Shown: piece by piece, positions 1 through 64,000 of the stretch | Position numbering within the stretch: the stretch's first letter is position 1 | Layout: each line of letters opens with the position of its first letter | From: Amycolatopsis sp. WQ 127309 | Lineage (GTDB): Bacteria; Actinomycetota; Actinomycetes; Mycobacteriales; Pseudonocardiaceae | Reading direction: 5' to 3' | NCBI RefSeq assembly: GCF_023023025.1 | Contig: NZ_CP095481.1 | Location: 558,001 to 622,000, forward strand | Length of the DNA: 64,000 nucleotides | The notes under the pieces: generated by a model | What the model was told of the DNA's origin: nothing | Seen by the model: only the letters and a program-made list of their open reading frames with translations | The model's database searches: none | Program-made: the position numbers and the translations under genes

Positions 1-1
1 G

Positions 2-229
2 CCGCGGATCGAGCGCGCCACGCTGGACGCGGCCCTGCGCGACGCCGTCCTGCTCGACGAGGTGACGCAGCTGCCGCCGCGGCAGCGGTTCGCCCTGTGG
101 TCCACCGCCGTCGACCGCCTCACGACCGCCGAACTCGCCACGCGCACGGGCTGGACGCCGCCGCAGATCGCCCGGCTGCTGCGGGCCGCGCTGCGGACCG
201 TGACCTCGAGCGCGACGCTCCCGGAGTGA
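2..229 (+). CDS. C-terminal fragment of a sigma-70-like protein (region 4)
   Basis: This reading frame is open from the left window edge and ends in TGA at 229, so only the last 75 residues are visible. The stretch LPPRQRFALW followed by LTTAELATRTGW and QIARLLRAAL has the layout of sigma-70 region 4, the helix-turn-helix that contacts the -35 element. The usual eIA..lg..sv pattern is only loosely kept, so it may be a divergent extracytoplasmic-type sigma factor or another helix-turn-helix protein. The next gene, 63 bp downstream on the same strand, is a STAS anti-sigma-antagonist, which fits a sigma-factor regulatory locus. The full upstream sequence is needed to settle the family. Confidence 0.5.
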   Translation, partial: PRIERATLDAALRDAVLLDEVTQLPPRQRFALWSTAVDRLTTAELATRTGWTPPQIARLLRAALRTVTSSATLPE

Positions 230-292
230 GAACCGGCACTCGACCTCGGGGACCACGCTGCGGACGCCGGACGGCCGGGAGAGACTTGACCC

Positions 293-685
293 GTGTCCAG
301 CAACGAACCCTCTGAGCCGCCGCCGCTGGTGATCCCCGACGAGCAGCCGGCCTTGCAGTGCAGTGTCAGCCGCCGTGGCAGCGCGGTCGTCGTCGCCGTG
401 GCCGACGAGCTCGACCTCCTGACCGTCCCGGAGTTCAGCAGGACCCTGACCGCCATCCAGGCGGCCGCGGCCGGGCCCGTGGTGCTGGACCTGACGGCGG
501 TGACCTTCCTCGACTCGAGCGGCATCAACGCCATCGTCCGCGCCAGCCGCGACGCCGACGACAACCCCACGCGGCTACGGGTGGTGGCGGACGGCCCGAC
601 GGTCCTCAAGACCATCCAGCTCGCCGGCGCGCACGAACTGATCACCCTGGTCCCGACGGTCGACGACGCCCTGGCCCTGCCCTGA
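293..685 (+). CDS. STAS-domain anti-sigma-factor antagonist
   Basis: The 130-residue product is a single STAS domain with a roughly 25-residue N-terminal extension. It has the typical alternating strands, and the phosphorylatable serine motif TFLDSSGINA lies at about residues 71-80 (Ser75/Ser76). Proteins of this family (SpoIIAA, RsbV, BldG) bind an anti-sigma kinase when unphosphorylated and so free a sigma factor. Translation starts at GTG 293; no strong Shine-Dalgarno is visible just upstream. It follows the sigma-like fragment in the same direction and is followed by a minisatellite tract. The partner kinase is not adjacent, although kinase and phosphatase genes lie at 22-28 kb. Confidence 0.85.
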   Translation: MSSNEPSEPPPLVIPDEQPALQCSVSRRGSAVVVAVADELDLLTVPEFSRTLTAIQAAAAGPVVLDLTAVTFLDSSGINAIVRASRDADDNPTRLRVVADGPTVLKTIQLAGAHELITLVPTVDDALALP

Positions 686-699
686 CCCGGCCCTGACGC

Positions 700-1373
700 G
701 ATCGGTGCGGCCAGGCTCGGCGCGGCCAGGCTCGGCGCGGCCGGCGTCGGTGCGGCTGGCCTCGATGCCGCCGGGCTCGGCGCGGCCGGGCTCAGTGCGG
801 CCAAGCTCGGTACCGCCGGGCTCGATACGGCCAGGCTCGATGCGACCGGCTTCGGCGCGGCAGGCTCGGTGCACCTGGTCTCGGTGCGACCAGGCTCTGC
901 GCGACCGGCCTCGATGCGACCAGGATCGGTGCCGCCAGGCTCGATGCACCGGGCCTCGGCGCGGCCGGGCTCGGCGCGACCGGCCTTGGTGCGGCAGCCT
1001 CGGCGCGACCGGCCTCGATGCGACCGGGATCGGTGCCGCCAGGCTCGATGCGACCGCCCTCGCTACGGCTAGGCTCGGTGCGACCGGCCTTGGTGCGGCA
1101 GCCTCGATGCGGCCAGGCTCGATGCGACCGCCTTCGATGCGGCCAGACTCGGCGCAGCCAAGCTCGATGCGACCAGGCCTCGATGCCGGCCAGGCTCAGT
1201 GCGGCCAGGCCTCGATGCGGCCAGACTCAGCGCGACCGGCCTCGATGCGGCCAGACTCAGCGCGACCGGCCTCGATGCGGCCAGACTCGATGCGGCCCGA
1301 CTCGGTGCGGCCAGACTCGGCGCGACCGGCCTCGATGCGGCCAGAGTCAGTGTGGCCAGGCTCGGTGCGGCCG
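700..1373. repeat. 15-bp degenerate minisatellite, about 45 units
   Basis: A tandem array of 15-bp units of the type gcggccaggctcggt / gcgaccggcctcgat fills nearly the whole space between the STAS gene and a terminator. The unit length is a multiple of three and contains no stop, so several frames on both strands are open. One plus frame reads as A-x-R/G-L-G/D pentads, which superficially resembles a pentapeptide repeat. No ribosome binding site or non-repeat protein sequence supports a gene, and the units vary at all codon positions. I treat it as non-coding repeat DNA. Confidence 0.85.
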
Positions 1374-1390
1374 ACACCCTGACACGCACG

Positions 1391-1423
1391 GAGCGGGGGC
1401 ACCGGATTCCGGTGCCCCCGCTC
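1391..1423. terminator. Perfect 15-bp stem-loop terminator
   Basis: GAGCGGGGGCACCGG (1391-1405) pairs perfectly with CCGGTGCCCCCGCTC (1409-1423) around a 3-nt loop. It sits 20 bp beyond the stop of the leftward repeat-protein gene and ends the minisatellite tract, so it probably terminates transcription from the right. No U tract follows, which is usual in high-GC actinomycetes. Confidence 0.85.
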
Positions 1424-1442
1424 GGTCGTTCTCCCGCGTCCG

Positions 1443-3188
1443 TCAGACGGTGTGCGGGCTGTGCGCGACGGTGTTCCAGCCCGAGGCGATGACGCCGGCG
1501 TCGCCGCCGTTGCCCGCCCAGCCCGAGTTGCCGCCGGTGGTGGTGCTGGTGTTGCCCGCGTCGCCGGTCCAGCCGGTGGCGCCGGTGTCACCCGAGTTGC
1601 CCGAGGTCACCGTGGTGGCCGACTTCGTGCCGCTCTCGTCGTTCCAGCCACCGTGGTGGCGGCCCTGCTGCTCGTGTCCACGGGTCGACGTGACGGCGGT
1701 GTTGCCGCCGGTCGAGCCCGAGTCGCCCGAGTTGCCGGACGTGCCGCTCACCGCGTCGTTGCCGCTGGTGGCGTTGCCGGCGTCGCCGGAGTTGCCACCG
1801 TTGCCGCCGGTCGCGGTGCCGGTGACCGTGCCGGAGACGCTGCTGGTGCCGCCCTGGTTGTGACGGTTCCAGCGGTGCCCACCGTTGTTGTTCGTGGCGG
1901 AGTTCTTGCCGGTGCTCACGACGGTGGCGTCGCCACCGTTGCCCGCCCAGCCCGAGTTCCCGCCGGTGGTGGTGCTGGTGTTCGTGGCGTCGCCGGTCGA
2001 GCCGGTGGCGCCGGTGTCACCCGAGTTGCCCGAGGTCACCGTGGTGGCCGACTTCGTGCCCTCGTGCTTCCAGCCACCGTTGTCCCAGCCACCGTTGTCC
2101 CAGCCACCGTTGTTCCAGCCGCCGTGGTTCCAGCCGCCGTTCTGGTGGCCGCGGCCGTTGTCCTGGCCGCCCAGGGTCCACACGATGGCGGTGTTGCCGC
2201 CGGTGGAGCCCGAGTCACCCGAGTTGCCGGAGTTCCCGGTCACCGCGGAGTTGTGGCTGGTGGCGTTCCCGGCGTCGCCGGAGCCGCCACCGTTGCCACC
2301 CTTGGCGGTGCCGGTGACCGAACCCAGGACGCCCGTGTCGCCGCCCTGACGGTTCCAGCCCCAGCCGTGCCCACCGTTGTTCGTGGCGGAGTTGTGGCCG
2401 GTGCCGGCCGCGGTGGCGTCGCCACCGTTGCCCGCGCCGCCCGAGTTCCCGCCGGTGGTGGTGCTGGTGTTCGTGGCGTCGCCGGTCGAACCGGTGGCGC
2501 CGGTGTTCCCGGAGTCACCCGAGGTCACCGAAGTGGTGCACTGCGCCAGCAGGCACAGGCCGTAGGCGCTGTTGCCACCGGTCGAGCCGGAGTTCCCGGA
2601 GTTGCCCGAGTTCCCCGACGTCGCGGAGTTGCTGCTGGTGGCGTTCCCGGCGTCGCCGGAGTTGCCACCGTTGCCGCCCTTCGCGGTACCCGTGACGGTC
2701 CCGAGCACCTTGCCGACACCGCGGGCGCCCCGCGAGTCCGCGGTGTTCTTGCCCGAGACCACCGACGTCCCGGAGCCGCCGTTACCGGCGTTCCCGGAGT
2801 GACCACCGGTGGTGGTGCTGGTGTTCGAGGCGTTCCCGGTCGAGCCGGTCGCGCCCGTGTTCCCGGAGTTGCCCGAGGACACCGTGGTGTTGCACTTGGC
2901 CAGCACACAGACGCCGTAGGCGCTGTTGCCGCCGGTGGAACCGGAGTTGCCCGAGCTGCCGGAGTTCCCGCTGACAGCGGTGTTGCCGCTGGTCGCGTTG
3001 CCGCCGTTGCCCGAGGTCCCGCCGTTGCCGCCGGTGGCGGTGCCGGTCACGACCGAGTGCAGCGTGTTGCCGAGCCCGCCGAGCGGGTTCGTGGTGCCGG
3101 TGTCCGCACTGGCCACCGCACTGCCCAGCAGGACGAACCCGCCGGAGATGAATGCGGCGGTCAGGCCGCGTCGCACGTACTTGTGCAT
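1443..3188 (-). CDS. Secreted Gly/Asn/Ser/Thr-rich repeat protein
   Basis: The 581-residue product begins with a Sec signal peptide (MHKYVRRGL, a hydrophobic core, then SAVASADTG, so cleavage is near residue 28). The mature part is almost wholly low-complexity repeats alternating two modules. One has the pattern GGNGGxSGxAGNATS and GNSGSTGGN; the other TVTSGNSGxTGATGSTG and NTSTTTGGxSGxAGNGG. About five double modules of roughly 100 residues are present. Two early modules carry a Cys pair (VCVLAKC, LCLLAQC), and later ones have His/Trp/Gly-rich spacers (NHGGWNNGGW type). The start ATG 3188 follows a GGAAAGGGAAG ribosome site. No enzymatic domain is recognised. The composition suggests an extended, surface-exposed or matrix-like protein. 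It is not a chaplin, whose short Cys-bounded domain is missing. Confidence 0.8.
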   Translation of the reverse strand: MHKYVRRGLTAAFISGGFVLLGSAVASADTGTTNPLGGLGNTLHSVVTGTATGGNGGTSGNGGNATSGNTAVSGNSGSSGNSGSTGGNSAYGVCVLAKCNTTVSSGNSGNTGATGSTGNASNTSTTTGGHSGNAGNGGSGTSVVSGKNTADSRGARGVGKVLGTVTGTAKGGNGGNSGDAGNATSSNSATSGNSGNSGNSGSTGGNSAYGLCLLAQCTTSVTSGDSGNTGATGSTGDATNTSTTTGGNSGGAGNGGDATAAGTGHNSATNNGGHGWGWNRQGGDTGVLGSVTGTAKGGNGGGSGDAGNATSHNSAVTGNSGNSGDSGSTGGNTAIVWTLGGQDNGRGHQNGGWNHGGWNNGGWDNGGWDNGGWKHEGTKSATTVTSGNSGDTGATGSTGDATNTSTTTGGNSGWAGNGGDATVVSTGKNSATNNNGGHRWNRHNQGGTSSVSGTVTGTATGGNGGNSGDAGNATSGNDAVSGTSGNSGDSGSTGGNTAVTSTRGHEQQGRHHGGWNDESGTKSATTVTSGNSGDTGATGWTGDAGNTSTTTGGNSGWAGNGGDAGVIASGWNTVAHSPHTV

Positions 3189-3245
3189 GACTTCCCTTTC
3201 CTTACCATCTGTCCTTTATGGATTTCCGGAGGTGGAAAGGGAAAG

Positions 3246-4217
3246 TCAGCTCGGATGGTCGTTTCCGTAGAAGACCAGCCAGTACAACGACCACGCGGCG
3301 CCCGGTGGCGCGCGCCAGGCCCGGTCGGTGCCGAGCACCCGCGAACCGGCGGACGTCACGGCGTTTTCACCACCGTGCTGACCACCCGGGCTCGCCGACA
3401 TCGCACCGCTCGTGCCGGACACGTCGGCGGGCAACCCGCCACCGCCGGATCCGGACATCGGAACCGCGGTGCCGGCGGTCTTCGCGACCGCCCGGGGAGA
3501 ACCGCTGTGGACCACCGCGAAGACCCGCGCCTGCACCGGCGAGGCACTGGCACCCTCACGCGGCTGGGGCACGGCCGGTTGCCCGGTCACGACCGGGACC
3601 ACCTGGTCCGTCCGAATCGGACGGACCGGCTGGGCGGCCACGGGCGCCGTGACGTGCAGTGCCGGCTCCGTCACCGGCGACAGCGACTGCAGCACCGGCT
3701 CCGTCGCCGGAGAAAGCGCGTGCAGCACCGGCTGGGTCACCGGCCGCAGGGCCGAGAGCACCGGGCTCGTCACCGGCTTCACCGCGTGGATCAGCGGCGC
3801 GACGACGGGCTCGAGCCCGCTCGTCACCGGCTTCAGCACCGGCGCGACCTGCGACGTCACGGCGTGCACCGTGTCCGTCACCGGCTTCAGCACCGGCGCC
3901 ACCTGCGACGTCACCGTGTGCACGGTGCCCGTCACCGGCTTGAGCACCGGTTCCGCCTGCGTTGTCACCGCGTGCACGGTGCCCGTCACCGGCTTGAGGG
4001 CCGGTTCCACGGGCTCGAGCACGCCGTGCACGGTTTGCCCGGCTTGGTCGAGCAGGCCGGGCCGGTCGGGTGGCGGCGAACCTTCGGCAGCGTTCGCGGT
4101 GCCCGACACGAGCAGGGCCAGCACGGTGAACCCGAACAACGCGCCGGCCAAGATCAGCATCCGCAGCACGAACGGGTGCGGGGCCGGCGTTGTGTCCGTC
4201 AGGGAAGTATCCATCAT
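3246..4217 (-). CDS. Membrane-anchored or secreted protein with PVLKPVT repeats
   Basis: The 323-residue product has a cytoplasmic N-tail of about 18 residues and a hydrophobic segment (about 19-40, ending VSGTANAAE). This can be an uncleaved anchor or a signal peptide. Residues about 60-200 consist of an 11-15-residue repeat with the core EPVLKPVTGTVHAVT, repeated at least eight times and drifting to PVLHALSPATEP. The remainder is Pro/Ser/Gly-rich. It shares strand with the Gly-rich repeat protein 57 bp downstream, and both look like envelope structural proteins. No catalytic motif or database family is recognised. The start ATG 4217 was chosen because GGGGG(T)GAG lies just upstream. Confidence 0.75.
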   Translation of the reverse strand: MMDTSLTDTTPAPHPFVLRMLILAGALFGFTVLALLVSGTANAAEGSPPPDRPGLLDQAGQTVHGVLEPVEPALKPVTGTVHAVTTQAEPVLKPVTGTVHTVTSQVAPVLKPVTDTVHAVTSQVAPVLKPVTSGLEPVVAPLIHAVKPVTSPVLSALRPVTQPVLHALSPATEPVLQSLSPVTEPALHVTAPVAAQPVRPIRTDQVVPVVTGQPAVPQPREGASASPVQARVFAVVHSGSPRAVAKTAGTAVPMSGSGGGGLPADVSGTSGAMSASPGGQHGGENAVTSAGSRVLGTDRAWRAPPGAAWSLYWLVFYGNDHPS

Positions 4218-4319
4218 CTCACCCCCTTTCGAGTGGCGACTTCACCGTCAGTCGTCTTTCGGGGCGAACGTCATCACCGGATTGGGGTAGATCCCAGTTA
4301 TTTTCTTTTACCCGAAAGG

Positions 4320-4345
4320 GTTTCCTACCGCTGAGTAGCGGGTAG
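4320..4345 (+). promoter_or_regulatory. SigB-type promoter candidate upstream of the ferritin-like gene
   Basis: GTTT at 4320-4323 and GGGTAG at 4340-4345 are separated by 16 bp, matching the actinobacterial SigB/SigF consensus (GTTT, 14-16 bp, GGGTAT) except for the last base. It points toward the ferritin-like gene 165 bp downstream. The 4218-4509 interval otherwise holds only the divergent 5' regions of the two neighbouring genes. General stress control would suit the gene and the stressosome locus in this window. Confidence 0.5.
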
Positions 4346-4509
4346 TGGGGCGGATTTCCGACCCATCCGCGGCGCCGACGGCCTCGAAAGCGCAATGTCC
4401 ACGAAGGATCCGCCCCGCCGCCGGGAGGCCCGGCGAGCGGGTTTCGCCCGCCGTACGCGTGCGGGCGGGGAGGAGTTCGCCCGTGTTCGGCAAACGCTAC
4501 GCCGCAGCC

Positions 4510-5445
4510 ATGATCAACCGCAGTGCCGAGAACGACCAGGACCGCCGCCGCTTCCTCAAAGCGGCGGGCATGACCGGGCTCGGCGTCGTCGGCGCCGGGG
4601 CCCTCGGCGGTCTCACCGCCGGAACCGCGTCCGCGGCCACCGCCCGGCCCGCCGCCGCGGCCGCCGCACCGAGCGGCGTCAGCGACGCCGCCGTCCTCAA
4701 CTTCGCCCTCAACCTCGAGTACCTCGAAGCCGAGTTCTACCTGCACGCCGTCACCGGCCGCGGCCTCGACGACGCCATGACCACCGGAACCGGCGCCCGC
4801 GGCGGTGTCACCGGCGGCCGGGCCGTCCGCTTCCAGACCAAGGCCGCGAAGCAGTACGCGCAGGAGATCGCCGGCGACGAGAAGGCCCACGTCCAGTTCC
4901 TGCGTTCCGCCCTCGGCTCCGCCGCCGTCAGCCGCCCCGCGATCGACCTGCGCTCCAGCTTCACCGCCGCCGCCCAGGCCGCCGGGCTCGTCAAGCCCGG
5001 CCAGGGCTTCGACGCGTTCTCCTGCGAGGAGAACTTCCTGCTCGCCGCGTTCCTCTTCGAAGACGTCGGCGTCACGGCCTACAAGGGCGCCGCGCCGCTG
5101 ATCACCAACAAGACCTACCTCGAAGCCGCCGCCGGCATCCTCGCCGTCGAGGCGTACCACGCGGCGAACATCCGCAGCGCGCTCTACCAGCGCGGCGAGG
5201 GCAAGGCCACCGTCAAGCTCTCGGCCGCCCGCGACAGCCTCGACGGCCCCACCGACGACGACCAGGGCGTCATCGACAGCCACGGCAACGCCAACATCGT
5301 CCCCACCGACGCCAACGGCATCGCCTACAGCCGCTCACCCGGTCAGGTCCTCAACATCGTCTACCTGACGAACAAGGCCGCCAAGTCCGGCGGCTTCTTC
5401 CCCAAGGGCGTCAACGGCGAGGTCAACACCAGCGCCGCCAACTGA
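4510..5445 (+). CDS. Tat-exported ferritin-like domain protein
   Basis: The 311-residue product starts with a twin-arginine signal ([12 protein letters not shown] at about residues 14-25, ending TAGTASA). It is followed by a ferritin-like four-helix domain of the PF13668 type. Visible features are the paired acidic and histidine positions [20 protein letters not shown] and [10 protein letters not shown], the kind of Glu/His ligands that bind a di-iron or similar metal centre. Exported members are common in actinobacteria and Deinococcus and are linked with desiccation and oxidative stress, but their reaction is not established. ATG 4510 is preferred over the upstream in-frame starts because it places the RR motif near the N-terminus. 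A SigB-like promoter lies upstream and a strong hairpin follows. Confidence 0.88.
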
Positions 5446-5451
5446 TCTCCG

Positions 5452-5482
5452 ACGCGGGTGCCGGGCGGTCCGGCACCCGCGT
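5452..5482. terminator. Stem-loop terminator after the ferritin-like gene
   Basis: ACGCGGGTGCCGG (5452-5464) pairs perfectly with CCGGCACCCGCGT (5470-5482) across a 5-nt loop. It begins 6 bp after the stop codon. Confidence 0.85.
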
Positions 5483-5548
5483 GAACACCTTTCACGGCTG
5501 CGGGCAAGAGGAGGCGACACACAAGCGGCAAAACTGGAGGACTCCCCC

Positions 5549-7099
5549 TTGCCCACCCTTCTCCCCCGCCGTGCGCGCCGGCTCGTGGTCGCCGTGCTGG
5601 CGACCGCCCTGGCCCTGCCCGGCGTACCGGCCACCGCCGCCACCCCACGGGAACCGGCGGCACCGCAGCTGACCTGGTCCGACTGCCAGGACGGCTTCCA
5701 GTGTTCGACGGCGCCGGTGCCGTTGGACTACGACCAGCCCACCGGCGCCCAGGTGCAGCTGGCGCTGATCAAGCTCCCGGCACCCGACCCGGCGAAGCGC
5801 ATCGGGACGTTGTTCGTCAACTTCGGCGGCCCCGGCGCGTCCGGGCTGCAGCGGCTGCGCGAGCGCGGCAAGTGGCCGTGGCTGTTCTCCGACGAGCTGC
5901 GGTCCCGGTTCGACGTCGTGTCCTGGGACCCGCGGGGCATCGGCAACAGCACGGCCGTGCGGTGCTTCGACACCGAAGCCGGCCAGCAGGCGTTCTTCGG
6001 TTCGTTCCCGGAAATGCCCGGCGACCCGAGCGGCGAAGCGCCGTTCTACGCCGCCTCGAAGGACCTCGCCGACCGGTGCGGACGGCAGGCGGGGAGCATC
6101 CTCCAGCACGTCTCGACGGCGAACACCGCGCGGGACCTGGACCTGCTGCGCCGCGCCGTCGGTGACCCGAAGCTGACCTACCACGGGATCTCGTACGGGA
6201 CGTTCCTCGGCGCCGTCTACGCCAACCTGTTCCCGGACCGGATCCGGGCCATGGTCTTCGACGGGTCGATGGACTTCGCAGGCAGCGCCACCGGCCACGA
6301 CGGCACCGGGCCGACGGTCCCGCTCGACACCCGGCAGGACGTCCCGCGCGGCATCGCGGACACGTTCGACCAGTTCCTGAAGCAGTGCACCGCGGCCGGG
6401 CCGGACTGCGCGTTCTCCTCGGGTGACCCGAAGGCGAAGTGGACGGCGATCATGGCGCGGGCGAAGCAGGGCCCGATCACCGTCCCGGGGGCCGACGGCC
6501 CGGAAACCTGGACGTACTCCGGGATCATCAACACCGCGGGCGACCTTTCGGACCTCCGTGGCTGGCCGGACATCGCGGACCTGTTGCAGCGCCTGTACAA
6601 CGCCAAGAACACGGTCGCGCGGCTGTCGGCGGCCACCGGTGAGCAGTACACCTCGAACCGCACCGAGGCGTTCAACGCGATCCAGTGCACCGACAGCGAC
6701 GTCCCCACCGATCCGGCGATCTACAGCCGGTACGCCGCGTCGGAAGACCAGCGGGTGCCGTACTTCGGGCGGATCGGCGCGCTGGACATGATGAGCTGCG
6801 CTTACTGGAAGGCCAAGGACACCGACCGGTACACCGGGCCGTGGAACCGCTGGACGTCGGCGCCGATCCTGGTGGTCAACAACCGGTACGACCCGTCGAC
6901 ACCGCTGCACGGCGCGCAGGACGGCGCCGCGGAACTGGCGCGCGCCAAGGTGTTCGTGACCGACGGCTTCGGGCACTCGTCGATGTACGCGCCGAGCACG
7001 TGCACGGAGCAGGTCAAGCGGAACTACCTGATCGCCGGCACGTTCCCGGCGGCGGGCAAGACCTGCGGGCTGGACGCGAACCCGTTCGTCACGGGGTGA
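5549..7099 (+). CDS. Exported S33-family alpha/beta-hydrolase (tripeptidyl aminopeptidase-like)
   Basis: The 516-residue protein has an N-terminal signal peptide (about residues 1-31, ending PATAATP). It is an alpha/beta-hydrolase of the SlpD/Tap type that removes N-terminal tripeptides or releases amino acids outside the cell. The oxyanion region NFGGPGASG is at 91-99 and the nucleophile elbow GISYG has Ser215. The acid is probably the Asp in NNRYDPSTPL, and the general base is the His in DGFGHSSMY near the C-terminus; this whole segment is the C-terminal TAP-like domain. Cys pairs (DCQDGFQC and others) suggest disulfides after export. The start is TTG 5549, preceded by ACTGGAGGA. It is probably monocistronic, with a strong hairpin on each side. 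Confidence 0.92.
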   Translation: MPTLLPRRARRLVVAVLATALALPGVPATAATPREPAAPQLTWSDCQDGFQCSTAPVPLDYDQPTGAQVQLALIKLPAPDPAKRIGTLFVNFGGPGASGLQRLRERGKWPWLFSDELRSRFDVVSWDPRGIGNSTAVRCFDTEAGQQAFFGSFPEMPGDPSGEAPFYAASKDLADRCGRQAGSILQHVSTANTARDLDLLRRAVGDPKLTYHGISYGTFLGAVYANLFPDRIRAMVFDGSMDFAGSATGHDGTGPTVPLDTRQDVPRGIADTFDQFLKQCTAAGPDCAFSSGDPKAKWTAIMARAKQGPITVPGADGPETWTYSGIINTAGDLSDLRGWPDIADLLQRLYNAKNTVARLSAATGEQYTSNRTEAFNAIQCTDSDVPTDPAIYSRYAASEDQRVPYFGRIGALDMMSCAYWKAKDTDRYTGPWNRWTSAPILVVNNRYDPSTPLHGAQDGAAELARAKVFVTDGFGHSSMYAPSTCTEQVKRNYLIAGTFPAAGKTCGLDANPFVTG

Positions 7100-7106
7100 G
7101 TCCGTC

Positions 7107-7136
7107 GGCGGGCAGGCCGGTGTCGGCCTGCCCGCC
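7107..7136. terminator. Stem-loop terminator after the S33 hydrolase gene
   Basis: GGCGGGCAGGCCG (7107-7119) pairs perfectly with CGGCCTGCCCGCC (7124-7136) across a 4-nt loop, 7 bp past the stop codon. Confidence 0.85.
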
Positions 7137-7191
7137 TCCGTCCGTGCCTTGTCACCTGGCGCCGTAGCGGCCGGTGAAGATCCTGCTAATG

Positions 7192-7205
7192 TGGAACGTG
7201 TTCTA
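7192..7205. promoter_or_regulatory. KstR-like operator TGGAACGTGTTCTA
   Basis: The 14-mer fits the TnnAACnnGTTnnA consensus known for the TetR regulator KstR, which controls cholesterol and steroid degradation in mycobacteria and rhodococci. It lies 20 bp upstream of the thioesterase start, where a bound repressor would block transcription. Other TetR regulators of acyl-CoA metabolism have similar sites, so the identity of the regulator is inference. Confidence 0.6.
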
Positions 7206-7225
7206 GTTCCGGCGGCAGGAGGACG

Positions 7226-7861
7226 ATGGCCGAACCGCAGCTCAGGAGCGCGTACCCGGTGGTCCCCGGCGTCCCACCCGCGCGGGCCCTGCTCGGCTCG
7301 CGGATCCGGGACCTGATCGAGGCCGCCGTGTGCGTGCGCGACGACGAAGCCGACCTGGTCGCCGCGGCGGACCGGATCGAGGCCGTCACCGAAGCCCTGC
7401 GCGCCGCCGGCGGCGCGTCGCCGTTGCTGCTGGCCGCGCTCGAGGGTGGCGGGCACCTGAGCATCAACAACCCGGTCGAAGGGCCGGGAAACCCGCTGGC
7501 GCCACCGTTGTCGTGGGTGCACGTCGGGCCGGACTCGGTGCGGGCGGAGCTGCTCCTCGGCCCGGCGCACGAGGGACCACCCGGCCGGGTGCACGGCGGC
7601 TGGGTAGCGGCGGTCCTGGACCACGTACTGGGCCGCGCCACCGCGGCGGCGGGCTTCCCCGGCATGACGGCCTCCCTGACGGTCGACTACCACCAGGGCA
7701 CGCCCTACGGTGTCCCGCTGACGGCGGAGGGCCGCTTCACCAGCCGCGACGGCCGCAAGCTCCACGCCACCGGCGAACTCCGAGCAGGCGAGGTGGTCTG
7801 CGCAACGGCAACGGCCCTGCTGGTCCAGTTCCGCCCCGGCCACCTCCCCACACCTCCCTAA
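7226..7861 (+). CDS. PaaI-type hotdog-fold acyl-CoA thioesterase
   Basis: The 211-residue product has about 90 N-terminal residues of helical sequence followed by a hotdog domain. The pattern GRVHGGWVAAVLDHVLG at about 125-141 is the PaaI/YbgC-like active-site helix, where HGG binds the thioester carbonyl. MTASLTVDYHQGTP forms the following strand. The likely reaction is hydrolysis of an acyl- or aryl-CoA to free acid and CoA. ATG 7226 is preceded by GCAGGAGGACG, a strong ribosome site. The KstR-like operator directly upstream suggests steroid or side-chain acyl-CoA degradation. The substrate cannot be read from sequence. Confidence 0.85.
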   Translation: MAEPQLRSAYPVVPGVPPARALLGSRIRDLIEAAVCVRDDEADLVAAADRIEAVTEALRAAGGASPLLLAALEGGGHLSINNPVEGPGNPLAPPLSWVHVGPDSVRAELLLGPAHEGPPGRVHGGWVAAVLDHVLGRATAAAGFPGMTASLTVDYHQGTPYGVPLTAEGRFTSRDGRKLHATGELRAGEVVCATATALLVQFRPGHLPTPP

Positions 7862-7890
7862 CCCGCCACGCCCCACCGTGTCGCCCCTCC

Positions 7891-8095
7891 AATCACACGA
7901 GTCGGCTCCCCATCACGCGAATCCCGCCTTCAGTCACACGAGTCCCGGCCCAGATCACACGAGTCCGGCCCGAATCACACGAGTCCCGGCCCGGATCACG
8001 CGAGTCCCGGCCCGAATCACGCGAGTCCCGACTCTGGTCACGCGAGTCCGACTTGGATCACGCGAGTCCCGGCCCAGATCACGCGAGTCCCGGCC
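7891..8095. repeat. About ten 18-21-bp tandem repeats (atcacgcgagtcccggcccag)
   Basis: Imperfect units built on TCACGCGAGTC or TCACACGAGTC plus a cggcccag-like spacer follow one another directly. The tract lies in the 519-bp gap after the thioesterase gene. All frames stay open because of the period, but no start with a ribosome site or protein-like sequence is present. Confidence 0.85.
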
Positions 8096-8275
8096 TCCCG
8101 TGCCGCGAGCCGACCCTCCAAGGACGCAAGCCGACCCTCCAAGGACGCAAGCCGACCCTCCAAGTACGTGAGCCGACCCTCCAAGGACGCAAGCCGACTC
8201 TCCGAGTACGTGAGCCGACCCTCCGAGTACGTGAGCCGACCGTCCGAGTACGTGAGCCGACCCTCTCGGCACGCG
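8096..8275. repeat. About eight 21-bp tandem repeats (gagtacgtgagccgaccctcc)
   Basis: A second block with a different 21-bp unit adjoins the first. Units alternate between aaggacgcaagccgaccctcc and gagtacgtgagccgaccctcc. The rest of the gap up to 8380 shows no gene. Confidence 0.85.
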
Positions 8276-8380
8276 ACCTGGCCCCGGGCCCGGCTCCGAA
8301 GGCCCGGCGACCACCGGCCGCCTGCGCCAGCGCTTACGTGCCCGCGTCATCAGCTCACGCGGCAGCGACCGACCGACAGC

Positions 8381-8713
8381 TCACGGGCCGCGGTCCGGTA
8401 GTTCGATGACCACCGTGCGGCCTTCGTCGTCGTCGTTCGCGGGGGTTGGGGGCATCGGTTCGCCCGGGGGGCGGGCGTCGAGGATGTCCGTCGAGCGCAC
8501 CAGCCTCAGCGGGGTGCCGGGGGCCGCGCGGAACGGTCTGACCCGGACCCACGTCGTGCACGTGTGCTCGTCGCGCAGGGTGGGGCCGGCGATCGTGCCG
8601 ATGCGTTCCCGCGACGTTCGCAACCCGGGCATCGACGGCTCCCGGCGGCCGCGGTAGCGGACCTGCCAGCCCGGTGGGTACACGCCGGGTTCGGCATCCT
8701 CGGCCGTGGCCAT
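8381..8713 (-). CDS. Small hypothetical protein, paralogue of the gene at 8849-9079
   Basis: The 110-residue product is soluble and rich in Arg/Pro. Its core YPPGWQVRYRGRREP, then GTIAGPTLRDEHT and a C-terminal LRLVRSTDILDARPP, aligns piece by piece with the neighbouring gene (YPVGWVLTYRDRRVP, GVVLGSPVRDP, VWVPDADVVGIEPRRPP). The two are therefore tandem paralogues. The shared pattern, a compact beta-rich unit with GW, R-R and D-V/I positions, is not a family whose function I can name. The start ATG 8713 gives a terminus of the same length as its paralogue. No operon partner other than the paralogue is evident. Confidence 0.6.
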   Translation of the reverse strand: MATAEDAEPGVYPPGWQVRYRGRREPSMPGLRTSRERIGTIAGPTLRDEHTCTTWVRVRPFRAAPGTPLRLVRSTDILDARPPGEPMPPTPANDDDEGRTVVIELPDRGP

Positions 8714-8848
8714 CTCGTCACCCCGCTCGCTCGAACGTCGAAGGGCGCCGGGGGCTGGGGCGCGGCGTCCAGCCTAAGCCCGGGCGGGGCTCGGCGGGCT
8801 CGGCCAGGTGGGTGGTTCCATCCCGGGACAGTCCATTGAGGACGGACG

Positions 8849-9079
8849 TCACCCGGATGGTGGGCGCCGGGGTTCGATGCCGACGACGTCGGCGTCCGGC
8901 ACCCAGACCGGTGGGCCGTCGCCCAGCGGGGCCAGCGGGATCGTTTCCAGGCCCGTGCGCGGATCCCGCACCGGCGACCCGAGCACCACCCCGGCCGACC
9001 AGCCGGGAACCCGCCGGTCCCGGTAGGTGAGGACCCAGCCCACCGGGTACTCGTCGTCCAACGCTTTTGCCGATTCCAC
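8849..9079 (-). CDS. Small hypothetical protein, paralogue of the gene at 8381-8713
   Basis: From GTG 9079 the product is 76 residues (MESAKALDDEYPVGW...), which matches the N-terminus of the downstream paralogue (MATAEDAEPGVYPPGW). This is why I prefer it to the more distant ATG at 9199, which would add 40 residues of poor quality. It keeps the GW, YR-RR, G-P-RD and C-terminal D-V motifs of the pair. Function is unknown. The 135-bp space to the paralogue and the same orientation suggest a recent duplication. Confidence 0.5.
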   Translation of the reverse strand: MESAKALDDEYPVGWVLTYRDRRVPGWSAGVVLGSPVRDPRTGLETIPLAPLGDGPPVWVPDADVVGIEPRRPPSG

Positions 9080-9209
9080 CGCACAGCCCCGATTCGTCGA
9101 CGAACTCTCGTCGCCGAGGTCCGGGGCGATGATCCAGCCTACGTGAGCGCCGCGGCACCGCGGCAGCTCCAGCCGGGTGGTTCCGCCGGTCGCTCGCACC
9201 CGCCGGTGA

Positions 9210-9953
9210 TCAGGCCTTGCGGCGCGCCAGCACCAGGCCGGGGTCCAGCGCCCGTTCGGCGAGTGCGCGGGCGACGTCGCTCAGCCGGAGGTTGTTGCTG
9301 CGCGCGTAACCCCGCAACGCGGCGAAGGCGTCGTCCATGGTGAGCCCGCCGGTCACGGCGAGGACGCCCTTCGCCTGCTCGATGGTCACCCGGCTGTTCA
9401 ACGCGGTCTGCAGCTGCTCGGACATCGTCTCCCCCTGCCGGACGGCCCGTTCCTGGAGGATGCCGATGGTCGCGGTGTCGGCCAGCCCCTGCGCCAGGTA
9501 GACGTCGTCGGCCCCGAGCTCGCCCGGCCGGGAGCCGAACAGGTTCAGCGCGCCGATGGTCTGCTTGCGCAGCCGCATCGGCAGGGCGTGCACCGAGGCG
9601 AACCCCTGGCGGCCGGCTTCGGCGGCGAACCGCGGCCAGCGGGCGGCCTGCGCGGCCACGTCGGCGACGAGCACCGGCGTCCGGCTCGCGAAGCACTCCA
9701 CGCACGGGCCCTCGTCGCTGCTGAGCTGGAACAGTTCGAGCAGGCGGGCCTGCTCGGTCGACGACGCGAGCACCTGCAGGCTGCCGCGCTCGTCGACCAG
9801 CGTCAGGCCGGCCGCGGCGACGTCGAGCAGGTCCACGCACCGTCGCACCAGCGTGTGCAGCAGGTCGGCGACGTCGAAATCGTCGACGAGCGTGTCGGCC
9901 AGTGCGACGAACGTCCGGGTCACCTGTCGTTCACGGTCGGGCATGGCCGGCAT
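9210..9953 (-). CDS. GAF-ANTAR transcription antitermination regulator
   Basis: The 247-residue product has a GAF sensor domain (about residues 20-165, with SSDEGPCVECFASRTPV and the LPMRLRKQTIGALNLF strand). A C-terminal ANTAR domain follows (about 180-240, LNSRVTIEQAKGVLAV and DDAFAALRGYARSNNLRLSDVA). ANTAR proteins bind paired hexaloop RNA hairpins and prevent termination; in mycobacteria and other actinobacteria GAF-ANTAR proteins are common and respond to unknown ligands. The GAF domain keeps the conserved EGPCVEC cysteine segment. A second GAF-ANTAR gene lies 42 bp upstream on the same strand, so the two are probably co-transcribed. The start ATG 9953 or the ATG four codons in are both possible. 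Confidence 0.9.
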   Translation of the reverse strand: MPAMPDRERQVTRTFVALADTLVDDFDVADLLHTLVRRCVDLLDVAAAGLTLVDERGSLQVLASSTEQARLLELFQLSSDEGPCVECFASRTPVLVADVAAQAARWPRFAAEAGRQGFASVHALPMRLRKQTIGALNLFGSRPGELGADDVYLAQGLADTATIGILQERAVRQGETMSEQLQTALNSRVTIEQAKGVLAVTGGLTMDDAFAALRGYARSNNLRLSDVARALAERALDPGLVLARRKA

Positions 9954-9995
9954 CTCCTGGTTGCTCGTCGGATGTCTTCACAGTGGTGGTCCTCA

Positions 9996-10724
9996 TCAGG
10001 GCTCCCGGTCCAGCCGGAGCCGGCCGGCCACGATGTCGGCGGCGACGTCGAGCAGCGGGCGGCCGTCGGCGAAGGCGTGCGCGCGCATCCGGGCCAGCGC
10101 CGCCTCGGCCGGCACGTCGAGCTGCGCGATCAGCATCCCGGTGGCCTGGTGGACCTCCCGGTGCCGCATCCCCGCGCCCTCCATCCACCGGCCGTCACCG
10201 TCGAGCCACCGGTCGCCGCCGAGCAGGCCGGACAGCGCCAGCGCGGCGATGTCGGCCACCTGCAGGGCCGTCGAGAGCTCGACGGCGGTGAGCGAGCCCG
10301 GGGTCGACCGGTAGGTGTCGAGGGTCGCCACGCGCACGACCCCGATCTGCAGCGGGAAGGTGAACAACGCCGCCACCGGGTGTTCGGCGGCCTGGGCGGC
10401 GAACACCGGCCAAGCCGGCGGGAGCCCGGCGGCGAGGTCGGGGTGGAGCACCGGCCCGCCTTGGGAAAACGCTTCGAAACACGGGCCTTCGCCGAGCGAG
10501 AACTGCATTTCGGCGAGCACGGAACTCACCTCGTCGCTCGTGTAGACGACTTCGCGGTGCCCGGCGCCGGCCATCACCGATACCGCGGCGCCGTCGACCG
10601 GGAGCAGCTCGACGCACGCCCGGCACACCCGGCCGACCGTGTCGACGCCGCTGCCCGCCCGGCCGTCCGCGAGCGCGGCCAGGACGCCGCTGCGCAAGGC
10701 GTCGAGTTCAGCCAACCACCACAC
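9996..10724 (-). CDS. Second GAF-ANTAR regulator
   Basis: From GTG 10724 the product has 242 residues. The GAF domain (about 10-160) contains SLGEGPCFEAFSQGGPVL and ALFTFPLQIG. The ANTAR helices (about 180-238) contain HREVHQATGMLIAQLDVPAEAALARMRAHAF. It resembles its downstream neighbour in layout, but sequence identity looks moderate, so they are old paralogues. The longer reading to ATG 10826 would add 34 Cys/Arg-rich residues with no domain, so I favour GTG 10724. The signal and the RNA targets are unknown. Confidence 0.85.
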   Translation of the reverse strand: MWWLAELDALRSGVLAALADGRAGSGVDTVGRVCRACVELLPVDGAAVSVMAGAGHREVVYTSDEVSSVLAEMQFSLGEGPCFEAFSQGGPVLHPDLAAGLPPAWPVFAAQAAEHPVAALFTFPLQIGVVRVATLDTYRSTPGSLTAVELSTALQVADIAALALSGLLGGDRWLDGDGRWMEGAGMRHREVHQATGMLIAQLDVPAEAALARMRAHAFADGRPLLDVAADIVAGRLRLDREP

Positions 10725-10827
10725 GCCGGCACATGCGGGCCTCCTCCGGGTCGGTGTCCTGCACCGCCACACCGACTCGGAAAGGACTGGGTCCGGATCA
10801 GCTCCGCAATCGCGGCCGCACCGCACC

Positions 10828-11979
10828 CTACCCCGCTACGTGCGGGTACGCCGCCGACCGGTGCTGGAAGGCCAGGATCGCGGGGTTCACGATGACGCCG
10901 TCGCGGATCTCGACGGCGCGCCGCACGGTCTCGTGACCGTCCCATTCGGACGGTCCGCCGAGCACCGGCCGCAGCAGCGGCAGCAGCGCCTCGCTGATCT
11001 CCCAGGTGGCCGAGTTCCACAGGTAGGACGGGCTGTGGTCGACGGCGTAGTAGGTGATGCCGTCGCCGACCGTGAAGGCCGGCCGGGCGAACGTGGTGGG
11101 CTTCGCCCAGCTGAAGCCCATGCCCTCGTCGCAGGAGACGTCGACGATGAGGCTGCCCGGCGCGAACGCGGCGAGGTCTTCCTCGATGAGGAACGTCAGG
11201 GGCTCGGCGGTGTCCTGTAGCACGCAGTTGACGACGATGTCGTGCTCGGCGAGGAACCCGGCCAGCGGAACTCGGCCCCGCTCGGTCAGCGCGTGGCTGC
11301 GCCGGAGGTCACCCGGGTTGTTCTCGTCGTGCTCGAAGTGCACCATCGTGGCGGAGTGGATCGGCGAGCCGACCGCGGCGATCCCCCGGCCGGTGAGCAC
11401 GTGCACGTCGTGCACCCCGTGCGCGTTGAGCGCGGTCACCGAACCCCGTGCCGTCGCGCCGAAACCGATCACGACCGCGTTCAGCCGGCGGCCGTAGTCC
11501 CCGGTCGCACCGGCCAGCTGCAGCGCGTGCAGCACCGAGCAGTAGCCGGCGAGCTCGTTGTTCTTGTGGAAGACGTGCAGCCCGAACGAGCCGTCGCGGT
11601 TCCAGTGGTTCATCGCCTCGAACGCGATCAGCGTCAGCCTGCTGTCGATCGCCAGCTGCGTGAGCCCGGTGTCCTGGACGCAGTGCGGCCAGCCCCACAG
11701 CACCTGGCCGGGGCGCAGCTCGGCGACGTCCTCCCGCAACGGCTTGGCGAGCAACAGGACGTCGCACTCGGCGACGAGCTGCTCGTGGGTGCGCAGGCCG
11801 CCGACGAGGCCGGCCAGCTGTTCGTCCGCGACGCCGAAGTTCTCGCCGTAGCCGTGTTCGAGGAAGATGCGTTCGCGCAGATCGGCATCGATCCGCTCGA
11901 AGTGGCGGGGGTGGATGGGAAGCCGGCGTTCGTTCTCTTTCCGTGAACGGGAGACGACGCCGAGGGTGAGCTGGTCCAC
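10828..11979 (-). CDS. N5-(carboxyethyl)ornithine synthase-like dehydrogenase
   Basis: The 383-residue product belongs to the alanine dehydrogenase/saccharopine dehydrogenase superfamily and most resembles N5-(carboxyethyl)ornithine synthase. That enzyme condenses pyruvate with ornithine (or lysine) using NADPH. The N-terminal half has RSRKENERRLPIHPRHF, the substrate-binding entry typical of the family. The Rossmann motif VVIGFGATARGS lies near residue 180, and C-terminal sequences include DVSCDEGMGFSWAKPT. The start GTG 11979 follows the upstream gap and gives the conserved MDQLTLGVVSRSRKE terminus; the longer ATG reading adds unrelated residues. It stands alone and is divergent from a DUF5994 gene. 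Confidence 0.8.
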   Translation of the reverse strand: MDQLTLGVVSRSRKENERRLPIHPRHFERIDADLRERIFLEHGYGENFGVADEQLAGLVGGLRTHEQLVAECDVLLLAKPLREDVAELRPGQVLWGWPHCVQDTGLTQLAIDSRLTLIAFEAMNHWNRDGSFGLHVFHKNNELAGYCSVLHALQLAGATGDYGRRLNAVVIGFGATARGSVTALNAHGVHDVHVLTGRGIAAVGSPIHSATMVHFEHDENNPGDLRRSHALTERGRVPLAGFLAEHDIVVNCVLQDTAEPLTFLIEEDLAAFAPGSLIVDVSCDEGMGFSWAKPTTFARPAFTVGDGITYYAVDHSPSYLWNSATWEISEALLPLLRPVLGGPSEWDGHETVRRAVEIRDGVIVNPAILAFQHRSAAYPHVAG

Positions 11980-12127
11980 GAGGGCCCCTTCGGTAGACCC
12001 CAGTCTTAACACACAGTGCGTGTAGTGTCTGTGGTGACCGAGAGCATTTCGCGCGCGGGCGCTCGAGCCCGCGCCGTCCTCGGGCGCGTACCGGTCGCGA
12101 TCGGCGGCCGGGGACGGGAGTCCCGGC

Positions 12128-12571
12128 ATGACGTCGGCCCCCAGCACTGTCACCACCCCCGCGGCGGAGGAGCACGCCCTCCGGCTTCGGTTGAAGCCGA
12201 AGGGACCCACGACGGGCTACGTCGACGGCGCGTGGTGGCCACGCTCGGCCGACCTGGTCGGCGAGCTGCCGGAGCTGTTCGCCGTACTGGCCGTCCGGCT
12301 GGGCCGGATCGAGCGCGTCACCTTCCACCTCGGCGATTTCGCCGACCCGCCAAGGCGAATCGAGTACGACGGCGAGCGGGTCCGGCTGGAGGGGTTCCGC
12401 TCGCAGCGAGCCGGCACGCTCACCGTGATCGGCGCGTCGGACCGCCACCGCGTGACCCTGCTGACCGTTCCCCCGGACGCGAACCCGGAAGCCGCGCACG
12501 ACGTGCAGATGGCGGCGGCGCACCGCGACGGCACCGACACCGTCGACACGCTGCTGGACCGTCTAAAGTAG
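12128..12571 (+). CDS. DUF5994-family small protein
   Basis: The 147-residue protein shows the DUF5994 signature LKPKGPTTGYVDGAWWPRSADL near residues 22-43, then a predicted alpha/beta fold ending in DTVDTLLDRLK. Function is unknown. Members are frequent in Amycolatopsis, Mycobacterium and Streptomyces and are often near stress genes. The stop codon overlaps the stop of the convergent desaturase remnant by 9 bp. Upstream is a GGGAG sequence about 9 nt before the ATG. Confidence 0.8.
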   Translation: MTSAPSTVTTPAAEEHALRLRLKPKGPTTGYVDGAWWPRSADLVGELPELFAVLAVRLGRIERVTFHLGDFADPPRRIEYDGERVRLEGFRSQRAGTLTVIGASDRHRVTLLTVPPDANPEAAHDVQMAAAHRDGTDTVDTLLDRLK

Positions 12572-13491
12572 ACGCCCCGGGAGCGCGAGGCGGAAGATCT
12601 TGCGGACCACCGAGCCCAGCTGCCGGGACAGCGATCCCGTGTTGTACGGCAGGTCGTGCCGCTCGCAGATCTCCCGCACCTCGGCGGCGATCCGCGGGTA
12701 GCGGTGGCTGGGCAGGTCCGGGAACAGGTGGTGCTCGATCTGGTGGCTGAGGTTGCCCGAGAGCACGTGGAACAGCGGGCTGCCGGTGATGTTCGCCGAC
12801 CCGAGCATCTGACGCAGGTACCACTGGCCGCGGCTCTCGTTCGCGCTCTCCTCCTCGGCGAAAACCTCGGCACCGTCGGGGAAGTGGCCGCAGAAGATGA
12901 TCGAGAACGCCCAGAGGTTGCGGAGCACGTTGGCCGTGACGTTCGCCGTCAGGGTCAGCGGCGCGAGCGGCCCGGTGAGCAGCGGGTAGACGACGTAGTC
13001 GCGCCCGGCCTGGCGCGCCGTCTTGTGCAGCATCGGCTTCAGCAGCGGGAGGACGTCACGCCAGCCTCGGCGCCCCTGCACGATCCGGTCGACTTCGAGG
13101 TCGTGCAGCATGATCCCGTACTCGAAGAACACCGCCTGCGCCACTGCTCGCCCGGGCACACCATGTCCCACTCGAAGGTCCGCGAGTTCAGCGCCGGGTC
13201 CTTCATCCAGTTGTACTGGCCGTGCATGACGTTGTGGCCGATCTCCATGTTGTCGAGGATCTTCGACAGCGTCAGCGCCGCGACCTCGCCGGCCCAGGCG
13301 GGCGGGAACCAGCCGGCGAACAACAGCACCCGGCCGGCGATCTCGCAGAACCGTTGCACGGCAACGACGTTGTGGATGTAGTCGGCGTCTTCCGCGCCGA
13401 GCTCACCGGCGACGCGGGTGCGCAGCTTGTCCAGCTCCGTGCCGATCTGCTCGATCTCGACGGGGTCGAGCTCCCGGTGCGTGGTGGTCAT
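12563..13491 (-). pseudogene. Membrane fatty-acid desaturase, disrupted by an internal deletion and frameshift
   Basis: The 5' part (13491 to about 13145) encodes a desaturase N-terminus starting MTTTHRELDPVE, with the first His motif region IGHNVMHGQYNWM and FEWDMVCPGEQW. The 3' part (about 13145 to 12563, another frame) resumes with AVFFEYGIMLHDLE and ends with the last His box NLSHQIEHHLFPDLP. Between them about 40 residues normally present in the family, including the middle HNxxHH box, are missing. The join CAGTGGCGC/AGGCGGTG shifts the frame. The start ATG 13491 has GAGGAG upstream. As sequenced the product cannot bind its di-iron centre. It may be a genuine pseudogene or an assembly error. 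Confidence 0.85.
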
Positions 13492-13661
13492 CGGCGGATC
13501 TCCTCGGGCCGTTCGGCTGCGGTCACCTGGGTCCGGGGCGCGCCCCCAGCGTAGGCGCGCGCACCGCGCCCGCGCTCGGCCAGGCGGGTGGTCCCGGATC
13601 GTTTCCACACGCGCGTAACGTGCGGCGGCCGTTGCGCCGCCGACGGTTCCGGCCGGCCTGG

Positions 13662-14255
13662 TCAGTCCGGGACGGCGGCGCTCACCAAGGCGGCCGCGAC
13701 GCCGCGGGCGGCCGATTCCGCGCTCGGGTCGCGGTCCATCCACGCGCTGATCCCGGCGCCGTCGTAGAGCAGCACCAGCTGTCGCGCGAGCAGCTTCGGG
13801 TCCGTCGCGTGCGCCTGCTGGGCGAGGTCGAAGAACAGGTCGTGCAGCCAGGTGCGGTAGTCGGCGGCGGTCTCCTCGACCACGCCGCCCGGCGCGGCGT
13901 CGGCGCTCGCGCTGACGAACGCGCAGCCCCGGAAGCCCGGCTCGGTGAACGACAGCCCCTGCACTTCGAAGGCGCCGACGAGGCGCTCTTTCGGTGTGAC
14001 GTAACGGGTTTCGAGCTCGCGGGCCATCCGGTCGGCCGTGGCGGCGTGCCGCGCCTCCAGGTACGCGCGGACGAGGCCGTCCTTGCTGCCGAACGCGCTG
14101 TAGAGCGTCGCCTTGGCGACGCCGGCGTGCTCGATGACCCGGTCGATCCCGACGGACTGGACGCCCTCGGCGTAGAACAGCTCGTCGGCGGCGGCCAGCA
14201 GCCGCGCTCGCGCGGCCGCGCTGCGTTCCCGGGGTGACGGCGCCTTATCGGACAT
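13662..14255 (-). CDS. TetR-family repressor of the divergent SDR operon
   Basis: From ATG 14255 the product has 197 residues. The N-terminal helix-turn-helix (about 13-60, with DELFYAEGVQSVGIDRVIEHAGVA in two parts and KATLYSAFGSKDGLV) is typical TetR, followed by an all-helical ligand-binding domain. It is divergent from an SDR/nitroreductase pair. The intervening DNA has three copies of a cagaccggtctg-type palindrome, one inside the SDR promoter, so auto-regulation and repression of the pair are likely. The ligand is unknown; the targets suggest a quinone, aldehyde or other electrophile. Confidence 0.9.
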   Translation of the reverse strand: MSDKAPSPRERSAAARARLLAAADELFYAEGVQSVGIDRVIEHAGVAKATLYSAFGSKDGLVRAYLEARHAATADRMARELETRYVTPKERLVGAFEVQGLSFTEPGFRGCAFVSASADAAPGGVVEETAADYRTWLHDLFFDLAQQAHATDPKLLARQLVLLYDGAGISAWMDRDPSAESAARGVAAALVSAAVPD

Positions 14256-14268
14256 GCGCACACCATAG

Positions 14269-14363
14269 CAGACAGGTCGGTCTGTCTGGGCTGAGGCGAG
14301 CGTCACCCTTGACGCATCCAGACCGGTCTGTCTAGGTTGATTCTTGCCAGACAGACCGGTCTG
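14269..14363. promoter_or_regulatory. Three TetR operators around the SDR promoter
   Basis: Site 1 is at 14269-14288 (arms CAGACAG and CTGTCTG). Sites 2 and 3 are perfect CAGACCGGTCTG palindromes at 14319-14330 and 14352-14363, exactly 33 bp apart. Site 2 lies between -35 and -10 of the SDR promoter, site 3 in its 5' leader, and site 1 next to the repressor start. Confidence 0.85.
14309..14338 (+). promoter_or_regulatory. Promoter of the SDR-nitroreductase operon
   Basis: TTGACG (14309-14314) and TAGGTT (14333-14338) are separated by 18 bp that contain operator 2. The SDR start codon is 52 bp downstream of the -10 element. Confidence 0.65.
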
Positions 14364-14389
14364 GATGACAACTCCGGAAGGTGCCGATC

Positions 14390-15112
14390 ATGTCCGTACA
14401 ACCTGCTACCGCCCTGGTCACCGGCGCGACGTCCGGGATCGGCAAAGCGGTGGCGAAGAAGCTGGCCGCCGACGGGCTGACCGTCATCGCGGTCGGCCGC
14501 AACGCTCGCCGCGGCGCCGAGACCGTCGAGGAGATCACCGCCGCGGGTGGTCAGGCCCGGTTCGTCGAGGCCGACCTCGAAGACCCGGCCGCCATCGAGC
14601 GGCTCGCGGCCGGCGTCGGCGAGATCGACGTCCTGGTCAACAACGCCGGCCAGTCGGTCTGGGCGCCGACCGAGGACCTGAAGCTCGCCGACTACGACGC
14701 GATGTTCGCCGGCAACGTCCGCGCGCCGTTCCTGCTGGTGGCCGCGTTCGCCCCGGCGATGGCGGCCCGGGGGTCGGGCAGCGTGATCTCGCTGGGCAGC
14801 ATGGCGGGCAGCGTCGGCCTGGTGAACGGCGCCGCGTACGGCGCGACCAAGGCGGCGCTCGCCGCCCTGACCCGCGGCTGGGCCGCCGAGTACAGCGGCC
14901 GGGGCGTCCGCTTCAACACCGTCGCGCCGGGCCCGGTGTACACCCGCCCGGAGGCCCGCGACCTGTTCGACGCGCTCGCCGGGACGACCGCGATGAAGCG
15001 GGCCGCCGACCCGGCGGAGATCGCCGAGGTGGTGGCGTTCCTGGCGTCCCCGAAGGCGAGTTACGTCACGGGCGCGACCATCGCCGCCGACGGCGGCCGC
15101 ACCGCCATCTGA
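14390..15112 (+). CDS. Short-chain dehydrogenase/reductase
   Basis: The 240-residue classical SDR has the cofactor motif TGATSGIG (about residues 12-19), NNAG in LVNNAGQSV, and the catalytic Ser, Tyr and Lys in ISLGSMAGS and YGATKAALAAL. A typical PGPVYT loop and the C-terminal VTGATIAADGGRT are present. The Arg in VGRNARRG suggests NADPH use. ATG 14390 is preferred over GTG 14381 because GGAAGG sits about 10 nt upstream. It is followed after 17 bp by a deazaflavin-dependent nitroreductase, and both are probably induced together when the TetR ligand is present. The substrate is not readable. Confidence 0.92.
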   Translation: MSVQPATALVTGATSGIGKAVAKKLAADGLTVIAVGRNARRGAETVEEITAAGGQARFVEADLEDPAAIERLAAGVGEIDVLVNNAGQSVWAPTEDLKLADYDAMFAGNVRAPFLLVAAFAPAMAARGSGSVISLGSMAGSVGLVNGAAYGATKAALAALTRGWAAEYSGRGVRFNTVAPGPVYTRPEARDLFDALAGTTAMKRAADPAEIAEVVAFLASPKASYVTGATIAADGGRTAI

Positions 15113-15129
15113 AGACAGGAGCACGAACC

Positions 15130-15555
15130 ATGGACTACGCACCCAGCCCCAGTGAGCGCGTCCGCGAGCAGGTCGAGCGGTACGAAGCCACCGGTGGCCG
15201 CGAGGGCGGGACGCTCGAAGGCCGGCCCGTCGTCATCCTCACCACCACCGGTGCCAAGACCGGCAAGGTCCGCAAGACCCCGCTGATCCGGATCGAGCAC
15301 GACGGTGTCTACGCCGTGGTCGCGTCCGCCGGGGGTGCGCCCGAGCACCCCGCCTGGTACCGGAACATCCTCGCCGATCCGCTCGTGCGCGTGCAGGACC
15401 ACGACGACGTCCGCGCCGTCCGCGCGCGCGAAGTGCACGGTGATGAGAAAGACCGCTGGTGGCGGATCGCGGAGACCTTCTGGCCGCACTTCCCCGAGTA
15501 CCGGGCGAAAGCGGCCGGCCGCGAGATTCCCATCGTCGTCCTGGAACGACGGTGA
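15130..15555 (+). CDS. Deazaflavin (F420)-dependent nitroreductase family protein
   Basis: The 141-residue protein is of the Ddn/split-beta-barrel family. The core VVILTTTGAKTGKVRKTPLIRIEHDG and PAWYRNILADPLVRVQ are characteristic of enzymes that use F420H2 to reduce nitro compounds, quinones or other acceptors. The size is normal for the family. ATG 15130 follows ACAGGAGCACGAACC. It shares an operon and TetR control with the SDR, which suggests a two-step detoxification or redox pathway. Confidence 0.9.
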   Translation: MDYAPSPSERVREQVERYEATGGREGGTLEGRPVVILTTTGAKTGKVRKTPLIRIEHDGVYAVVASAGGAPEHPAWYRNILADPLVRVQDHDDVRAVRAREVHGDEKDRWWRIAETFWPHFPEYRAKAAGREIPIVVLERR

Positions 15556-16476
15556 TCAGCAGATCGCGACGGCCAGGGTCGTGTCGCTCTGGCCGTAGTA
15601 GGCGAGCCACCGGCCCCGGAAGTGCACCAGGCCTTCGACGAACGTGACGTTCGAGACCATCCCGTGGGTGTCCTCGAAGCTCGTCGGGCGCAGCCACGGT
15701 TCGCTCGTGCGCGCGACGACCGTCGCCGGATCCGCTTCGGCCACCGCGATCTGGCCGCAGCGGTAGTGGACCTCCGCCGGCGACGACGCGGTCGCGCCGT
15801 TGGTCAGGAACACCAGCAGGCCGTCGGCCGTGCGGACCGGTGGGGCTCCGATCTCGACCAGGGTCGCGTCCCACTCGCCGGGGGTCGGCGTGTGCATCGG
15901 GTGCTCGTCGCCGGCCACCGGCGTCCAGTGCAGCAGGTCCGCCGACGTCGCCGCGTGGATCGTGCCCTCGCCGAACCACATCCAGTAGCGGCCGCCGAGC
16001 TTCTCCGGGTGGATGACGCCGGCCTTGCTCCACGGCTTGTCCGGCCCGTAAGGCAAGGTCCGCCAGGTGTTGAAGCCCGGGAACAGCGGGCCGTGCTTCG
16101 TCCAGGTACGCAGATCGGCCGACGTCGCCAGGCACAGCTGGGCCCGCGCGCCGTCGAAACCGCTGTACGTCAGGTAGTACGTCTCGCCGACCCGCGTGAT
16201 CCGGGGGTCTTCGCACCCGGCCCGCTCGTAGTCGTGCTCAGGAACGAGGACCGGGTCGTCTTCGCGGTCGAACCGGACGCCGTCCTCGCTCCAGGCGAGG
16301 CCGATGCGGGAGACGCGGTCGGCCGCGTGCGCGCGGTAGAGCAGCGCGACGCGGTCGCCGACGACGATCGCGGCCGGGTTGTAGAGGTTCGCCGACTCCC
16401 AGCCGGCACCGCGCGGGCGCAGGATCGGGTTGGCCGGGCTCGGTTCGAACGGCCCGAGCGGGAACGTCGCGGTCAC
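15556..16476 (-). CDS. GH130-family glycoside phosphorylase or hydrolase
   Basis: The 306-residue product is a five-bladed beta-propeller of the GH130 type. Members phosphorolyse or hydrolyse beta-mannosides, for example beta-1,4- or beta-1,2-mannooligosaccharide phosphorylases. Recognisable blocks are NPILRPRG, YNPAAIVVGDRV, CEDPRITRVGETYYLTYSGF and HPEKLGGRYWMWFGE, which supply the catalytic Asp and the substrate and phosphate contacts. The start is GTG 16476, which overlaps the stop of the upstream serine hydrolase by 4 bp. It is the last gene of a leftward operon with an MFS transporter, GH1 and serine hydrolase. This suggests uptake and breakdown of a manno- or glucoside. Hydrolase and phosphorylase cannot be separated by eye. 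Confidence 0.85.
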   Translation of the reverse strand: MTATFPLGPFEPSPANPILRPRGAGWESANLYNPAAIVVGDRVALLYRAHAADRVSRIGLAWSEDGVRFDREDDPVLVPEHDYERAGCEDPRITRVGETYYLTYSGFDGARAQLCLATSADLRTWTKHGPLFPGFNTWRTLPYGPDKPWSKAGVIHPEKLGGRYWMWFGEGTIHAATSADLLHWTPVAGDEHPMHTPTPGEWDATLVEIGAPPVRTADGLLVFLTNGATASSPAEVHYRCGQIAVAEADPATVVARTSEPWLRPTSFEDTHGMVSNVTFVEGLVHFRGRWLAYYGQSDTTLAVAIC

Positions 16477-17675
16477 CGGTCGAGCAGCGCTTCGGCGATC
16501 AGCGCCTGGGTGATCTTCTGCAACGGCGGCGCCGCGTACGACAGCAGCTGGATCATCCCGACGTAGAGCAGGTCGTGCTCGGGATCGACCCAGAACCAGG
16601 TGCCCGCGGCGCCGTCCCACTGGTAGGTGCCGCGCCCGACCGGGGCGCCGGCCAGGGCCGGGTCGTGGAACACCGCGCCGTCGTAGCCGTAACCGAACCC
16701 GGGCCGCAGGTCCATGTGCCCGGCGTGGAAACCCTTCTCCAGCAAGGATTCCGGCAGCTGGTTGGACATCTGCGCGGCGAGAGCTTCTTCGCTGACGATC
16801 CGGCGGCCGTGCCACTCGCCGCGGTTCAGCAGCAGCTGGGCGAACTTCGCGTAGTCGCCGATCGTGGAGACCAGGCCCATGCCGCCCATCGCCGCCGCGG
16901 GCGGGGTGGCGGAGTCGCGGTAGAGCGGGTTCCGGATCGGCAGCAGCCGGACCGGGCCGCCGGTGAAGTGCAGCGCCGCCCGCCGCCGCCGTTTCTCCGG
17001 CGGGGTGTGGAACGCGGTGTCGGTCATGCCCAGCGGCTCGAAGATGTGCTCGCGGAAGAAGTCCGGCAGCGACTGGCCGCTGAGCCGCTCGATGATCGCG
17101 CCCTGCAGGTCCATCGACAGGCTGTAGCGCCAGCTCGTCCCCGGCTGGTAGGCCAGCGGGAGCCGGCTCACGCGCGCCACGAAGTCGTCGAGGCTCGTGG
17201 CCCGGAACGGCCGTTCGGCGCGGTAGAGCCGGGTCATCGGATCGCCCTTGTCCCAGCCGTAGGCGAACCCCGCGGTGTGCGTCAGCAGCTCGAGCACGGT
17301 CGGCGGGTGCACCGGGTCGGCGAGCAGCGGGCGGCCGCGGTCGTCGAACCCGGTGGCGACGCGCAGGTCCTCGAGCTCGGGCAGGTGCTCGGCGATCGCG
17401 TCGGCCGGCTTCCAGAGCCCGCGGTCGGCGAGGATGGACATGGCCAGGCCGGTGACGGGTTTCGTCATGGAGAAGATCCGGAAGATCGTGTCGGTTCGCA
17501 GCGGCCTGCGCGGGAACCGGCGGTCGCGGCCCAGCACCGTGGTGCGCACGACCTCGCCGTGGCGCGCCACCAGTGTGACGGCGCCGGCGATCACGCCGTC
17601 GTCGATCTGCCGCTGCACGGCGGCGTCGACGCGGTCCAGTCCGGCCGGCGAGAGGCCGGCGTCTTCGGGGGTCAC
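16473..17675 (-). CDS. Beta-lactamase-fold serine hydrolase (esterase-like, class C family)
   Basis: The 400-residue product has the catalytic SxxK as SMTK (Ser69, Lys72), the Tyr motif in SWRYSLSMD and a C-terminal GTYQWDGAAGTWFW segment. This follows the class C beta-lactamase/EstB family used by many actinobacterial esterases and peptidases. There is no signal peptide, so it is probably cytoplasmic and not an antibiotic-resistance enzyme. It may remove acyl groups from imported glycosides. Both ends overlap neighbours by 4 bp (GTGA), which indicates translational coupling in the GH operon. Confidence 0.88.
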   Translation of the reverse strand: MTPEDAGLSPAGLDRVDAAVQRQIDDGVIAGAVTLVARHGEVVRTTVLGRDRRFPRRPLRTDTIFRIFSMTKPVTGLAMSILADRGLWKPADAIAEHLPELEDLRVATGFDDRGRPLLADPVHPPTVLELLTHTAGFAYGWDKGDPMTRLYRAERPFRATSLDDFVARVSRLPLAYQPGTSWRYSLSMDLQGAIIERLSGQSLPDFFREHIFEPLGMTDTAFHTPPEKRRRRAALHFTGGPVRLLPIRNPLYRDSATPPAAAMGGMGLVSTIGDYAKFAQLLLNRGEWHGRRIVSEEALAAQMSNQLPESLLEKGFHAGHMDLRPGFGYGYDGAVFHDPALAGAPVGRGTYQWDGAAGTWFWVDPEHDLLYVGMIQLLSYAAPPLQKITQALIAEALLDR

Positions 17676-18835
17676 GCGTCCATCCTCGACGGCGCGAGCC
17701 CGCCCAGCCACTTCAGGGACGGCTTGGGCGTGCGCGCGAACGTCGTGCGGTCGACGGCGACCAGGCCGAACGTCGGACCCCAGTGGCCCCACTCCCAGTT
17801 GTCCAGCAGGCTCCAGTGGAAGTATCCGCGGACGTCGGCGCCGTCGGCCATCGCCTCGCGCAACGACTCCAGCGCGCCGGTCGTGTAGGCGACGCGCCGG
17901 TCGTCGTCCGCCGTCGCGACGCCGTTTTCGGTGACGATGATCGGGACGTCGCGGGCCACGCGCGCCACCCGCCGCACCGCTCCGCCCAACGCGCCGGGCG
18001 TGTACTCCCAGCCGGTCTGCGTGCGTTCGGCCGCCGGGTCTTCGGCCACCGTGCCGTCCGCGCGCAGCCGGCCGCCGGTGTAGGTCTGGACGCCGACGAA
18101 GTCGTCGCCCGCGCTCGCCCGCAGGAAGACCTGGTCGCGGGGCTCGGCGTAGGCCTCCAGCGCCGCCTCGGCACCGGGTTCGGCCTGGTAGTCCTGGACC
18201 GAGACGCCCCAGCCCACGAGCACACCCGGGTGGTTCGCCCGCAGTCGGTCCACAGTGGACCGGTGGACCGCGATCATCGCGTCCGTCGTCGCCGCGTCCG
18301 GCTCGGGCAGGCCGCGGGCCAGCTCCCCGGCGGCCGTCAGTTTCGGGAAGATGGCGACGATGTTGGGTTCGTTGATGGTCTCCACGCGTTCGACGCCGGC
18401 GCCGAGGACGGGCGCGAGCGCGTCGACGTACCGCAGGAACCGGTCCGCGGCATCGGGTCGCAGCCAGCCGCCGGCCGCGGAGAACCACAGCGGCAGCGTG
18501 AAGTGGTGCAGCGTCGCGAGGGGCCGCAGCCCGCGTTCGCGCGCGCCTTCGGCGATCCGGCGGTAGTGCGCGACGGCGGCGTGCGAGAGGTGGCCGTCGG
18601 CCGGTTCGACGCGGGACCACTCGATGCCGAAGCGGTAGTCGGTGAACCCCGCGCCTGCGGCGAGGTCCAGGTCCTCGGGCCAGCGGTGGTAGCTGTCGAC
18701 GGCGTCGCCGCAGCGCTCGGCGACCGGCGAGTCCGGCCGGTTCTCGCGGTACCACCAGTCGCTGGCGACGTTGCCGCCCTCGGTCTGGTGGGCGCCGGTC
18801 GCGACACCCCAGAGGAAACCGGGCGGGAAGGTCAT
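17672..18835 (-). CDS. GH1-family beta-glycosidase
   Basis: The 387-residue (beta/alpha)8 enzyme starts MTFPPGFLWGVATGAHQTEG, the standard GH1 opening. The acid/base is Glu156 in ETINEPN and the nucleophile is Glu303 in IIVTENG. HWSLLDNWEWGHW near the end contributes the aglycone and sugar pocket. It is somewhat shorter than the usual 440-470 residues because several loops are reduced. The intracellular location (no signal peptide) and the overlapping MFS gene upstream suggest hydrolysis of an imported beta-glucoside or related disaccharide. ATG 18835 overlaps the MFS stop codon by 4 bp. Confidence 0.92.
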   Translation of the reverse strand: MTFPPGFLWGVATGAHQTEGGNVASDWWYRENRPDSPVAERCGDAVDSYHRWPEDLDLAAGAGFTDYRFGIEWSRVEPADGHLSHAAVAHYRRIAEGARERGLRPLATLHHFTLPLWFSAAGGWLRPDAADRFLRYVDALAPVLGAGVERVETINEPNIVAIFPKLTAAGELARGLPEPDAATTDAMIAVHRSTVDRLRANHPGVLVGWGVSVQDYQAEPGAEAALEAYAEPRDQVFLRASAGDDFVGVQTYTGGRLRADGTVAEDPAAERTQTGWEYTPGALGGAVRRVARVARDVPIIVTENGVATADDDRRVAYTTGALESLREAMADGADVRGYFHWSLLDNWEWGHWGPTFGLVAVDRTTFARTPKPSLKWLGGLAPSRMDA

Positions 18836-19943
18836 CGCACACTCCTGATGCCGAGGACGACGGCGGCCGCGGCCACCGCCAGGACGAGGGCGACCACGAA
18901 GATCGCCAGGTAACCGGCCGCGCCGGCGAGCAGGCCGCCGGCGATCGGCGCGACGACGCCGGGCAGCGTCGAGCCGATGCTCAGCACGCCGAGGTCGCGC
19001 GCGGCCGTGCCGGGATCGGGCAGCACCGCGACCATCAGGGCCTGGTCGACCGCCAGGTACGCGCCCAGCGTCAGCCCGACGATCCCGAAGAACACCAGCT
19101 CGGTGCCCAGCCCCGGCGCGACGAGCAGCGGGACCAGGCCGAGCGCCAGCAGCACCGGCGCCCCGCCGACCACCGGTTTCAGCCGGCCGAGCCGGTCGGC
19201 CATGACCCCCGCGACGATCACCGAGACGGCCGAGAGCACGCCCACCAGCAGCGTCGCCAGGCCGACGACCCGGCCGGCTTCGGCGGTGGACAGGCCCAGG
19301 TAGTCGGTGAGCAGGTAGAGCTGGAACGTCGTGATCATCAGGATCGCCAGGATGAACAGGAACCGCCCGGTGAAGGCGAGCCAGAAGTCGCGCGACGCCG
19401 GGAGCGCCAGGTCGCGCCGGGCGACCCGCCGGGGCTCGTCCCGGTTGTCGCGCCCGGGCACGGCGAGCGCGAGGACGACCGCGACCAGCACCAGCAGCCA
19501 CGGGACGGCGATCAGCCCGCGCGCCGGCGTCGTCACCAGCGCGCCCGCCACGACCCCGCCGGCGGTCTGCCCGAGCAGGAAGCCGAAGCCGGCGAACGCC
19601 GACGCCCGGCCGACCGAGCCGGCCGGCACGTGGTCGGGGATCAGCGCAGACAACGCGGCCACCCACGTCCCGACGCCGAGCCGAGCAGCCACGGCGACCG
19701 GCGGCCCAGCCGGCTGCGCGTCCGGTCCGAGAGGAGCCCGCCGAGCACGGTGCCGGCGGCACTCGTCACCGCGCCGGCCACGGCGTAGGCGGTGAAGACG
19801 CCGACCTTGTGCGCGGGGGTGACGCCGGCCAGCAGGGCCGCGAGCAGGGTGCCGCTCGCCGCGCCCGGGGCGGCCCAGGCCAGCTGGCCGAGCAGCAGCA
19901 ACGGCCCGAGACGGCCGAGCCGCACGGTGCTCGCGTCGATCAT
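18832..19943 (-). pseudogene. MFS sugar transporter with internal deletion and frameshift
   Basis: The N-terminal reading (from ATG 19943, RBS GGAGAG) gives TM1 and TM2 and the signature loop GGLLSDRTRSRLGRRSPWLLGSA, then runs out of frame near 19675. A second frame continues with VAALSALIPDHVPAGSVGRASAF and about eight further TM segments to TGA 18832. TM3 and most of TM4, about 50 residues, are absent at the join and the frame is shifted. The rest is a good MFS permease. As sequenced it is broken. Because its operon partners are intact, an assembly or sequencing error is a realistic alternative. Confidence 0.8.
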
Positions 19944-19974
19944 CGTCGATCTCTCCACGGCGAGGACGCTACAC

Positions 19975-19999
19975 GAAAACCCAGCGATGCTGTGTTTTC
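19975..19999. promoter_or_regulatory. 25-bp operator palindrome between the MFS operon and its TetR gene
   Basis: The arms GAAAACcCAGC and GCTGtGTTTTC flank a 3-bp centre and match except at one position per arm. It lies in the 78-bp divergent gap, where it could control both directions. The AT-rich arms stand out against the surrounding GC. Confidence 0.8.
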
Positions 20000-20021
20000 A
20001 ATTTCCCGGTACCGTCGGCCC

Positions 20022-20597
20022 ATGCCCGAACCGACACGTCGCGGCCCGTACGCCAAGGGGATCGCCCGGCGGCAGCAGATCCTCCGCGAGGCGCTGGCCG
20101 CCTACGCCGAGAGCGACAGCACCGGGCCGTCGCTGCGGGCCATCGCGAAGCGGACCGGGCTGAGCGAACGCGGGCTGCTGCACTACTTCCCGGCCCGCGA
20201 CGAGCTGTTCGTGGCGATCCTCGCCGAGCGCGACGCGGCCGACCGCGCGAGCTTCGACCCGGACGGCCCCCTCGACGACCTCGCCGCCGTGACCGCGCAC
20301 ACCGCCAAGACGCCCGGCCTCGTCCGGCTCTTCCTCGAGATGACCGCGGCCGCGCCCGACCCCGAGCACGCGGCCCACGGGTTCTTCACGCGCCGCTACC
20401 GCGAGCTGCGCGAGATCCTCGCCCGCAAGTTCCGCGGATCACCACGGCCCGAGACGCCACCGGTCGACGCGGACTTCGCCGCGCGGGTGCTGATCGCGGC
20501 GTCCGACGGCCTGCAGGCGCAGTGGTTGCTCGACCCGTCGATCGACCTCGAGGACGACCTCGACCGCCTCGCCCGGCTTCTCCAGGCGGCCCGGTGA
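20022..20597 (+). CDS. TetR-family regulator of the glycoside operon
   Basis: The 191-residue product begins MPEPTRRGPYAKGIARRQQ. Its helix-turn-helix (about 18-62) contains SLRAIAKRTGLSERGLLHYFPARDEL. The C-terminal ligand domain has the pattern EMTAAAPDPEHAAHGFF seen in TetR proteins that control glycosidase/MFS operons in actinobacteria. It is divergent from the MFS-GH1-hydrolase-GH130 operon and its own 5' region holds the 25-bp palindrome. The stop overlaps the start of the next gene by 4 bp (GTGA). Earlier in-frame starts exist, but ATG 20022 gives a normal N-terminus. Confidence 0.9.
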   Translation: MPEPTRRGPYAKGIARRQQILREALAAYAESDSTGPSLRAIAKRTGLSERGLLHYFPARDELFVAILAERDAADRASFDPDGPLDDLAAVTAHTAKTPGLVRLFLEMTAAAPDPEHAAHGFFTRRYRELREILARKFRGSPRPETPPVDADFAARVLIAASDGLQAQWLLDPSIDLEDDLDRLARLLQAAR

Positions 20598-20983
20598 GCA
20601 CCCCGCCGCCGGGCTTCGTGGTGCTGGAGTCGTCGCCGTTCTCGGGGCTGGTGGGACCGCTGCACGTCAACGACGACGGCGTGCTCGGGGTCCACGTCCG
20701 CGACGAGCACCGCAACACGCTCGGCACGGCCCACGGCGGCTTCCTGATGACGCTGGCCGACATCGCCGCCGGCCGCACCGCGCGCCACGCGATCGGCGAG
20801 GGCGCGGTGGTGCGCACGGTCAGCTCGACGGTCGACTTCCTCTCGGCGGCCGCGGTCGGCAGCTGGCTGGAAGTGGCGACGACGGTGGACCGCGTCGGCC
20901 GCCGCGCGGTCTTCACGTCGTGCCGGGTGACGTCGGCGGGAACGACCGTCGCGCGGGCGAGTTTCGTCCTGCTCCGCGGCTGA
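20594..20983 (+). CDS. PaaI-family hotdog thioesterase
   Basis: The 129-residue hotdog protein has the active-site pattern NTLGTAHGGFLMTLADIAAG (HGG plus helix) and the VVRTVSSTVDFLSAA strand typical of PaaI/FcoT-like acyl-CoA thioesterases. GTG 20594 overlaps the TetR stop, so the two are translationally coupled. No specific pathway is indicated. It may be an unrelated passenger of the regulator gene. A hairpin follows. Confidence 0.88.
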   Translation: MSTPPPGFVVLESSPFSGLVGPLHVNDDGVLGVHVRDEHRNTLGTAHGGFLMTLADIAAGRTARHAIGEGAVVRTVSSTVDFLSAAAVGSWLEVATTVDRVGRRAVFTSCRVTSAGTTVARASFVLLRG

Positions 20984-20992
20984 CGCTTCAGA

Positions 20993-21020
20993 GGCTCGTC
21001 GGCCGGGGCCGGCACGAGCC
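20993..21020. terminator. Bidirectional stem-loop between convergent genes
   Basis: GGCTCGT (20993-20999) pairs with ACGAGCC (21014-21020), with an additional GGCC-rich inner stem. It fills the 41-bp gap between the thioesterase and the convergent CorA gene. Confidence 0.65.
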
Positions 21021-21024
21021 GCCG

Positions 21025-21996
21025 TCAGAGCCAGTCGCGGCGGCGGAAAATACCGAACAGCAACGCCGACAACAGCACGATCGCCAGCGTCGACATCCAG
21101 AAACCGAGCGAGCTCCCGCTGCCCGGATACGGCACGTTCTGGCCGAAGAAGCCGGTCACCGCGGTCGGGACGGCGATCACCGCGGCCCAGCCCGTCACCT
21201 TCTTCATGATCAGGTTGAGCCGGTTGGACTGCAGGTTCAGCTGCGTCTCGCGAATCGTGGAAACCAGTTCTCGCAACGACTCCGTCCATTCCGACGCGCG
21301 CAGCACGTGGTCGTAGACGTCCTGGAAGTACGGCGCGGTCGCCTCGTCGAAGAACGGCTGGTCGCGGCGCATCAGCGCGTTCACGACCTCCCGCATCGGC
21401 AGCACCACCCGGCGCAGCGCGGTCAGGCTCTTGCGCAGCCGGAACGAGCGCCGCTGCAGCTCGGCCTGGTCGGGACGGTCGTCGAAGACCAGGTCCTCCA
21501 GGCGCTCGATCTCGTCGTCGAGGGCCTGCACGGCTTCGAAGTGCCCGTCGACGACGTAGTCGAGCAGCCCGTGCAGCAGGTACGCCACGCCCGAGCCGGC
21601 CAGGTCCTTCTCGGCGTCCCAGCGCGCGACGACGGCGGCCATGTCGAACCGGTCGTCCTTGCGGACGGTCACCAGGGCGCGCGGCATCACGAACGCGGCC
21701 AGCTCGGATGTCCGCACCTGGCCGTTCTCCTGGTCGAACTCGGCCGAATAGGCGGTCAGGAACGCGTGCCGGTCGTAGCGGTCCAGCTTGGGGCGCTGGT
21801 GCTCGTGGACGGCGTCCTCCACGGCCAGGCGGTGCAGCCCGAACTCCTCCGTCAGCGCGGCGAGGTCCGCTTCCGTCGGCTCGCACAGGTCGACCCACAC
21901 GGTCGTGTCCTCGTCGGCGAGGAAATCCGACACCTGCTCGACCGGGAAACCCTCCTCCTTCAGTTCGCCGCCGCGATACGCCCTGGTCATCGTCAT
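21025..21996 (-). CDS. CorA-type divalent metal transporter with a GQN motif
   Basis: The 323-residue product has the large cytoplasmic alpha/beta N-domain, a long helix (about 150-255) and two C-terminal membrane helices of CorA channels, which carry Mg2+ or other divalent ions. The second helix, residues about 303-318, ends in RRRDWL. The selectivity loop between the helices is normally GMN; here it is GFFGQNVPYPG (Gly285-Gln286-Asn287). Variation at the middle position occurs in ZntB and some CorA branches and may change ion choice. It stands alone, divergent from the stressosome operon. Confidence 0.9.
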   Translation of the reverse strand: MTMTRAYRGGELKEEGFPVEQVSDFLADEDTTVWVDLCEPTEADLAALTEEFGLHRLAVEDAVHEHQRPKLDRYDRHAFLTAYSAEFDQENGQVRTSELAAFVMPRALVTVRKDDRFDMAAVVARWDAEKDLAGSGVAYLLHGLLDYVVDGHFEAVQALDDEIERLEDLVFDDRPDQAELQRRSFRLRKSLTALRRVVLPMREVVNALMRRDQPFFDEATAPYFQDVYDHVLRASEWTESLRELVSTIRETQLNLQSNRLNLIMKKVTGWAAVIAVPTAVTGFFGQNVPYPGSGSSLGFWMSTLAIVLLSALLFGIFRRRDWL

Positions 21997-22165
21997 TTCC
22001 CCGGATTACCCCGGTACCGCACCGGTCACACCGATCCCCCTTTCGTGAACAGTCCACCAACCGCGGTGCGCGGGTACCCCCATCGGGATTACCCCTCGCG
22101 ACGGGAAACCCGGCCGGGGTCACCGGCTACTGTCAGCACCACAAGTGACGGCGCAAGGAGAAACC

Positions 22166-23020
22166 GTGGTAGCGGAAAGCGGGCGGCCCCACCGGCTGGC
22201 TGAGGTGTTCGAAACGGACCGCGACCGGCTGGTCGGCCGCTGGGCCGAGCTGGCCGGGACGGCGTTGCGCGGGCGGCTGACGACCACGGAGCTCGAGCGT
22301 GACCTGCGCGAGCTGTACACCGCGATCGCCGCCGTGATCACCCTGGACGGTGGTCTGGACCGATCCGAGTTCACCGAGCTCAAGGCGCAGCTGGCCGATC
22401 TCTCCCGCAGCCGGGCCCGCCAGGGTTTCAGCCCGTCCGAGACCGCCGCGGGCGTCTTCGCCCTCAAGCAGGCCGTGTCCGAGCTGACCGAGAACGCCGA
22501 CGACCCCCAGGTGTTCCGCGAGGTGCTGGCGTTCTCCACCCTGCTGGACACGCTCGGGCTGTGGACGTTCGAGACCTACGCCGCCGCCCGCGAGGAGATC
22601 ATCCGGGAGCAGTCCGAGCAGCTGCTCGAGCTGACCACGCCGGTGGTGAAGCTCTGGGAAGGCGTGCTGGCCGTGCCGCTGGTCGGCACCCTGGACTCCG
22701 CGCGCACCCAGGTCGTGATGGAGAAGCTGCTGGAGGCGCTGGTCGAGACCGGCTCGGAGCACGCGATCGTCGACATCACCGGCGTGCTGGCCGTCGACAC
22801 CCAGGTCGCGCAGCACCTGCTCAAGACCGTCGTGGCGGCGCGGCTGATGGGCGCCGAATGCATCATCTCGGGCATCCGGCCGCAGATCGCGCAGACGATC
22901 GTGGCGCTCGGGATCGAGTTCGGCGACATCACCACCAAGGCCACGCTGGCCGACGCGCTCCGCCACGCCCTGCAGCGTGACGGCGTCGTCGTGACCCGTA
23001 CCCGCGAACGGACGCGCTGA
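22166..23020 (+). CDS. rsbR: RsbR-like stressosome scaffold (N-terminal helical + STAS)
   Basis: The 284-residue protein has an all-helical N-domain of about 160 residues (similar to RsbR_N in its placement) and a C-terminal STAS domain beginning TTPVVKLWEGVLAVPLVGTLDS, the RsbR hallmark. The ITGVLAVDTQVAQHLL segment holds the phosphorylatable Thr position. In Bacillus, RsbR and RsbS build the 1.8-MDa stressosome that releases RsbT. GTG 22166 has AAGGAG directly upstream, so I prefer it to GTG 22145. The stop overlaps the next start by one base (TGATG). It is first in a six-gene overlapping operon. Confidence 0.9.
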   Translation: MVAESGRPHRLAEVFETDRDRLVGRWAELAGTALRGRLTTTELERDLRELYTAIAAVITLDGGLDRSEFTELKAQLADLSRSRARQGFSPSETAAGVFALKQAVSELTENADDPQVFREVLAFSTLLDTLGLWTFETYAAAREEIIREQSEQLLELTTPVVKLWEGVLAVPLVGTLDSARTQVVMEKLLEALVETGSEHAIVDITGVLAVDTQVAQHLLKTVVAARLMGAECIISGIRPQIAQTIVALGIEFGDITTKATLADALRHALQRDGVVVTRTRERTR

Positions 23021-23430
23021 TGGACCGGGTCCCCATCCTGAAGATCGGCGACATGCTGCTGGTCTCCATCCAGATCGACCTGCAGGACCAGAGCGTGCTG
23101 GCCCTGCAGGAGGATCTCGCGGAGAAGATCAGCGCGACCGGCGCGTCCGGGGTGGTCATCGACATCTCCGCGGTCGAGATCGTCGACTCGTTCATCGGCC
23201 GGATGTTCGCGACCATCGCGTCGCTGTCGAAGCTGTTCGACGCCGAGACCGTCGTCGTCGGCATGCGCCCGGCCGTGGCGATCACCCTGGTCGAGCTGGG
23301 CCTGACGCTGGGTGGCGTGCGCACGGCGCTCGACCTCGAGCGCGGGATCAAGGTGCTCGACTCGCTCACCGCCCGGCGCGCCGGGATCACGGCCGGCCCG
23401 GACGAGGAACCCGTTCCGGTGACGGGATGA
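23020..23430 (+). CDS. rsbS: RsbS-like STAS antagonist
   Basis: The 136-residue product is a STAS domain with the RsbS pattern MDRVPILKIGDMLLVSIQ and the phospho-acceptor IVDSFIGRMF (Ser57, corresponding to Ser59 of Bacillus RsbS). It would bind and hold the RsbT-like kinase until phosphorylated. The C-terminal 25 residues extend beyond the domain. The stop overlaps the next ATG by 4 bp. Confidence 0.92.
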   Translation: MDRVPILKIGDMLLVSIQIDLQDQSVLALQEDLAEKISATGASGVVIDISAVEIVDSFIGRMFATIASLSKLFDAETVVVGMRPAVAITLVELGLTLGGVRTALDLERGIKVLDSLTARRAGITAGPDEEPVPVTG

Positions 23431-23837
23431 CCGACCCCGGCAGAACGGACGAGCAGGTGATCCGGGCCGACGAGGACGTCGTCCGCGTCCGCCAGCTCGT
23501 CCGCACCTACGCGCTGCAGGTCAAGCTGTCCCTGGTGGACCAGACCAAGCTGGTCACCGCCACCAGCGAGCTCGCGCGCAACACCCTGATCTACGGCGGT
23601 GGCGGGACGGCCCGCGTCGAGGAGATCACCGACGGCCGCCGCAAGGGCGTCCGGGCGCACTTCCACGACGACGGCCCCGGCATCCCGGACGTCACCGTCG
23701 CCCTGGCCGACGGCTGGAGCAGCGGCAAGGGTATGGGCCTCGGGCTCGGCGGCGCGAAGCGCCTGGTGGACCAGTTCGACCTGGACACCGAGGTCGGCCG
23801 CGGGACGGACATCACCGTCGTCAAGTGGGCGCGATGA
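23427..23837 (+). CDS. rsbT: RsbT-like serine/threonine kinase
   Basis: The 136-residue GHKL-type kinase has the N-box ELARNTLIYGGGGT, the G1 box HFHDDGPGIPD and the G2 box GKGMGLGLGGAKRLVDQF, as in RsbT. It should phosphorylate RsbS and RsbR and, once released, activate a downstream phosphatase such as the receiver-PP2C protein at the operon end. It overlaps both neighbours by 4 bp, implying equal synthesis. Confidence 0.92.
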   Translation: MTDPGRTDEQVIRADEDVVRVRQLVRTYALQVKLSLVDQTKLVTATSELARNTLIYGGGGTARVEEITDGRRKGVRAHFHDDGPGIPDVTVALADGWSSGKGMGLGLGGAKRLVDQFDLDTEVGRGTDITVVKWAR

Positions 23838-24865
23838 CCACCACCGGCTCCCTCCCGGTCACCGAGGACTTCGCCTGGCTCCGGGTCGAAGACGAGACGG
23901 CGCACGGCCGGGCCCGGCGCGCCGCCGCCACGCTCGCCGGCCAGCTCGGCTTCGGCGAGGTCCGGGTGGCCGAGATCGGGCTGGCCGTCACCGAGCTCGC
24001 GACGAACCTCACCAAGCACGCCGTCGAGGGCGTCGTGGTCATCCGGTCCGTCCGGGCCGTCTCCCAGGCCGCGGTCGAGGTCGTCGCGATCGACCGCGGC
24101 CCCGGCATGGCCGACGCCGTCGCCGCCGGCCAGGACGGCGAGTCCACCACCGGCACGCTCGGGGTCGGCATGGGTGCCGTGCGCCGGCTCGCCGACGTGG
24201 CCTCGGTGCTCTCCGAGCCCGGCCACGGCACCGTCGTCACCGCGCGGTTCCACCCCAAGCGCGGCCCGCTCGCCGAGATCCCCGAAACGGACACGGCTGG
24301 GATCACCCGGCCGATCGGCGGCGAAGAAGTCTGCGGCGACGCCTACGCTGTGCACCACGAGCCCGGCCGGCTCCGGCTGATGATGTGTGACGGATCGGGC
24401 CACGGCCCGCTGGCGGCCGCGGCGTCCCGCGCCGCCGCCGACGTTTTCCGCGAGCACGCGACCGAGCCGCCGGAGGCAGTGGTGAAGCACATCCACGAGG
24501 CCCTGCGCCGGACCCGCGGCGGCGCGGTCGCGGTGGCGGACGCCGACACCGCGGCCGGCACCGTCCGGTTCGCCGGCCTGGGCAACATCGCCGGCTGCGT
24601 CGTGGCCGGCGGGCGCAAGCAGGGCATGATCTCCGCACCCGGCGTCGCCGGGCACCAGGCCCGCACGATCCGTGCGTTCGACTACCCGCTGCCACCCGGC
24701 TCGACGGTGGTCCTGCACTCCGACGGCCTCACCGAGCGGTGGAGCGTCGACGGCCGCGAACGGCTGTTCGCCGCCACTCCCCTGGCGATCGCGGCCGCGC
24801 TGCTGCGGGACGCCGGGATCCGCCACGACGACGCCGGCGTGCTGGTCGGCAAGCCCCGCCCATGA
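23834..24865 (+). CDS. RsbT-like ATPase fused to an RsbX-type phosphatase
   Basis: The 343-residue product joins a GHKL ATPase (about 1-140, VTELATNLTKHA, DRGPGMAD, GTLGVGMGAVRRLAD) to a PP2C/SpoIIE-like domain (about 155-343, GGEEVCGDAYAVH, MMCDGSGHGPLAAAA, LHSDGLTERW). In the fused form the phosphatase part resembles RsbX, which resets the stressosome by dephosphorylating RsbS and RsbR. Such fusions are known in actinobacteria. ATG 23834 overlaps the rsbT stop, and its own stop overlaps the kinase start by 4 bp. Confidence 0.9.
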   Translation: MTTTGSLPVTEDFAWLRVEDETAHGRARRAAATLAGQLGFGEVRVAEIGLAVTELATNLTKHAVEGVVVIRSVRAVSQAAVEVVAIDRGPGMADAVAAGQDGESTTGTLGVGMGAVRRLADVASVLSEPGHGTVVTARFHPKRGPLAEIPETDTAGITRPIGGEEVCGDAYAVHHEPGRLRLMMCDGSGHGPLAAAASRAAADVFREHATEPPEAVVKHIHEALRRTRGGAVAVADADTAAGTVRFAGLGNIAGCVVAGGRKQGMISAPGVAGHQARTIRAFDYPLPPGSTVVLHSDGLTERWSVDGRERLFAATPLAIAAALLRDAGIRHDDAGVLVGKPRP

Positions 24866-26622
24866 CCACCCGGCAGCGCGACGAGCTGATCCGGTTGCCG
24901 GTCGGCGCGGAACCGGACGTCTTCACGATCCGCCGGTGCGGCCGCGAAGTGGCCGTCGCGGTGGGCCTGGAGAGCCAGGACCAGATCCGGGTCGCCACCG
25001 TGCTCAGCGACATCGGCCGTGACCTCGTCCACGCCGGGGCCACGGCCACCGTCCGGTTCCTGCTCAAGGAAGGGCCGCCCACGCTCGCCGTCGAGTTCAG
25101 CTGGCTCGGCGCCGAGGCCGGGGCGCTGCTCACGACGGGCCGGGACACCGCGGAGCGGCTGCTGGACGGCGTGCACGTGACCCACGAGGCCGGCCAGACC
25201 GTCGTCACGCTGCACAAGCTGCGCTCCCCCGCCGCACGGCCCCTCACCAACGCCGAGCTCGACCGGCTGCGCGGCATCCTGGCCCAGCGCGGGGTGAGCA
25301 CCCCGATGGACGAGCTGCGGGCGCAGAACCAGGAGCTGCTCGAAACGCTGGAAAGCCTCGAAGCGAAGGGCAAGGAGCTGACGCGGCTCAACGAAGAGCT
25401 CGAGGAGACCAACCACGGTGTCGTCGCCCTCTACAAGGAGCTTTCCGAGGAGCTCGAGGAAACGAACCGCGGGGTCGTCGCGCTCTACGCCGAGCTGAAC
25501 GAGAAGTCGAGCCAGCTCAAGGCGGCCAGCGAGGCGAAGACCCGGTTCTGGTCGAACATCAGCCACGAGCTGCGGGGGCCGATCAACTCCGTCATCGGCC
25601 TCGCGCGCCTGCTGACCGGCCCCGGTGCCGACCCGCTGACCGAGGAGCAACGCCATCAGGTGGGCCTGGTCGGCGACGCGGGCTCGACACTGCTTTCCCT
25701 GGTCAACGAGCTGCTCGACACCGCGAAGGCCGAGTCCGGCCGGCTGGTCGCGCAGCCGGCCCAGGTCGACCTGACCGCCGTCTGCCTCCAGCTGCGGGGC
25801 GCCCTGCGCTCGACGGTGCCCTCGCCTGAGGTCGAGCTGGTGATCGAGGAGCCCGACCCGGCACCGCCGGTGGTCACCGACGAGACGATGCTCGTCCGCA
25901 TCCTGCGCAACCTGCTGTCCAACAGCCTCAAGTTCACCGAAAGCGGCGAGGTCCGGCTGAGGATCGACGCCGACGACGAGGACGTCCGGTTCACCGTCTC
26001 CGACACCGGCATCGGCATCCCGGCGGACCAGCAGGACCGCGTGTTCGAGGAGTTCCACCAGGTCCACAGCGACCTGCAGGCCGCGTCCCCGGGCACCGGG
26101 CTCGGACTGCCGTACGCGCGCCGGCTCGCGGAGATCCTGGGCGGCGGCCTGACGCTGGACAGCGAGCACGGGCGGGGCACCACCGTCGTGCTCCTGCTGC
26201 CGCGTCCCGACCCGACCCGGACGTCCCCCGCCCGCGTCGACTCGCTGCTCATCGTGGACGACGACGCCGACTTCCGGGACCGGCTCGCCCGGCTGGTCCA
26301 CGGCGTCGCCGCCGGCGTCCGGCACGCCGCGGACGGGCGGGAGGCGATCGAGGCCCTCGACGGATACCGGCCGGACCTGATCTTCCTCGACCTGTTCATG
26401 CCCGGGATGAACGGCAAGGAGGTGCTCCAGGTGCTGCGGGAGAAACCCGGCTCACGGGACATCCCGGTCGTCGTGGTCACCTCGTCGCCGCCGGACGGGC
26501 TGGACCTGACCGGGGCCGGCCTCCGCGCGGGCCTGCTGCTCAAGTCGCAGGTCACGCAGGAAACCCTCAGGCTCGCCATCGGCGAAGCGTTCGCGGTCGT
26601 GGCGAGGACGGTGACCGGATGA
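24862..26622 (+). CDS. Hybrid histidine kinase with coiled coil and receiver
   Basis: The 586-residue protein has an N-terminal domain of about 145 residues (unrecognised sensor, perhaps another GHKL-like fold). A coiled coil follows (about 150-225) carrying two copies of ELEETNxGVVALYxEL. Next come HisKA with the phospho-His in FWSNISHELRGP (His235), HATPase_c (NLLSNSLKF, DTGIGIP, GTGLGLPYARRLAE) and a receiver (VDDDADF, phospho-Asp510 in FLDLFMPGMNG). The protein has no membrane segment, so it senses an internal signal, probably through the stressosome. It overlaps both neighbours by 4 bp. Confidence 0.93.
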   Translation: MTTRQRDELIRLPVGAEPDVFTIRRCGREVAVAVGLESQDQIRVATVLSDIGRDLVHAGATATVRFLLKEGPPTLAVEFSWLGAEAGALLTTGRDTAERLLDGVHVTHEAGQTVVTLHKLRSPAARPLTNAELDRLRGILAQRGVSTPMDELRAQNQELLETLESLEAKGKELTRLNEELEETNHGVVALYKELSEELEETNRGVVALYAELNEKSSQLKAASEAKTRFWSNISHELRGPINSVIGLARLLTGPGADPLTEEQRHQVGLVGDAGSTLLSLVNELLDTAKAESGRLVAQPAQVDLTAVCLQLRGALRSTVPSPEVELVIEEPDPAPPVVTDETMLVRILRNLLSNSLKFTESGEVRLRIDADDEDVRFTVSDTGIGIPADQQDRVFEEFHQVHSDLQAASPGTGLGLPYARRLAEILGGGLTLDSEHGRGTTVVLLLPRPDPTRTSPARVDSLLIVDDDADFRDRLARLVHGVAAGVRHAADGREAIEALDGYRPDLIFLDLFMPGMNGKEVLQVLREKPGSRDIPVVVVTSSPPDGLDLTGAGLRAGLLLKSQVTQETLRLAIGEAFAVVARTVTG

Positions 26623-28166
26623 ATTCCCCAGTCGAGCCCGGCCGGGCCAGCATCCTGGTCGTGGACGACCTCGAGGCCAGCCGGTACCTGACCAGCAGCT
26701 GGTTGCGCCGCAACGGCTACCGCGTGTCCGAGGCCCGCACCGGCCAGGAGGCCCTCACCGCCGTCGCGGAAGAGGAGCTGGACCTCGTCCTGCTGGACGT
26801 CCACCTGCCGGACATGAGCGGGTTCGAGGTCTGCGAGCGGGTCAAGGGTGATCCCCGCACGGCCGCGATGCCGGTCATCCACATCTCCGCGACGGCCATC
26901 GAGGTCGAGGACCGCACCGCCGGGCTCGACCGCGGCGCGGACGGCTACCTCGTCGAGCCCGTCGACCCGGGTGAGCTGGTGGCGACCGTGGAGGCCGCGC
27001 TGCGGTACTACCGGGCCCGCACCCGCGCCGAGCGGCTGGCGCTGCGGCTGGGCCTGCTGACCCGCGCCACCCTGGAGATGAACAGCGCCCGCACGTTCGA
27101 CGACGTCCTCGCCGCGGCCGCCACCGGGGCGGCGACGATCTTCGAGGGCCCGGCCTCGGTCGTCAGCGCGAGCCACCGCGGCCTGGTGCGCTCCGCCGCG
27201 ACCGACGCCGCCGCCGAGCCCCCGGTCGTCCGCGCGGACACCCTCCGCGCGCTGGAGCAGGTCACCGGGACGGTGGCCGCCGACGCTCCGGCGTCTTCGG
27301 TCTTCCCGGCCCCGGACGGGCTTTCGATGGTGGCCCTGGTCTACCCGAACCCGTCGCGGGTGCCCGTCGCGATCACCGTGGCGGCGTCGGGGATCCGGTC
27401 CGAGGACGACCGCAACCTGCTGCTGCAGCTGGGCCAGGCGACCGCCCTCGCGTGCGAGACGATGCGGACGTTCTCCGAAGAGCACCAGCTCGCGCTGACG
27501 CTGCAGCAGAGCCTGCTGCCCCGCGAGCTCCCGGCCCGGCCCGAGCTGGAGATGGCCGCGCGCTACGCCCCCGCGAGCGACAACGCGGAGATCGGCGGCG
27601 ACTTCTACGAGGTCTCCGACATCGACGGCCGCCTGCTGATCGCCGTCGGCGACGTCGTCGGGCACTCCATCGAGGCGGCCACGGTGATGGGCGAGGTCAG
27701 GCACGCCCTGCGCGCGTACGCGGTGGAGGGGCACGGGCCGGTCGAGATCCTGAACCTGCTGGACGCCATGCTGCGCCGCTACCACCCGCGCAGCCTCACC
27801 ACGCTCTGCCTGGTCGTGCTCGACCCCGCGTCGGGCGAGCTGGAGATCGCCAGCGCGGGCCACATCCCGCCGCTGCTGGCCGACGCGGCCGGGGCCCGGT
27901 ACGTCAAGATCGCGGGCCCCCTGCTCGGCATCGGCCTGCCCCGCCCGCCGGCGACGGCCCTGACCCTCGACCACGGCTCGCTGATGCTGCTGGTGACGGA
28001 CGGCCTGATCGAGCGCCGCGGCAGCGTCATCGACGACGGCATGGACCTCCTCCGCACGGCGGTCACCCACGACGCGGACCTGGAGACGCTGTGCGACACC
28101 CTGCTGGACCGCTTCGGCGAAGCCGCGGAGGACGACATCGCGCTGCTGGCCTTCCGGCGGCGGTGA
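26619..28166 (+). CDS. Receiver-GAF-PP2C phosphatase (SpoIIE/RsbU-like)
   Basis: The 515-residue product has a receiver (about 10-130, VVDDLEASRYL, Asp60 in LLDVHLPDMSG) and a GAF-like middle (about 145-285). The C-terminal PP2C domain (about 300-513) has EIGGDFYEV, AVGDVVGHSIEAA and LLVTDGLIERRG, with the metal-binding Asp residues in place. It probably dephosphorylates a STAS anti-anti-sigma protein such as the one at 29287 or 293, thereby activating a stress sigma factor. Its receiver is the natural target for the kinase encoded just upstream. It ends the stressosome operon, 4 bp from the convergent next gene. Confidence 0.92.
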   Translation: MNSPVEPGRASILVVDDLEASRYLTSSWLRRNGYRVSEARTGQEALTAVAEEELDLVLLDVHLPDMSGFEVCERVKGDPRTAAMPVIHISATAIEVEDRTAGLDRGADGYLVEPVDPGELVATVEAALRYYRARTRAERLALRLGLLTRATLEMNSARTFDDVLAAAATGAATIFEGPASVVSASHRGLVRSAATDAAAEPPVVRADTLRALEQVTGTVAADAPASSVFPAPDGLSMVALVYPNPSRVPVAITVAASGIRSEDDRNLLLQLGQATALACETMRTFSEEHQLALTLQQSLLPRELPARPELEMAARYAPASDNAEIGGDFYEVSDIDGRLLIAVGDVVGHSIEAATVMGEVRHALRAYAVEGHGPVEILNLLDAMLRRYHPRSLTTLCLVVLDPASGELEIASAGHIPPLLADAAGARYVKIAGPLLGIGLPRPPATALTLDHGSLMLLVTDGLIERRGSVIDDGMDLLRTAVTHDADLETLCDTLLDRFGEAAEDDIALLAFRRR

Positions 28167-28170
28167 GGGG

Positions 28171-29121
28171 TCAGGCGCTCGCGGTGTAGCGGTGCGCGTT
28201 CTCCGCCTTCGCCGCCGCCGCACCCAGGTGGACGACCACCCGGCACTGCGGATCGCCCACCGCGATGCGTTCCTCCAGCGTCACCGCCGACTCGCCGACG
28301 TTGCGGGCCGCGATGCCGCCGAACACCGATGACGTCATGCGGCACAACGACGGCGACTGGCGCACCGCGGCGCCGAACGGGCAGTCGGAGTTGACGAACA
28401 CCAGGCGGTCGCCGGTGATCTCGACGGCGTGGAACGTGCCGCCGATCGCCGCCTTCAGCCGGACCAGGCACTCGGCGATCTGCTCGGGCGCCAGCTGGGC
28501 CGCCTGCGTGGCGATGGCGTCGCGGTACTCCTGCTCCATCTGGCCGCCGATGTCGGCCGCGACCTGGGCGATCGCGCGCTGCGCGGCTTCCGGGCCCTGC
28601 TGCTGCTCGACGGCCGTCGACAGCTGGACGACCAGCGCGCGCAGGAAGCTTTCGCGGCCGAACCCGCCCTCGGGGCGGGCCTCGGACATGGCGGGCAGCG
28701 GGCTGACGCGGCGTGCGGGCAGGTCGAGCGTCAGCTCCACCGGCCGGACCACGGGCAGCACCGAGCGCACGAACTTCCCGCCGGCGCGCTTCGCGGCCAC
28801 CGCGAGCTCGGAGGAGAACTGCGACACGAGCCACAGGCCGCGCCCACGGTACTGCTCCGCCGTCGGCGCCTCCCGCGGCAGCGTGAACGCCTCGCCCATG
28901 TCGTGCACTTCGAGCACCGGCCGGACCTCGGTCCACTGGAGCGACACCCAGATGTCGCCGCGGCCGTGGTCGTAGGCGTTGGCGAGCAGTTCCGCCACGA
29001 TCAACGCGGCGTCGTCGATCTGCTCGGCCTGGTCCACGGCGTGGCGGCCGAGGTAGCCGGTGATCTCGCGGCGCAGCAGCGACGCGGAGGCGCGGTCCTG
29101 CCGGTCAAGGAACCAATCCAC
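28171..29121 (-). CDS. GHKL ATPase fused to a methanogen-output-domain-1-like sensor
   Basis: The 316-residue protein starts with an anti-sigma-type GHKL domain (about 1-120, LIVAELLANAYDHGRGD, GRGLWLVSQF). It continues with a domain resembling metOD1 (about 150-305). That part contains two Cys, NSDCPFG and PSLCRM, and the conserved block VFGGIAARN, which may bind metal or a ligand. The combination suggests an anti-sigma switch protein sensitive to redox or ligand. It is convergent with the stressosome operon and divergent from a STAS gene that may be its partner. No membrane segment is present. Confidence 0.8.
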   Translation of the reverse strand: MDWFLDRQDRASASLLRREITGYLGRHAVDQAEQIDDAALIVAELLANAYDHGRGDIWVSLQWTEVRPVLEVHDMGEAFTLPREAPTAEQYRGRGLWLVSQFSSELAVAAKRAGGKFVRSVLPVVRPVELTLDLPARRVSPLPAMSEARPEGGFGRESFLRALVVQLSTAVEQQQGPEAAQRAIAQVAADIGGQMEQEYRDAIATQAAQLAPEQIAECLVRLKAAIGGTFHAVEITGDRLVFVNSDCPFGAAVRQSPSLCRMTSSVFGGIAARNVGESAVTLEERIAVGDPQCRVVVHLGAAAAKAENAHRYTASA

Positions 29122-29286
29122 GCCAGGACCTCCTCAGTCGCCGCCTCCACACGGTACGCGGCTTCGCGGCCTCCGGAGCGGCGCCGCCGACGGCCCCGGC
29201 TGCTACGGTCGTGTCAATACGGTTGAGACCCCAGCCGTGGTTCCGTCATGCGTGGTCCCGCGCTGACCCCTCGGAGGAGTCCACCC

Positions 29287-29649
29287 GTGATCGAAGGCCC
29301 GCCAGCCCGCGTCAACTTCGCGCTCGAGCTGACGTCCACCGGCGCCGCGACAGTGCTGAAGGCGGCCGGCGAGATCGACGCGTCCGTTTCCGGCGAGCTG
29401 CGCGACCGCCTGGCGACGGCGATCGAGTCCGGGACCCCGGTGATCGCCGACCTGACCGACGTGACGTTCTGCGACTCCACCGGGCTGACGGCCCTGATCC
29501 ACGCCCACCGAGCCGCCGACGCGGCCGGCACGAGGTTCGTCCTCGTCACCCGCCAGCGCGCGGTGCTGAGGCCGATCTCGCTGCTGGGGCTGGCCGACAT
29601 GCTGGAGATCCACCCGGACGTCGAAGCCGCCCGAGCGGCCGTCGGCTGA
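29287..29649 (+). CDS. STAS-domain anti-sigma-factor antagonist
   Basis: From GTG 29287 (with GGAGGAG about 9 nt upstream) the product is 120 residues and is one STAS domain. The phosphorylation site lies in DVTFCDSTGLTALIHA (Ser64). It is divergent from the metOD1-like GHKL protein and near the PP2C gene, so these are candidates for kinase, antagonist and phosphatase of one partner-switch. The longer ATG reading at 29248 adds 13 residues without domain content. Confidence 0.87.
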   Translation: MIEGPPARVNFALELTSTGAATVLKAAGEIDASVSGELRDRLATAIESGTPVIADLTDVTFCDSTGLTALIHAHRAADAAGTRFVLVTRQRAVLRPISLLGLADMLEIHPDVEAARAAVG

Positions 29650-29727
29650 GCGTCACCGGCGCTGCTGCTTCCGGGTGAACCCGCGGTCACCCGGTTACGC
29701 CTTCGGCGACGACGACGCCTTCCCTCG

Positions 29728-30093
29728 GTGGACGCAGAAGACGAAGACGCCGGTTCGAGCTCGAAAGCCCCCGTCGTCCGGCACGCCGTGGTGTGGCTCG
29801 GCGGCGTGGTCGCCATCGTGCAGGCGACCGTGTTCACCCTTCCCGTCGCCATCGCTTCCTGGAAACAGGAGCCCTGGGTGCAGCATCTGGTCACGGACCA
29901 CTTCCCCGCCATCGTGGGGCTCCCGTCGGCGGCACTGGCCTCGTTCTTGATCATCGCGGCGTTCGAGGCGCGGTTCGACAAGATCAAGATGAAGGTCGGG
30001 CAGCTCGTGGAGTTCAGTGGCGCGTCCGGCCCGATCGTGCTGTGGGTGCTGTGCTTCTGCGCGATGGCGGCCGGGATCAAGCTCGTCTGGTGA
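29728..30093 (+). CDS. Small three-TM membrane protein, function unknown
   Basis: The 121-residue product has a short acidic N-terminus (MDAEDEDAGSSS) and three hydrophobic segments (about 22-43, 60-80, 97-119). An amphipathic stretch, EARFDKIKMKVGQLVEF, lies between the last two. No family is recognised. The start GTG 29728 lacks a strong ribosome site but leaves a complete first membrane segment. Its reading frame has clear high-GC third positions, and a strong bidirectional hairpin follows. Confidence 0.6.
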   Translation: MDAEDEDAGSSSKAPVVRHAVVWLGGVVAIVQATVFTLPVAIASWKQEPWVQHLVTDHFPAIVGLPSAALASFLIIAAFEARFDKIKMKVGQLVEFSGASGPIVLWVLCFCAMAAGIKLVW

Positions 30094-30154
30094 AGTGCCG
30101 GTCCGCGGCCGCGTCGCTGAAACGTAGCCCCGAGCGGCCGTCGGCTGGGCGGGG

Positions 30155-30202
30155 TGACCCCAGGCCGCGCCGCCGGGGGACACGGCGCGGCCCGCGGGGT
30201 CA
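30155..30202. terminator. Large bidirectional terminator hairpin
   Basis: Nested arms TGACCCC (30155-30161) with GGGGTCA (30196-30202) and GGCCGCGCCG (30163-30172) with CGGCGCGGCC (30183-30192) form one long stem. It separates two convergent small membrane-protein genes and reaches the stop codon of the second. Confidence 0.85.
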
Positions 30203-30697
30203 GCGGACGGCTTTCCTCGCGTTGATGTAGGCGCTCGACGGGGCCAGGAACGAGAACACCACGCCGACCACCGCGGCGAGGACGCTCACGTACGTGACCC
30301 ACGTGCTCTGGCCGACCAGGACCGACAGGACCTGGAGCACCGTGATCACCGTCAGCACGATGCGGGCCCAGTTGCGGCCGGCGCGGAGCTTGAAGGCGAA
30401 CAGCAGGTACAGCAGCGCGATCACGACCGCGATCACCACCGCCACGACGAGGCCGATGGTGACCGCCTGGTCGATCTGGGCCTCGGTCAGGCCGGTGCCG
30501 TTCTGCCTGCTGGCGTCGCGGGTGGCGGTGGTCAGTGCGTCTCTGTTGCCGAAGACCAGGATGCCGCCGATCAGGCTGACCACAGTGGAGGCGATGAACG
30601 CCCAGAACGAGGCCTCGATGGTGCTCGGCCGGGCCGGGGCGGCGGCGCTCGAAGCGGATGGGTCGGACGAAGCCGGATAACTCGGGTATTCGCTCAT
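30200..30697 (-). CDS. Four-TM small membrane protein
   Basis: The 165-residue product has a Ser/Pro/Tyr-rich cytoplasmic tail (MSEYPSYPASSD) followed by four membrane helices: FWAFIASTVVSLIGGILVF, a Val/Ile-rich second helix, IVLTVITVLQVLSVLV and YVSVLAAVVGVVFSFLA. The ...FKLRAGRNWARIVLT loop occurs in many actinobacterial DUF-type membrane proteins of unknown function. ATG 30697 was chosen because the 39 residues before it lack protein-like character. No operon partner is evident. Confidence 0.7.
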   Translation of the reverse strand: MSEYPSYPASSDPSASSAAAPARPSTIEASFWAFIASTVVSLIGGILVFGNRDALTTATRDASRQNGTGLTEAQIDQAVTIGLVVAVVIAVVIALLYLLFAFKLRAGRNWARIVLTVITVLQVLSVLVGQSTWVTYVSVLAAVVGVVFSFLAPSSAYINARKAVR

Positions 30698-30830
30698 GGG
30701 ATCAATTTGGCACGGCCGTTTGGCCCTCGCTGGCTGAATGCGAAAGGCCGACTCGACCGGCGCAACCGGGCCCCGGAAAGCGACGGCGGCGACACGGGCC
30801 GCTACGAATTCCACGGTCCGGAACCGGGCG

Positions 30831-31415
30831 TCAGCTCCAGTGGCCGCGGTGCACGACGTCGGCCGGCGGCTTCCGGCGCCGCTTGAACCGCTCCCGGTCG
30901 ACCGGGACGGTCTCCGCCGGGTACCCGATGGCGATGGCGCCGATCGGCTCCTGGTCGTCCGGTACGCCGTACAGCGCGCGGAACGGGGCCACCTGCTCGG
31001 GGACGATCCCGAAGTACAGCGCGCCCAGGCCCTCGTCGACGGCGGTCTGCAGGATCAGCAGCGCCGCCATCCCGGTGTCGATGTGCCAGAACGGCACCGG
31101 CCAGCGCGACTCGTCGCGGTCGGTCCAGCCCTTGTCCGGTTCGGCGTAGCGGTCCAGGTACACCCGCTTGCACGACAGCGGCACGATCACCAGCGGCGCG
31201 GTGCGCACCGAGTCCTGGACGGCGTCCAGGCCCACCGTCCAGAAGCGCTCGAGCGCGTCGCCTTCGAGGACCAGGAACGCCTGTCCCTGCGAGAACCCGG
31301 CGGACGGACCGCGCGTGGCGTTGTCGAGGACGCGCTCCAGGCTCCCGGCGGGCACCGGCTCCGGGCCGAACTCCCGGACCATGCGCCGACGCCGTACCAC
31401 GTCTTGGAAATCCAT
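30831..31415 (-). CDS. Nitroreductase-family FMN oxidoreductase
   Basis: The 194-residue protein starts MDFQDVVRRRRMVREF, the Arg-rich FMN-binding opening of the nitroreductase family. It has ATRGPSAGFSQGQAFLVLE and a DEGLGALYFGIVPE segment that completes the flavin site. Family members reduce nitroaromatics, quinones or other acceptors with NAD(P)H, and some act as F420 enzymes. The size is typical. It is monocistronic as far as can be seen, and the substrate is unknown. Confidence 0.87.
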   Translation of the reverse strand: MDFQDVVRRRRMVREFGPEPVPAGSLERVLDNATRGPSAGFSQGQAFLVLEGDALERFWTVGLDAVQDSVRTAPLVIVPLSCKRVYLDRYAEPDKGWTDRDESRWPVPFWHIDTGMAALLILQTAVDEGLGALYFGIVPEQVAPFRALYGVPDDQEPIGAIAIGYPAETVPVDRERFKRRRKPPADVVHRGHWS

Positions 31416-31539
31416 GGTCGCGACTCTAGCGAACCCGTTCGGAGAGGGCCGCTTTATTGGTCCAGACCAGGATGCGGCATCCTCGGTCAGAGGCGCCGGC
31501 GGCCGCCGGTGTCGAAGTCATCGATCTGCGAGGAGGATC

Positions 31540-32280
31540 GTGCACGACGCGAACAGACCGGTGAACACCCCCTGGCTGGTGGCCGGCGGGGTCTCCTTCA
31601 CCTCCCGGCTGATCGTCGGGATCGAGCAGTACGCCGACCCCCGGCTCGTCGCCGACGTCCTGGCCGCCGGCGGCTGCGACGTCTTCATCACCACCTACGA
31701 CCCCACCGGTGACCGGGCGAGCCTGCTGCTCTCGGACCTCGACGAGGCGATGGACCTCACCCGGTACGGCTGGATCGGGACGACCTCGTTCGCCTACTCC
31801 GCCGCGGAAGCGGTGGACACCGCGAAGAAACTGCGTGACGCGTTCGGCATCGCGGTGATCAAGCTGGACGTCCGCACGCCGGACAACCTGCCCGACGGCG
31901 AACCCACCGTCGCCGCGGCGAAAACCCTGATCGCCGACGGGTTTTCGGTGCTGCCGTTCATCCGGCCCGACGCCGATCTGGCGAAGCGGCTGGTCGACCT
32001 CGGCGCCGTGGCGCTGCGCGTGATGGCGTCACCGGTGGCGAGCGCGCGGGGCGTCCTCGACCCGGACGCCGTGCGAGCGGTGATCGAATCCGTCGACGTC
32101 CCGGTCGTCGCCGAGGGCGGGCTCGGTACGCCCGAACAGGTTTCGGAAGCGCTGGCGCTCGGGGCGGACGCGGTGCTCGTCAACACCGCGATCGCGACCG
32201 CGCGGGACAGCCCCGCCACCGCGGCGGCCATGCGACGCGCCGTCGACGCCGCGCTGCTGACCGAACCGGCCGGCACCTGA
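31540..32280 (+). CDS. Stand-alone ThiG-like (thiazole synthase fold) protein
   Basis: The 246-residue TIM-barrel aligns along its whole length with ThiG: SFTSRLIVGIEQY, the Schiff-base Lys in VIKLDVRTPDN (Lys108), VLPFIRPDADLAKRLVDLG, ASPVASARGVLDPD and ALGADAVLVNTAIATA. ThiG forms the thiamin thiazole from deoxyxylulose-5-phosphate and ThiS thiocarboxylate. No thiS, thiF, thiO or thiE is nearby, and the ThiG NTAG motif reads TTSF here, so it may not serve thiamin. BexX, a ThiG homologue that makes a 2-thiosugar in Amycolatopsis, is a precedent for another role. GTG 31540 has AGGAGG only 3 nt upstream; GTG 31561 is possible. Confidence 0.75.
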   Translation: MHDANRPVNTPWLVAGGVSFTSRLIVGIEQYADPRLVADVLAAGGCDVFITTYDPTGDRASLLLSDLDEAMDLTRYGWIGTTSFAYSAAEAVDTAKKLRDAFGIAVIKLDVRTPDNLPDGEPTVAAAKTLIADGFSVLPFIRPDADLAKRLVDLGAVALRVMASPVASARGVLDPDAVRAVIESVDVPVVAEGGLGTPEQVSEALALGADAVLVNTAIATARDSPATAAAMRRAVDAALLTEPAGT

Positions 32281-32325
32281 GTCCACACTGGACGGCGTCC
32301 CGCCAGGCGCTGTCCACTGTGGACT
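32280..32325. terminator. Bidirectional stem-loop between convergent genes
   Basis: AGTCCACACTGGAC (32280-32293) pairs with GTCCACTGTGGACT (32312-32325) with one mismatch around an 18-nt loop. It exactly fills the gap between the ThiG-like gene and the convergent membrane-protein gene. Confidence 0.8.
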
Positions 32326-33267
32326 TCAGTACTCGGCCGCGGTCCGGCGGGCCGTCACCAGCAGCAGCGCCACCGCGACGGCCACCAGCACCGTCTGCTC
32401 GACGATCGCCACCGCGCCCTGGCCGATCGCGGTGTTGAGGCCGACCCAGCAGTACGTCAGCAGGGTGCCCGCCGCCGGCGCGAACGCCGGTGGGTTCAGG
32501 GCCCGCACGGCCACTGCGGCCACCACGACCAGCGCCAGCATCAACGCGGCCAGCAGCCACGGCGAGATCGACTCCCAGCGTTCCAGCAGCTGCACGCCCG
32601 TGCCGGCGACCAGGCCGACCGCGAACCCGGCCCAGCGGTTGCCCTTCGGCGCGTCGCGCGGCGGCGTGCGGAAGCCGCGGATCGCCAGCACCACCAGCCC
32701 GATCACGATCAGGCCGGCCACGATCAGCTGGGCCGGCGCCGACATGAACGGCGCGGGCCCGACCAGCAGCGAGATCAGGAACTCGGCGGCGCAGCCGAGG
32801 ACGAACACGACCGACCAGAACGCCAGGCCCAGCTTGCCCAGCCACGGTTCCCGGCCGAACAGCGCCTCGACGATCGCGATCGGCGTGCCCATGCTCCACA
32901 CGACGTGCAGCGTCAGCACGTACACCGTCCACGGCGCGCCGATCCCCAGCGCCGGGATGTGCCCGGCGTCGAGCACGCGGATGCCGAGGTAGTCCGGGTT
33001 GAACAGCGACTGCGTCAGCAGGCCTTCTTCGAGCAGGCCGAACGCGAGGCTCAGGGTGAGGATGGTCGGCCAGCCGCGGTTGAGGTGCCGGGCGATCTCG
33101 CGGATGAGCAGCGCGCCACTGCCGTAGAAGGCGACGAACATGCCGAACTGGCCGAACTGCTGCCCGGGTCGCGGGGTGCCGCTGAGGTACTGGTCGCCGA
33201 GCAGGAACTCGGCGACGAACGGGGACAGTGCCACCAGGAGGAGGGCCGCAGCCAGACGTCGCGCCAT
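32326..33267 (-). CDS. Polytopic membrane protein, function unknown
   Basis: The 313-residue product has about eight to nine hydrophobic segments. A conserved-looking stretch, LAFGLLEEGLLTQSLFNPDYLG (given in part), holds an EE pair in a membrane helix, somewhat like the glutamates of CPBP/CAAX-type intramembrane proteins. The second motif expected of such proteases is not clear, so I do not assign that function. ATG 33267 is the first start giving a membrane-protein N-terminus (MARRLAAALLLVALSPF). A palindromic repeat separates it from the kinase gene on the same strand. Confidence 0.7.
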   Translation of the reverse strand: MARRLAAALLLVALSPFVAEFLLGDQYLSGTPRPGQQFGQFGMFVAFYGSGALLIREIARHLNRGWPTILTLSLAFGLLEEGLLTQSLFNPDYLGIRVLDAGHIPALGIGAPWTVYVLTLHVVWSMGTPIAIVEALFGREPWLGKLGLAFWSVVFVLGCAAEFLISLLVGPAPFMSAPAQLIVAGLIVIGLVVLAIRGFRTPPRDAPKGNRWAGFAVGLVAGTGVQLLERWESISPWLLAALMLALVVVAAVAVRALNPPAFAPAAGTLLTYCWVGLNTAIGQGAVAIVEQTVLVAVAVALLLVTARRTAAEY

Positions 33268-33371
33268 GCCTTCATGCTCCCGGTAACCGCCCGGACGCGC
33301 TCGGCGATCCCGGCCTCCGACGGCCACGAGTTTCCGCGCACCCGCGTGAGCCCGGCCACACACCGGCGAAC

Positions 33372-33426
33372 GTCCGTGAATGCCACATCGAGGGACATAG
33401 CGTCCGTGAATGTGGCATTCACGGAC
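33372..33426. repeat. Palindromic gtccgtgaatg element, Amycolatopsis-type intergenic repeat
   Basis: GTCCGTGAATGCCACAT (33372-33388) recurs exactly as its reverse complement at 33410-33426. The right half (33402-33426) is by itself a perfect 11-bp hairpin with a TGG loop. It follows the stop of the leftward kinase gene and can act as its terminator. I recall near-identical elements scattered through Amycolatopsis genomes; this cannot be checked here. Confidence 0.75.
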
Positions 33427-33448
33427 TTCGGCCCGGGCGGTGGCGGCG

Positions 33449-34762
33449 CTACCGGGCTTTGGCTTTGCCCGAGGGGATCGCCTTGGTCGCGTGCTTCAGC
33501 GGGGTGTGGTGGCGGACCCCGCGGTGCGGGCCGCGGGTCGCGGTCGACGTCACCGTGGTCATCGACGGCGGGGGTGCCTGGACGGCCGCCGCGGTGCCGC
33601 CGGAAGGCGCTTTCCCGTCGCCCGGCGGGGAAACCACGTCCGACCCGACCGGGGTGAGGATCACGATGGACGAGGGCGCCGGGGCGAACGACGTGGCCGG
33701 GATCCGGCCGGGGTCGGGGTAGGACGGCGAGTGCAGGCTGTCGGTCACCCGGCCACTGCCCGTCACCAGCGCGACCAGCACCAGCCCGGCGGCCACCGGC
33801 GACAGCACGGCCGCCGCGACCACACCGCGCTTGCGGCGGGACGCGGGCAGCGAAGGCGGTGTCACCAGACCGGACGGCAGCGGCTCGGACGGCGACGACG
33901 ACGGTGACGACACCCCCGACAGCGCCCGCACGACCTCGGCGGCGGTCGGGCGCAACGCCGGGTCGCGGGCCGTCATCAGGTGCAGCACCTGGGAAAGCTC
34001 GTCCGGCAGGCCTTCCGGGATGCGGGGTTGCCTGCTCAGCCGGGCGAGCGCGGCCTCGACGCGCGGCCCGGCGTACTCGCGCTCGGCCGTCACGGCTTCG
34101 ATGAGCACGAGCCCCAGCGCGTAGACGTCGGCGGGTGGGCCCACCGGCTCGCCGAGGACCTGCTCCGGCGCCATGTACGCCGCGGTCCCGGCGACCGAGC
34201 CGACCGCCGTGACGCGCGTGGTGTCCAGCAGGTACGCGACGCCGAAGTCGGTGATCATCGCGCCGTCCGCGCCCAGCAGCACGTTGCCCGGCTTGAGATC
34301 GCGGTGGATGACGCCGCGCTCGTGCACGTGGGCCAGCGCGTCGGCCAGCCGCCGCGCCGCGGCCGTGATCTCGTCGAGGCCGAGCGGCCCGGTGAGCAGG
34401 CGCTCGGCCAGGTCTTCGCCCTCGACGAGCTGCACCACGAGGTACGCGCGGCCGTCTTCCAGGCCGGCGTCGTGCAGGCCGACGACGCCCGGGTGGTCGA
34501 GGCCCTGCAGGATCGCCGTTTCGCGGGCGCGGCGGGGGCCGAGGGTGGCGGCGTTGCGGTGGAACAGCTTGACGGCGCACTCGGTGCCGGTGTCGCGGTC
34601 ACGGGCGCGGTAGACGCGGGCGGTGCCGCCGCTGCCGAGCAGCTCGCCCAGCTCGTACCGGTCGCCGACCACCGCGGGCGCGCGGCCCGTGTCGGCCTCG
34701 GTTTCGAGCGGGTTCAGGAACCGCCGCTCGGTCACGAGGTCGTACCGGCCCGCACCTTCCAC
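33449..34762 (-). CDS. PknB-type serine/threonine protein kinase, membrane-anchored
   Basis: The 437-residue protein has a cytoplasmic kinase domain (about 35-290): P-loop LLGSGGTARVY, Lys65 in CAVKLF, catalytic IHRDLKPGN (Asp155), metal DFG in ITDFGVA and YMAPEQVLGE. A Ser/Pro-rich linker, one membrane helix (KRGVVAAAVLSPVAAGLVLVAL in part) and an external Pro/Thr-rich tail of about 100 residues follow, with no PASTA repeat. Hanks-type kinases in actinobacteria often control growth or secondary metabolism. It ends about 65 bp from the deoxysugar operon and shares its orientation, so it may be a flanking or a regulatory gene. GTG 34762 follows a G-rich stretch; GTG 34735 is the alternative. 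Confidence 0.88.
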   Translation of the reverse strand: MEGAGRYDLVTERRFLNPLETEADTGRAPAVVGDRYELGELLGSGGTARVYRARDRDTGTECAVKLFHRNAATLGPRRARETAILQGLDHPGVVGLHDAGLEDGRAYLVVQLVEGEDLAERLLTGPLGLDEITAAARRLADALAHVHERGVIHRDLKPGNVLLGADGAMITDFGVAYLLDTTRVTAVGSVAGTAAYMAPEQVLGEPVGPPADVYALGLVLIEAVTAEREYAGPRVEAALARLSRQPRIPEGLPDELSQVLHLMTARDPALRPTAAEVVRALSGVSSPSSSPSEPLPSGLVTPPSLPASRRKRGVVAAAVLSPVAAGLVLVALVTGSGRVTDSLHSPSYPDPGRIPATSFAPAPSSIVILTPVGSDVVSPPGDGKAPSGGTAAAVQAPPPSMTTVTSTATRGPHRGVRHHTPLKHATKAIPSGKAKAR

Positions 34763-34827
34763 CGCCTCCGACCCCCCAGCACGCCGACCGAAGAGGCCAA
34801 CATAGCCGACCCCGGCCCGAAACGTCT

Positions 34828-35814
34828 TCACCTTTCGGCGGCTCGTTCCTTCAACGGCTCCCACCAGGACCGGTTCGCGGTGTACCAGGCCACCGTCGCG
34901 GCCAGGCCGTCGTCGAACTTCACCTGCGGCGCGTACCCCAGCTCGGCACTGATCTTCGAGATGTCCACGGAGTACCGCCGGTCGTGCCCCTTGCGGTCCT
35001 CGACCCGGCGGACGCGGTCCCAGCCCACGCCGGCCGCGTCCAGCAGCCGCCCGGTCAGGTCCAGGTTGCTCAGCTCGGTGCCGCCGCCGATGTTGTACAC
35101 CTCGCCCGGCCGGCCCGCCTCGGCGACGAGCTGGATGCCCTGGCAGTGGTCGTCGACGTGCAGCCAGTCGCGCACGTTCAGGCCGTCGCCGTAGAGCGGC
35201 ACCTGCTCGCCGTCGAGCAGGTTGGTGACGAACAGCGGGACGACCTTCTCCGGGAACTGGTACGGCCCGTAGTTGTTCGAGCACCGCGTCACGCACACCG
35301 GCAGGCCGTGCGTGCGGAAGTACGCCCGGGCCAGCAGGTCCGACGACGCCTTCGCCGCCGAGTACGGCGAGTTCGGCTCCAGCGGGTGCGTCTCGGGCCA
35401 CGAGCCGTCGTCGATCGAGCCGTACACCTCGTCGGTGGACACGTGCACGAACTTGCCGGTCCCGGCGCGCAACGCCGCTTCGAGCAGCGTGTGCGTGCCG
35501 AGGACGTTCGTCCGCACGAAGTCGCCCGACCCGGCGATCGACCGGTCCACATGGGACTCCGCGGCGAAGTGCACCACGAGGTCGACGCCGCGCAGCACGT
35601 CCGCCACGACCGCGGCGTCGCAGATGTCGCCTTCGACGAACCTCAGCCGCTCGCTGCCGGCCACCGGGGCGAGGTTCGCCCGGTTCCCGGCGTAGGTCAG
35701 CTTGTCGAGCACCGTCACCTCGGCGCCGGCCAGCGCGGGGTAGCCCCCGGACAGCACCCGCCGGACGTAGTTCGAGCCGATGAAACCCGCTCCGCCGGTC
35801 ACCAGGACCCGCAT
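34828..35814 (-). CDS. rmlB: dTDP-glucose 4,6-dehydratase
   Basis: The 328-residue extended SDR converts dTDP-D-glucose to dTDP-4-keto-6-deoxyglucose, the common precursor of all sugars in this locus. The NAD motif GGAGFIG lies at residues 7-13. The catalytic Thr127-Asp128-Glu129 (STDEVYG) and Tyr151-Lys155 (YSAAK) are intact, and NNYGPYQFPEK and YGDGLNVRDWLHVDDH form the nucleotide site. Length is normal. It is the last gene of the leftward operon, 30 bp after a methyltransferase gene. No rmlA is present in the window, so dTDP-glucose must come from a gene elsewhere. Confidence 0.96.
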   Translation of the reverse strand: MRVLVTGGAGFIGSNYVRRVLSGGYPALAGAEVTVLDKLTYAGNRANLAPVAGSERLRFVEGDICDAAVVADVLRGVDLVVHFAAESHVDRSIAGSGDFVRTNVLGTHTLLEAALRAGTGKFVHVSTDEVYGSIDDGSWPETHPLEPNSPYSAAKASSDLLARAYFRTHGLPVCVTRCSNNYGPYQFPEKVVPLFVTNLLDGEQVPLYGDGLNVRDWLHVDDHCQGIQLVAEAGRPGEVYNIGGGTELSNLDLTGRLLDAAGVGWDRVRRVEDRKGHDRRYSVDISKISAELGYAPQVKFDDGLAATVAWYTANRSWWEPLKERAAER

Positions 35815-35844
35815 GGTCGTCCCCTCTCAGGCCAGTTCGAAAGA

Positions 35845-36873
35845 TCAGCTCAGTTCGAAGATCACGGACGCGGCGGGCACCTCGACCGGCCGGGCGCGCA
35901 GCAGGCGCCAGCCGCTCTCGGCGAACACGCCGTCCCACTGCGCGAGCGTCGGCAGGTCGACGCCCATCAGGTCGTGCGCGGTCTCGAACCCCAGGGTGAA
36001 CACGGGCTTCTCGCGGTCCGGCACGCCTTCGACGCGCGCGGTGTCGCCGAGCAGGAACCGGCGCGCGTCCGGGAACGCCTCGCGCAGCATCCGCAGGGTC
36101 GCCACGCAGCGCTCCCGCGGCCAGAAGTCGTGGCCCATCATGAAGCACGTCAGCAGTTCGACGCCTTCGAAGCGCGGTGACGGCCCCAGCGCGCGAACGT
36201 CCGCTTCGACGAACTCGAAGCCCAGTCCCTCGGCTTCGGTGTTCGACGCCGCCGAGCGCAGCACCGCCGGGGCGATGTCGACGCCGACGCCGCGCACGCC
36301 CGGGAACCGGCGGGCCAGGTCGATGAGCCGGCCGCCGCTGCCGCAGCCGAGGTCGGCCACCTTGGTCACCGGGAAGTCCAGGTCGGCCAGGGCGTCGGCG
36401 AACACCGGGTCGAACGCCTGCCGGTTGATGTCCCGGCAGGCGAACCCGATGGCCGCGGCGTCGCGCCGGAAGAAGTCGCCGGTGCGCTCGGCGTTGCGGA
36501 CGATCCGGGGCATGTTCGCGAACAGCTCGCCGCAGCCGATGGTGAGCCAGTGGAAGAACGCCTTGGCCCGGTAGACCTCGGCGAACTCCGGCCCGGCCAC
36601 GACGGCGTCGCCCTCGCGCACCACGATGCCGACCGAGGCCAGCGCCGCGAACACGCTCCGGACCGACGGCTCGTGCAGGTCCCGGCGCGCGCAGAACTCC
36701 GGCACGTCCAGGGTGCCGCCGCCGTCGAGCGCGTCGAGGGCGCCGGCCTCCCAGGCCGTGGCGACGGCGAACGCCGCCACGGCCGAGTTGAAGATGCCCG
36801 CCGCGCCGCCCGGGATCGGCTCCGGCGCCCAGTCGCCGATCCAGGAGAGCGGGAACGTCGTGGTCTCGGTCAT
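35845..36873 (-). CDS. SAM-dependent methyltransferase (winged-helix dimerisation type)
   Basis: The 342-residue product has an N-terminal winged-helix-like part (about 20-100, SVRSVFAALASVGIVVREGD) and a Rossmann SAM domain with VADLGCGSGGRLIDLA (motif I) and GVGVDIAP. This is the layout of O-methyltransferases acting on secondary metabolites. ATG 36873 overlaps the stop of the C-methyltransferase by one base. It may methylate a sugar hydroxyl or amine, or the aglycone. The sequence does not decide. The GFETAHDLMGVDLPT segment before the C-terminus is not one I can link to a known enzyme. Confidence 0.88.
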   Translation of the reverse strand: MTETTTFPLSWIGDWAPEPIPGGAAGIFNSAVAAFAVATAWEAGALDALDGGGTLDVPEFCARRDLHEPSVRSVFAALASVGIVVREGDAVVAGPEFAEVYRAKAFFHWLTIGCGELFANMPRIVRNAERTGDFFRRDAAAIGFACRDINRQAFDPVFADALADLDFPVTKVADLGCGSGGRLIDLARRFPGVRGVGVDIAPAVLRSAASNTEAEGLGFEFVEADVRALGPSPRFEGVELLTCFMMGHDFWPRERCVATLRMLREAFPDARRFLLGDTARVEGVPDREKPVFTLGFETAHDLMGVDLPTLAQWDGVFAESGWRLLRARPVEVPAASVIFELS

Positions 36874-38102
36874 CAGACCAGCCGGACCGTCGGCACGTAG
36901 AGGATCCACTGGCCGCCGGCGTCGCGGAACGCCTGCTCCTTGGCCATGATCTCGTCGGCGTGGTTCCACGCGAACAGCAGCGCGTAGTCGGGGTAGGGGT
37001 CCGCGAACGCGGCGGCCGGCTTCACCGGGATGTGCGTGCCCGGGGTGAGCCGGTTCTGCTTGGCCGGCGTGGTGTCGCAGACGAACTCGACGAGGTCCGG
37101 GCCGAGGCCGCACAGGTTGGCGATGGTCGCGCTCTTCGCCGTGGCGCCGTAGGCGACGACGCGCTTGCCCTCGTCCTTGGCCTTGCGCAGCAAGGTGACG
37201 AGGTCTTCCTTGACCTGCAGCACCTTCGCGCCGAACGCTTCCAGCGTCGCCCGCTCGTGCAGCCCGGCGGCCTGCTCCTCGGCGAGCAGCTCGCGGACGG
37301 CGTCCGACGGCGTCCGGGAGCCGGCCGGCGCCAGCGTGTAGCGCACCTCGCCGCCGTGGACGTCGAGGCGCTGCGCGTCGACGAGCTCGAGGCCGTGGCG
37401 CTGCGCCATCTGCTGCACCGAGCGCAGGGTGAAGAAGTAGAAGTGCTCGTCGTAGATCTGGTCGAACGACGTGCGCCGCACGATCTCGCCCAGGTACGGG
37501 TCCTCGAAGACGAACACGCCGGTCGGCTTCAGCAGCGCCTTGACGCCGTCGAGGATCGAGTCCATGTACGGGATGTGGCACAGGGTGTTGGCCGCGTAGA
37601 TGACGTCGGCCGGGCCGTCCTCGGCGAGGATCTCGCGCGCGGTCGACTCCTCGAAGAACGACTTGCGCACGCGCACGCCCTTCGACGCCGCGACGTCGGC
37701 GACGCCACCGGAGGGCTCGACGCCCAGGTGCCGGATGCCGGAGTCGGCCAGGGTCTTGAGCATGATGCCGTCGTTGCAGCCCATCTCGACGGCGAACGGG
37801 TCGTCGCCGGTGAGCTCGGTGGCGATCAGGTGCTTGGCGAGGTCCTCGAAGTGCCCGCGCATCACCACCGAACCCGAGGAGTAGTACGGGTACTCCTCGT
37901 GGAACATCGCCTCGCGGGGCACCTCCTCCATCAGCTGCACCATCGTGCACCCGCCGCACAGGCCGACGGCGAGGCGGAAGAAGAACTCCTTCCCCGGGTC
38001 CGCGCCGGGCGCGACGAAGGCGTCGGAAAGCGGCTGGCGCCCGAAGTCGAAGAACTCTTCGACCGTGCCGCCGCAGATCCGGCATTCGGCTGTGTTCGAC
38101 AT
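36873..38102 (-). CDS. NDP-hexose C-3 methyltransferase (EvaC/TylC3/TcaB9 type)
   Basis: The 409-residue enzyme transfers a methyl group to C-3 of a 4-keto-2,6-dideoxysugar. It has the N-terminal zinc site Cys7-x2-Cys10 and Cys49-x2-Cys52, the tyrosine-rich YPYYSSGS segment, SAM motif VEMGCNDG (about 105-112) and the catalytic Glu219-His220 in IYDEHFYFF, as in TcaB9. The C-terminal third (YGATAKSATIANLCGLG) is the family's extra Rossmann lobe. With a 3-aminotransferase in the operon, the likely substrate is a 3-amino sugar, as in vancosamine formation. ATG 38102 fits the GAGGGAG ribosome site better than GTG 38108. Confidence 0.93.
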   Translation of the reverse strand: MSNTAECRICGGTVEEFFDFGRQPLSDAFVAPGADPGKEFFFRLAVGLCGGCTMVQLMEEVPREAMFHEEYPYYSSGSVVMRGHFEDLAKHLIATELTGDDPFAVEMGCNDGIMLKTLADSGIRHLGVEPSGGVADVAASKGVRVRKSFFEESTAREILAEDGPADVIYAANTLCHIPYMDSILDGVKALLKPTGVFVFEDPYLGEIVRRTSFDQIYDEHFYFFTLRSVQQMAQRHGLELVDAQRLDVHGGEVRYTLAPAGSRTPSDAVRELLAEEQAAGLHERATLEAFGAKVLQVKEDLVTLLRKAKDEGKRVVAYGATAKSATIANLCGLGPDLVEFVCDTTPAKQNRLTPGTHIPVKPAAAFADPYPDYALLFAWNHADEIMAKEQAFRDAGGQWILYVPTVRLV

Positions 38103-38135
38103 GCTCACAATCTCCCTCTTGGGTATGGGAAAGTT

Positions 38136-39131
38136 TCAGATCCAGACGTTGCGGGCGACCCGCTGCACCTGCTCGATCAGGGCGGCCTGCTCGAGCGTCC
38201 CGTCGTGCTCCTCGCGCAGCGGCGCTTTGGTGACGACCGCTTCGACGAAGGCCCGGATCGCCCCGGCGAACTGGTGGTCGGCCGCCAGCACCACCTCTTC
38301 GCGGTGGTCCTGCCGTTCGATCCGCAGCACCGGCCGGTGCGTCTCCGGCAGGGTGAACGCCCAGTCCACCGTCAGCCGCCCGGTGCTGCCGGACAGGGCG
38401 TAGCTGTTCTGGTAGGAGTGCTCCATGCCGAAGGTCAGCTGGGCCGGCACGCCTTCGGGCGACGCCAGCAGCACGCTGCCCGACATCACGACGTCGAGCG
38501 CGCGGTCGCGGCGGAACACCGCGCCCTCCACCGACAGGTCCCGGCCGAGCAGGTGCTGCGCCGCGCGGATCGGGTAGCCGCCGAAGTCGAGGAACGCGCC
38601 ACCGCCGACGTCCGCTTGGTAGCGGATGTCCCCCGGCGGCTTCGGCGGGATCGTGAACGCGCTGTGGAAGCCGCGCAGGTCCCCGATCGCGCCGTCGGCG
38701 AGCAGCTTGCGCACCGCCGCGTGCTGGGAGTGGTAGAGGAACATGTAGTTCTCGAGCAGCACCAGGCCGCGCTCGCGGGCGAGGTCGAGCAGCCGGGCCG
38801 ACTCCTTGTAGCCGTCGGACATCGGCTTCTCCACCAGCACGTGCTTGCCGGCGTCGAGGCACCGTTCGATCCACTCCGCGTGCAGCATCAGCGGCAGCGG
38901 GATGTAGACGGCGTCGACGTCCTCGCGCTCGGCCACCGCCTGGTAGCCGGCGTAGGGCGTGCCGCCGAAGCGGTCGGTGAACGTCCGGGCCCGGTCGCCG
39001 TCGCGGCTGGCGATCGCGACGACGTCGATCGCCGGGTCGGTCTCCATCGCCGGCAGCGTCCGCCGCCAGGCGATGTCCGCGCAGCCGATCACCCCGAAGC
39101 GCAGCCGCTGGGCCGGTTGGTAGCTCGTCAT
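38136..39131 (-). CDS. NDP-hexose 3-ketoreductase (Gfo/Idh/MocA family)
   Basis: The 331-residue protein has an N-terminal NADP Rossmann domain (FGVIGCADIA, residues 12-21) and the signature Glu101-Lys102-Pro103 (VLVEKPMS), followed by a C-terminal beta-sheet with GGGAFLDFGGYPIRAAQ. Homologues such as KijD10, SpnN and TylC1-like enzymes reduce the 3-keto group left by the 2,3-dehydratase, giving 2,6-dideoxy sugars. It competes with the 3-aminotransferase for the same intermediate, so the locus can supply both an amino and a neutral dideoxysugar. ATG 39131 overlaps the epimerase stop by 4 bp. Confidence 0.92.
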   Translation of the reverse strand: MTSYQPAQRLRFGVIGCADIAWRRTLPAMETDPAIDVVAIASRDGDRARTFTDRFGGTPYAGYQAVAEREDVDAVYIPLPLMLHAEWIERCLDAGKHVLVEKPMSDGYKESARLLDLARERGLVLLENYMFLYHSQHAAVRKLLADGAIGDLRGFHSAFTIPPKPPGDIRYQADVGGGAFLDFGGYPIRAAQHLLGRDLSVEGAVFRRDRALDVVMSGSVLLASPEGVPAQLTFGMEHSYQNSYALSGSTGRLTVDWAFTLPETHRPVLRIERQDHREEVVLAADHQFAGAIRAFVEAVVTKAPLREEHDGTLEQAALIEQVQRVARNVWI

Positions 39132-39808
39132 CGGCAGAAGCTCCGCTGCTCGTCGGGAAGTGGGGAGGCCGGCCGGCTCGCCCGCGTCGCGGCGGCGCCC
39201 GCCCCCAGTGCCGCGTAGTGCGCGAGGCACTCCTCGTAGGTCGGCAGCAGCCCTTCGGACTCCGCCTCCTTGAGGCCGACGCCGTTCGCGTCCTTTTCGG
39301 ACATGATCGGCGGCCCGGTCAGCTCCCACGGGATGCCGATGTCCGGGTCCATCGGGTTCAGCACGAGCATGGTGCCCGGCACGTAGTTCTGCGAGCACAG
39401 GTAGTTCATGCACGCGTCGTCGGTCAGGGCGTGGAAGGCGTGGCCGAGACCGTCGGCGAGGTAGACCGCCGTGCCGGAGTCCTCGTCCTGGTAGGTGACG
39501 TCGAAGACGCCGAACGTCGGCGAACCGACGCGCAGGTCCACCACGACGTCCATCACGGCGCCGCGCACGCACGTGACCAGCTTCGCCTGCCCTGGTGGCA
39601 GCGTCGTGCCGTGGATGCCGCGCACGGTGTCGCGGCGGCTCGTGGAGTAGTTCACCTGGTTGACCACGAACGGGTAGCCGATCAGGTCCGAGAGCGCGTC
39701 CGCGCGGAACGCCTCGTGGAACCGGCCCCGCTGGTCCGGGAACTGCTCCGGGAACAGCCTGAAGGCATTCGGGACCTTGGTCTCTTCGATCCGCATTCCG
39801 CCCGGCAT
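39128..39808 (-). CDS. NDP-hexose 3,5- or 5-epimerase (RmlC/EvaD family)
   Basis: The 226-residue cupin-like epimerase inverts C-5 (and maybe C-3) of a 4-keto sugar and so commits it to the L-series. Conserved parts include RVF-like FRLFPEQFPDQRGRF, RGIHG with the catalytic His66, the GHAFHALTDD strand and MNYLCSQNY with the Tyr position. ATG 39808 has GGGGAG about 8 nt upstream; ATG 39796 lacks a ribosome site. The C-terminus has about 25 Ala/Arg/Pro-rich residues beyond the usual end. It is coupled by a 4-bp overlap to the 3-ketoreductase. Confidence 0.93.
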   Translation of the reverse strand: MPGGMRIEETKVPNAFRLFPEQFPDQRGRFHEAFRADALSDLIGYPFVVNQVNYSTSRRDTVRGIHGTTLPPGQAKLVTCVRGAVMDVVVDLRVGSPTFGVFDVTYQDEDSGTAVYLADGLGHAFHALTDDACMNYLCSQNYVPGTMLVLNPMDPDIGIPWELTGPPIMSEKDANGVGLKEAESEGLLPTYEECLAHYAALGAGAAATRASRPASPLPDEQRSFCR

Positions 39809-39845
39809 AGCTACCAGCTCCCCAATTCGTCCCAGAAAGAGTTCG

Positions 39846-40958
39846 TCATGCCGCGACCAGTTTCTCCAGCAGGCCCACGACTTCCGCGGGCGAGCGCTGG
39901 GCCCGGACCTCGGCGGCGGCGCGCACCGCGCCGGTGGTGAAGGCGGGTTCGTCCAGCAGCGCGCGACACCGCTGCGCCACCCGCTCGGGTGACACCTCGT
40001 CCAGCGAGAGCTGCAGGCCCGCGCCGCTCGCGGCCACGGCCGCGGCGTTGTCGAACTGGTCGTCGAACTGCGGGAGCACCAGCTGCGGGCAGCCGGCCTC
40101 CAGCGCGGTGAGCACGGTGCCCTGGCCACCGTGGTTGACCATGGCCTCGCAGGCCGGCAGCACCTGGGCGAGCGGGAGCCGCCCGGCGCGGTCGGCCGCG
40201 GCGGCCAGCTCGGGCCAGTCCGCCAGCACGTCGTCGGCGGCGGCCACCACCAGCTCGACGTCGAGCTCCTTGAGCAGTTTCAGCATCGGTGCCACGGTTT
40301 CGCGCAGCCCGAGGGCGGCCATCCCGGGCAGCACGGTGCCGAAGGTGACGCACACCCGCGGCCGCTCGCGCGGCTCGAACACCCAGTCCGGCAGGTGGAC
40401 GTCGCCGTTGAACGACCCGCCCCGGACACCTTCGTGGCCGAAGGCGTGCGGCAGCCGCATCCCGGGCGGCCACGGGTCGAGCGTGGCGACCGGGTCCGGC
40501 GGCGCCGCGGCGAGCTCGATCGCCGCCGCCCGGCTGTACTCGGTCAGCGGGGCGACACCCCAGTGGTAGGCGACGACCGGGACGTCGCCGGCCGCGGCCG
40601 CCAGCGGGCCGGCGAACTCCGCCCGCTCGCTGACGACGAGGTCGGGCCGCCACGCGTCCACCAGCTTCCGCGCGCCGGGCAGGCAGGCCCGGGCGATCCG
40701 CCCGAACGCGTGCCCGTGCTCGGCGCGGCGCAGCACGGTGCTCTCGGCCGTCACGGGCGGTTCGCCGCCGACCAGCTCGACGAAGTCGGGCGCGGCACCC
40801 CAGGACGTGACCGGCAGCCCGCACCGGAGCACGACCGGCGCGAACGCCTCGGTCGTGGCGACCAGGACCTCGTGCCCGGCCGCCCGGGCCGCCCAGGCGA
40901 GCGGCACGAGGGGGAACAGATGGCCGCGCAACGGCGCGGTCGTGAACAGCAATCGCAC
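39846..40958 (-). CDS. Glycosyltransferase family 1 (GT-B), leftward-operon member
   Basis: The 370-residue protein has the N-terminal acceptor domain beginning MRLLFTTAPLRGHLFPLVPLAWA, where His13 is the usual catalytic base. The C-terminal donor domain has MVNHGGQGTVLTALEAGCPQLVLPQFDDQFDNA, the diphosphate- and sugar-binding block of antibiotic glycosyltransferases. It is clearly more distant from the twelve tandem transferases, being shorter and lacking their RKYGF..EDM..GQFTID segment. It may attach the first or a unique sugar. It sits between the 2,3-dehydratase and the epimerase genes, with 55-bp and 37-bp gaps. Confidence 0.93.
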   Translation of the reverse strand: MRLLFTTAPLRGHLFPLVPLAWAARAAGHEVLVATTEAFAPVVLRCGLPVTSWGAAPDFVELVGGEPPVTAESTVLRRAEHGHAFGRIARACLPGARKLVDAWRPDLVVSERAEFAGPLAAAAGDVPVVAYHWGVAPLTEYSRAAAIELAAAPPDPVATLDPWPPGMRLPHAFGHEGVRGGSFNGDVHLPDWVFEPRERPRVCVTFGTVLPGMAALGLRETVAPMLKLLKELDVELVVAAADDVLADWPELAAAADRAGRLPLAQVLPACEAMVNHGGQGTVLTALEAGCPQLVLPQFDDQFDNAAAVAASGAGLQLSLDEVSPERVAQRCRALLDEPAFTTGAVRAAAEVRAQRSPAEVVGLLEKLVAA

Positions 40959-41013
40959 GCGAACTCCCTTTCCCGGTGCGGTTTTCCTCCGGCGTCGATG
41001 GCGGGGCCGTGCG

Positions 41014-42420
41014 TCAGCAGAGGCTGTGGATGCAGGCCAGCAGGCTGCGGGCCTCGATGTTCAGGTAGTGCCCGTGGCGCAGCAGGTCGATCAGCTGGCG
41101 CACGGTCATCCAGCAGTAGTTCGGCGGCACCTCGACCGGGAACTCCTCGCCCACCTCGATCAGCTGGTAGCGGGTCAGCGCGTGGTAGAACCGGCCGCCC
41201 TCCTCCGAGAGCTTCTGGTCGTAGTGCGTCTTGACCCCGCCGACCTCGAGCACGTCCCGCAGGAACGGCTCCTTGATCGACGACGCGTCCTGGCCGGGCA
41301 GCAGGTGCACGGTGGGCGCCATCTCGACCATGTCCATCAGGCCGTACTCCGGGCGGGCCTGCACCAGCAGGTGCAGCACGCCGCGGACGCGCCGGGCGAG
41401 GAAGGTGGCGTGCCCCTCCCCCCTGGGGTGGAGGAGGGGCTGCCGCCAGGCCTTGACCTCCCGGGTGCCCGCCTCGACCCGCACGCCGATGATGCGGAAG
41501 TTCGCCGCCGCGTCGTCGGCGATCTCCTCGTCGTCGCGGTGCCAGCCCGTCGTCGCCGACAGCGGCGTCAGCCGGGCCGACCAGTCGCAGCGCGTCTTGG
41601 CCTCGGTGAACCAGCTGAGGATGTCGCCCGCGGTGTGCAGGGCCGGGCCCGGCGCGTCCTCGGCGGCGTACTGGTAGGAGCGCACGAGCGCGTCCCGGAA
41701 GTCCTCGCCGGTCGCGCCGTCGCCGTCCGGGAGGGCGAACGGGATGCACGAGAGCACCGTGCGGGCGTCCATGTTCACCAGGTTGTCCCGGTGGGACAGC
41801 TCGCCGATCTGGGCGAGGCTCAGCCAGCAGTAGTCCTCGTGCAGCTCGACGTCGCCGGTGACCAGCACGACCATGTTGCGGTTGCGCTTGCGCCAGAACC
41901 ACGCGCCCTGCTCCGACTGCAGCACGTCCACCAGCACCTGGCCGCGGCCGGCGCCGACGAAGTACTCCAGGTAGCGCGTGGTCGCGCCGCGGTGCACCTG
42001 CGTGTAGTTGCTGCGCGTGGCCTGCACGGTCGGCGACAGCTGGAGCGTGTTGACGTTGCCCGGCTCCATCTTGGCCTGCATCAGGCAGTGCAGCACGCCG
42101 TCGAACTCCTTGACGACGATGCCGAGGATGCCGATCTCGGGCTGGTTGATGATGGGCTGGGACCACGTCGGGACGCCGCCCTCGCGCACCTGCAGGCCTT
42201 CGATGGTGAAGAAGCGCCCGCTCTTGTGCCCGAGGTTCCCGGTGCCGGCCTCGAACGCCCAGTCACCGAGCTCGGCGAACGGGATGCGGTCGACGGCGAA
42301 GTGCCCGGCCGCCGTCCGCTCGGCCCACCAGTCGTGGAACTCCACCATGGACATCATGCTGCCGCCGGTGGTTCCGGGCCCGGGGTTGAGTTCCCGGTGC
42401 AGCACCGCGAGTCGCTTCAT
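41014..42420 (-). CDS. NDP-hexose 2,3-dehydratase (EvaA/TylX3 family)
   Basis: The 468-residue enzyme removes the C-2 hydroxyl of dTDP-4-keto-6-deoxyglucose to give the 3,4-diketo-2,6-dideoxy intermediate. It shows the family's internal duplication. The first half has LGDWAFEAGTGNLGHKSGRFFTIEG and ATRSNYTQVHRG; the second has NFRIIGVRVEAGTREVKAWRQPLL and APTVHLLPGQ, and both halves carry the LxxLxQxxxExGxxDMVE-type strands. Cys residues near the end (LLACIHSLC) are usual. It lies 36 bp after the aminotransferase gene, an order that follows the pathway. Confidence 0.95.
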   Translation of the reverse strand: MKRLAVLHRELNPGPGTTGGSMMSMVEFHDWWAERTAAGHFAVDRIPFAELGDWAFEAGTGNLGHKSGRFFTIEGLQVREGGVPTWSQPIINQPEIGILGIVVKEFDGVLHCLMQAKMEPGNVNTLQLSPTVQATRSNYTQVHRGATTRYLEYFVGAGRGQVLVDVLQSEQGAWFWRKRNRNMVVLVTGDVELHEDYCWLSLAQIGELSHRDNLVNMDARTVLSCIPFALPDGDGATGEDFRDALVRSYQYAAEDAPGPALHTAGDILSWFTEAKTRCDWSARLTPLSATTGWHRDDEEIADDAAANFRIIGVRVEAGTREVKAWRQPLLHPRGEGHATFLARRVRGVLHLLVQARPEYGLMDMVEMAPTVHLLPGQDASSIKEPFLRDVLEVGGVKTHYDQKLSEEGGRFYHALTRYQLIEVGEEFPVEVPPNYCWMTVRQLIDLLRHGHYLNIEARSLLACIHSLC

Positions 42421-42456
42421 GCTCGTGCTCTCCTGTCTGTCGGACCACCGGGTGGG

Positions 42457-43566
42457 TCAGAGCTTCGCCAGCACCGCCCGCACCTTTTCGACGACCCGTT
42501 CCTGGTCCACGTCGGACAGCGACGCGTACATCGGCAGCGAGAAGATCTCGTGGGCCGCCGCCTCGGTCTCGGGCAGCGAACCTTCGCGGTAGCCGAGCTT
42601 CGCGAAGCCGGACTGCGTGTGCACCGGCCACGGGTAGCTGATGTTCAGCTCGATGCCCTCGGGCTTGAGCGCTTCGATGATCTTGTCCCGCAACGGGTGC
42701 CGCGCCACGTAGACGTAGTAGACGTGGTCGTTGCCCGGGGCGAGCGCCGGCGTCACGAGGTCGGTGCCGGCGAACGCCTCGGCGTAGCGCTCGGCGATGA
42801 GCCGGCGGCGGACGAGGTAGTCGTCGAGCCGGGTCAGCTTGCGGCGCAGGATCTCCGCCTGCACCTCGTCGAGCCGGCTGTTGTACCCCGGCGTGGAGAC
42901 GACGTAGTAGACCTTCTCCATGCCGTAGTAGCGCAGCCGCCGCAGGTTCGCCTCGACCTCGGCGTCCGACGTGATCGTCGCGCCGCCGTCACCGTAGGCG
43001 CCGAGCACCTTGGTGGGGTAGAAGGAGAAGGCCGCAGCCTTGCCCATCGACCCGGCGATCTTCCCGTGGTGGCGGGCGCCGTGCGCCTGCGCGCAGTCCT
43101 CCAGGATCGGCAGGCCGTGCTCGGCCGCGATCGCCTCCAGCGGCGCCATGTCGACGCACTGGCCGTACAGGTGCACCGGCAGCAGGCAGCGCGTGCGCTC
43201 GGTGATCGCCGCCTCGACCTGCTCGACGTTCATCAGGTACGTGCCGGGGTGGACGTCGACGAACACCGGCACGGCGCCGATCTGGTCGATCGCCAGCACG
43301 GTCGGCGCCGCGGTGTTGGACACCGTGATCACCTCGTCGCCGGCCCCGACGCCGAGGGCGCGCAGGCCGAGGACGATGGCGTTGGTGCCGTTGTCGACGC
43401 CGACGCAGTGCTCGACGCCGTGGTAGGCGGCGAACTCCTCTTCGAACGCCTTCACGCTCGGGCCGAGCACGAGCTTGCCGGAGCGGAAGACCGTGTCGAC
43501 GGCGTCGAGAATGTCGTCCCGTTCTTTCTCGTACTCCGGCAAATAACCCCAGACATATTGAGCCAT
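42457..43566 (-). CDS. NDP-3-keto-hexose aminotransferase (DegT/DnrJ/EryC1, EvaB-like)
   Basis: The 369-residue PLP enzyme adds an amino group to the 3-keto carbon of the dehydratase product. The cofactor Lys186 lies in [15 protein letters not shown], Asp157 and Gln160 in [10 protein letters not shown] contact the pyridoxal, and YGQCVDM precedes the site. The N-terminus [20 protein letters not shown] resembles EvaB and DnrJ-type 3-aminotransferases more than C-4 enzymes. GGAGGTGA lies about 9 nt before the ATG. It is the first gene of the leftward operon and faces the divergent control region. Confidence 0.95.
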
Positions 43567-43786
43567 CAGGGCGGGTCACCTCCAGGGGATCGGCCGTGGC
43601 ACGACCGGACAGGGCTCGTACGACGCGGGCGAATTCCCGGTGAACTTCCGGGACGCCGCAACACATGGGCTATTCGACGCGACGCCTATTCGTTTTGCTT
43701 CCTCGCGCCGCCGGAGTCATGGAAGCACACTTCCGCTCGGCTGTCACAGCCTTGCCGGCCATCATTCGACGCGCATTGACCGGCCC

Positions 43787-43802
43787 GTCCCGCCGGCGGG
43801 AC
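43787..43802. promoter_or_regulatory. 16-bp perfect palindrome, candidate operator
   Basis: GTCCCGCCGGCGGGAC is perfectly self-complementary and ends 19 bp before the rightward -35 element, a position suited to an activator or repressor controlling the divergent operons. No regulator gene for it is present in the window. Confidence 0.5.
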
Positions 43803-43821
43803 AACGGCCGCCACGGTGTTG

Positions 43822-43850
43822 TTGACCGGGGCCGGAGTGCTGGCTAACCT
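43822..43850 (+). promoter_or_regulatory. Strong vegetative-type promoter for the ACP/glycosyltransferase unit
   Basis: TTGACC (43822-43827) and TAACCT (43845-43850) have exactly 17 bp between them, close to the HrdB/SigA consensus. Transcription would begin near 43857 and leave a leader of about 108 nt before the ACP start. Confidence 0.7.
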
Positions 43851-43964
43851 CGGCCGGGTTCCGGCTGCCGACTGGGGGCATTCGCCCGGAGCGCGTCACC
43901 CCGCATCAGGGGAAGGATTCGCCGCGCGGCCACACGGACGATTAAGCGGAAGGGCTGAATTGTC

Positions 43965-44321
43965 ATGTCAGAGAACGCCACGAAAGTCGACCTCACCAAT
44001 GTCGACGACGTCGAGGAGATGGTCCGGGAGATCGCCCGGATGATCTGCGCCGAGCAGCCCGACATGCCCGAGCCGGAGAGCCTGCGCGACCTCGACTCGT
44101 TTTCCGTGGTGCAGGTGCTGCTCGAGGTCGAGAACACCACCGACCGCAAGTTGCTGGAGAAGTTCGAGGACTTCACCGAGGGCGAGGAGTTCCGCGACCT
44201 GGCCGCCTACATCGTGAAGATCGTCGCCGAGGAGGACGCGGCCCCGGCCGAGACCCCCGCCTCCGCCGCCCCCGAGGCGGACGGCGCCACCCCGGAACCC
44301 GAGGCCGAAACCCAGGCCTAG
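43965..44321 (+). CDS. Acyl carrier protein-like protein with acidic C-terminal tail
   Basis: The 118-residue product folds as a carrier protein: four-helix pattern, with the phosphopantetheine site in SLRDLDSFSVVQVLLEVEN. Ser45 is the attachment residue; Phe replaces the usual Leu after it and no Gly precedes the Asp. The last 30 residues form an Ala/Pro/Glu tail without a known counterpart. There is no adenylation, ketosynthase or acyltransferase gene in the window, so it may carry an aglycone acid, such as an aromatic or fatty acyl group, for a starter made elsewhere. A long hairpin 10 bp downstream could keep it more abundant than the genes that follow. GC-rich leader; ATG 43965, with an upstream GGAAGGGC. 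Confidence 0.75.
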   Translation: MSENATKVDLTNVDDVEEMVREIARMICAEQPDMPEPESLRDLDSFSVVQVLLEVENTTDRKLLEKFEDFTEGEEFRDLAAYIVKIVAEEDAAPAETPASAAPEADGATPEPEAETQA

Positions 44322-44331
44322 CCGGGAACCA

Positions 44332-44364
44332 CCGGTGTGCGGGCGCCCCGGGTCCGCACACCGG
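44332..44364 (+). terminator. Perfect 11-bp hairpin (attenuator) after the ACP gene
   Basis: CCGGTGTGCGG (44332-44342) pairs exactly with CCGCACACCGG (44354-44364) over an 11-nt loop. The next gene in the same direction begins 49 bp on, so partial termination or transcript protection of the ACP message is likely. Confidence 0.7.
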
Positions 44365-44412
44365 GTCCCGCCGGCGAGACACGGTTCTCCTCACAGATCG
44401 GACGCTCAGCCG

Positions 44413-44952
44413 ATGGACCACTCCACCACGGATTCTTCACGGCCCGTGCTCCCGGTCCGGCCCGAACCCCTCGCCGTCCGGCCGCCGCGGCACCGGCTCG
44501 CGCGCCGCTTCATCCTGTGGCGCACCCTGAACACGCTGTTCTGGGCGATCGGCGTGCTCGGCGTGTTCGTCACGCTCCACATCGTCTTCGCCGGCATCCG
44601 CACCTGGCTGGACCCGATCACCTGGGGCGTCGGCGCGATCTTCGCGGCGAACCTCCTGTTCATGCCGACCTACCGCTACCTGGTGCACCGCTGGGAGACG
44701 ACCGACGAGGCCGTGTACTCCCTCAGCGGCTGGATCACCCGGGAGTGGCGGATCGTCCCGGTGTCCCGGATCCAGAGCATCGACACCGTGCAGGGCCCGA
44801 TCGAGCAGCTGCTCGGCCTCTCGACCATCAAGGTCACCACGGCCTCGCACGAGGGCCACGTGAAGATCGAGGGCCTGGAGACGCCGATCGCCGAGGAGGC
44901 GGTCCGCCGGCTCAACGAGATCGCCCAGGCCACGCCCGGGGACGCGACGTGA
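44413..44952 (+). CDS. Bacterial PH-domain (bPH2) membrane protein, YdbS-like
   Basis: The 179-residue product has two N-terminal membrane helices (about 40-62 and 70-88) and one bacterial pleckstrin-homology domain (about 95-175, beginning YRYLVHRWETTDEAVYSLSGW and with WRIVPVSRIQSIDT). It is built like Bacillus YdbS, which works with YdbT. That SigW-controlled pair gives resistance to antimicrobial compounds of other bacilli. The next gene encodes the matching YdbT-like protein and overlaps by 4 bp. Its place inside a biosynthetic operon suggests self-protection, which is inference. ATG 44413 is used; the longer reading to 44335 crosses the hairpin. Confidence 0.85.
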   Translation: MDHSTTDSSRPVLPVRPEPLAVRPPRHRLARRFILWRTLNTLFWAIGVLGVFVTLHIVFAGIRTWLDPITWGVGAIFAANLLFMPTYRYLVHRWETTDEAVYSLSGWITREWRIVPVSRIQSIDTVQGPIEQLLGLSTIKVTTASHEGHVKIEGLETPIAEEAVRRLNEIAQATPGDAT

Positions 44953-46505
44953 CGGCGGAAGCGACGGCCGAGCCCGTGTCTCCCGCGTCGGCCGAAAAGA
45001 GCGAACTTCCCTGGCTGCGCCTGGACATCAAGCTCTTCTACGTCAACGCGGCCAAGTTCACGATCTCCTTCGCCATCAGCATCACGAGCTACTTCCTCTA
45101 CGACTCGGGCCCGGTCTGGCCGCTGCTGGTGGTCAGCGGCATCAGCGCGCTGATGACCCTGCGGGACCTGTGGCGCTGGCTGTTCACCCGCTACCGCGTC
45201 ACGCCCGAACGCGTCGAACGCCGCACCGGCCTGCTGGTCCGCGAGGAGCGGCACGTCGGGCGCGACCGCATCCGCAGCGTCAGCAGCAGCGCTAAACTGC
45301 GGCACCGCTTGGTGAAGCTGCGTGTCGTCCACATCGGATCGGGTGAGGGCAAGCACTTCTCGCCCGCCTTCAAGCTCGACGCGCTGTCGAAGGAGACGGC
45401 CGCCCAGCTGCGGCGCGACCTGATCCCCCGCGACGCCGAGGCACCCGCGGAACGCGAGGTCGTCATCGCCCGGCTGCGCTGGATCTGGTTGTGGTACAAC
45501 GTTTTCCACGTCTGGGCGATCCTCGCCGGGGTGCTTTTCCTCGTGTCGCTGTACTTCACGATGCAGACGTTCGCCGTCGACCTGATCGACGTCATCGCGG
45601 GCCTGATCCACTGGGCGAACCTCGGCGTCTGGCGCACGATCGGCGCGTCCGTCGTGATCACGTTCGTCCTCGGCTACTTCTCGCTCGGCCTGGACTTCGC
45701 CGCGAAGCACTGGAACTTCGAACTGGTCCGCACGACCAGCGGCGAAGACGGCACCGAACTGCGCACCCGGCAGGGCCTGTTCACCACCAAGACCGTGCAC
45801 CGGGAGGACCGCCGGATCCGGGGCGTGCACCTGCACGAACCCTTGCTGTGGCGGTGGATGCGGCTGGCCGAGACCAAGGTGATCACGACCGGGCTCAACG
45901 CCTCGCTCAACGAGTCGGCCAACATCCTGCCGCGCACCCCGCTGCCCGACGCCCGGCACGCGGCGAGCTTCGTCTTCCCGGACGGCCACCAGCCCCTCGA
46001 AGCGCCGCTGCTGCGGCACCCCGTCGGCGCGTTCCGGCGCCGGCTCTACTGGGCGACCTACGGCCCGGCGGCCGTCGCGGGCCTGCTCGCCTGGCTCGGC
46101 GCGACCGGCGTCGTGCCGGCGTCGTGGTGGCCGCTGCCGCTGCTGCTCCTGCCGCTGACCTGGGCGCTGGCCTGGGTCGCCTACCGCACGCTGGGCCACG
46201 CGCTGATCGGCCCGTACCTGGTCGTGCGCAGCGGCGCGGCCGGCCGCTCGACGACCGTGCTGCGCACCCGCGCGGTGATCGGCTGGCGGCTGCGGCAGAC
46301 GATCTTCCAGCGCCTGGGCTCGCGGATGACGATCGGCGTCCCGACCGCGGCCGGCGACCGCTACTACCGCGCGATCGACGCCGGCACCGAGCAGGCTCTC
46401 GCGTTCGTCGCCGGCGCCGACCCGGACCTCGCGCACGAATTCCTTTCCGGCACCGGGACACCCCCGGCCGATTCGCATTTCGCCCCGCGATCGGACGCTC
46501 CATGA
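44949..46505 (+). CDS. Multi-bPH2 membrane protein, YdbT-like
   Basis: The 518-residue product repeats the unit 'two membrane helices + PH domain' three times. The PH strands start at FTRYRVTPERVERRTGLL, near FELVRTTSGEDGTELRTRQGLF and at LVVRSGAAGRSTTVLRTR, each followed by a V/I-G-R-x-I-R/Q-type turn. This is the YdbT layout. GTG 44949 overlaps the YdbS-like stop by 4 bp, so both form one functional pair. In a cluster for a probably membrane-active glycoside the pair is a candidate immunity system, because no ABC or MFS exporter is present. A housekeeping membrane role cannot be excluded. Confidence 0.87.
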   Translation: MTAEATAEPVSPASAEKSELPWLRLDIKLFYVNAAKFTISFAISITSYFLYDSGPVWPLLVVSGISALMTLRDLWRWLFTRYRVTPERVERRTGLLVREERHVGRDRIRSVSSSAKLRHRLVKLRVVHIGSGEGKHFSPAFKLDALSKETAAQLRRDLIPRDAEAPAEREVVIARLRWIWLWYNVFHVWAILAGVLFLVSLYFTMQTFAVDLIDVIAGLIHWANLGVWRTIGASVVITFVLGYFSLGLDFAAKHWNFELVRTTSGEDGTELRTRQGLFTTKTVHREDRRIRGVHLHEPLLWRWMRLAETKVITTGLNASLNESANILPRTPLPDARHAASFVFPDGHQPLEAPLLRHPVGAFRRRLYWATYGPAAVAGLLAWLGATGVVPASWWPLPLLLLPLTWALAWVAYRTLGHALIGPYLVVRSGAAGRSTTVLRTRAVIGWRLRQTIFQRLGSRMTIGVPTAAGDRYYRAIDAGTEQALAFVAGADPDLAHEFLSGTGTPPADSHFAPRSDAP

Positions 46506-46533
46506 ATCGCCCCAGTGGCACTCGGAGGTGAAT

Positions 46534-47517
46534 ATGCGGCACACACGACTCACCGAAACGCTTTCCGTCGGTGAAATCGGGCTCGGCTGCAGTTCGATGT
46601 CCTACGGTTACGGGCCCGCCCGGACCGCGCGGGACCACGAAGAGTCGGCCCGGGTGCTCCGGCACGCGGTCGACCTGGGCGTCACCGTGTTCGACACGGC
46701 CGACGTCTACGGCCCGTTCACGAACGAACAGCTGCTCGGCGAGGTGCTCGCGCCGTACCGCACGCGGACCACGATCGCCACCAAGGTCGGCCTGATCCTG
46801 CGGCCCGACGGCACCCTGGAACGCAACGGGCGTCCCGAATACCTGCGCGAGGCCTGCGAAGGCTCGCTGCGCCGGCTGGGCGTCGACGCGATCGGCCTCT
46901 ACCAGCTGCACCGCGTCGATCCCGCCGTGCCGCTGGCCGAGTCGTGGGGCGCGCTGGCCGAGCTCGTCACCGAGGGCAAGGTCCTCGGCCTCGGCATCTC
47001 GCACGCGACCGTGGAGGAGCTGGAGCAGATCCACGCGCTGTTCCCGATCGCCGCGGTGCAGTACGAGCTGTCGGTCTGGGAACGCCGGAACCTCGACGAG
47101 ATCCTGCCGTGGACCTGGAAGAACGACGTCGGCTTCCTCGCCTGCTGCCCGATCGGCCGCGGTTACCTGTCCGGGCAGGTCGCCGTCGACGAGCTCGTCG
47201 ACGGCGACTCGCGGCGGCGCGACCCGCGGTTCGAGGCCGGCGCGCTCACCGGCAACCAGCGCATCGTCGACGGCCTGCAGCGGGTCGCCGCGCGGCACGG
47301 CGCGACCCCCGCGCAGGTGGCGATCGCCTGGCTCACCACGCACGGCGACAACGTCGTGCCGATCCCCGGCACCCGGCGGCTGCGCTGGCTGGCGGAGAAC
47401 GTCGGCGCGGCCGGGATCCGGCTGAGCGCGGCGGACCTGCGCGACATCGACACACTGCCCGTGGCGACCGGCGAAAAACGCTGGGACGAACACCGCGAAG
47501 CCGTCGTGTCGAAATGA
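46534..47517 (+). CDS. Aldo/keto reductase, probable deoxysugar-pathway enzyme
   Basis: The 327-residue TIM-barrel has the AKR catalytic residues Asp, Tyr, Lys and His in FDTADVYG, IATKVG and LYQLHRVDP. AKR enzymes of the EryBII/TylC2 type reduce 2,3-unsaturated or keto NDP-sugars in deoxysugar pathways, while others are general detoxifying enzymes. The family shape here is also close to general AKRs, so the sugar role rests on context. ATG 46534 follows GGAGG by 5 nt. It lies 28 bp after the PH-domain gene and 130 bp before the 4-ketoreductase. Confidence 0.85.
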   Translation: MRHTRLTETLSVGEIGLGCSSMSYGYGPARTARDHEESARVLRHAVDLGVTVFDTADVYGPFTNEQLLGEVLAPYRTRTTIATKVGLILRPDGTLERNGRPEYLREACEGSLRRLGVDAIGLYQLHRVDPAVPLAESWGALAELVTEGKVLGLGISHATVEELEQIHALFPIAAVQYELSVWERRNLDEILPWTWKNDVGFLACCPIGRGYLSGQVAVDELVDGDSRRRDPRFEAGALTGNQRIVDGLQRVAARHGATPAQVAIAWLTTHGDNVVPIPGTRRLRWLAENVGAAGIRLSAADLRDIDTLPVATGEKRWDEHREAVVSK

Positions 47518-47529
47518 CCGCGCAATTCT

Positions 47530-47559
47530 TTGGATACGGCGGCGAAGCTGACTTAGACT
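47530..47559 (+). promoter_or_regulatory. Possible internal promoter before the 4-ketoreductase/GT array
   Basis: TTGGAT (47530-47535) and TAGACT (47554-47559) are 18 bp apart in the 130-bp gap, which is the largest gap in the rightward unit after the ACP. An internal promoter would uncouple the long transferase array from the carrier protein. Confidence 0.4.
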
Positions 47560-47647
47560 GCGGACAGCTCACCGGCCGAGGTATTCCGGCCCATCCCGGA
47601 AGAGCCATTCCATTCATTCATCGTGACGCGAAACTGGAGGAGAAGCC

Positions 47648-48652
47648 GTGGGCGAACAGGCACGACCGCTGATCACGGTGCTCGGTTCGTCCGGGCTCCT
47701 GGGCACCGCCATCACCCGCGAACTGGCCGCCCGGCCGGTCCGCCTGCGCCTCGCCGGGCGCCGGCCGACCACGGTCCCGGCCGGGGCGCGGGCCGACATC
47801 GACGTCCGCACCACCGACCTGACCGCCGACGGTGCCGTCGCCGACGCCGTCGAGGGCGCCGACGCGGTGATCCACCTGGTCGCGCACATCGCCGGGGCCA
47901 GCACCTGGCGGGTGTCGTCGGACGACCCGGTCGCCGAGCGCGTCAACGTCGGCCTGGTGCACGACCTCGTCGCCGCCGTGAAGGACCAGCGGCCGGCGCA
48001 CCCGCCGGTGGTCCTGCTGGCCGGGTCGATGTCGCAGGCCGGGCGCTCGATCTCGGGCCGGATCGACGGCACCGAGCCGGACCGGCCGCTCACCACCTAC
48101 GACCGGCAGAAGCTGGACGCCGAGCACGCGATCCGCGACGCCGTCGAGACGGGCCTGCTGCGGGGCGCGTCGCTCCGGCTGGCCACGCTCTACACCCAGG
48201 GCTCCGACTCCCCCGCGCTCGACCGCGGCGTCGTCTCGGCGATGATGCGCCGCGCGTTCGCCGGCGAGGCGCTCACCATGTGGCACGACGGGACCGTGAA
48301 GCGGGACCTGGTGTGCGTCGACGACGTCGCCCGCGCGTTCCTGGCCGCGCTCGACCAGCCGGACGCCGTCGACGGCCGGCCGTGGCTGGTCGGCACCGGG
48401 CTGGCGACCAGCGTCGGTGACCTGTTCGGCGGGGTCGCGAAGGCCGTCGCCGCGCAGACCGGGCGGGAACCGGTGCCGGTGGTGTCGGTGCCGCCGGCCG
48501 ACCACTCGATGCCGACCGACCTGCTCGACTTCGTGCTCGACCCGTCGGGCTTCCGGAACGCCACCGGCTGGGCGCCGCGCGTCTCGCTGGAGCACGGCCT
48601 GGAGAACCTCGCGGCGGCGATGGCGCGCGACGCCGTCTCGCCGGGCGTCTGA
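47648..48652 (+). CDS. NDP-hexose 4-ketoreductase (EryBIV/EvaE/DnmV-like)
   Basis: The 334-residue extended SDR opens with VLGSSGLLGTAITRELA (NADPH motif) and has the reductase's YDRQKLDAEH (Tyr-x3-Lys), LRLATLYTQG and WHDGTVKRDLVCVDDVARAF. Such enzymes carry out the last step of L-vancosamine, L-4-epi-vancosamine, L-mycarose or L-daunosamine formation; the C-4 configuration cannot be told from sequence. GTG 47648 follows TGGAGGAGAA. Together with the leftward operon it completes the pathway. It ends 10 bp before the first tandem glycosyltransferase. Confidence 0.93.
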   Translation: MGEQARPLITVLGSSGLLGTAITRELAARPVRLRLAGRRPTTVPAGARADIDVRTTDLTADGAVADAVEGADAVIHLVAHIAGASTWRVSSDDPVAERVNVGLVHDLVAAVKDQRPAHPPVVLLAGSMSQAGRSISGRIDGTEPDRPLTTYDRQKLDAEHAIRDAVETGLLRGASLRLATLYTQGSDSPALDRGVVSAMMRRAFAGEALTMWHDGTVKRDLVCVDDVARAFLAALDQPDAVDGRPWLVGTGLATSVGDLFGGVAKAVAAQTGREPVPVVSVPPADHSMPTDLLDFVLDPSGFRNATGWAPRVSLEHGLENLAAAMARDAVSPGV

Positions 48653-48662
48653 GGGGCCGGCG

Positions 48663-49931
48663 ATGCGCGTCCTGCTGGTCCTGCCCGCCGAGAAGAGCAT
48701 CTTCAACTACCTGGTGCCGGTCACCTGGGCGCTGCGCACCGCCGGGCACGAGGTGCACGTGGCGAGCCTGCCGCGGTTCGCGAGCACGATCACCCAGGCC
48801 GGGCTGACGGCGGTCCCGGTCGGGCACGACCGGGACCCGTGGCGCATCACCGAAAACCGGCCGGAGGAACGCGCGGCGCTGCGGGCCGGGGTGGCCGCGC
48901 CGTACGACCTGTTCGACGTCCCCGGGTCGGCCACGTGGGACTACCTGCGCGACGGGATGACCGCCGCGGTCAAGGGCTGGCACCGGCTGACGAACTTCCC
49001 GATGGTCGCCGACCTGGTCTCCTACACCCGGTACTGGGAGCCGGATCTCGTGCTGTGGGAGCCGCTCTGCTACGCCGGGGCGATCGCCGCCAAGGCGTGC
49101 GGCGCGGCGCACGGCCGGCTGCTGTTCGGCATCGACGTCTTCGGCGCCACGCGCGTCGACTACCTGCGGACGCAGGCCCGGCAGGCGCCGGCGGACCGCG
49201 CCGACCCGCTGGCCGGCTGGCTCGGCAGCTACGCCCGCAAGTACGGCTTCGACGCCGGTGAGGACCTCGCCGTCGGCGACTTCACCATCGACCAGCTGCC
49301 CGCGTCGCTGAGCCTGGACGCCGGTCTCGACACCGTCCGGGTGCAGTTCGTGCCCTACGGCGGGGCCGCGGTGGTACCTGACTGGCTGAAGCGGCCCGCG
49401 GAACGCCCCCGGGTCGCGCTGACCCTCGGCCTCACCGCGACCGAGGTCTTCGGCGGCTACAACGTGCCGCTGTCGGAGATCCTCTTAGGACTGTCCGAAC
49501 TGGACGTCGAGGTGGTCGCGACGGTCGCCGAGGACGTGCAGCGGACGCTGCCGTCGATGCCGGCGAACGTCCGGATGGTGCCGTACGTGCCGTGGCACGC
49601 GCTCGCCCCGACGTGCGCCGCGGTGGTGCACCACGCGGGCGCGGCGACCCTGGCCACCACGGCACGGCACCCGGTGCCGCAGCTGGCCCTGCACTTCCAC
49701 TTCGACCAGCCCTACCTCGGCCGCAAGCTCGCCGAACACGGCGCCGGCCTGGAGATCCACACGGGCGACGCGACCGGCTCCAACGTCCGCGACGCCGTCT
49801 CGCGCCTGCTCACCGAACAGTCTTTCAAAGCCCGCGCGGCAGACCTGCGCGACCAGATCTTCGCGCTCCCCACCCCGAACGAACTGGCCGGGACGCTCGA
49901 AGAGCTGACCGCCAAGCACCGCACCCGCTGA
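48663..49931 (+). CDS. Tandem glycosyltransferase 1 (EryCIII/DesVII type)
   Basis: The 422-residue GT-B enzyme starts MRVLLVLPAEKSIFNYLVP and has the array's common blocks: TWALRTAGHEV, ITQAGLTAVPVG, KACGAAHGRLLFGIDVF, YARKYGFDAGEDL and GGAAVVPDWLKRP. The donor block is HHAGAATLATTARHPVPQLALHFHFDQP. The second and third positions of the usual GxGT diphosphate loop are Ala-Ala, a trait shared with transferases 2, 5 and 10. The expected acceptor-side catalytic His is Ile or Ser. It heads the array and may be under the internal promoter upstream of the 4-ketoreductase. Donor and acceptor are unknown. Confidence 0.93.
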   Translation: MRVLLVLPAEKSIFNYLVPVTWALRTAGHEVHVASLPRFASTITQAGLTAVPVGHDRDPWRITENRPEERAALRAGVAAPYDLFDVPGSATWDYLRDGMTAAVKGWHRLTNFPMVADLVSYTRYWEPDLVLWEPLCYAGAIAAKACGAAHGRLLFGIDVFGATRVDYLRTQARQAPADRADPLAGWLGSYARKYGFDAGEDLAVGDFTIDQLPASLSLDAGLDTVRVQFVPYGGAAVVPDWLKRPAERPRVALTLGLTATEVFGGYNVPLSEILLGLSELDVEVVATVAEDVQRTLPSMPANVRMVPYVPWHALAPTCAAVVHHAGAATLATTARHPVPQLALHFHFDQPYLGRKLAEHGAGLEIHTGDATGSNVRDAVSRLLTEQSFKARAADLRDQIFALPTPNELAGTLEELTAKHRTR

Positions 49932-49950
49932 GCACCCGGAAAGGAGCACC

Positions 49951-51189
49951 ATGCGCGTCCTGTTCGCCACCACGCCGCAGAAGAGCGTCTTCCTGTACCT
50001 GGCGCCGATGGCGTGGGCGCTGCGCACCGCCGGCCACGAAGTGCGCTTCGCGAGCCAGCCCGCGCTGACGGACGTGATCACGCAGTCCGGCCTCACCGCG
50101 GTGCCGGTCGGGCACACCCGCAACCGCCGCCTCACCGACGTCGACGGCCGCGAAGAGGGGCGCGCCGGGCTGCCCGCGCCCTACGACGTCTTCGACGACT
50201 ACGAGCGCGCCACCTGGGAGTACCTCGAGCCCGGCATGGCCGACGCGGTGCGCGGCTGGCACTGGCTGACGAACCACCCGATGGTCGGCGGGCTCGTCGA
50301 GTTCGCCCGCGCCTGGCGGCCGGACCTGATCGTCTGGGAGCCGTTCTGCTACGCCGGGCCGATCGCCGCGAAGGCGTGCGGCGCAGCACACGCGCGTCTC
50401 CTGTTCGGCGTCGACGTCTTCGGCGCGGCCCGCGAGCAGTACCGGCGGCGGCTGGCCGAGGAGCCCGGCCGCGTCGACCACCTCGGCGCGTGGCTCGGCC
50501 GGTACGCGCGGATGTACGGCGCCGAGTTCTCCGAGGACATGACGACCGGGCAGTTCACCATCGACCAGTTCCCGGCGAGCCTGCAGCCGGCGACCGAGCT
50601 GGACGTCCTGCGCACGCAGTACATCCCGTACGGCGGCCCGGCCGTGGTGCCCGGCTGGCTGTCCAAGCCGCCGGAACGCCCGCGTGTCGCGATGACCCTG
50701 GGCCTGACCGCGACCGAGCACTTCAACGGCTACACCGTCGGCGTCCAGGAGGCCCTCGACGCGCTCGCCGACCTCGACATCGACCTGGTCGCGACCGTCG
50801 CGGAGAAGGCACAAGCGGAACTGACGCGCATCCCGGGCAACGCGCGGATCGTCTCGTACGTGCCGTGGCACGCGCTGGCCCCGACGTGCTCGGTCGTCGT
50901 CCACCACGCCGGCGCCGCGACCATGGCCACGACGTCCCGGCACCCAGTGCCGCAGCTGGCCCTGCACCACCACTACGACCAGCCGTTCCTCGGGCGCAAG
51001 CTGGCCGAGCACGGCGCCGGGCTGGAGCTGCCGACCCACCGCGCGACCGGCGCGCGGATCCGGGAGAGCGTCGAACGGCTGCTGACCGAACAGTCCTTCA
51101 AGGACCGGGCCGCGGACCTGCGCGACGAGATCCTCGGGCTGCCGTCACCGAACGCGATCGTGCCGGAGATCGAGGCGCGCGTCCGATGA
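49951..51189 (+). CDS. Tandem glycosyltransferase 2
   Basis: The 412-residue product belongs to the HHAGAAT subgroup (AATMATTSRHPVPQLALHHHYDQPFLGRKLAEHGAGL). The N-terminus reads MRVLFATTPQKSVFLYLAPM, so Val or Phe is present where His is usual. RYARMYGAEFSEDMTTGQFTIDQFPASL follows the family pattern, with Met in place of the Lys in RKYG. It has GGAAAGGAGCACC before the ATG, 19 bp after the preceding stop, and overlaps the next gene by ATGA. It is nearly the twin of transferase 1 in the donor domain, which suggests duplication and the same donor sugar class. Confidence 0.93.
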   Translation: MRVLFATTPQKSVFLYLAPMAWALRTAGHEVRFASQPALTDVITQSGLTAVPVGHTRNRRLTDVDGREEGRAGLPAPYDVFDDYERATWEYLEPGMADAVRGWHWLTNHPMVGGLVEFARAWRPDLIVWEPFCYAGPIAAKACGAAHARLLFGVDVFGAAREQYRRRLAEEPGRVDHLGAWLGRYARMYGAEFSEDMTTGQFTIDQFPASLQPATELDVLRTQYIPYGGPAVVPGWLSKPPERPRVAMTLGLTATEHFNGYTVGVQEALDALADLDIDLVATVAEKAQAELTRIPGNARIVSYVPWHALAPTCSVVVHHAGAATMATTSRHPVPQLALHHHYDQPFLGRKLAEHGAGLELPTHRATGARIRESVERLLTEQSFKDRAADLRDEILGLPSPNAIVPEIEARVR

Positions 51190-52418
51190 GAGTCCTGCTG
51201 ACCACCTACCCGGAGAAGACGTTCTTCTACCACCTGGTCCCGCTCGCCTGGGCGCTGCGCACGGCCGGGCACGAGGTGCGCGTGGCGTGCCAGCCGAAGT
51301 TCGCGCCTGTCGTCACCCAGGCCGGGCTGACCGCGGTGCCGGTCGGGTCCGACCGGAACTTCTGGCGGATCACCGAGACGCGCGCCGGCGGCACGGAGGC
51401 GATGCGCGAAGGGATCATGCCGCCCTACGACGCCTTCGACGACGTCGCCAAGCAGAACCTCGGCTACCTGCAGCCGGGCCTGACCGAGGCGGTGCGCGGC
51501 TGGCACCGGGTGAGCAACTTCCCCATCGTGGCCGGCCTCGTCGAGTTCGCGCGGGCCTGGAAGCCGGACCTCGTCGTCTGGGAGCCGCTGAGCCAGGCGG
51601 GCGCGATCGCCGCGCGGGCGTGCGGCGCGGCCCACGCGCGGATGCTGTGGAGCATCGACCTCTTCGGCGGCGTCCGCGACCACTACCTGCGGCTGCGCGG
51701 CGCCGAGCCGGACCCGTTCGAGGCGTGGTTCGCCGGTTACGGCCGCAAGTACGGCTTCGAGTTCGGCGAGGACATGGTCACCGGCGACTTCACCCTCGAC
51801 CACCTGCCGGGCAGCCTGCAGATCGAGGCCGGCCTGCCGTACCTGCGCTTCCAGTACGTCCCCTACGGCGGCCCGGCGACGGTGCCGGACTGGCTGCAAC
51901 GTCCCGCCGAGCGTCCGCGGATCGCGCTGACGATGGGCCTGAGCGCCACCGAGATCTTCGGCGGCTACCACCTGTCGCTGCCCGACGTCCTCGACGCACT
52001 GTCCGATGTGGACGTCGAGGTCGTGGCGACGGCACAGGGCCTCGGCACGGTACCGGCGAACGTCCGCCTGGTCTCGTACGTCCCGCTGCACGCGCTGGCG
52101 CCGACGTGCGCGGCCGCCGTCCACCACGGCGGCCTCGGTACCCTCGCCACGTTCGCCCGGGCGGGCGTCCCGCAGCTGTGCGTGCCGCACCACCTGGACG
52201 AGCCGATCTTCGCCGCCGGCCTGGCCCGCGTCGGTGCCGGCATCGACCTGCGCTCACCCACGGCCGACACGATCCGCGAGAGCGTCCGTCGGCTGCTCGA
52301 CGACCCGTCCTTCACGCGCGGCGCGGCGAACCTCCAGTCCGAAATGGACACCCTGCCGTCCCCGAACGACATCGTCCCCGAACTCGAAGACCTCACCGCC
52401 AAGTACCGCGCTCGCTGA
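51186..52418 (+). CDS. Tandem glycosyltransferase 3
   Basis: The 410-residue protein starts MRVLLTTYPEKTFFYHLVPLAWA. Its donor block HHGGLGTLATFARAGVPQLCVPHHLDEPIFAAGL keeps the normal GGxGT loop and differs from its neighbours by DEP-IFAAGLARVG. KYGFEFGEDMVTGDFTLDHLPGSLQ and FQYVPYGGPATVPDWLQRPAERP are typical. The signature RACGAAHARMLWSIDLF suggests an altered pocket. ATG 51186 overlaps the previous stop by 4 bp, so translation is coupled. It groups most closely with transferase 9 by its DEP/ARF arrangement, although this is from reading only. Confidence 0.93.
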   Translation: MRVLLTTYPEKTFFYHLVPLAWALRTAGHEVRVACQPKFAPVVTQAGLTAVPVGSDRNFWRITETRAGGTEAMREGIMPPYDAFDDVAKQNLGYLQPGLTEAVRGWHRVSNFPIVAGLVEFARAWKPDLVVWEPLSQAGAIAARACGAAHARMLWSIDLFGGVRDHYLRLRGAEPDPFEAWFAGYGRKYGFEFGEDMVTGDFTLDHLPGSLQIEAGLPYLRFQYVPYGGPATVPDWLQRPAERPRIALTMGLSATEIFGGYHLSLPDVLDALSDVDVEVVATAQGLGTVPANVRLVSYVPLHALAPTCAAAVHHGGLGTLATFARAGVPQLCVPHHLDEPIFAAGLARVGAGIDLRSPTADTIRESVRRLLDDPSFTRGAANLQSEMDTLPSPNDIVPELEDLTAKYRAR

Positions 52419-52432
52419 CCGGAAGAGAGACC

Positions 52433-53683
52433 ATGCGCGTCCTGCTCACCACCTACCCGGAGAAGACCATCTTCCAGCCGATGGTCACGCTGGCGTGGGC
52501 GCTGCGCACCGCCGGGCACGAGGTGCGGGTGGCGACCCAGCCGGGGTTCGAGGACGTCATCACCGGCGCCGGGCTCACCGCCGTGCCGGTCGGGCGCCGC
52601 GGCGTCGGCAACTGGCGGCGGCTCACCGAGGCCTACCCCGACCTGGCCGAAGCCGAGCGCGTCGGCCTGCCTTCGCCTTATGACGCCGCCGTTTCCGGCG
52701 TCGGTACGCGCGAGGAGATGGCTTCCGGATATGCGTCGATCCTCGAGCTTTGGCACAAGCAGAACAACTTCCCGCTGGTCACCGGCCTGGTCGAGTTCGC
52801 CCGGGCGTGGCAGCCGGACCTGGTGATCTGGGAGCCGACGACCTACGCGGGCGCGATCGCGGCCGCGGCGTGCGGTGCGGCACACGGCCGTCTCCTGTGG
52901 AGCATCGACGTCTTCGGCGCGGCCCGCGAACGGTTCCGCGCCCTCGGCCCGGGCCCCGATCCGCTGGCCGGCTGGATCGCCGGGTACGGCCGCAAGTACG
53001 GCTTCGCCTTCGCCGAGGAGCTGATCACCGGGCAGTTCACGATCGACCCGGTGCCGGAGCCGATCCGCCTCGACACGCGGCTGCCGACGCTGCCGGTGCA
53101 GTACGTCCCCTACGGCGGCGCGGCCGGCGTCCCGGACTGGCTGAAGCGCAGGAGCGACCGGCCGCGGATCGGCCTGACCCTCGGCACGACGGCCACCGAG
53201 CACTTCGGCGGCTACACGGTCAGCGTCCCGGACATCCTGGCCGCACTGTCCGATGTGGACGCCGAGATCGTCGCCACCCTGCCCGACGCCGAAGCCGCCA
53301 AGGTCACGGAAGTCCCGGCCAACGCCCGGATCGTGCCGTACGTGCCGCTGCACGCGCTCGTGCCGACGTGCGCGGCGGTCATCAACCACGCCGGGCCCGG
53401 CACCTACCTGACGACGGCCCGCTACGGCGTCCCGCAGCTGGCCGTGCCGTGGGAGTTCGACGAGCCGGAGCTGGCCCGCCGCGCGACGGTCCACGGTTCC
53501 GCACTGACCCTGACCGGCTCGGAGGTCTCGGGCAAGGCCGTCCGCGCGAACGTCCTGCGGCTGCTGTCGGAGCCGTCGTTCACCACCCGGGCGCGGGAAC
53601 TGGCCGCGCGGATGGCCGCCACGCCCTCGCCCAACGACGTCGTCCAGGCGCTCGAAGACCACGTCGCCCGGAGGAACGCATGA
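52433..53683 (+). CDS. Tandem glycosyltransferase 4
   Basis: The 416-residue enzyme is of the subgroup with NHAGPGTYLTTARYGVPQLAVPWEFDEPELARRATVHG, shared with transferases 11 and 12. The N-terminus MRVLLTTYPEKTIFQPMVTLAWA lacks the usual His. The acceptor half carries an insertion around residues 58-85 (RRGVGNWRRLTEAYPDLAE) not seen in transferases 1-3. KYGFAFAEELITGQFTIDPVPEP deviates from the FTIDQFPASL consensus. The stop overlaps a small 79-codon frame by ATGA. Confidence 0.93.
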   Translation: MRVLLTTYPEKTIFQPMVTLAWALRTAGHEVRVATQPGFEDVITGAGLTAVPVGRRGVGNWRRLTEAYPDLAEAERVGLPSPYDAAVSGVGTREEMASGYASILELWHKQNNFPLVTGLVEFARAWQPDLVIWEPTTYAGAIAAAACGAAHGRLLWSIDVFGAARERFRALGPGPDPLAGWIAGYGRKYGFAFAEELITGQFTIDPVPEPIRLDTRLPTLPVQYVPYGGAAGVPDWLKRRSDRPRIGLTLGTTATEHFGGYTVSVPDILAALSDVDAEIVATLPDAEAAKVTEVPANARIVPYVPLHALVPTCAAVINHAGPGTYLTTARYGVPQLAVPWEFDEPELARRATVHGSALTLTGSEVSGKAVRANVLRLLSEPSFTTRARELAARMAATPSPNDVVQALEDHVARRNA

Positions 53684-53919
53684 GGACCACCCGGCCCGGC
53701 CCCGGCCGTCCGGCCTTCCCGGCCACGGGAACGGCCGCCGCACTCGTGCTCGAAGCTCGCCGAGCGGAGGAACCCACGCGCGTTCTCACCGGCGCCTTCC
53801 CGGCGCTCCGCGACCTCGCCACCCGGTACCGGCGCAGCTCCCGGACGTCGAGCCCCGCCGTCCGCGCGAGTGTGCTGCGCCTGCCGGCCGCCGCTCCCTC
53901 GCCATCCGAAGCCCGCTGA
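53680..53919 (+). CDS. Small 79-residue protein inside the glycosyltransferase array, unknown
   Basis: The frame begins at ATG 53680, which overlaps the stop of transferase 4 by 4 bp (ATGA) and has GGAGGAACGC just upstream. It ends 14 bp before transferase 5. The product is basic, Pro/Arg/Ala-rich (PGRPAFPATGTAAALVLEAR, then PALRDLATRYRRSSRTSS) with no recognisable domain. Third codon positions are GC-rich as in real genes. It could be a small regulator or chaperone-like partner, a decayed glycosyltransferase piece or a chance frame. It is the only non-transferase frame in the array. Confidence 0.45.
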   Translation: MRTTRPGPGRPAFPATGTAAALVLEARRAEEPTRVLTGAFPALRDLATRYRRSSRTSSPAVRASVLRLPAAAPSPSEAR

Positions 53920-53933
53920 CCGGAGGAAAGCCC

Positions 53934-55199
53934 ATGCGCATCCTGTTCGTCTCCAACCCGCCCCGGACCGTCTACAAGTACATGTTCACCATCGCCTGGG
54001 CGCTGCGGACGGCCGGGCACGAGGTCCGGTTCGCCAGCCAGCCCGAGTTCGTCGACGAGGTCCTGCAGGCCGGGCTCACCGCGGTGCCCGTCGGGCACAG
54101 CCGCGACATGCACAAGGTCGCCGCCCGCACCCGCGGCGTCGAGAACGAGCGCGCGGGCATCCCGGCGCCCTACGACGTCTACGAAGAGCCCGAGAAAGCC
54201 ACCTGGGAACACATGGTCTCGACGATGGCCAACGAGGGCATCGAGTGGCACAAGTACGGCAACTTCCCGATCATCTCCGGGCTCGTCGAGTTCGCCCGCT
54301 ACTGGGAGCCCGACCTCGTCGTCTGGGACCCGCTGAGCTTCGCCGGCGCGATCGCGGCCAAGGCGTGCGGCGCGGCGCACGCGCGGCTGCTGTTCGGCGT
54401 CGACGTCTTCGGCAAGGTGCGGCAGCAGTTCGTGAAGCTGCGGGACGCGCAGCCGGCCGACCAGCGCCGCGACCCCTTGGCCGAGTGGATGGGCGCGTAC
54501 GCCCGCAAGTACGGCTTCGACTTCACCGAGGACATGTTCACCGGCGACTTCACCCTCGACCAGTTCCCGCTGAGCTGGCAGGACGAGGCCGACCTGGAGT
54601 ACGTGCGGACGCAGTACATCGCCTACAACGGCGCGTCCGTCGTCCCGAAGTGGCTGCAGACGCCGCCGGTGAAGCCGCGGATCGCGATCACCATGGGCAA
54701 CAGCGCCGTCGAGGTCTACCGCGGCTACAACGTGCCGCTGAGCGACCTGCTGGACTCCGTCGCCGACCTCGACGTCGAGGTGGTCGCCACGGTCGCCGCG
54801 TCGCAGCAGCCGCTGCTCGGCAAGACGCCGGACAACGCCCGGATCGTCGACTTCGCGCCGATGCACGCGCTGGCCCCGACGTGCTCGGTCGTCGTGCACC
54901 ACGCCGGCGCCGCGACCATGGGCACCACCGCGCGTCACCCGGTGCCGCAGCTGGCCCTGCCCTACCACTACGACCAGCCGACGCTCGGCAAGATGCTGGA
55001 GAAGCAGGGCGCCGGGCTGTCGATCCACGTTTCCGAGGTCACGCCGGAGAAGTTCCGCACGGCGATCGACCGGCTGCTCACCGAGCAGGTGTTCCAGGAC
55101 CGGGCGGTGGCCCTGCGCGACGAGATCTTCGCGCTGCCCACGCCGAACCAGGCCGTGCCGCGGATCGAAGAGCTCGTCGTGAAGCACCGGGCGCGGTGA
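53934..55199 (+). CDS. Tandem glycosyltransferase 5
   Basis: The 421-residue protein has an aberrant N-terminus, MRILFVSNPPRTVYKYMFTIAWA, in place of the VPLAWA pattern. Its donor block is HHAGAATMGTTARHPVPQLALPYHYDQPTLGKMLEKQGAGL (subgroup with transferases 1, 2 and 10). The nucleotide-side segment IAYNGASVVPKWLQTPPVKPRIAITMGNSAVEVY is the most changed in the array, with Asn-Ser instead of LT or LS after the glycines. DFTEDMFTGDFTLDQFPLSW follows the pattern. GGAGGAAAGCCC precedes the ATG. It ends one base before transferase 6. Confidence 0.93.
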   Translation: MRILFVSNPPRTVYKYMFTIAWALRTAGHEVRFASQPEFVDEVLQAGLTAVPVGHSRDMHKVAARTRGVENERAGIPAPYDVYEEPEKATWEHMVSTMANEGIEWHKYGNFPIISGLVEFARYWEPDLVVWDPLSFAGAIAAKACGAAHARLLFGVDVFGKVRQQFVKLRDAQPADQRRDPLAEWMGAYARKYGFDFTEDMFTGDFTLDQFPLSWQDEADLEYVRTQYIAYNGASVVPKWLQTPPVKPRIAITMGNSAVEVYRGYNVPLSDLLDSVADLDVEVVATVAASQQPLLGKTPDNARIVDFAPMHALAPTCSVVVHHAGAATMGTTARHPVPQLALPYHYDQPTLGKMLEKQGAGLSIHVSEVTPEKFRTAIDRLLTEQVFQDRAVALRDEIFALPTPNQAVPRIEELVVKHRAR

Positions 55200-55200
55200 C

Positions 55201-56430
55201 ATGCGCGTCCTGCTGACCACCTACGCCGAGCGCACCCACTTCCTGATGATGGTGCCGCTCGCGTGGGCGCTGCGCACCGCCGGGCACGACGTCCGGGTGG
55301 CGGTGCAGCCCAAGCTCGCCGGGGCGGTGACCGGGGCGGGGCTCACCGCCGTCCCGGTCGGGCACGACCGCGACCTGTGGGACCTGCTGCGCCGCACCGG
55401 GCCCGAGCACCTGTTCGGCGTCGAGACGGGCTGGCCCGCGCCCTACGACACGGCCGCACTGTCCACACCGGACTGGGACCACGTGCTGCGCGGCTACCGC
55501 GACATCGCCGTGCGCTGGCACAAGACGAGCAACGTCCCGCTGATCGACGACCTCGTCGAGTTCGCGCAGTGGTGGCAGCCGGACCTCGTGCTGTGGGAGC
55601 CGACGACGTACGCCGGCGCGATCGCGGCCAAGGCGTGCGGCGCGGCGCACGGCCGGATCCTGATCGGCGAGGACGTCTTCGGCCTGACCCGCGACCACTT
55701 CCTCCGGCTGCGACCGGACGGCGCCCCGGACCCGCTCGGCGAGTGGCTGGGGGCGTACGCGCGCAAGTACGGCGGCGAGTTCAGCGAAGACATGGTCACC
55801 GGGCAGTTCACGATCGACCAGCTCCCGGCGTCCCTGCGCCACCGGGCGCACCTGGAGCACGTCCCGATGCGGTACGTGAACTACGGCGGCGCCGCGGTGG
55901 TCCCGGACTGGCTCTCGACGCCACCTTCGCGCCCACGCATCGCACTCACCATGGGCCTGACCGCCCACGACCGCACCGGCGGCTACCCGGTCGACCTGCA
56001 GGACGTCCTCGACGCGGTCGACGGCCTCGACGTCGAGCTGGTCGCCACGGTCACCCCCGAGACCCGGCTGAGCCGGGTCCCCTCGCGAACGCGCCTGGTC
56101 CCGTTCGTGCCGTTGACCGCGCTGCTGACGACGTGCTCGGTCGCCGTCCACCACGCGGGCGTCGGCACCCTCGCCTCGACGGCGTTGCGCGGCATCCCGC
56201 AGCTGACCCTGCCCTGGGACGTCGACCAGCCCACGCTCGGCGCCCGCCTCGCGGCGCAGGACGCGGGCATCTCCATCCACGCCACCGAAGCCACCACCGA
56301 AGGCATCCGCGACGCGCTGGTCCGGCTGCTGCACGAACCCGCGTACACCAAGGGCGCCGCCCACCTGCGCGACGAGATGCTCGCGATGCCGTCACCCAAC
56401 GACGTCGCCCACCAGCTAACCGAGGGATGA
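55201..56430 (+). CDS. Tandem glycosyltransferase 6
   Basis: The 409-residue enzyme has the N-terminal pattern AERTHFLMMVPLAWALRT, one of only three in the array with His in the expected catalytic position. The donor block is HHAGVGTLASTALRGIPQLTLPWDVDQPTLGARLAAQDAGI. The core is KYGGEFSEDMVTGQFTIDQLPASLRHRAHLEHVPMRYVNYGG. The second half of the donor loop, TAHDRTGGYPVDLQDVLDAV, differs from its neighbours. It starts one base after transferase 5, so re-initiation is likely. Confidence 0.93.
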   Translation: MRVLLTTYAERTHFLMMVPLAWALRTAGHDVRVAVQPKLAGAVTGAGLTAVPVGHDRDLWDLLRRTGPEHLFGVETGWPAPYDTAALSTPDWDHVLRGYRDIAVRWHKTSNVPLIDDLVEFAQWWQPDLVLWEPTTYAGAIAAKACGAAHGRILIGEDVFGLTRDHFLRLRPDGAPDPLGEWLGAYARKYGGEFSEDMVTGQFTIDQLPASLRHRAHLEHVPMRYVNYGGAAVVPDWLSTPPSRPRIALTMGLTAHDRTGGYPVDLQDVLDAVDGLDVELVATVTPETRLSRVPSRTRLVPFVPLTALLTTCSVAVHHAGVGTLASTALRGIPQLTLPWDVDQPTLGARLAAQDAGISIHATEATTEGIRDALVRLLHEPAYTKGAAHLRDEMLAMPSPNDVAHQLTEG

Positions 56431-56434
56431 GGCC

Positions 56435-57694
56435 ATGCGCGTCCTGTTCACCACCTACCCGGAGAAGACCCACTTCCTCGCCATGGCGCCGCTCGCCTGG
56501 GCGCTGCGCACCGCCGGGCACGAGGTGCGGGTCGCGTGCCAGCCGAAGTTCGCCGACGTCGTCACGCAGGCCGGGCTCACCGCCGTGCCGGTCGGGCCGG
56601 ACCGCGACCTCTGGCAGCTGATGGCGCGGGACACGAACTGGTTCAGCGTCGGGCTCAACGGCCTGCCGGTGCCCTACGACACCGTCGACTGGCGCCCCGA
56701 GGACGTCTCCTACGAGTACCTCCGCGACGGCTACAAGCTGCACGTCACCAAGTGGCACAAGATGAGCAACGTCCCGTTGATCCCGGGCCTGGTCGAGTTC
56801 GCCCAGGCGTGGCAGCCGGACCTGGTGATCTGGGAGCCGTCGACGTACGCGGGCGCGATCGCCGCCGAGGCCGTCGGCGCGGCGCACGCGCGGCTGCTGT
56901 TCAGCCTCGACACCTTCGGCGTCACCCGCGACCACTTCACCCGGCTCAGCCCCGAAGGCGCCGAAGACCCGCTGAAGGAGTGGCTCGCGCCGGCCGCGGG
57001 CAAGTACGGCGTCCCGTGGAGCGAACGCCTCGTCACCGGTGAGTTCACGATCTCGCTGCTGCCGCCGTCGCTGCGCGTGGAGGCGGACCTCGACTACGTG
57101 CCGATGCGGTACGTGCCCTACGGCGGCCCCGCCGTGCTCCCGGCCTGGCTGCGCACGCCGCCGGAGAAGCCGCGGGTGGCGCTCACCATGGGCATCAGCA
57201 TCGCCGAGTCGAGCGGCGACATGGTCGACCTCGAGGACCTGTTCGACGAACTGTCCGATGTGGACATGGAACTCGTCGCGACGATCCCGGAGAGCGTCCA
57301 GGAGAAGCTCGGCCAGGTCCCGGACAACGTGCGGATGGTGTCCTTCGTGCCGCTGCACGCGCTGGTCCCGACCTGCACCGCCGTCATCCACCACGCCGGC
57401 TACGGCACCCTCGCGACGACGGCGTTGCACGGAAAGCCGCAGGTCATCGTGCCCTGGAACGCCGACGGGCCCGCGCTCGCCAAGCGCGTCGCCGCGCAGG
57501 GAGCCGGGCTGGCGCTGCACGTCCACCAGGCGTCGGCGCGCGGGGTGCTGCGCAACCGGCTGCTGCGCGTGCTCACCGAGCCGAAGTTCACCGAGGGCGC
57601 CCACCGGCTGCGCGACGAGATCCTCGCCATGCCGACGCCCAACGACGTCGCCGACCAGCTCGCCCGCCGCGTCGCGAAGGTGGCCATCGCGTGA
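56435..57694 (+). CDS. Tandem glycosyltransferase 7
   Basis: The 419-residue protein starts MRVLFTTYPEKTHFLAMAPLAWA and keeps the His. It is the only member in which the RKYGF..EDM segment is replaced, reading APAAGKYGVPWSERLVTGEFTISLLPPSLRVEAD. It has GEAVGAAHARLLFSLDTFGVTR instead of KACGAAH. The donor block is HHAGYGTLATTALHGKPQVIVPWNADGPALAKRVAAQGAGL. These changes make it the most divergent in acceptor recognition. Its GTGA overlap with the next gene couples them. Confidence 0.93.
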   Translation: MRVLFTTYPEKTHFLAMAPLAWALRTAGHEVRVACQPKFADVVTQAGLTAVPVGPDRDLWQLMARDTNWFSVGLNGLPVPYDTVDWRPEDVSYEYLRDGYKLHVTKWHKMSNVPLIPGLVEFAQAWQPDLVIWEPSTYAGAIAAEAVGAAHARLLFSLDTFGVTRDHFTRLSPEGAEDPLKEWLAPAAGKYGVPWSERLVTGEFTISLLPPSLRVEADLDYVPMRYVPYGGPAVLPAWLRTPPEKPRVALTMGISIAESSGDMVDLEDLFDELSDVDMELVATIPESVQEKLGQVPDNVRMVSFVPLHALVPTCTAVIHHAGYGTLATTALHGKPQVIVPWNADGPALAKRVAAQGAGLALHVHQASARGVLRNRLLRVLTEPKFTEGAHRLRDEILAMPTPNDVADQLARRVAKVAIA

Positions 57695-58932
57695 AGGTCC
57701 TCTTCGCCGCCAACCCCGAGAAGGCGCACTTCCTGCCGATGGTGCCGCTGGCCTGGGCGCTGCGCACCGCCGGGCACGAGGTGCACGTCGCGTGCCAGCC
57801 GAAGTTCGCGCCCGTCGTCACCCAGGCCGGGCTGACGGCGGTGCCCGTGGGCCGCGACGGCGACCTGTGGGACCTCATGCCGCGCCACCCTGACTACCGC
57901 GGCACCCAGTGGCGGCCGGCCTACGGGCTGCCGGTGCCGTACGAGGTCGCGGAGTTCCCGGAGAAGGCGACGCCGGAGTACCTCGAGGAGTCGTACGCGG
58001 CGATCCTGCACTACTGGCACAAGCCCGCGTGCTTCCCGATGATCGGCGGCCTGGTCGAGTTCGCCCGCGCCTGGGAGCCGGACCTCGTGCTGTGGGAGCC
58101 GCTGTGCTTCGCGGGCCCGATCGCGGCGCTGGCGTCCGGCGCCGCGCACGGCCGGATCCTGTGGAGCACCGACGTCTTCGGCGTCACGCGGTCGTTTCCC
58201 GCCGCCGGCGATCCGCTGGGTGACTGGCTCGGCGCGTACGCGCGCAAGCACGGCGGCGAGTTCACCGAGGAGCTGGTCACCGGGCAGTTCACGATCGACC
58301 AGCTCCCGGCGTCCCTTCGGCTCGCGACCGATCTGGAAACCGTGCCGCTGCAATACCTTCCGTACGGCGGATCGGCGTCCATCCCGGACTGGCTGCGCGA
58401 GCCGCCGGAGAAACCGCGGGTCGCGTTGAGCATGGGGATCAGCCTCACCGACCACGAGGCCGGATACTCGGTCGCGGTGCAGGACGTGCTGGATCACCTG
58501 GTCAAGCTGGACGTCGAGGTCGTCGCCACCCTGCCGGACGTCGAGAAGGCGAAGCTGGCGAGCATCCCCGACGGCGTCCGGATCGTGCCGTACGCGCCGC
58601 TCGAAGCCCTGGCGGCGACGTGCTCGGCGGTCGTCTCCCACGGCGGTTTCGGCACCTTCCTGACGACCGCGCGCCACGCCGTCCCGCAGCTGTGCACGCC
58701 GTGGGACTTCGACGGCCCGGTCTTCGCCGCCCGCGCCGCCGCGCAAGGCGGCGCCCTCGCCGTCCGCGCCGACCAAGCCACCGGCGAAGTGGTCGCGGAC
58801 GCCGTGGCCCGCCTGCTCGACGAGCCCGCCTTCGCGGACCGGGCCGCCGTCCTACGCGACGAGATCCGAGCCATGCCCACACCCAACGCGGTCGCCGAGC
58901 AGCTGGCCGCCCAGTACCGCAGGGGGTCGTAA
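57691..58932 (+). CDS. Tandem glycosyltransferase 8
   Basis: The 413-residue product starts with GTG 57691 and reads NPEKAHFLPMVPLAWALRTAGHEV, with the His retained and Pro at +3 as in ordinary GT1 enzymes. KYGGE-type KHGGEFTEELVTGQFTIDQLPASLR and SHGGFGTFLTTARHAVPQLCTPWDFDGPVFAARAAAQGG identify the acceptor and donor halves. The GGFGT loop is the classical type, so it may be the most conventional enzyme of the array. The stop overlaps the next ATG (TAATG). Confidence 0.93.
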   Translation: MKVLFAANPEKAHFLPMVPLAWALRTAGHEVHVACQPKFAPVVTQAGLTAVPVGRDGDLWDLMPRHPDYRGTQWRPAYGLPVPYEVAEFPEKATPEYLEESYAAILHYWHKPACFPMIGGLVEFARAWEPDLVLWEPLCFAGPIAALASGAAHGRILWSTDVFGVTRSFPAAGDPLGDWLGAYARKHGGEFTEELVTGQFTIDQLPASLRLATDLETVPLQYLPYGGSASIPDWLREPPEKPRVALSMGISLTDHEAGYSVAVQDVLDHLVKLDVEVVATLPDVEKAKLASIPDGVRIVPYAPLEALAATCSAVVSHGGFGTFLTTARHAVPQLCTPWDFDGPVFAARAAAQGGALAVRADQATGEVVADAVARLLDEPAFADRAAVLRDEIRAMPTPNAVAEQLAAQYRRGS

Positions 58933-60191
58933 TGCGGGTCCTGTTCACCGTCAGCCCGGGGACGACCGTGTTCAACAGCATGGTGCCGCTGGCCTGGGCG
59001 CTGCGCACCGCCGGGCACGACGTGCGCGTCGCGAGCCAGCCCGCGTTCGCCGACGAGATCACCCAGGCCGGGCTCACCGCCGTGCCGCTCGGACGGGACC
59101 TCGGTATCCCGCGGCTGCTGCTGGCCATGGGCATGGACAGCGCCGCGCTGGAGGAGGCGCGCCGCGGGCTGCCGGACCCGTACGCGGTGCTGGACGAGCC
59201 GGACTCGACCGACTGGGACCGCGCCCACCGCGCGTTCACCGAGGTCGCCGAGGGCGCGCGGTTCGAGACGTTCGCCATCATGTCGGCGCTCGTCGAGTTC
59301 GTCCGCGACTGGGAACCGGACCTCGTCGTGTGGGAGCCGTTCACCCCGGCCGGCGCGATCGCGGCCAAGGCCTGCGGCGCCGCCCACGCCCGGCTGCTCT
59401 ACGGCGTCGACGTCTACGCCTTTGCCCGCCGGCACTTCCTGAGCATCCGCGACGGCCGGAACGACCCTCTCGCGGACTGGCTCGGCGGATACGCGCGCAA
59501 GTACGGCGCGGAGTTCAGCGAGGACATGACGGTCGGCCAGTTCACCATCGACCAGATCCCGGCGAGCCTGCAGACCGAGTCGGACCTGCACTACCTGCGG
59601 ACGCCGTACATCCCTTACGGCGGCGCGGCGGTCGTCCCGCGCTGGCTGCAGCTGCCGCCGCAACGCCCGCGCGTCGCCCTCACCATGGGCCTGAGCGCGA
59701 CGGGGTACTTCTCCGGCTACACGGTGAACGTCCAGGACATCCTCGACTCCCTCGCCGACCTGGACATCGAGCTGGTCGCCACGGTCGCCGAGGCCGAACA
59801 GGCCAAACTCCAGCGGATCCCGGACAACGCGCGGCTCGTCCCGTACGTGGCCCTGCACGCGCTCGCCCCGACGTGCACGGCGGCGATCACGCACGCCGGT
59901 TTCGGCACGCTGACGGCGTTCGCGCCCTACGGCGTCCCGCAGCTGACGTTGCCGTTCCACTTCGACGAGCCGACGCTCGGCCACCGCCTCGCCGCCCAGG
60001 GCGCCGGCCTCAACCTCGACCCGACGCAGGTGACCGGCGCGAACGTCCGCGAAGGCGTCCTGCGCCTGCTCGACGAGCCGTCCTTCACCACGGCGGCCCG
60101 CCGCCTCCAGGCCGAGATCCGCGGGTTGCCCAGCCCCAACGACCTGGTCCCCGAGATCGAAGCCCTGACCGCCAAGCACCGAACCCGCTAG
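58932..60191 (+). CDS. Tandem glycosyltransferase 9
   Basis: The 419-residue enzyme starts MRVLFTVSPGTTVFNSMVPLAWA (no His). The mid-domain is KACGAAHARLLYGVDVYAFARRHFLSIRDGRNDPLADWLGGYARKYGAEFSEDM in parts, and the donor block THAGFGTLTAFAPYGVPQLTLPFHFDEPTLGHRLAAQGAGL. Thr replaces the first His of HHAG. It has an extra helix around residues 75-110 (MDSAALEEARRGLPDPYAVLDEPD). It runs 9 bp short of transferase 10, with GGAGCCGGCC between them. Confidence 0.93.
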   Translation: MRVLFTVSPGTTVFNSMVPLAWALRTAGHDVRVASQPAFADEITQAGLTAVPLGRDLGIPRLLLAMGMDSAALEEARRGLPDPYAVLDEPDSTDWDRAHRAFTEVAEGARFETFAIMSALVEFVRDWEPDLVVWEPFTPAGAIAAKACGAAHARLLYGVDVYAFARRHFLSIRDGRNDPLADWLGGYARKYGAEFSEDMTVGQFTIDQIPASLQTESDLHYLRTPYIPYGGAAVVPRWLQLPPQRPRVALTMGLSATGYFSGYTVNVQDILDSLADLDIELVATVAEAEQAKLQRIPDNARLVPYVALHALAPTCTAAITHAGFGTLTAFAPYGVPQLTLPFHFDEPTLGHRLAAQGAGLNLDPTQVTGANVREGVLRLLDEPSFTTAARRLQAEIRGLPSPNDLVPEIEALTAKHRTR

Positions 60192-60200
60192 GAGCCGGCC

Positions 60201-61436
60201 ATGCGCGTTCTGTTCGCGGTCAACCCGGAGAAGAGCACGTTCCTGTACCTCGTGCCGATGGCGTGGGCGTTGCGCACCGCCGGGCACGAGGTGCGGGTGG
60301 CGAGCCAGCCCGGGTTCGCCGACGTCATCACCCAGGCCGGCCTGACCGCCGTCCCGGTCGGGCGGGACGTCGACAAGTGGCGCGGCACCCGGCCCGAGCT
60401 GCTGGAACAGTCCCGCGCCGGGCTGCCCTCGCCGTGGGACGTCCTCGACGGGAACGAGGACGACCTCGTCGAGAAGCAGGAGCACGCCGTCGCGTCGATC
60501 CACCGGCCGGACAACGTGCCGATGCTCGCCGGGCTCGTCGAGTTCGCCCAGGCCTGGCAGCCGGACCTCGTGGTGTGGGAGCCGTTCTGCCTCGCCGGGC
60601 CGATCGCGGCCAAGGCGTGCGGCGCGGCGCACGCGCGGATGCTGTTCAGCGTCGACGTCTTCGGCCTGACCCGCGAGCACTTCCGCCGGACCCGGCCGGC
60701 GAAAGACCCGCTGGCCGACTGGCTCGGCGCGTACGGCCGCAAGTACGGCTTCGCGTTCACCGAGGACATGACCACCGGGCACTTCACGATCGACCAGTTC
60801 CCGGCGAGCCTGCAGGAGAACGCCGACCTCGGCTACGTGCGCACGCAGTACGTCCCCTACGGCGGCCCGGCCGTGATCCCGGACTGGCTCAAGCGCCCGC
60901 CGGAACGCCCCCGCGTCGGCCTCACCCTCGGCCTGACCGCGACGGAGATCTTCACCGGCTACACCGTCCCGCTGCGGGACGTCCTCACCGAACTGTCCAC
61001 TTTGGACGTCGAGGTCGTCGCGACCGTCGCCGAGGCCGAGCAGGAGAAGCTCGGGACGCTGCCGGCCAACGTCCGGGTCGTGTCGTACGTCCCGTGGCAC
61101 GCGCTGGTGCCGACCTGCGCCGCGATCGTGCACCACGCGGGCGCGGCGACGCTGCTCACGACGTCGCGCTACCCGGTGCCGCAGCTGGCCGTGCACTACC
61201 ACTTCGACCAGCCGATCCTCGGCCGCAAGCTGGCCGAGCACGGCGCCGGGCTCGCGCTGCACACCACCGAAGCGACCGGCACGGCCGTCCGCGACGCCGT
61301 CCGGCGGCTGCTCACCGAGCCGGAGTTCCGCCGCAGGGCCGTCGCGCTGCGCGGCGAAGTCCTCTCCGCCCCCAGCCCGAACGACCTGGTGCCGCGGCTC
61401 GAAGAGCTCACCGCCCGGCACCGCACCCGCCAGTAG
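60201..61436 (+). CDS. Tandem glycosyltransferase 10
   Basis: The 411-residue enzyme reads MRVLFAVNPEKSTFLYLVPMAWA and belongs with transferases 1, 2 and 5 by HHAGAATLLTTSRYPVPQLAVHYHFDQPILGRKLAEHGAGL. FTEDMTTGHFTIDQFPASLQENADLGYVRTQYVPYGGPAVIPDWLKRPPERP is close to transferase 2, suggesting the same acceptor or donor. No His is present at the expected position. The 16-bp gap to the next gene holds CAGGAGATCCC. Confidence 0.93.
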   Translation: MRVLFAVNPEKSTFLYLVPMAWALRTAGHEVRVASQPGFADVITQAGLTAVPVGRDVDKWRGTRPELLEQSRAGLPSPWDVLDGNEDDLVEKQEHAVASIHRPDNVPMLAGLVEFAQAWQPDLVVWEPFCLAGPIAAKACGAAHARMLFSVDVFGLTREHFRRTRPAKDPLADWLGAYGRKYGFAFTEDMTTGHFTIDQFPASLQENADLGYVRTQYVPYGGPAVIPDWLKRPPERPRVGLTLGLTATEIFTGYTVPLRDVLTELSTLDVEVVATVAEAEQEKLGTLPANVRVVSYVPWHALVPTCAAIVHHAGAATLLTTSRYPVPQLAVHYHFDQPILGRKLAEHGAGLALHTTEATGTAVRDAVRRLLTEPEFRRRAVALRGEVLSAPSPNDLVPRLEELTARHRTRQ

Positions 61437-61452
61437 AAGCCCAGGAGATCCC

Positions 61453-62787
61453 ATGCGCGTCCTGTTCACCGACACCCCCGAGCCGACGACGTTCATGCCG
61501 ATGGCCCCGCTGGCCTGGGCGTTGCGCACGGCCGGGCACGAGGTCCGGTTCGCCGCGGCCCCGATGTTCGCCGAGACGATCATCCAGGCCGGGCTGACGG
61601 CCGTCCCGGTCGGCCGCGACGTCGACCTGTACCGCCGCCTCGACGCCGTGATGGGCGCGCTCGACCACAACGCGGAGCTGAAGGCCGAGTTCGCGGGCGT
61701 CTCCGACGAAGACGCCTTGGAGCTGCTGAAACTCGAGTCCGGGATGCCCGCGCCCTACGACGTCGCCGAGTACCCCGAGCGCGCCGACTGGGAGAAGATG
61801 CTGCCGGCCTACGCGGGCGCGGTGTGGACCGACCACAAACCCGAGAACTTCCCGATGATCGCCGGGCTGGTCGAGTTCGCCCGCGCCTGGGAGCCGGACC
61901 TCGTGCTGTGGGAGCCGTCGACGTACGCGGGCGCGATCGCGGCCAAGGCCTGCGGCGCGGCGCACGGCCGGCTCCTGGGCCGGCTCGACGCGTTCGGCGT
62001 CACCCGGTCGCACTACCGGCGGCTGCTGGCGCAGCAGCCGGAAGACCAGCGTTACGACCCGTTCGCCGACTGGTACGAGGGCTACTGCGAGCGCTACGGC
62101 TTCGAGTTCGGCGAGGACATGGTCACCGGCCAGTTCAGCGTCGACCAGTTCCCCGGTTCGCTGCGGATGGCCGCCGACGACGTCGACTACCTGCCGATGC
62201 GGCACGTCCCGTACGGCGGCCCCGCGTCGGTGCCGCACTGGCTGTGGGCGGCGCCGACCCGCCCGCGCGTCGCGCTCACCCTGGGCAGCACCGCCGCCAT
62301 CCGGTTCGACGGCTACACCGTGGACGTCCAGGACGTCCTCACCGCGCTCGGCGACCTCGACATCGAGGTGATCGCCACCGTCGCCGACAACGTCCGCGGC
62401 CGGCTCACCGCGGTGCCGCGCAACACGCGGATCGTGCCGTACGCGCCGCTGCACGCCCTCGCGCCGACCTGCGACGTCGTGATCAACCACGCCGGCGCGG
62501 GCACCTACCTGGCCGTCGCGCTGCACGGCGTCCCGCAGCTGACGCTGCCGTGGGACCTCGACGAGCCCGAGCTGGCGCGCCGCGCCACCGCGCACGGGTC
62601 GGCGCTGATGATCCGCGGCGACCACGCGACCGGTAAGGACGTCGCCGACGGCGTCGCCCGCCTGCTCGCCGAGCCGCGGTTCCGCGCACGGGCCGTCGAC
62701 CTGCGGGACGAGATGCTCGCGCTGCCCTCGCCCAACGACGTCGTCGGCCAGCTGGAAGAGCTGACCGTGAAGTTCCGGACGCGCTGA
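61453..62787 (+). CDS. Tandem glycosyltransferase 11, extended N-domain
   Basis: At 444 residues this is the longest of the array. The extra 25-30 residues lie at about 58-95 (YRRLDAVMGALDHNAELKAE and SDEDALELLKLE), in the acceptor domain. The N-terminus MRVLFTDTPEPTTFMPMAPLAWA has no His. The donor block NHAGAGTYLAVALHGVPQLTLPWDLDEPELARRATAHG belongs to the subgroup of transferases 4 and 12. LGRLDAFGVTRSHYRRLLAQQPEDQRYDPF differs from the KACGAAH..GVDVF consensus. Its stop overlaps the next ATG by one base. Confidence 0.93.
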   Translation: MRVLFTDTPEPTTFMPMAPLAWALRTAGHEVRFAAAPMFAETIIQAGLTAVPVGRDVDLYRRLDAVMGALDHNAELKAEFAGVSDEDALELLKLESGMPAPYDVAEYPERADWEKMLPAYAGAVWTDHKPENFPMIAGLVEFARAWEPDLVLWEPSTYAGAIAAKACGAAHGRLLGRLDAFGVTRSHYRRLLAQQPEDQRYDPFADWYEGYCERYGFEFGEDMVTGQFSVDQFPGSLRMAADDVDYLPMRHVPYGGPASVPHWLWAAPTRPRVALTLGSTAAIRFDGYTVDVQDVLTALGDLDIEVIATVADNVRGRLTAVPRNTRIVPYAPLHALAPTCDVVINHAGAGTYLAVALHGVPQLTLPWDLDEPELARRATAHGSALMIRGDHATGKDVADGVARLLAEPRFRARAVDLRDEMLALPSPNDVVGQLEELTVKFRTR

Positions 62788-64000
62788 TGCGGATCCTGTT
62801 CACCGTCATCGCCGAGCGGACGATCTTCTGCTCGATGGTCCCGCTGGCCTGGGCGCTGCGGACGGCCGGGCACGAGGTGCGCGTCGCCTGCCAGCCCGCG
62901 TTCGCCGACGTGGTGACGCAGGCCGGGCTCACCGCCGTCCCGGTCGGGCGCGACGCGACGATCTGGCGGATGGAGAGCCTCGACCCGGCGCTGCTGGAGC
63001 AGGCGCGGGCCGGGCTGCCGAGCCCGTGGCGGGTGGTCGAGGACCCGGCCGGCGCCGACTGGGAAGACCTGCGCGAGGGCCACCGCGTCGCCGTCGACGA
63101 GGGCCACAAGCTGGAGAACTTCCCGCTGATCAACGGCCTCGCCGAGTTCGCCAGGGCGTGGGAGCCGGACCTGGTGATCTGGGAGCCGCTGACCTACGCG
63201 GGCCCGATCGCCGCGAAGGCGTGCGGCGCCGCGCACGCCCGGCTGCTCTGGAGCCTCGACGTCTTCGGCGCGACCCGCGAGATCTACCGGCGGACGGCGA
63301 ACGGCGCCCCCGAGGATCCGCTCGCGGACTGGCTCGGCGGCTACGGGCGCAAGTACGGCTTCGAGTTCGGCGAGGACATGACGACCGGGCAGTTCAGCAT
63401 CGACCAGGTACCGCCGTCGATCGGCCTGCGCGCGGGCGACCTGGACTACCGGCCGATGCAGTACGTCCCCTACGGCGGCCCGGCCGCCACCCCGGACTGG
63501 CTGCCCACCCAGCGTCCGCGCATCGGCCTCACCCTGGGCACCACGGCGACCGAGCACTTCGGCGGCTACGTCGTCAACGTCGCGGACACCCTGGCCGAGC
63601 TGTCCACTTTGGACGTCGACGTGGTGGCGACGGTCAAGGATCCCGCGTTCCCGATCCCGGCCAACGCGCGCGTGGTGCCCTTCGTCCCCCTGGACGCGCT
63701 GGCCCCGACCTGCGACGTCGTCATCGACCACGCCGGGCCGGGCACGTTCCTGACGGTGGCCCGCCACGGCGTCCCGCAGCTGACGGTCCCGTGGGACTTC
63801 GACGAGCCCGAGCTGGCCCGCCGCGCGGCCGCGCAGGGCGGGTCGCTCACCATCCGCGGCGACCGGGCGACCGGCGCCCGGATCCGCGAGGGCGTCGAAC
63901 GGCTGCTGGCCGAACCCTCGTTCAAGACTCGCGCCGCGGACCTGCGCGACGAGCTGCGCGGCCTGCCGTCCCCCAACGACGTCGCCGACGAGATCGAAGC
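62787..64000 (+). CDS. Tandem glycosyltransferase 12, cut by the window end
   Basis: At least 404 residues are visible; judged by its neighbours only about 5-15 are missing. The N-terminus MRILFTVIAERTIFCSMVPLAWA lacks the His. The donor block DHAGPGTFLTVARHGVPQLTVPWDFDEPELARRAAAQGG places it with transferases 4 and 11. It ends in the shared tail LRGLPSPNDVADEIEA. KYGFEFGEDMTTGQFSIDQVPPSIG has Ser in place of the Thr in FTID. The array may continue to the right. Confidence 0.93.
   Translation, partial: MRILFTVIAERTIFCSMVPLAWALRTAGHEVRVACQPAFADVVTQAGLTAVPVGRDATIWRMESLDPALLEQARAGLPSPWRVVEDPAGADWEDLREGHRVAVDEGHKLENFPLINGLAEFARAWEPDLVIWEPLTYAGPIAAKACGAAHARLLWSLDVFGATREIYRRTANGAPEDPLADWLGGYGRKYGFEFGEDMTTGQFSIDQVPPSIGLRAGDLDYRPMQYVPYGGPAATPDWLPTQRPRIGLTLGTTATEHFGGYVVNVADTLAELSTLDVDVVATVKDPAFPIPANARVVPFVPLDALAPTCDVVIDHAGPGTFLTVARHGVPQLTVPWDFDEPELARRAAAQGGSLTIRGDRATGARIREGVERLLAEPSFKTRAADLRDELRGLPSPNDVADEIE

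Follow-up and report, generated by a model that had tools for sequence, protein, structure and literature searches.

Can a row of a dozen or more glycosyltransferase (GT) genes on a single strand be a real biosynthetic unit, and if so, what does it build? A sequence-only reading of the window (the whole stretch of DNA analysed, 64,000 nucleotides) had claimed twelve such genes on the same strand, complete or almost complete, in an array still open at the window end. These points are borne out. Twelve GT genes begin within 48663-64000; GT1-GT11 are complete, and GT12 loses its final 22 bp at the window edge. The window sits inside a single contig of 11.13 Mb, and extension to the right adds four GTs, up to window-equivalent position 68959, after which the strand changes. 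The array GT1-GT16 runs head to tail over 48663-68959, with the last 4.96 kb past the window end. With a detached gene, GT0, the total comes to 17 GTs, all of which matched PF06722 above the curated cut-off, which excludes chance. The array is real, and it is longer than the window alone shows. Its members are listed here with clade names from the phylogeny discussed below; the prefix L002 marks coordinates in which base 1 is contig position 621001 (G000:C1:621001).

48663..49931, plus strand: GT1, fucosyl-type clade with Sam17 and Sam20 (TIGR04516 457 bits; clade support 99/99)
49951..51189, plus strand: GT2, fucosyl-type clade (phylogeny)
51186..52418, plus strand: GT3, fucosyl-type clade (phylogeny)
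52433..53683, plus strand: GT4, saccharosaminyl-type clade with Sam18 (clade 99/94)
53684..53933, plus strand: 250-bp spacer, probably non-coding (79-codon frame not kept in a second species)
53934..55199, plus strand: GT5, fucosyl-type clade (phylogeny)
55201..56430, plus strand: GT6, rhamnosyl-type, with Sam16 (clade 100/100)
56435..57694, plus strand: GT7, digitoxosyl-type, with Sam15 (clade 99/100)
57691..58932, plus strand: GT8, 4-epivancosaminyl-type, with Sam14 (clade 100/100)
58932..60191, plus strand: GT9, groups with Sam13 (clade 94/95, fork open)
60201..61436, plus strand: GT10, fucosyl-type clade (TIGR04516 455.6 bits; phylogeny)
61453..62787, plus strand: GT11, without Sam counterpart, A. 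suaedae ortholog (100/100 with Asua_34)
62787..64022 (window ends at 64000), plus strand: GT12, without resolved Sam counterpart (phylogeny)
L002:1028-5959, plus strand: GT13 (saccharosaminyl-type), GT14 (Sam13 group), GT15 and GT16 (without Sam counterpart)

Most junctions have the short spacing described before (at most 19 bp), with gaps of -4 to +19 bp; the exception is the 250 bp between GT4 and GT5. The 79-codon frame proposed there as a possible gene is unsupported and probably non-coding: a one-base indel in the spacer of the second species breaks it. RNA from the spacer folds no better than shuffled sequences (z 1.17), and a search for promoter or terminator consensus around the spacer found none. 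Three sequence blocks had been ascribed to every transferase. WALRTAGH and GLTAV are indeed present in 16/16 array members, but the complete ...ELT.KHRTR tail occurs in some only, and the blocks were not seen in that form in GT0. GT15 carries the variant GLTAVAVG. GT0 had been counted as a thirteenth member; it matches PF06722 but lies outside the array family, with ~28-34% identity to the array GTs, and its relatives at 52-62% are found in A. suaedae, K. banguiense, A. sandaracinus and P. cavernicola.

We can dismiss the concern that the array is an artefact of assembly duplication; the chance of this is negligible. Pairwise identity within GT1-GT16 is 43-68%. An independent one-contig genome of a second species carries the cluster gene for gene, with 16+1 GTs and 94-100% one-to-one protein identity. 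Finally, dN/dS values of 0.018-0.19 indicate purifying selection on all sixteen array GTs, none of which is relaxed.

The array GTs show full-length homology to the EryCIII/DesVII-type activator-dependent glycosyltransferases (TIGR04516; solved relatives 3wad and 2yjn). The TIGR04516 cut-off of 440 bits was passed by all six array GTs scored (GT1, GT5, GT6, GT7, GT9 and GT10), and GT0 scored 215, below the cut-off. EryCIII/DesVII-type systems have a P450-like activator, whereas the present cluster is without one: a genome-wide search with the TIGR04515 profile found no such partner within or near the cluster and no gene that reaches the cut-off of 343. The best match scores 296 bits at 6.06 Mb, and the nearest to the cluster 143.5 bits at 549 kb. 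A histidine at residue 13, present in 24/24 readable references, is missing in 11 of the 16 array GTs. From the alignment this could be taken as lost activity, though 7/10 Sam GTs from the saccharomicin cluster share the absence. His 13 is also unclean as a marker for D- versus L-sugar donors: all four D-sugar Sam GTs are without it, and so are Sam11 and Sam12, which use L-sugars.

What pathway do these transferases serve? Among 20 genes around the array, a Pfam search gave no PKS or NRPS family, as previously noted, apart from an AMP-binding match of g83 below the cut-off. The flanking genes are the following (RBH, reciprocal best hit in the saccharomicin cluster, sam, of Saccharothrix espanaensis DSM 44229).

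34828..35814, minus strand: g51, dTDP-glucose 4,6-dehydratase, RmlB type (TIGR01181 440 bits, cut-off 365)
35845..36873, minus strand: g52, class I methyltransferase (Pfam Methyltransf_25)
36873..38102, minus strand: g53, sugar C-methyltransferase, Sam34 counterpart (PF08484/PF08421; RBH 75%)
38136..39131, minus strand: g54, GFO/IDH/MocA-type sugar ketoreductase, Sam33 counterpart (PF01408; RBH 66%)
39128..39808, minus strand: g55, dTDP-sugar 3,5- or 5-epimerase, Sam32 counterpart (PF00908; RBH 75%)
39846..40958, minus strand: GT0, detached divergent EryCIII-like glycosyltransferase (PF06722)
41014..42420, minus strand: g57, NDP-hexose 2,3-dehydratase, Sam31 counterpart (PF03559 E 1.6e-150; RBH 77%)
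42457..43566, minus strand: g58, DegT-type sugar aminotransferase, Sam30 counterpart (PF01041; RBH 81%)
43965..44321, plus strand: g59, likely stand-alone carrier protein, Sam25 counterpart (RBH 66%; motif; model)
44446..44952, plus strand: g60, bPH_2 membrane protein, YdbS-like (PF03703; RBH 65% to Sam24)
44949..46505, plus strand: g61, bPH_2 membrane protein, YdbT-like (PF03703; RBH 47% to Sam23)
46597..47517, plus strand: g62, aldo/keto reductase, Sam22 counterpart (PF00248; RBH 67%)
47648..48652, plus strand: g63, SDR, sugar 4-ketoreductase-type, Sam21 counterpart (PF01370; RBH 70%)
L002:6036-11205, minus strand: block of g80, g81 (GH113-like/AcvX-like), g82 (aromatic ammonia-lyase, Sam8 counterpart, 80%), g83 (AMP-binding ligase, Sam7 counterpart, 66%) and g84 (RmlA, 84% to its sam counterpart)
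L002:12129-12854, plus strand: g85, likely LmbU-like regulator

Fourteen non-GT genes of the locus have reciprocal best hits in sam. These comprise 8/8 NDP-sugar genes (66-84%), the tyrosine ammonia-lyase Sam8 and the acyl ligase Sam7 (reciprocal with g82 and g83), the carrier protein, the PH-domain pair and a regulator-like gene. The sam cluster also has a single run of same-family GTs adjoining these genes. The earlier suggestion of a saccharomicin-like oligosaccharide cluster with more numerous GTs thus stands (16+1 here, 10 in sam). High similarity of the whole locus to a described cluster, which the sequence-only reading had named as counting against it, holds about by half: these 14 genes match, but the GT set, the genes for the aglycon tail and several accessory genes differ. 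Genes g51, g52, GT0, g80 and g81 are extra relative to sam; g52 is common to A. suaedae, K. banguiense, P. cavernicola and genomes G735 and G090, and is not found in S. espanaensis. Conversely, the Sam5 hydroxylase, the Sam29 aspartate-decarboxylase, the Sam36 penicillin amidase, the sulfotransferase-like gene and the APS-kinase have no counterpart here, and no counterparts of the sam hydroxylation, taurine, sulfation and amide genes occur in the 119-kb region. From these absences in the locus, the starter is probably unhydroxylated and without taurine or sulfate. Two HpaB-type hydroxylases are encoded elsewhere in the genome (8.29 and 11.09 Mb), so hydroxylation could still occur in trans. 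The locus is related to the sam cluster, but neither its aglycon genes nor its GT set are those of saccharomicin proper.

The functions of Sam8, Sam5 and the Sam GTs used here are those outlined in a review (PMC8234114). By this comparison we consider it quite probable that the locus is a saccharomicin-type cluster, whose predicted product is a long chain of 6-deoxysugars, assembled by the 16+1 GTs on a p-coumaroyl starter that comes from tyrosine. The ammonia-lyase g82, in which the ASG triad is present, would convert tyrosine to p-coumarate, and g83 would activate p-coumarate and may then load it onto g59. The role of g59 as a stand-alone carrier protein is likely. Its D-S-F-S motif (residues 44-47) is invariant in an alignment of 31 sequences, and in the predicted model a helix begins at S45. 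Profile and fold matches are mostly to carrier proteins; they are weak by score (best Foldseek E 0.23), and a Pfam search gave no carrier-protein match. The sugars of the saccharomicin set (D-fucose, D-saccharosamine, L-rhamnose, L-4-epivancosamine and L-digitoxose) would be supplied by g84, g51, g57, g58, g55, g53, g54, g62 and g63. GT1-GT16 would then lengthen the chain by single deoxysugars; the first would go onto the phenol, the start point reported for Sam20 in the review outline (PMC8234114). The g60/g61 membrane pair may serve product export or cell protection; there is precedent, in what is described of PH-domain pairs, for exporters (PMC8657885).

How many sugars does such an array add? 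A chain of a dozen or more is likely. That the product would be larger than saccharomicin, as the sequence-only reading had it, is possible and not implied, since ten Sam GTs already build 17 linkages by iteration, as summarised in the review (PMC8234114). We therefore placed the array GTs in a tree with Sam11-Sam20 and relatives from other genomes, the phylogeny proposed earlier. By clade membership alone, likely donors can be given for ten GTs (five fucosyl-, two saccharosaminyl-, one rhamnosyl-, one digitoxosyl- and one epivancosaminyl-type), all within Sam donor clades. The other seven of 17 (GT0, GT9, GT11, GT12, GT14, GT15 and GT16) gain no donor through a supported clade with a Sam enzyme, and in the tree no GT of this locus is the counterpart of Sam11, Sam12 or Sam19.

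Growth by duplication, as had been proposed, is supported, but it is old: 15 of the 16 GTs have a nearer relative in another genome than among their own paralogs (GT15, nearer to GT16, is the sole exception), which rules out a recent tandem burst. Gene order points the same way, with 11/11 reciprocal best hits in the same order in A. suaedae. Seven of eight are in increasing order in S. tamanrassetensis. With S. espanaensis, GT6-GT9 run parallel to Sam16-Sam13, but the longest ordered run among 6 reciprocal best hits is 4, which is not significant (permutation p 0.29).

These lineages bear on whether iteration has been replaced by dedicated paralogs, one enzyme per residue, giving a product of ~17 sugars. 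We regard this as possible, though rather unlikely. It agrees with the separate ancient lineages kept by 15/16 GTs, with the purifying selection on every array member, with 17 GTs for 17 sugars, and with five fucosyl-clade GTs for the five fucose residues that the review gives for saccharomicin (PMC8234114); K. banguiense and A. suaedae likewise have five fucosyl-clade GTs each. The match of 17 to 17 is possibly a coincidence, however, as A. suaedae has 17 GTs in total, K. banguiense 15 and S. tamanrassetensis 12. Moreover, only two saccharosaminyl-clade GTs are assigned for four residues, and GT0 may have another acceptor. If iteration were kept instead, the ratio of 10 Sam GTs to 17 linkages would give ~27-29 with 16-17 GTs, and a product far longer than saccharomicin (more than ~20 sugars). 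We find this improbable: most of the extra GTs belong to the fucosyl clade, where the Sam enzymes act iteratively in the review's account (PMC8234114), and this fits a division of labour better. We likewise doubt a third reading, several short chains on one or more aglycons or a partly redundant array, with fewer sugars than GTs. Related clusters with ammonia-lyase and/or ligase genes carry just 3-6 GTs (G722, G734, G214, G260, G090 and G016), and adjoining array GTs are a little more closely related than expected (permutation p 0.0048), but relaxed selection is absent and order is kept across genera.

Saccharomicin was called the largest oligosaccharide antibiotic in 2012, and a 2021 review credits it with a longer saccharide chain than any other natural product, only two saccharomicins being known then (PMC8234114). 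The clusters themselves are less isolated than the earlier claim that saccharomicin is the only comparable case. Among 27 regions counted, 11 hold runs of 8-16 GTs, the present locus included; its 16, tied with the second species, is the longest, and besides sam's 10 the others have 15 (A. suaedae), 14, 12, 11, 9, 9, 8 and 8. Amycolatopsis suaedae (15+1+1 GTs, the second extra GT adjoining the carrier protein; the region examined lacks RmlB) and Kibdelosporangium banguiense (14+1) share the gene set including g52, GT0, g80 and g81, with GT order largely kept and non-GT genes ~40-84% identical; their runs are one or two GTs shorter. To our knowledge, no product is known for the A. suaedae, K. 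banguiense and S. tamanrassetensis clusters. In a literature search of titles and abstract openings, with subscription papers mostly outside, we recognised no description of this cluster or of a larger array.

This relative of sam exceeds it in transferases by 60-70% and differs from it at the aglycon end. The boldest reading, which we hold to be unlikely, is that the array is a written chain program: ~17 ancient, order-conserved GTs add one residue each, array length sets chain length (clusters of 2-16 tandem GTs), and most members represent a GT-B class that works without the canonical His base. With longest GT runs of 2 to 16 genes, this cluster family raises the question of whether the number and order of GTs set the length and sequence of an untemplated sugar chain, and the enlarged fucosyl set provides natural paralogs with which iterative and dedicated glycosyl transfer may be separated.

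The array of EryCIII/DesVII-type glycosyltransferase (GT) genes runs well past the window end. The genome is a single contig of 11,133,454 bp, of which bases 558001–622000 form the window. The sequence-only reading had seen twelve consecutive same-strand GT genes in an array still open at that end; gene calling with a codon-usage script on the window and its flanks (540–659 kb) brings the run to sixteen, ending at 68959.

Features of the cluster (window positions; L002 is the locus beyond the window, base 1 = G000:C1:621001)
39846–40958, strand opposite to the array: GT0, a detached seventeenth GT (gene call)
44446–46505: g60/g61, a YdbS/YdbT-like PH-domain membrane pair kept with long arrays
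48663–68959, + strand: GT1–GT16, an uninterrupted series (gene calls); the window end falls within GT12
L002:6036–11205, − strand: g80 and g81 (role less clear), aromatic ammonia-lyase, AMP-binding ligase, RmlA
L002:12129–12854, + strand: g85, small regulator-like gene

Intergenic gaps within GT1–GT16 range from −4 to +19 bp, except for 250 bp between GT4 and GT5. All 17 GTs match PF06722 above cut-off; pairwise identity is 43–68% among GT1–GT16 and about 28–34% between these and GT0. A second species of the same genus (G735; one contig, 10.48 Mb) carries the same cluster gene for gene, with 16+1 GTs and 94–100% identity (rounded), and dN/dS between the two genomes is 0.018–0.190 across all 16 array GTs. 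This match and these ratios rule out an artefact, including the assembly duplication that the sequence-only reading had named as a possible refutation. One of the genome's three metK (SAM synthetase) genes sits at the edge of the cluster (G000:C1:634021–635217; L002:13021–14217).

Relatives were sought in several screens. The first searched 297 family genomes with TIGR04516 and found a match at 1e-30 in 209 of them; roughly five candidates per genome were scored, and a selection of the resulting candidate regions was taken further. The GT10 screens gave matches in 17 of 390 family genomes (apparently all in the collection; E ≤ 1e-120), 13 of 80 genomes of the genus (1e-90), 5 of 394 sampled from the class (1e-120) and 1 of 396 sampled from the phylum (1e-110), each count including the source genome and the samples overlapping. 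A further scan of genome contigs by exact-peptide seeding, which misses much, yielded 12 loci. GTs were counted by a single method in 27 regions including the source cluster; six more lie outside this count (G014, run of 4; G031, run of 3 at a contig end; four with no run).

Longest same-strand GT run in the 27 regions
16: source cluster; G735
15: A. suaedae (GT total also 17)
14: K. banguiense
12: S. tamanrassetensis
11: A. sandaracinus
10: S. espanaensis
9: G184; second K. banguiense cluster
8: P. cavernicola; G1030 (contig ends there)
7: five regions
5: G945 (5.7-kb contig)
1–3: remaining ten regions

No run longer than 16 GTs was found in the genomes searched (family and genus screens, class and phylum samples, 27 regions counted). 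The source cluster and G735 have the longest run found, though they are not a lone case: ten regions besides the source have runs of 8–16 GTs, so that saccharomicin, the one comparable case named in the sequence-only reading, is not alone. An ammonia-lyase relative (at least 64% identity) is present in 19 of the 27 regions, source included; several others end early at a contig or locus edge. K. banguiense has a second cluster of the same kind (9+2 GTs, G163:C1:11186942–11207009) besides its 14+1 cluster. Regions of G214, G260, G722, G734, G090 and G016 (L034–L036, L047–L049, L052–L053, L066–L068, L108–L111) have deoxysugar genes and relatives of the ammonia-lyase, the ligase or both, but only 3–6 GTs; they are probably small relatives from the same pathway family.

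Judged by its genes, the locus is a relative of the saccharomicin (sam) cluster of Saccharothrix espanaensis DSM 44229. Gene order in that region agrees with the published numbering when the region number equals the sam number plus 11, a scheme that we infer here.

Genes of the S. espanaensis region
16: HpaB-type hydroxylase, Sam5
18: ligase, Sam7
19: ammonia-lyase, Sam8
22–31: GTs, Sam11–20
40: aspartate-decarboxylase type, Sam29
47: penicillin amidase, Sam36

Fourteen non-GT genes of the source cluster have reciprocal best hits (RBHs) in this region: eight NDP-sugar genes (66–84% identity), the ammonia-lyase (80%), the ligase (66%), the carrier protein (66%), the PH-domain proteins (65% and 47%) and g85 (41%). 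Ten sam genes lack a counterpart in the source locus: Sam5, Sam29, Sam36, region gene 39, an AraC-type regulator, a methyltransferase, an APS kinase, a PLP enzyme, a GNAT-type gene and a sulfotransferase-like gene (weak Pfam match, below cut-off). In turn, g51, g52, GT0, g80 and g81 are absent from the S. espanaensis region.

To activate the starter, coumarate would be loaded onto the candidate carrier protein g59; for sam, its authors instead proposed a CoA ester. The small g59 protein carries an invariant D-S-F-S motif, and in its model (mean pLDDT 76.6) a helix begins at S45. Among 50 listed Foldseek matches the majority are carrier proteins, though each has E > 0.2. Relatives of g59 occur in 17 of the 19 ammonia-lyase-bearing regions, the exceptions being G695 and the S. 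pacifica locus.

The g60/g61 pair co-occurs in 16 of the 27 regions. Among the 16 regions whose run reaches seven GTs or more, 14 have it and two, G184 and the second K. banguiense cluster, do not. Its role is likely export or self-protection, by analogy with the similar pair DdE/DdF, which the accessible text of PMC8657885 describes as required for export of the leaderless bacteriocin enterocin DD14. A Pfam scan of 20 cluster genes returned no transporter families. The GH113-like g81 family (L002:6677–7690), which sits beside GT arrays, has a profile match to the solved protein AcvX (7y4h; E 2e-100) and matches mannanases weakly.

The comparison with sam transferases that had been suggested was made in a tree that draws 70 GTs from five clusters. 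GT1, 2, 3, 5 and 10 group with Sam17 and Sam20 (support 99/99, set of 19), GT4 and GT13 with Sam18 (99/94), GT6 with Sam16 (100/100), GT7 with Sam15 (99/100) and GT8 with Sam14 (100/100); GT9 and GT14 fall near Sam13 (94/95, fork open). In the same tree GT11, GT12, GT15 and GT16 have A. suaedae partners and no Sam partner, and Sam11, 12 and 19 find no counterpart among the source GTs. As described in a review (PMC8234114, section 11), Sam20 and Sam17 are fucosyltransferases, Sam19 and Sam18 saccharosaminyltransferases, Sam16 a rhamnosyltransferase, Sam15 and Sam11 digitoxosyltransferases, and Sam14 and Sam12 epivancosaminyltransferases. By subtraction from the composition of saccharomicin, Sam13 would attach the fourth epivancosamine. 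The donor sugars predicted for the source GTs follow from this phylogeny. Since saccharomicin contains five fucose residues, attached in sam by two iterating fucosyl-type GTs, whereas the source cluster has five such GTs, one might guess that the latter devotes one GT to each sugar residue.

Array GTs often lack a histidine at residue 13, which we take from the GT-B literature to be the catalytic base of these enzymes. All 24 readable reference GTs among the 30 best TIGR04516 loci have this histidine; they lie outside the long arrays, although at least one (L029) belongs to G260's small relative cluster. Alignment shows it in the two best solved relatives too. Within the source array it is found only in GT6, 7, 8, 15 and 16 (missing in 11 of 16), and among Sam GTs only in Sam14, 15 and 16 (missing in 7 of 10); six array clusters together retain it in 20 of 79 GTs. 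Because Sam GTs without His 13 are reported as functional, its absence would seem to reflect another catalytic arrangement, not decay.

For 15 of the 16 array GTs the closest GT lies in a different genome, ahead of every paralog in their own. GT order is shared with A. suaedae (all 11 RBHs in order), K. banguiense (9 of 10 RBHs in the longest ordered run, p = 5e-05) and S. tamanrassetensis (7 of 8, p = 0.0011); against S. espanaensis it is not significant (4 of 6, p = 0.29). Neighbouring array genes are slightly more alike than under random order (p = 0.0048). The array thus grew by duplications, as the sequence-only reading had proposed, most of them older than the divergence of these lineages.
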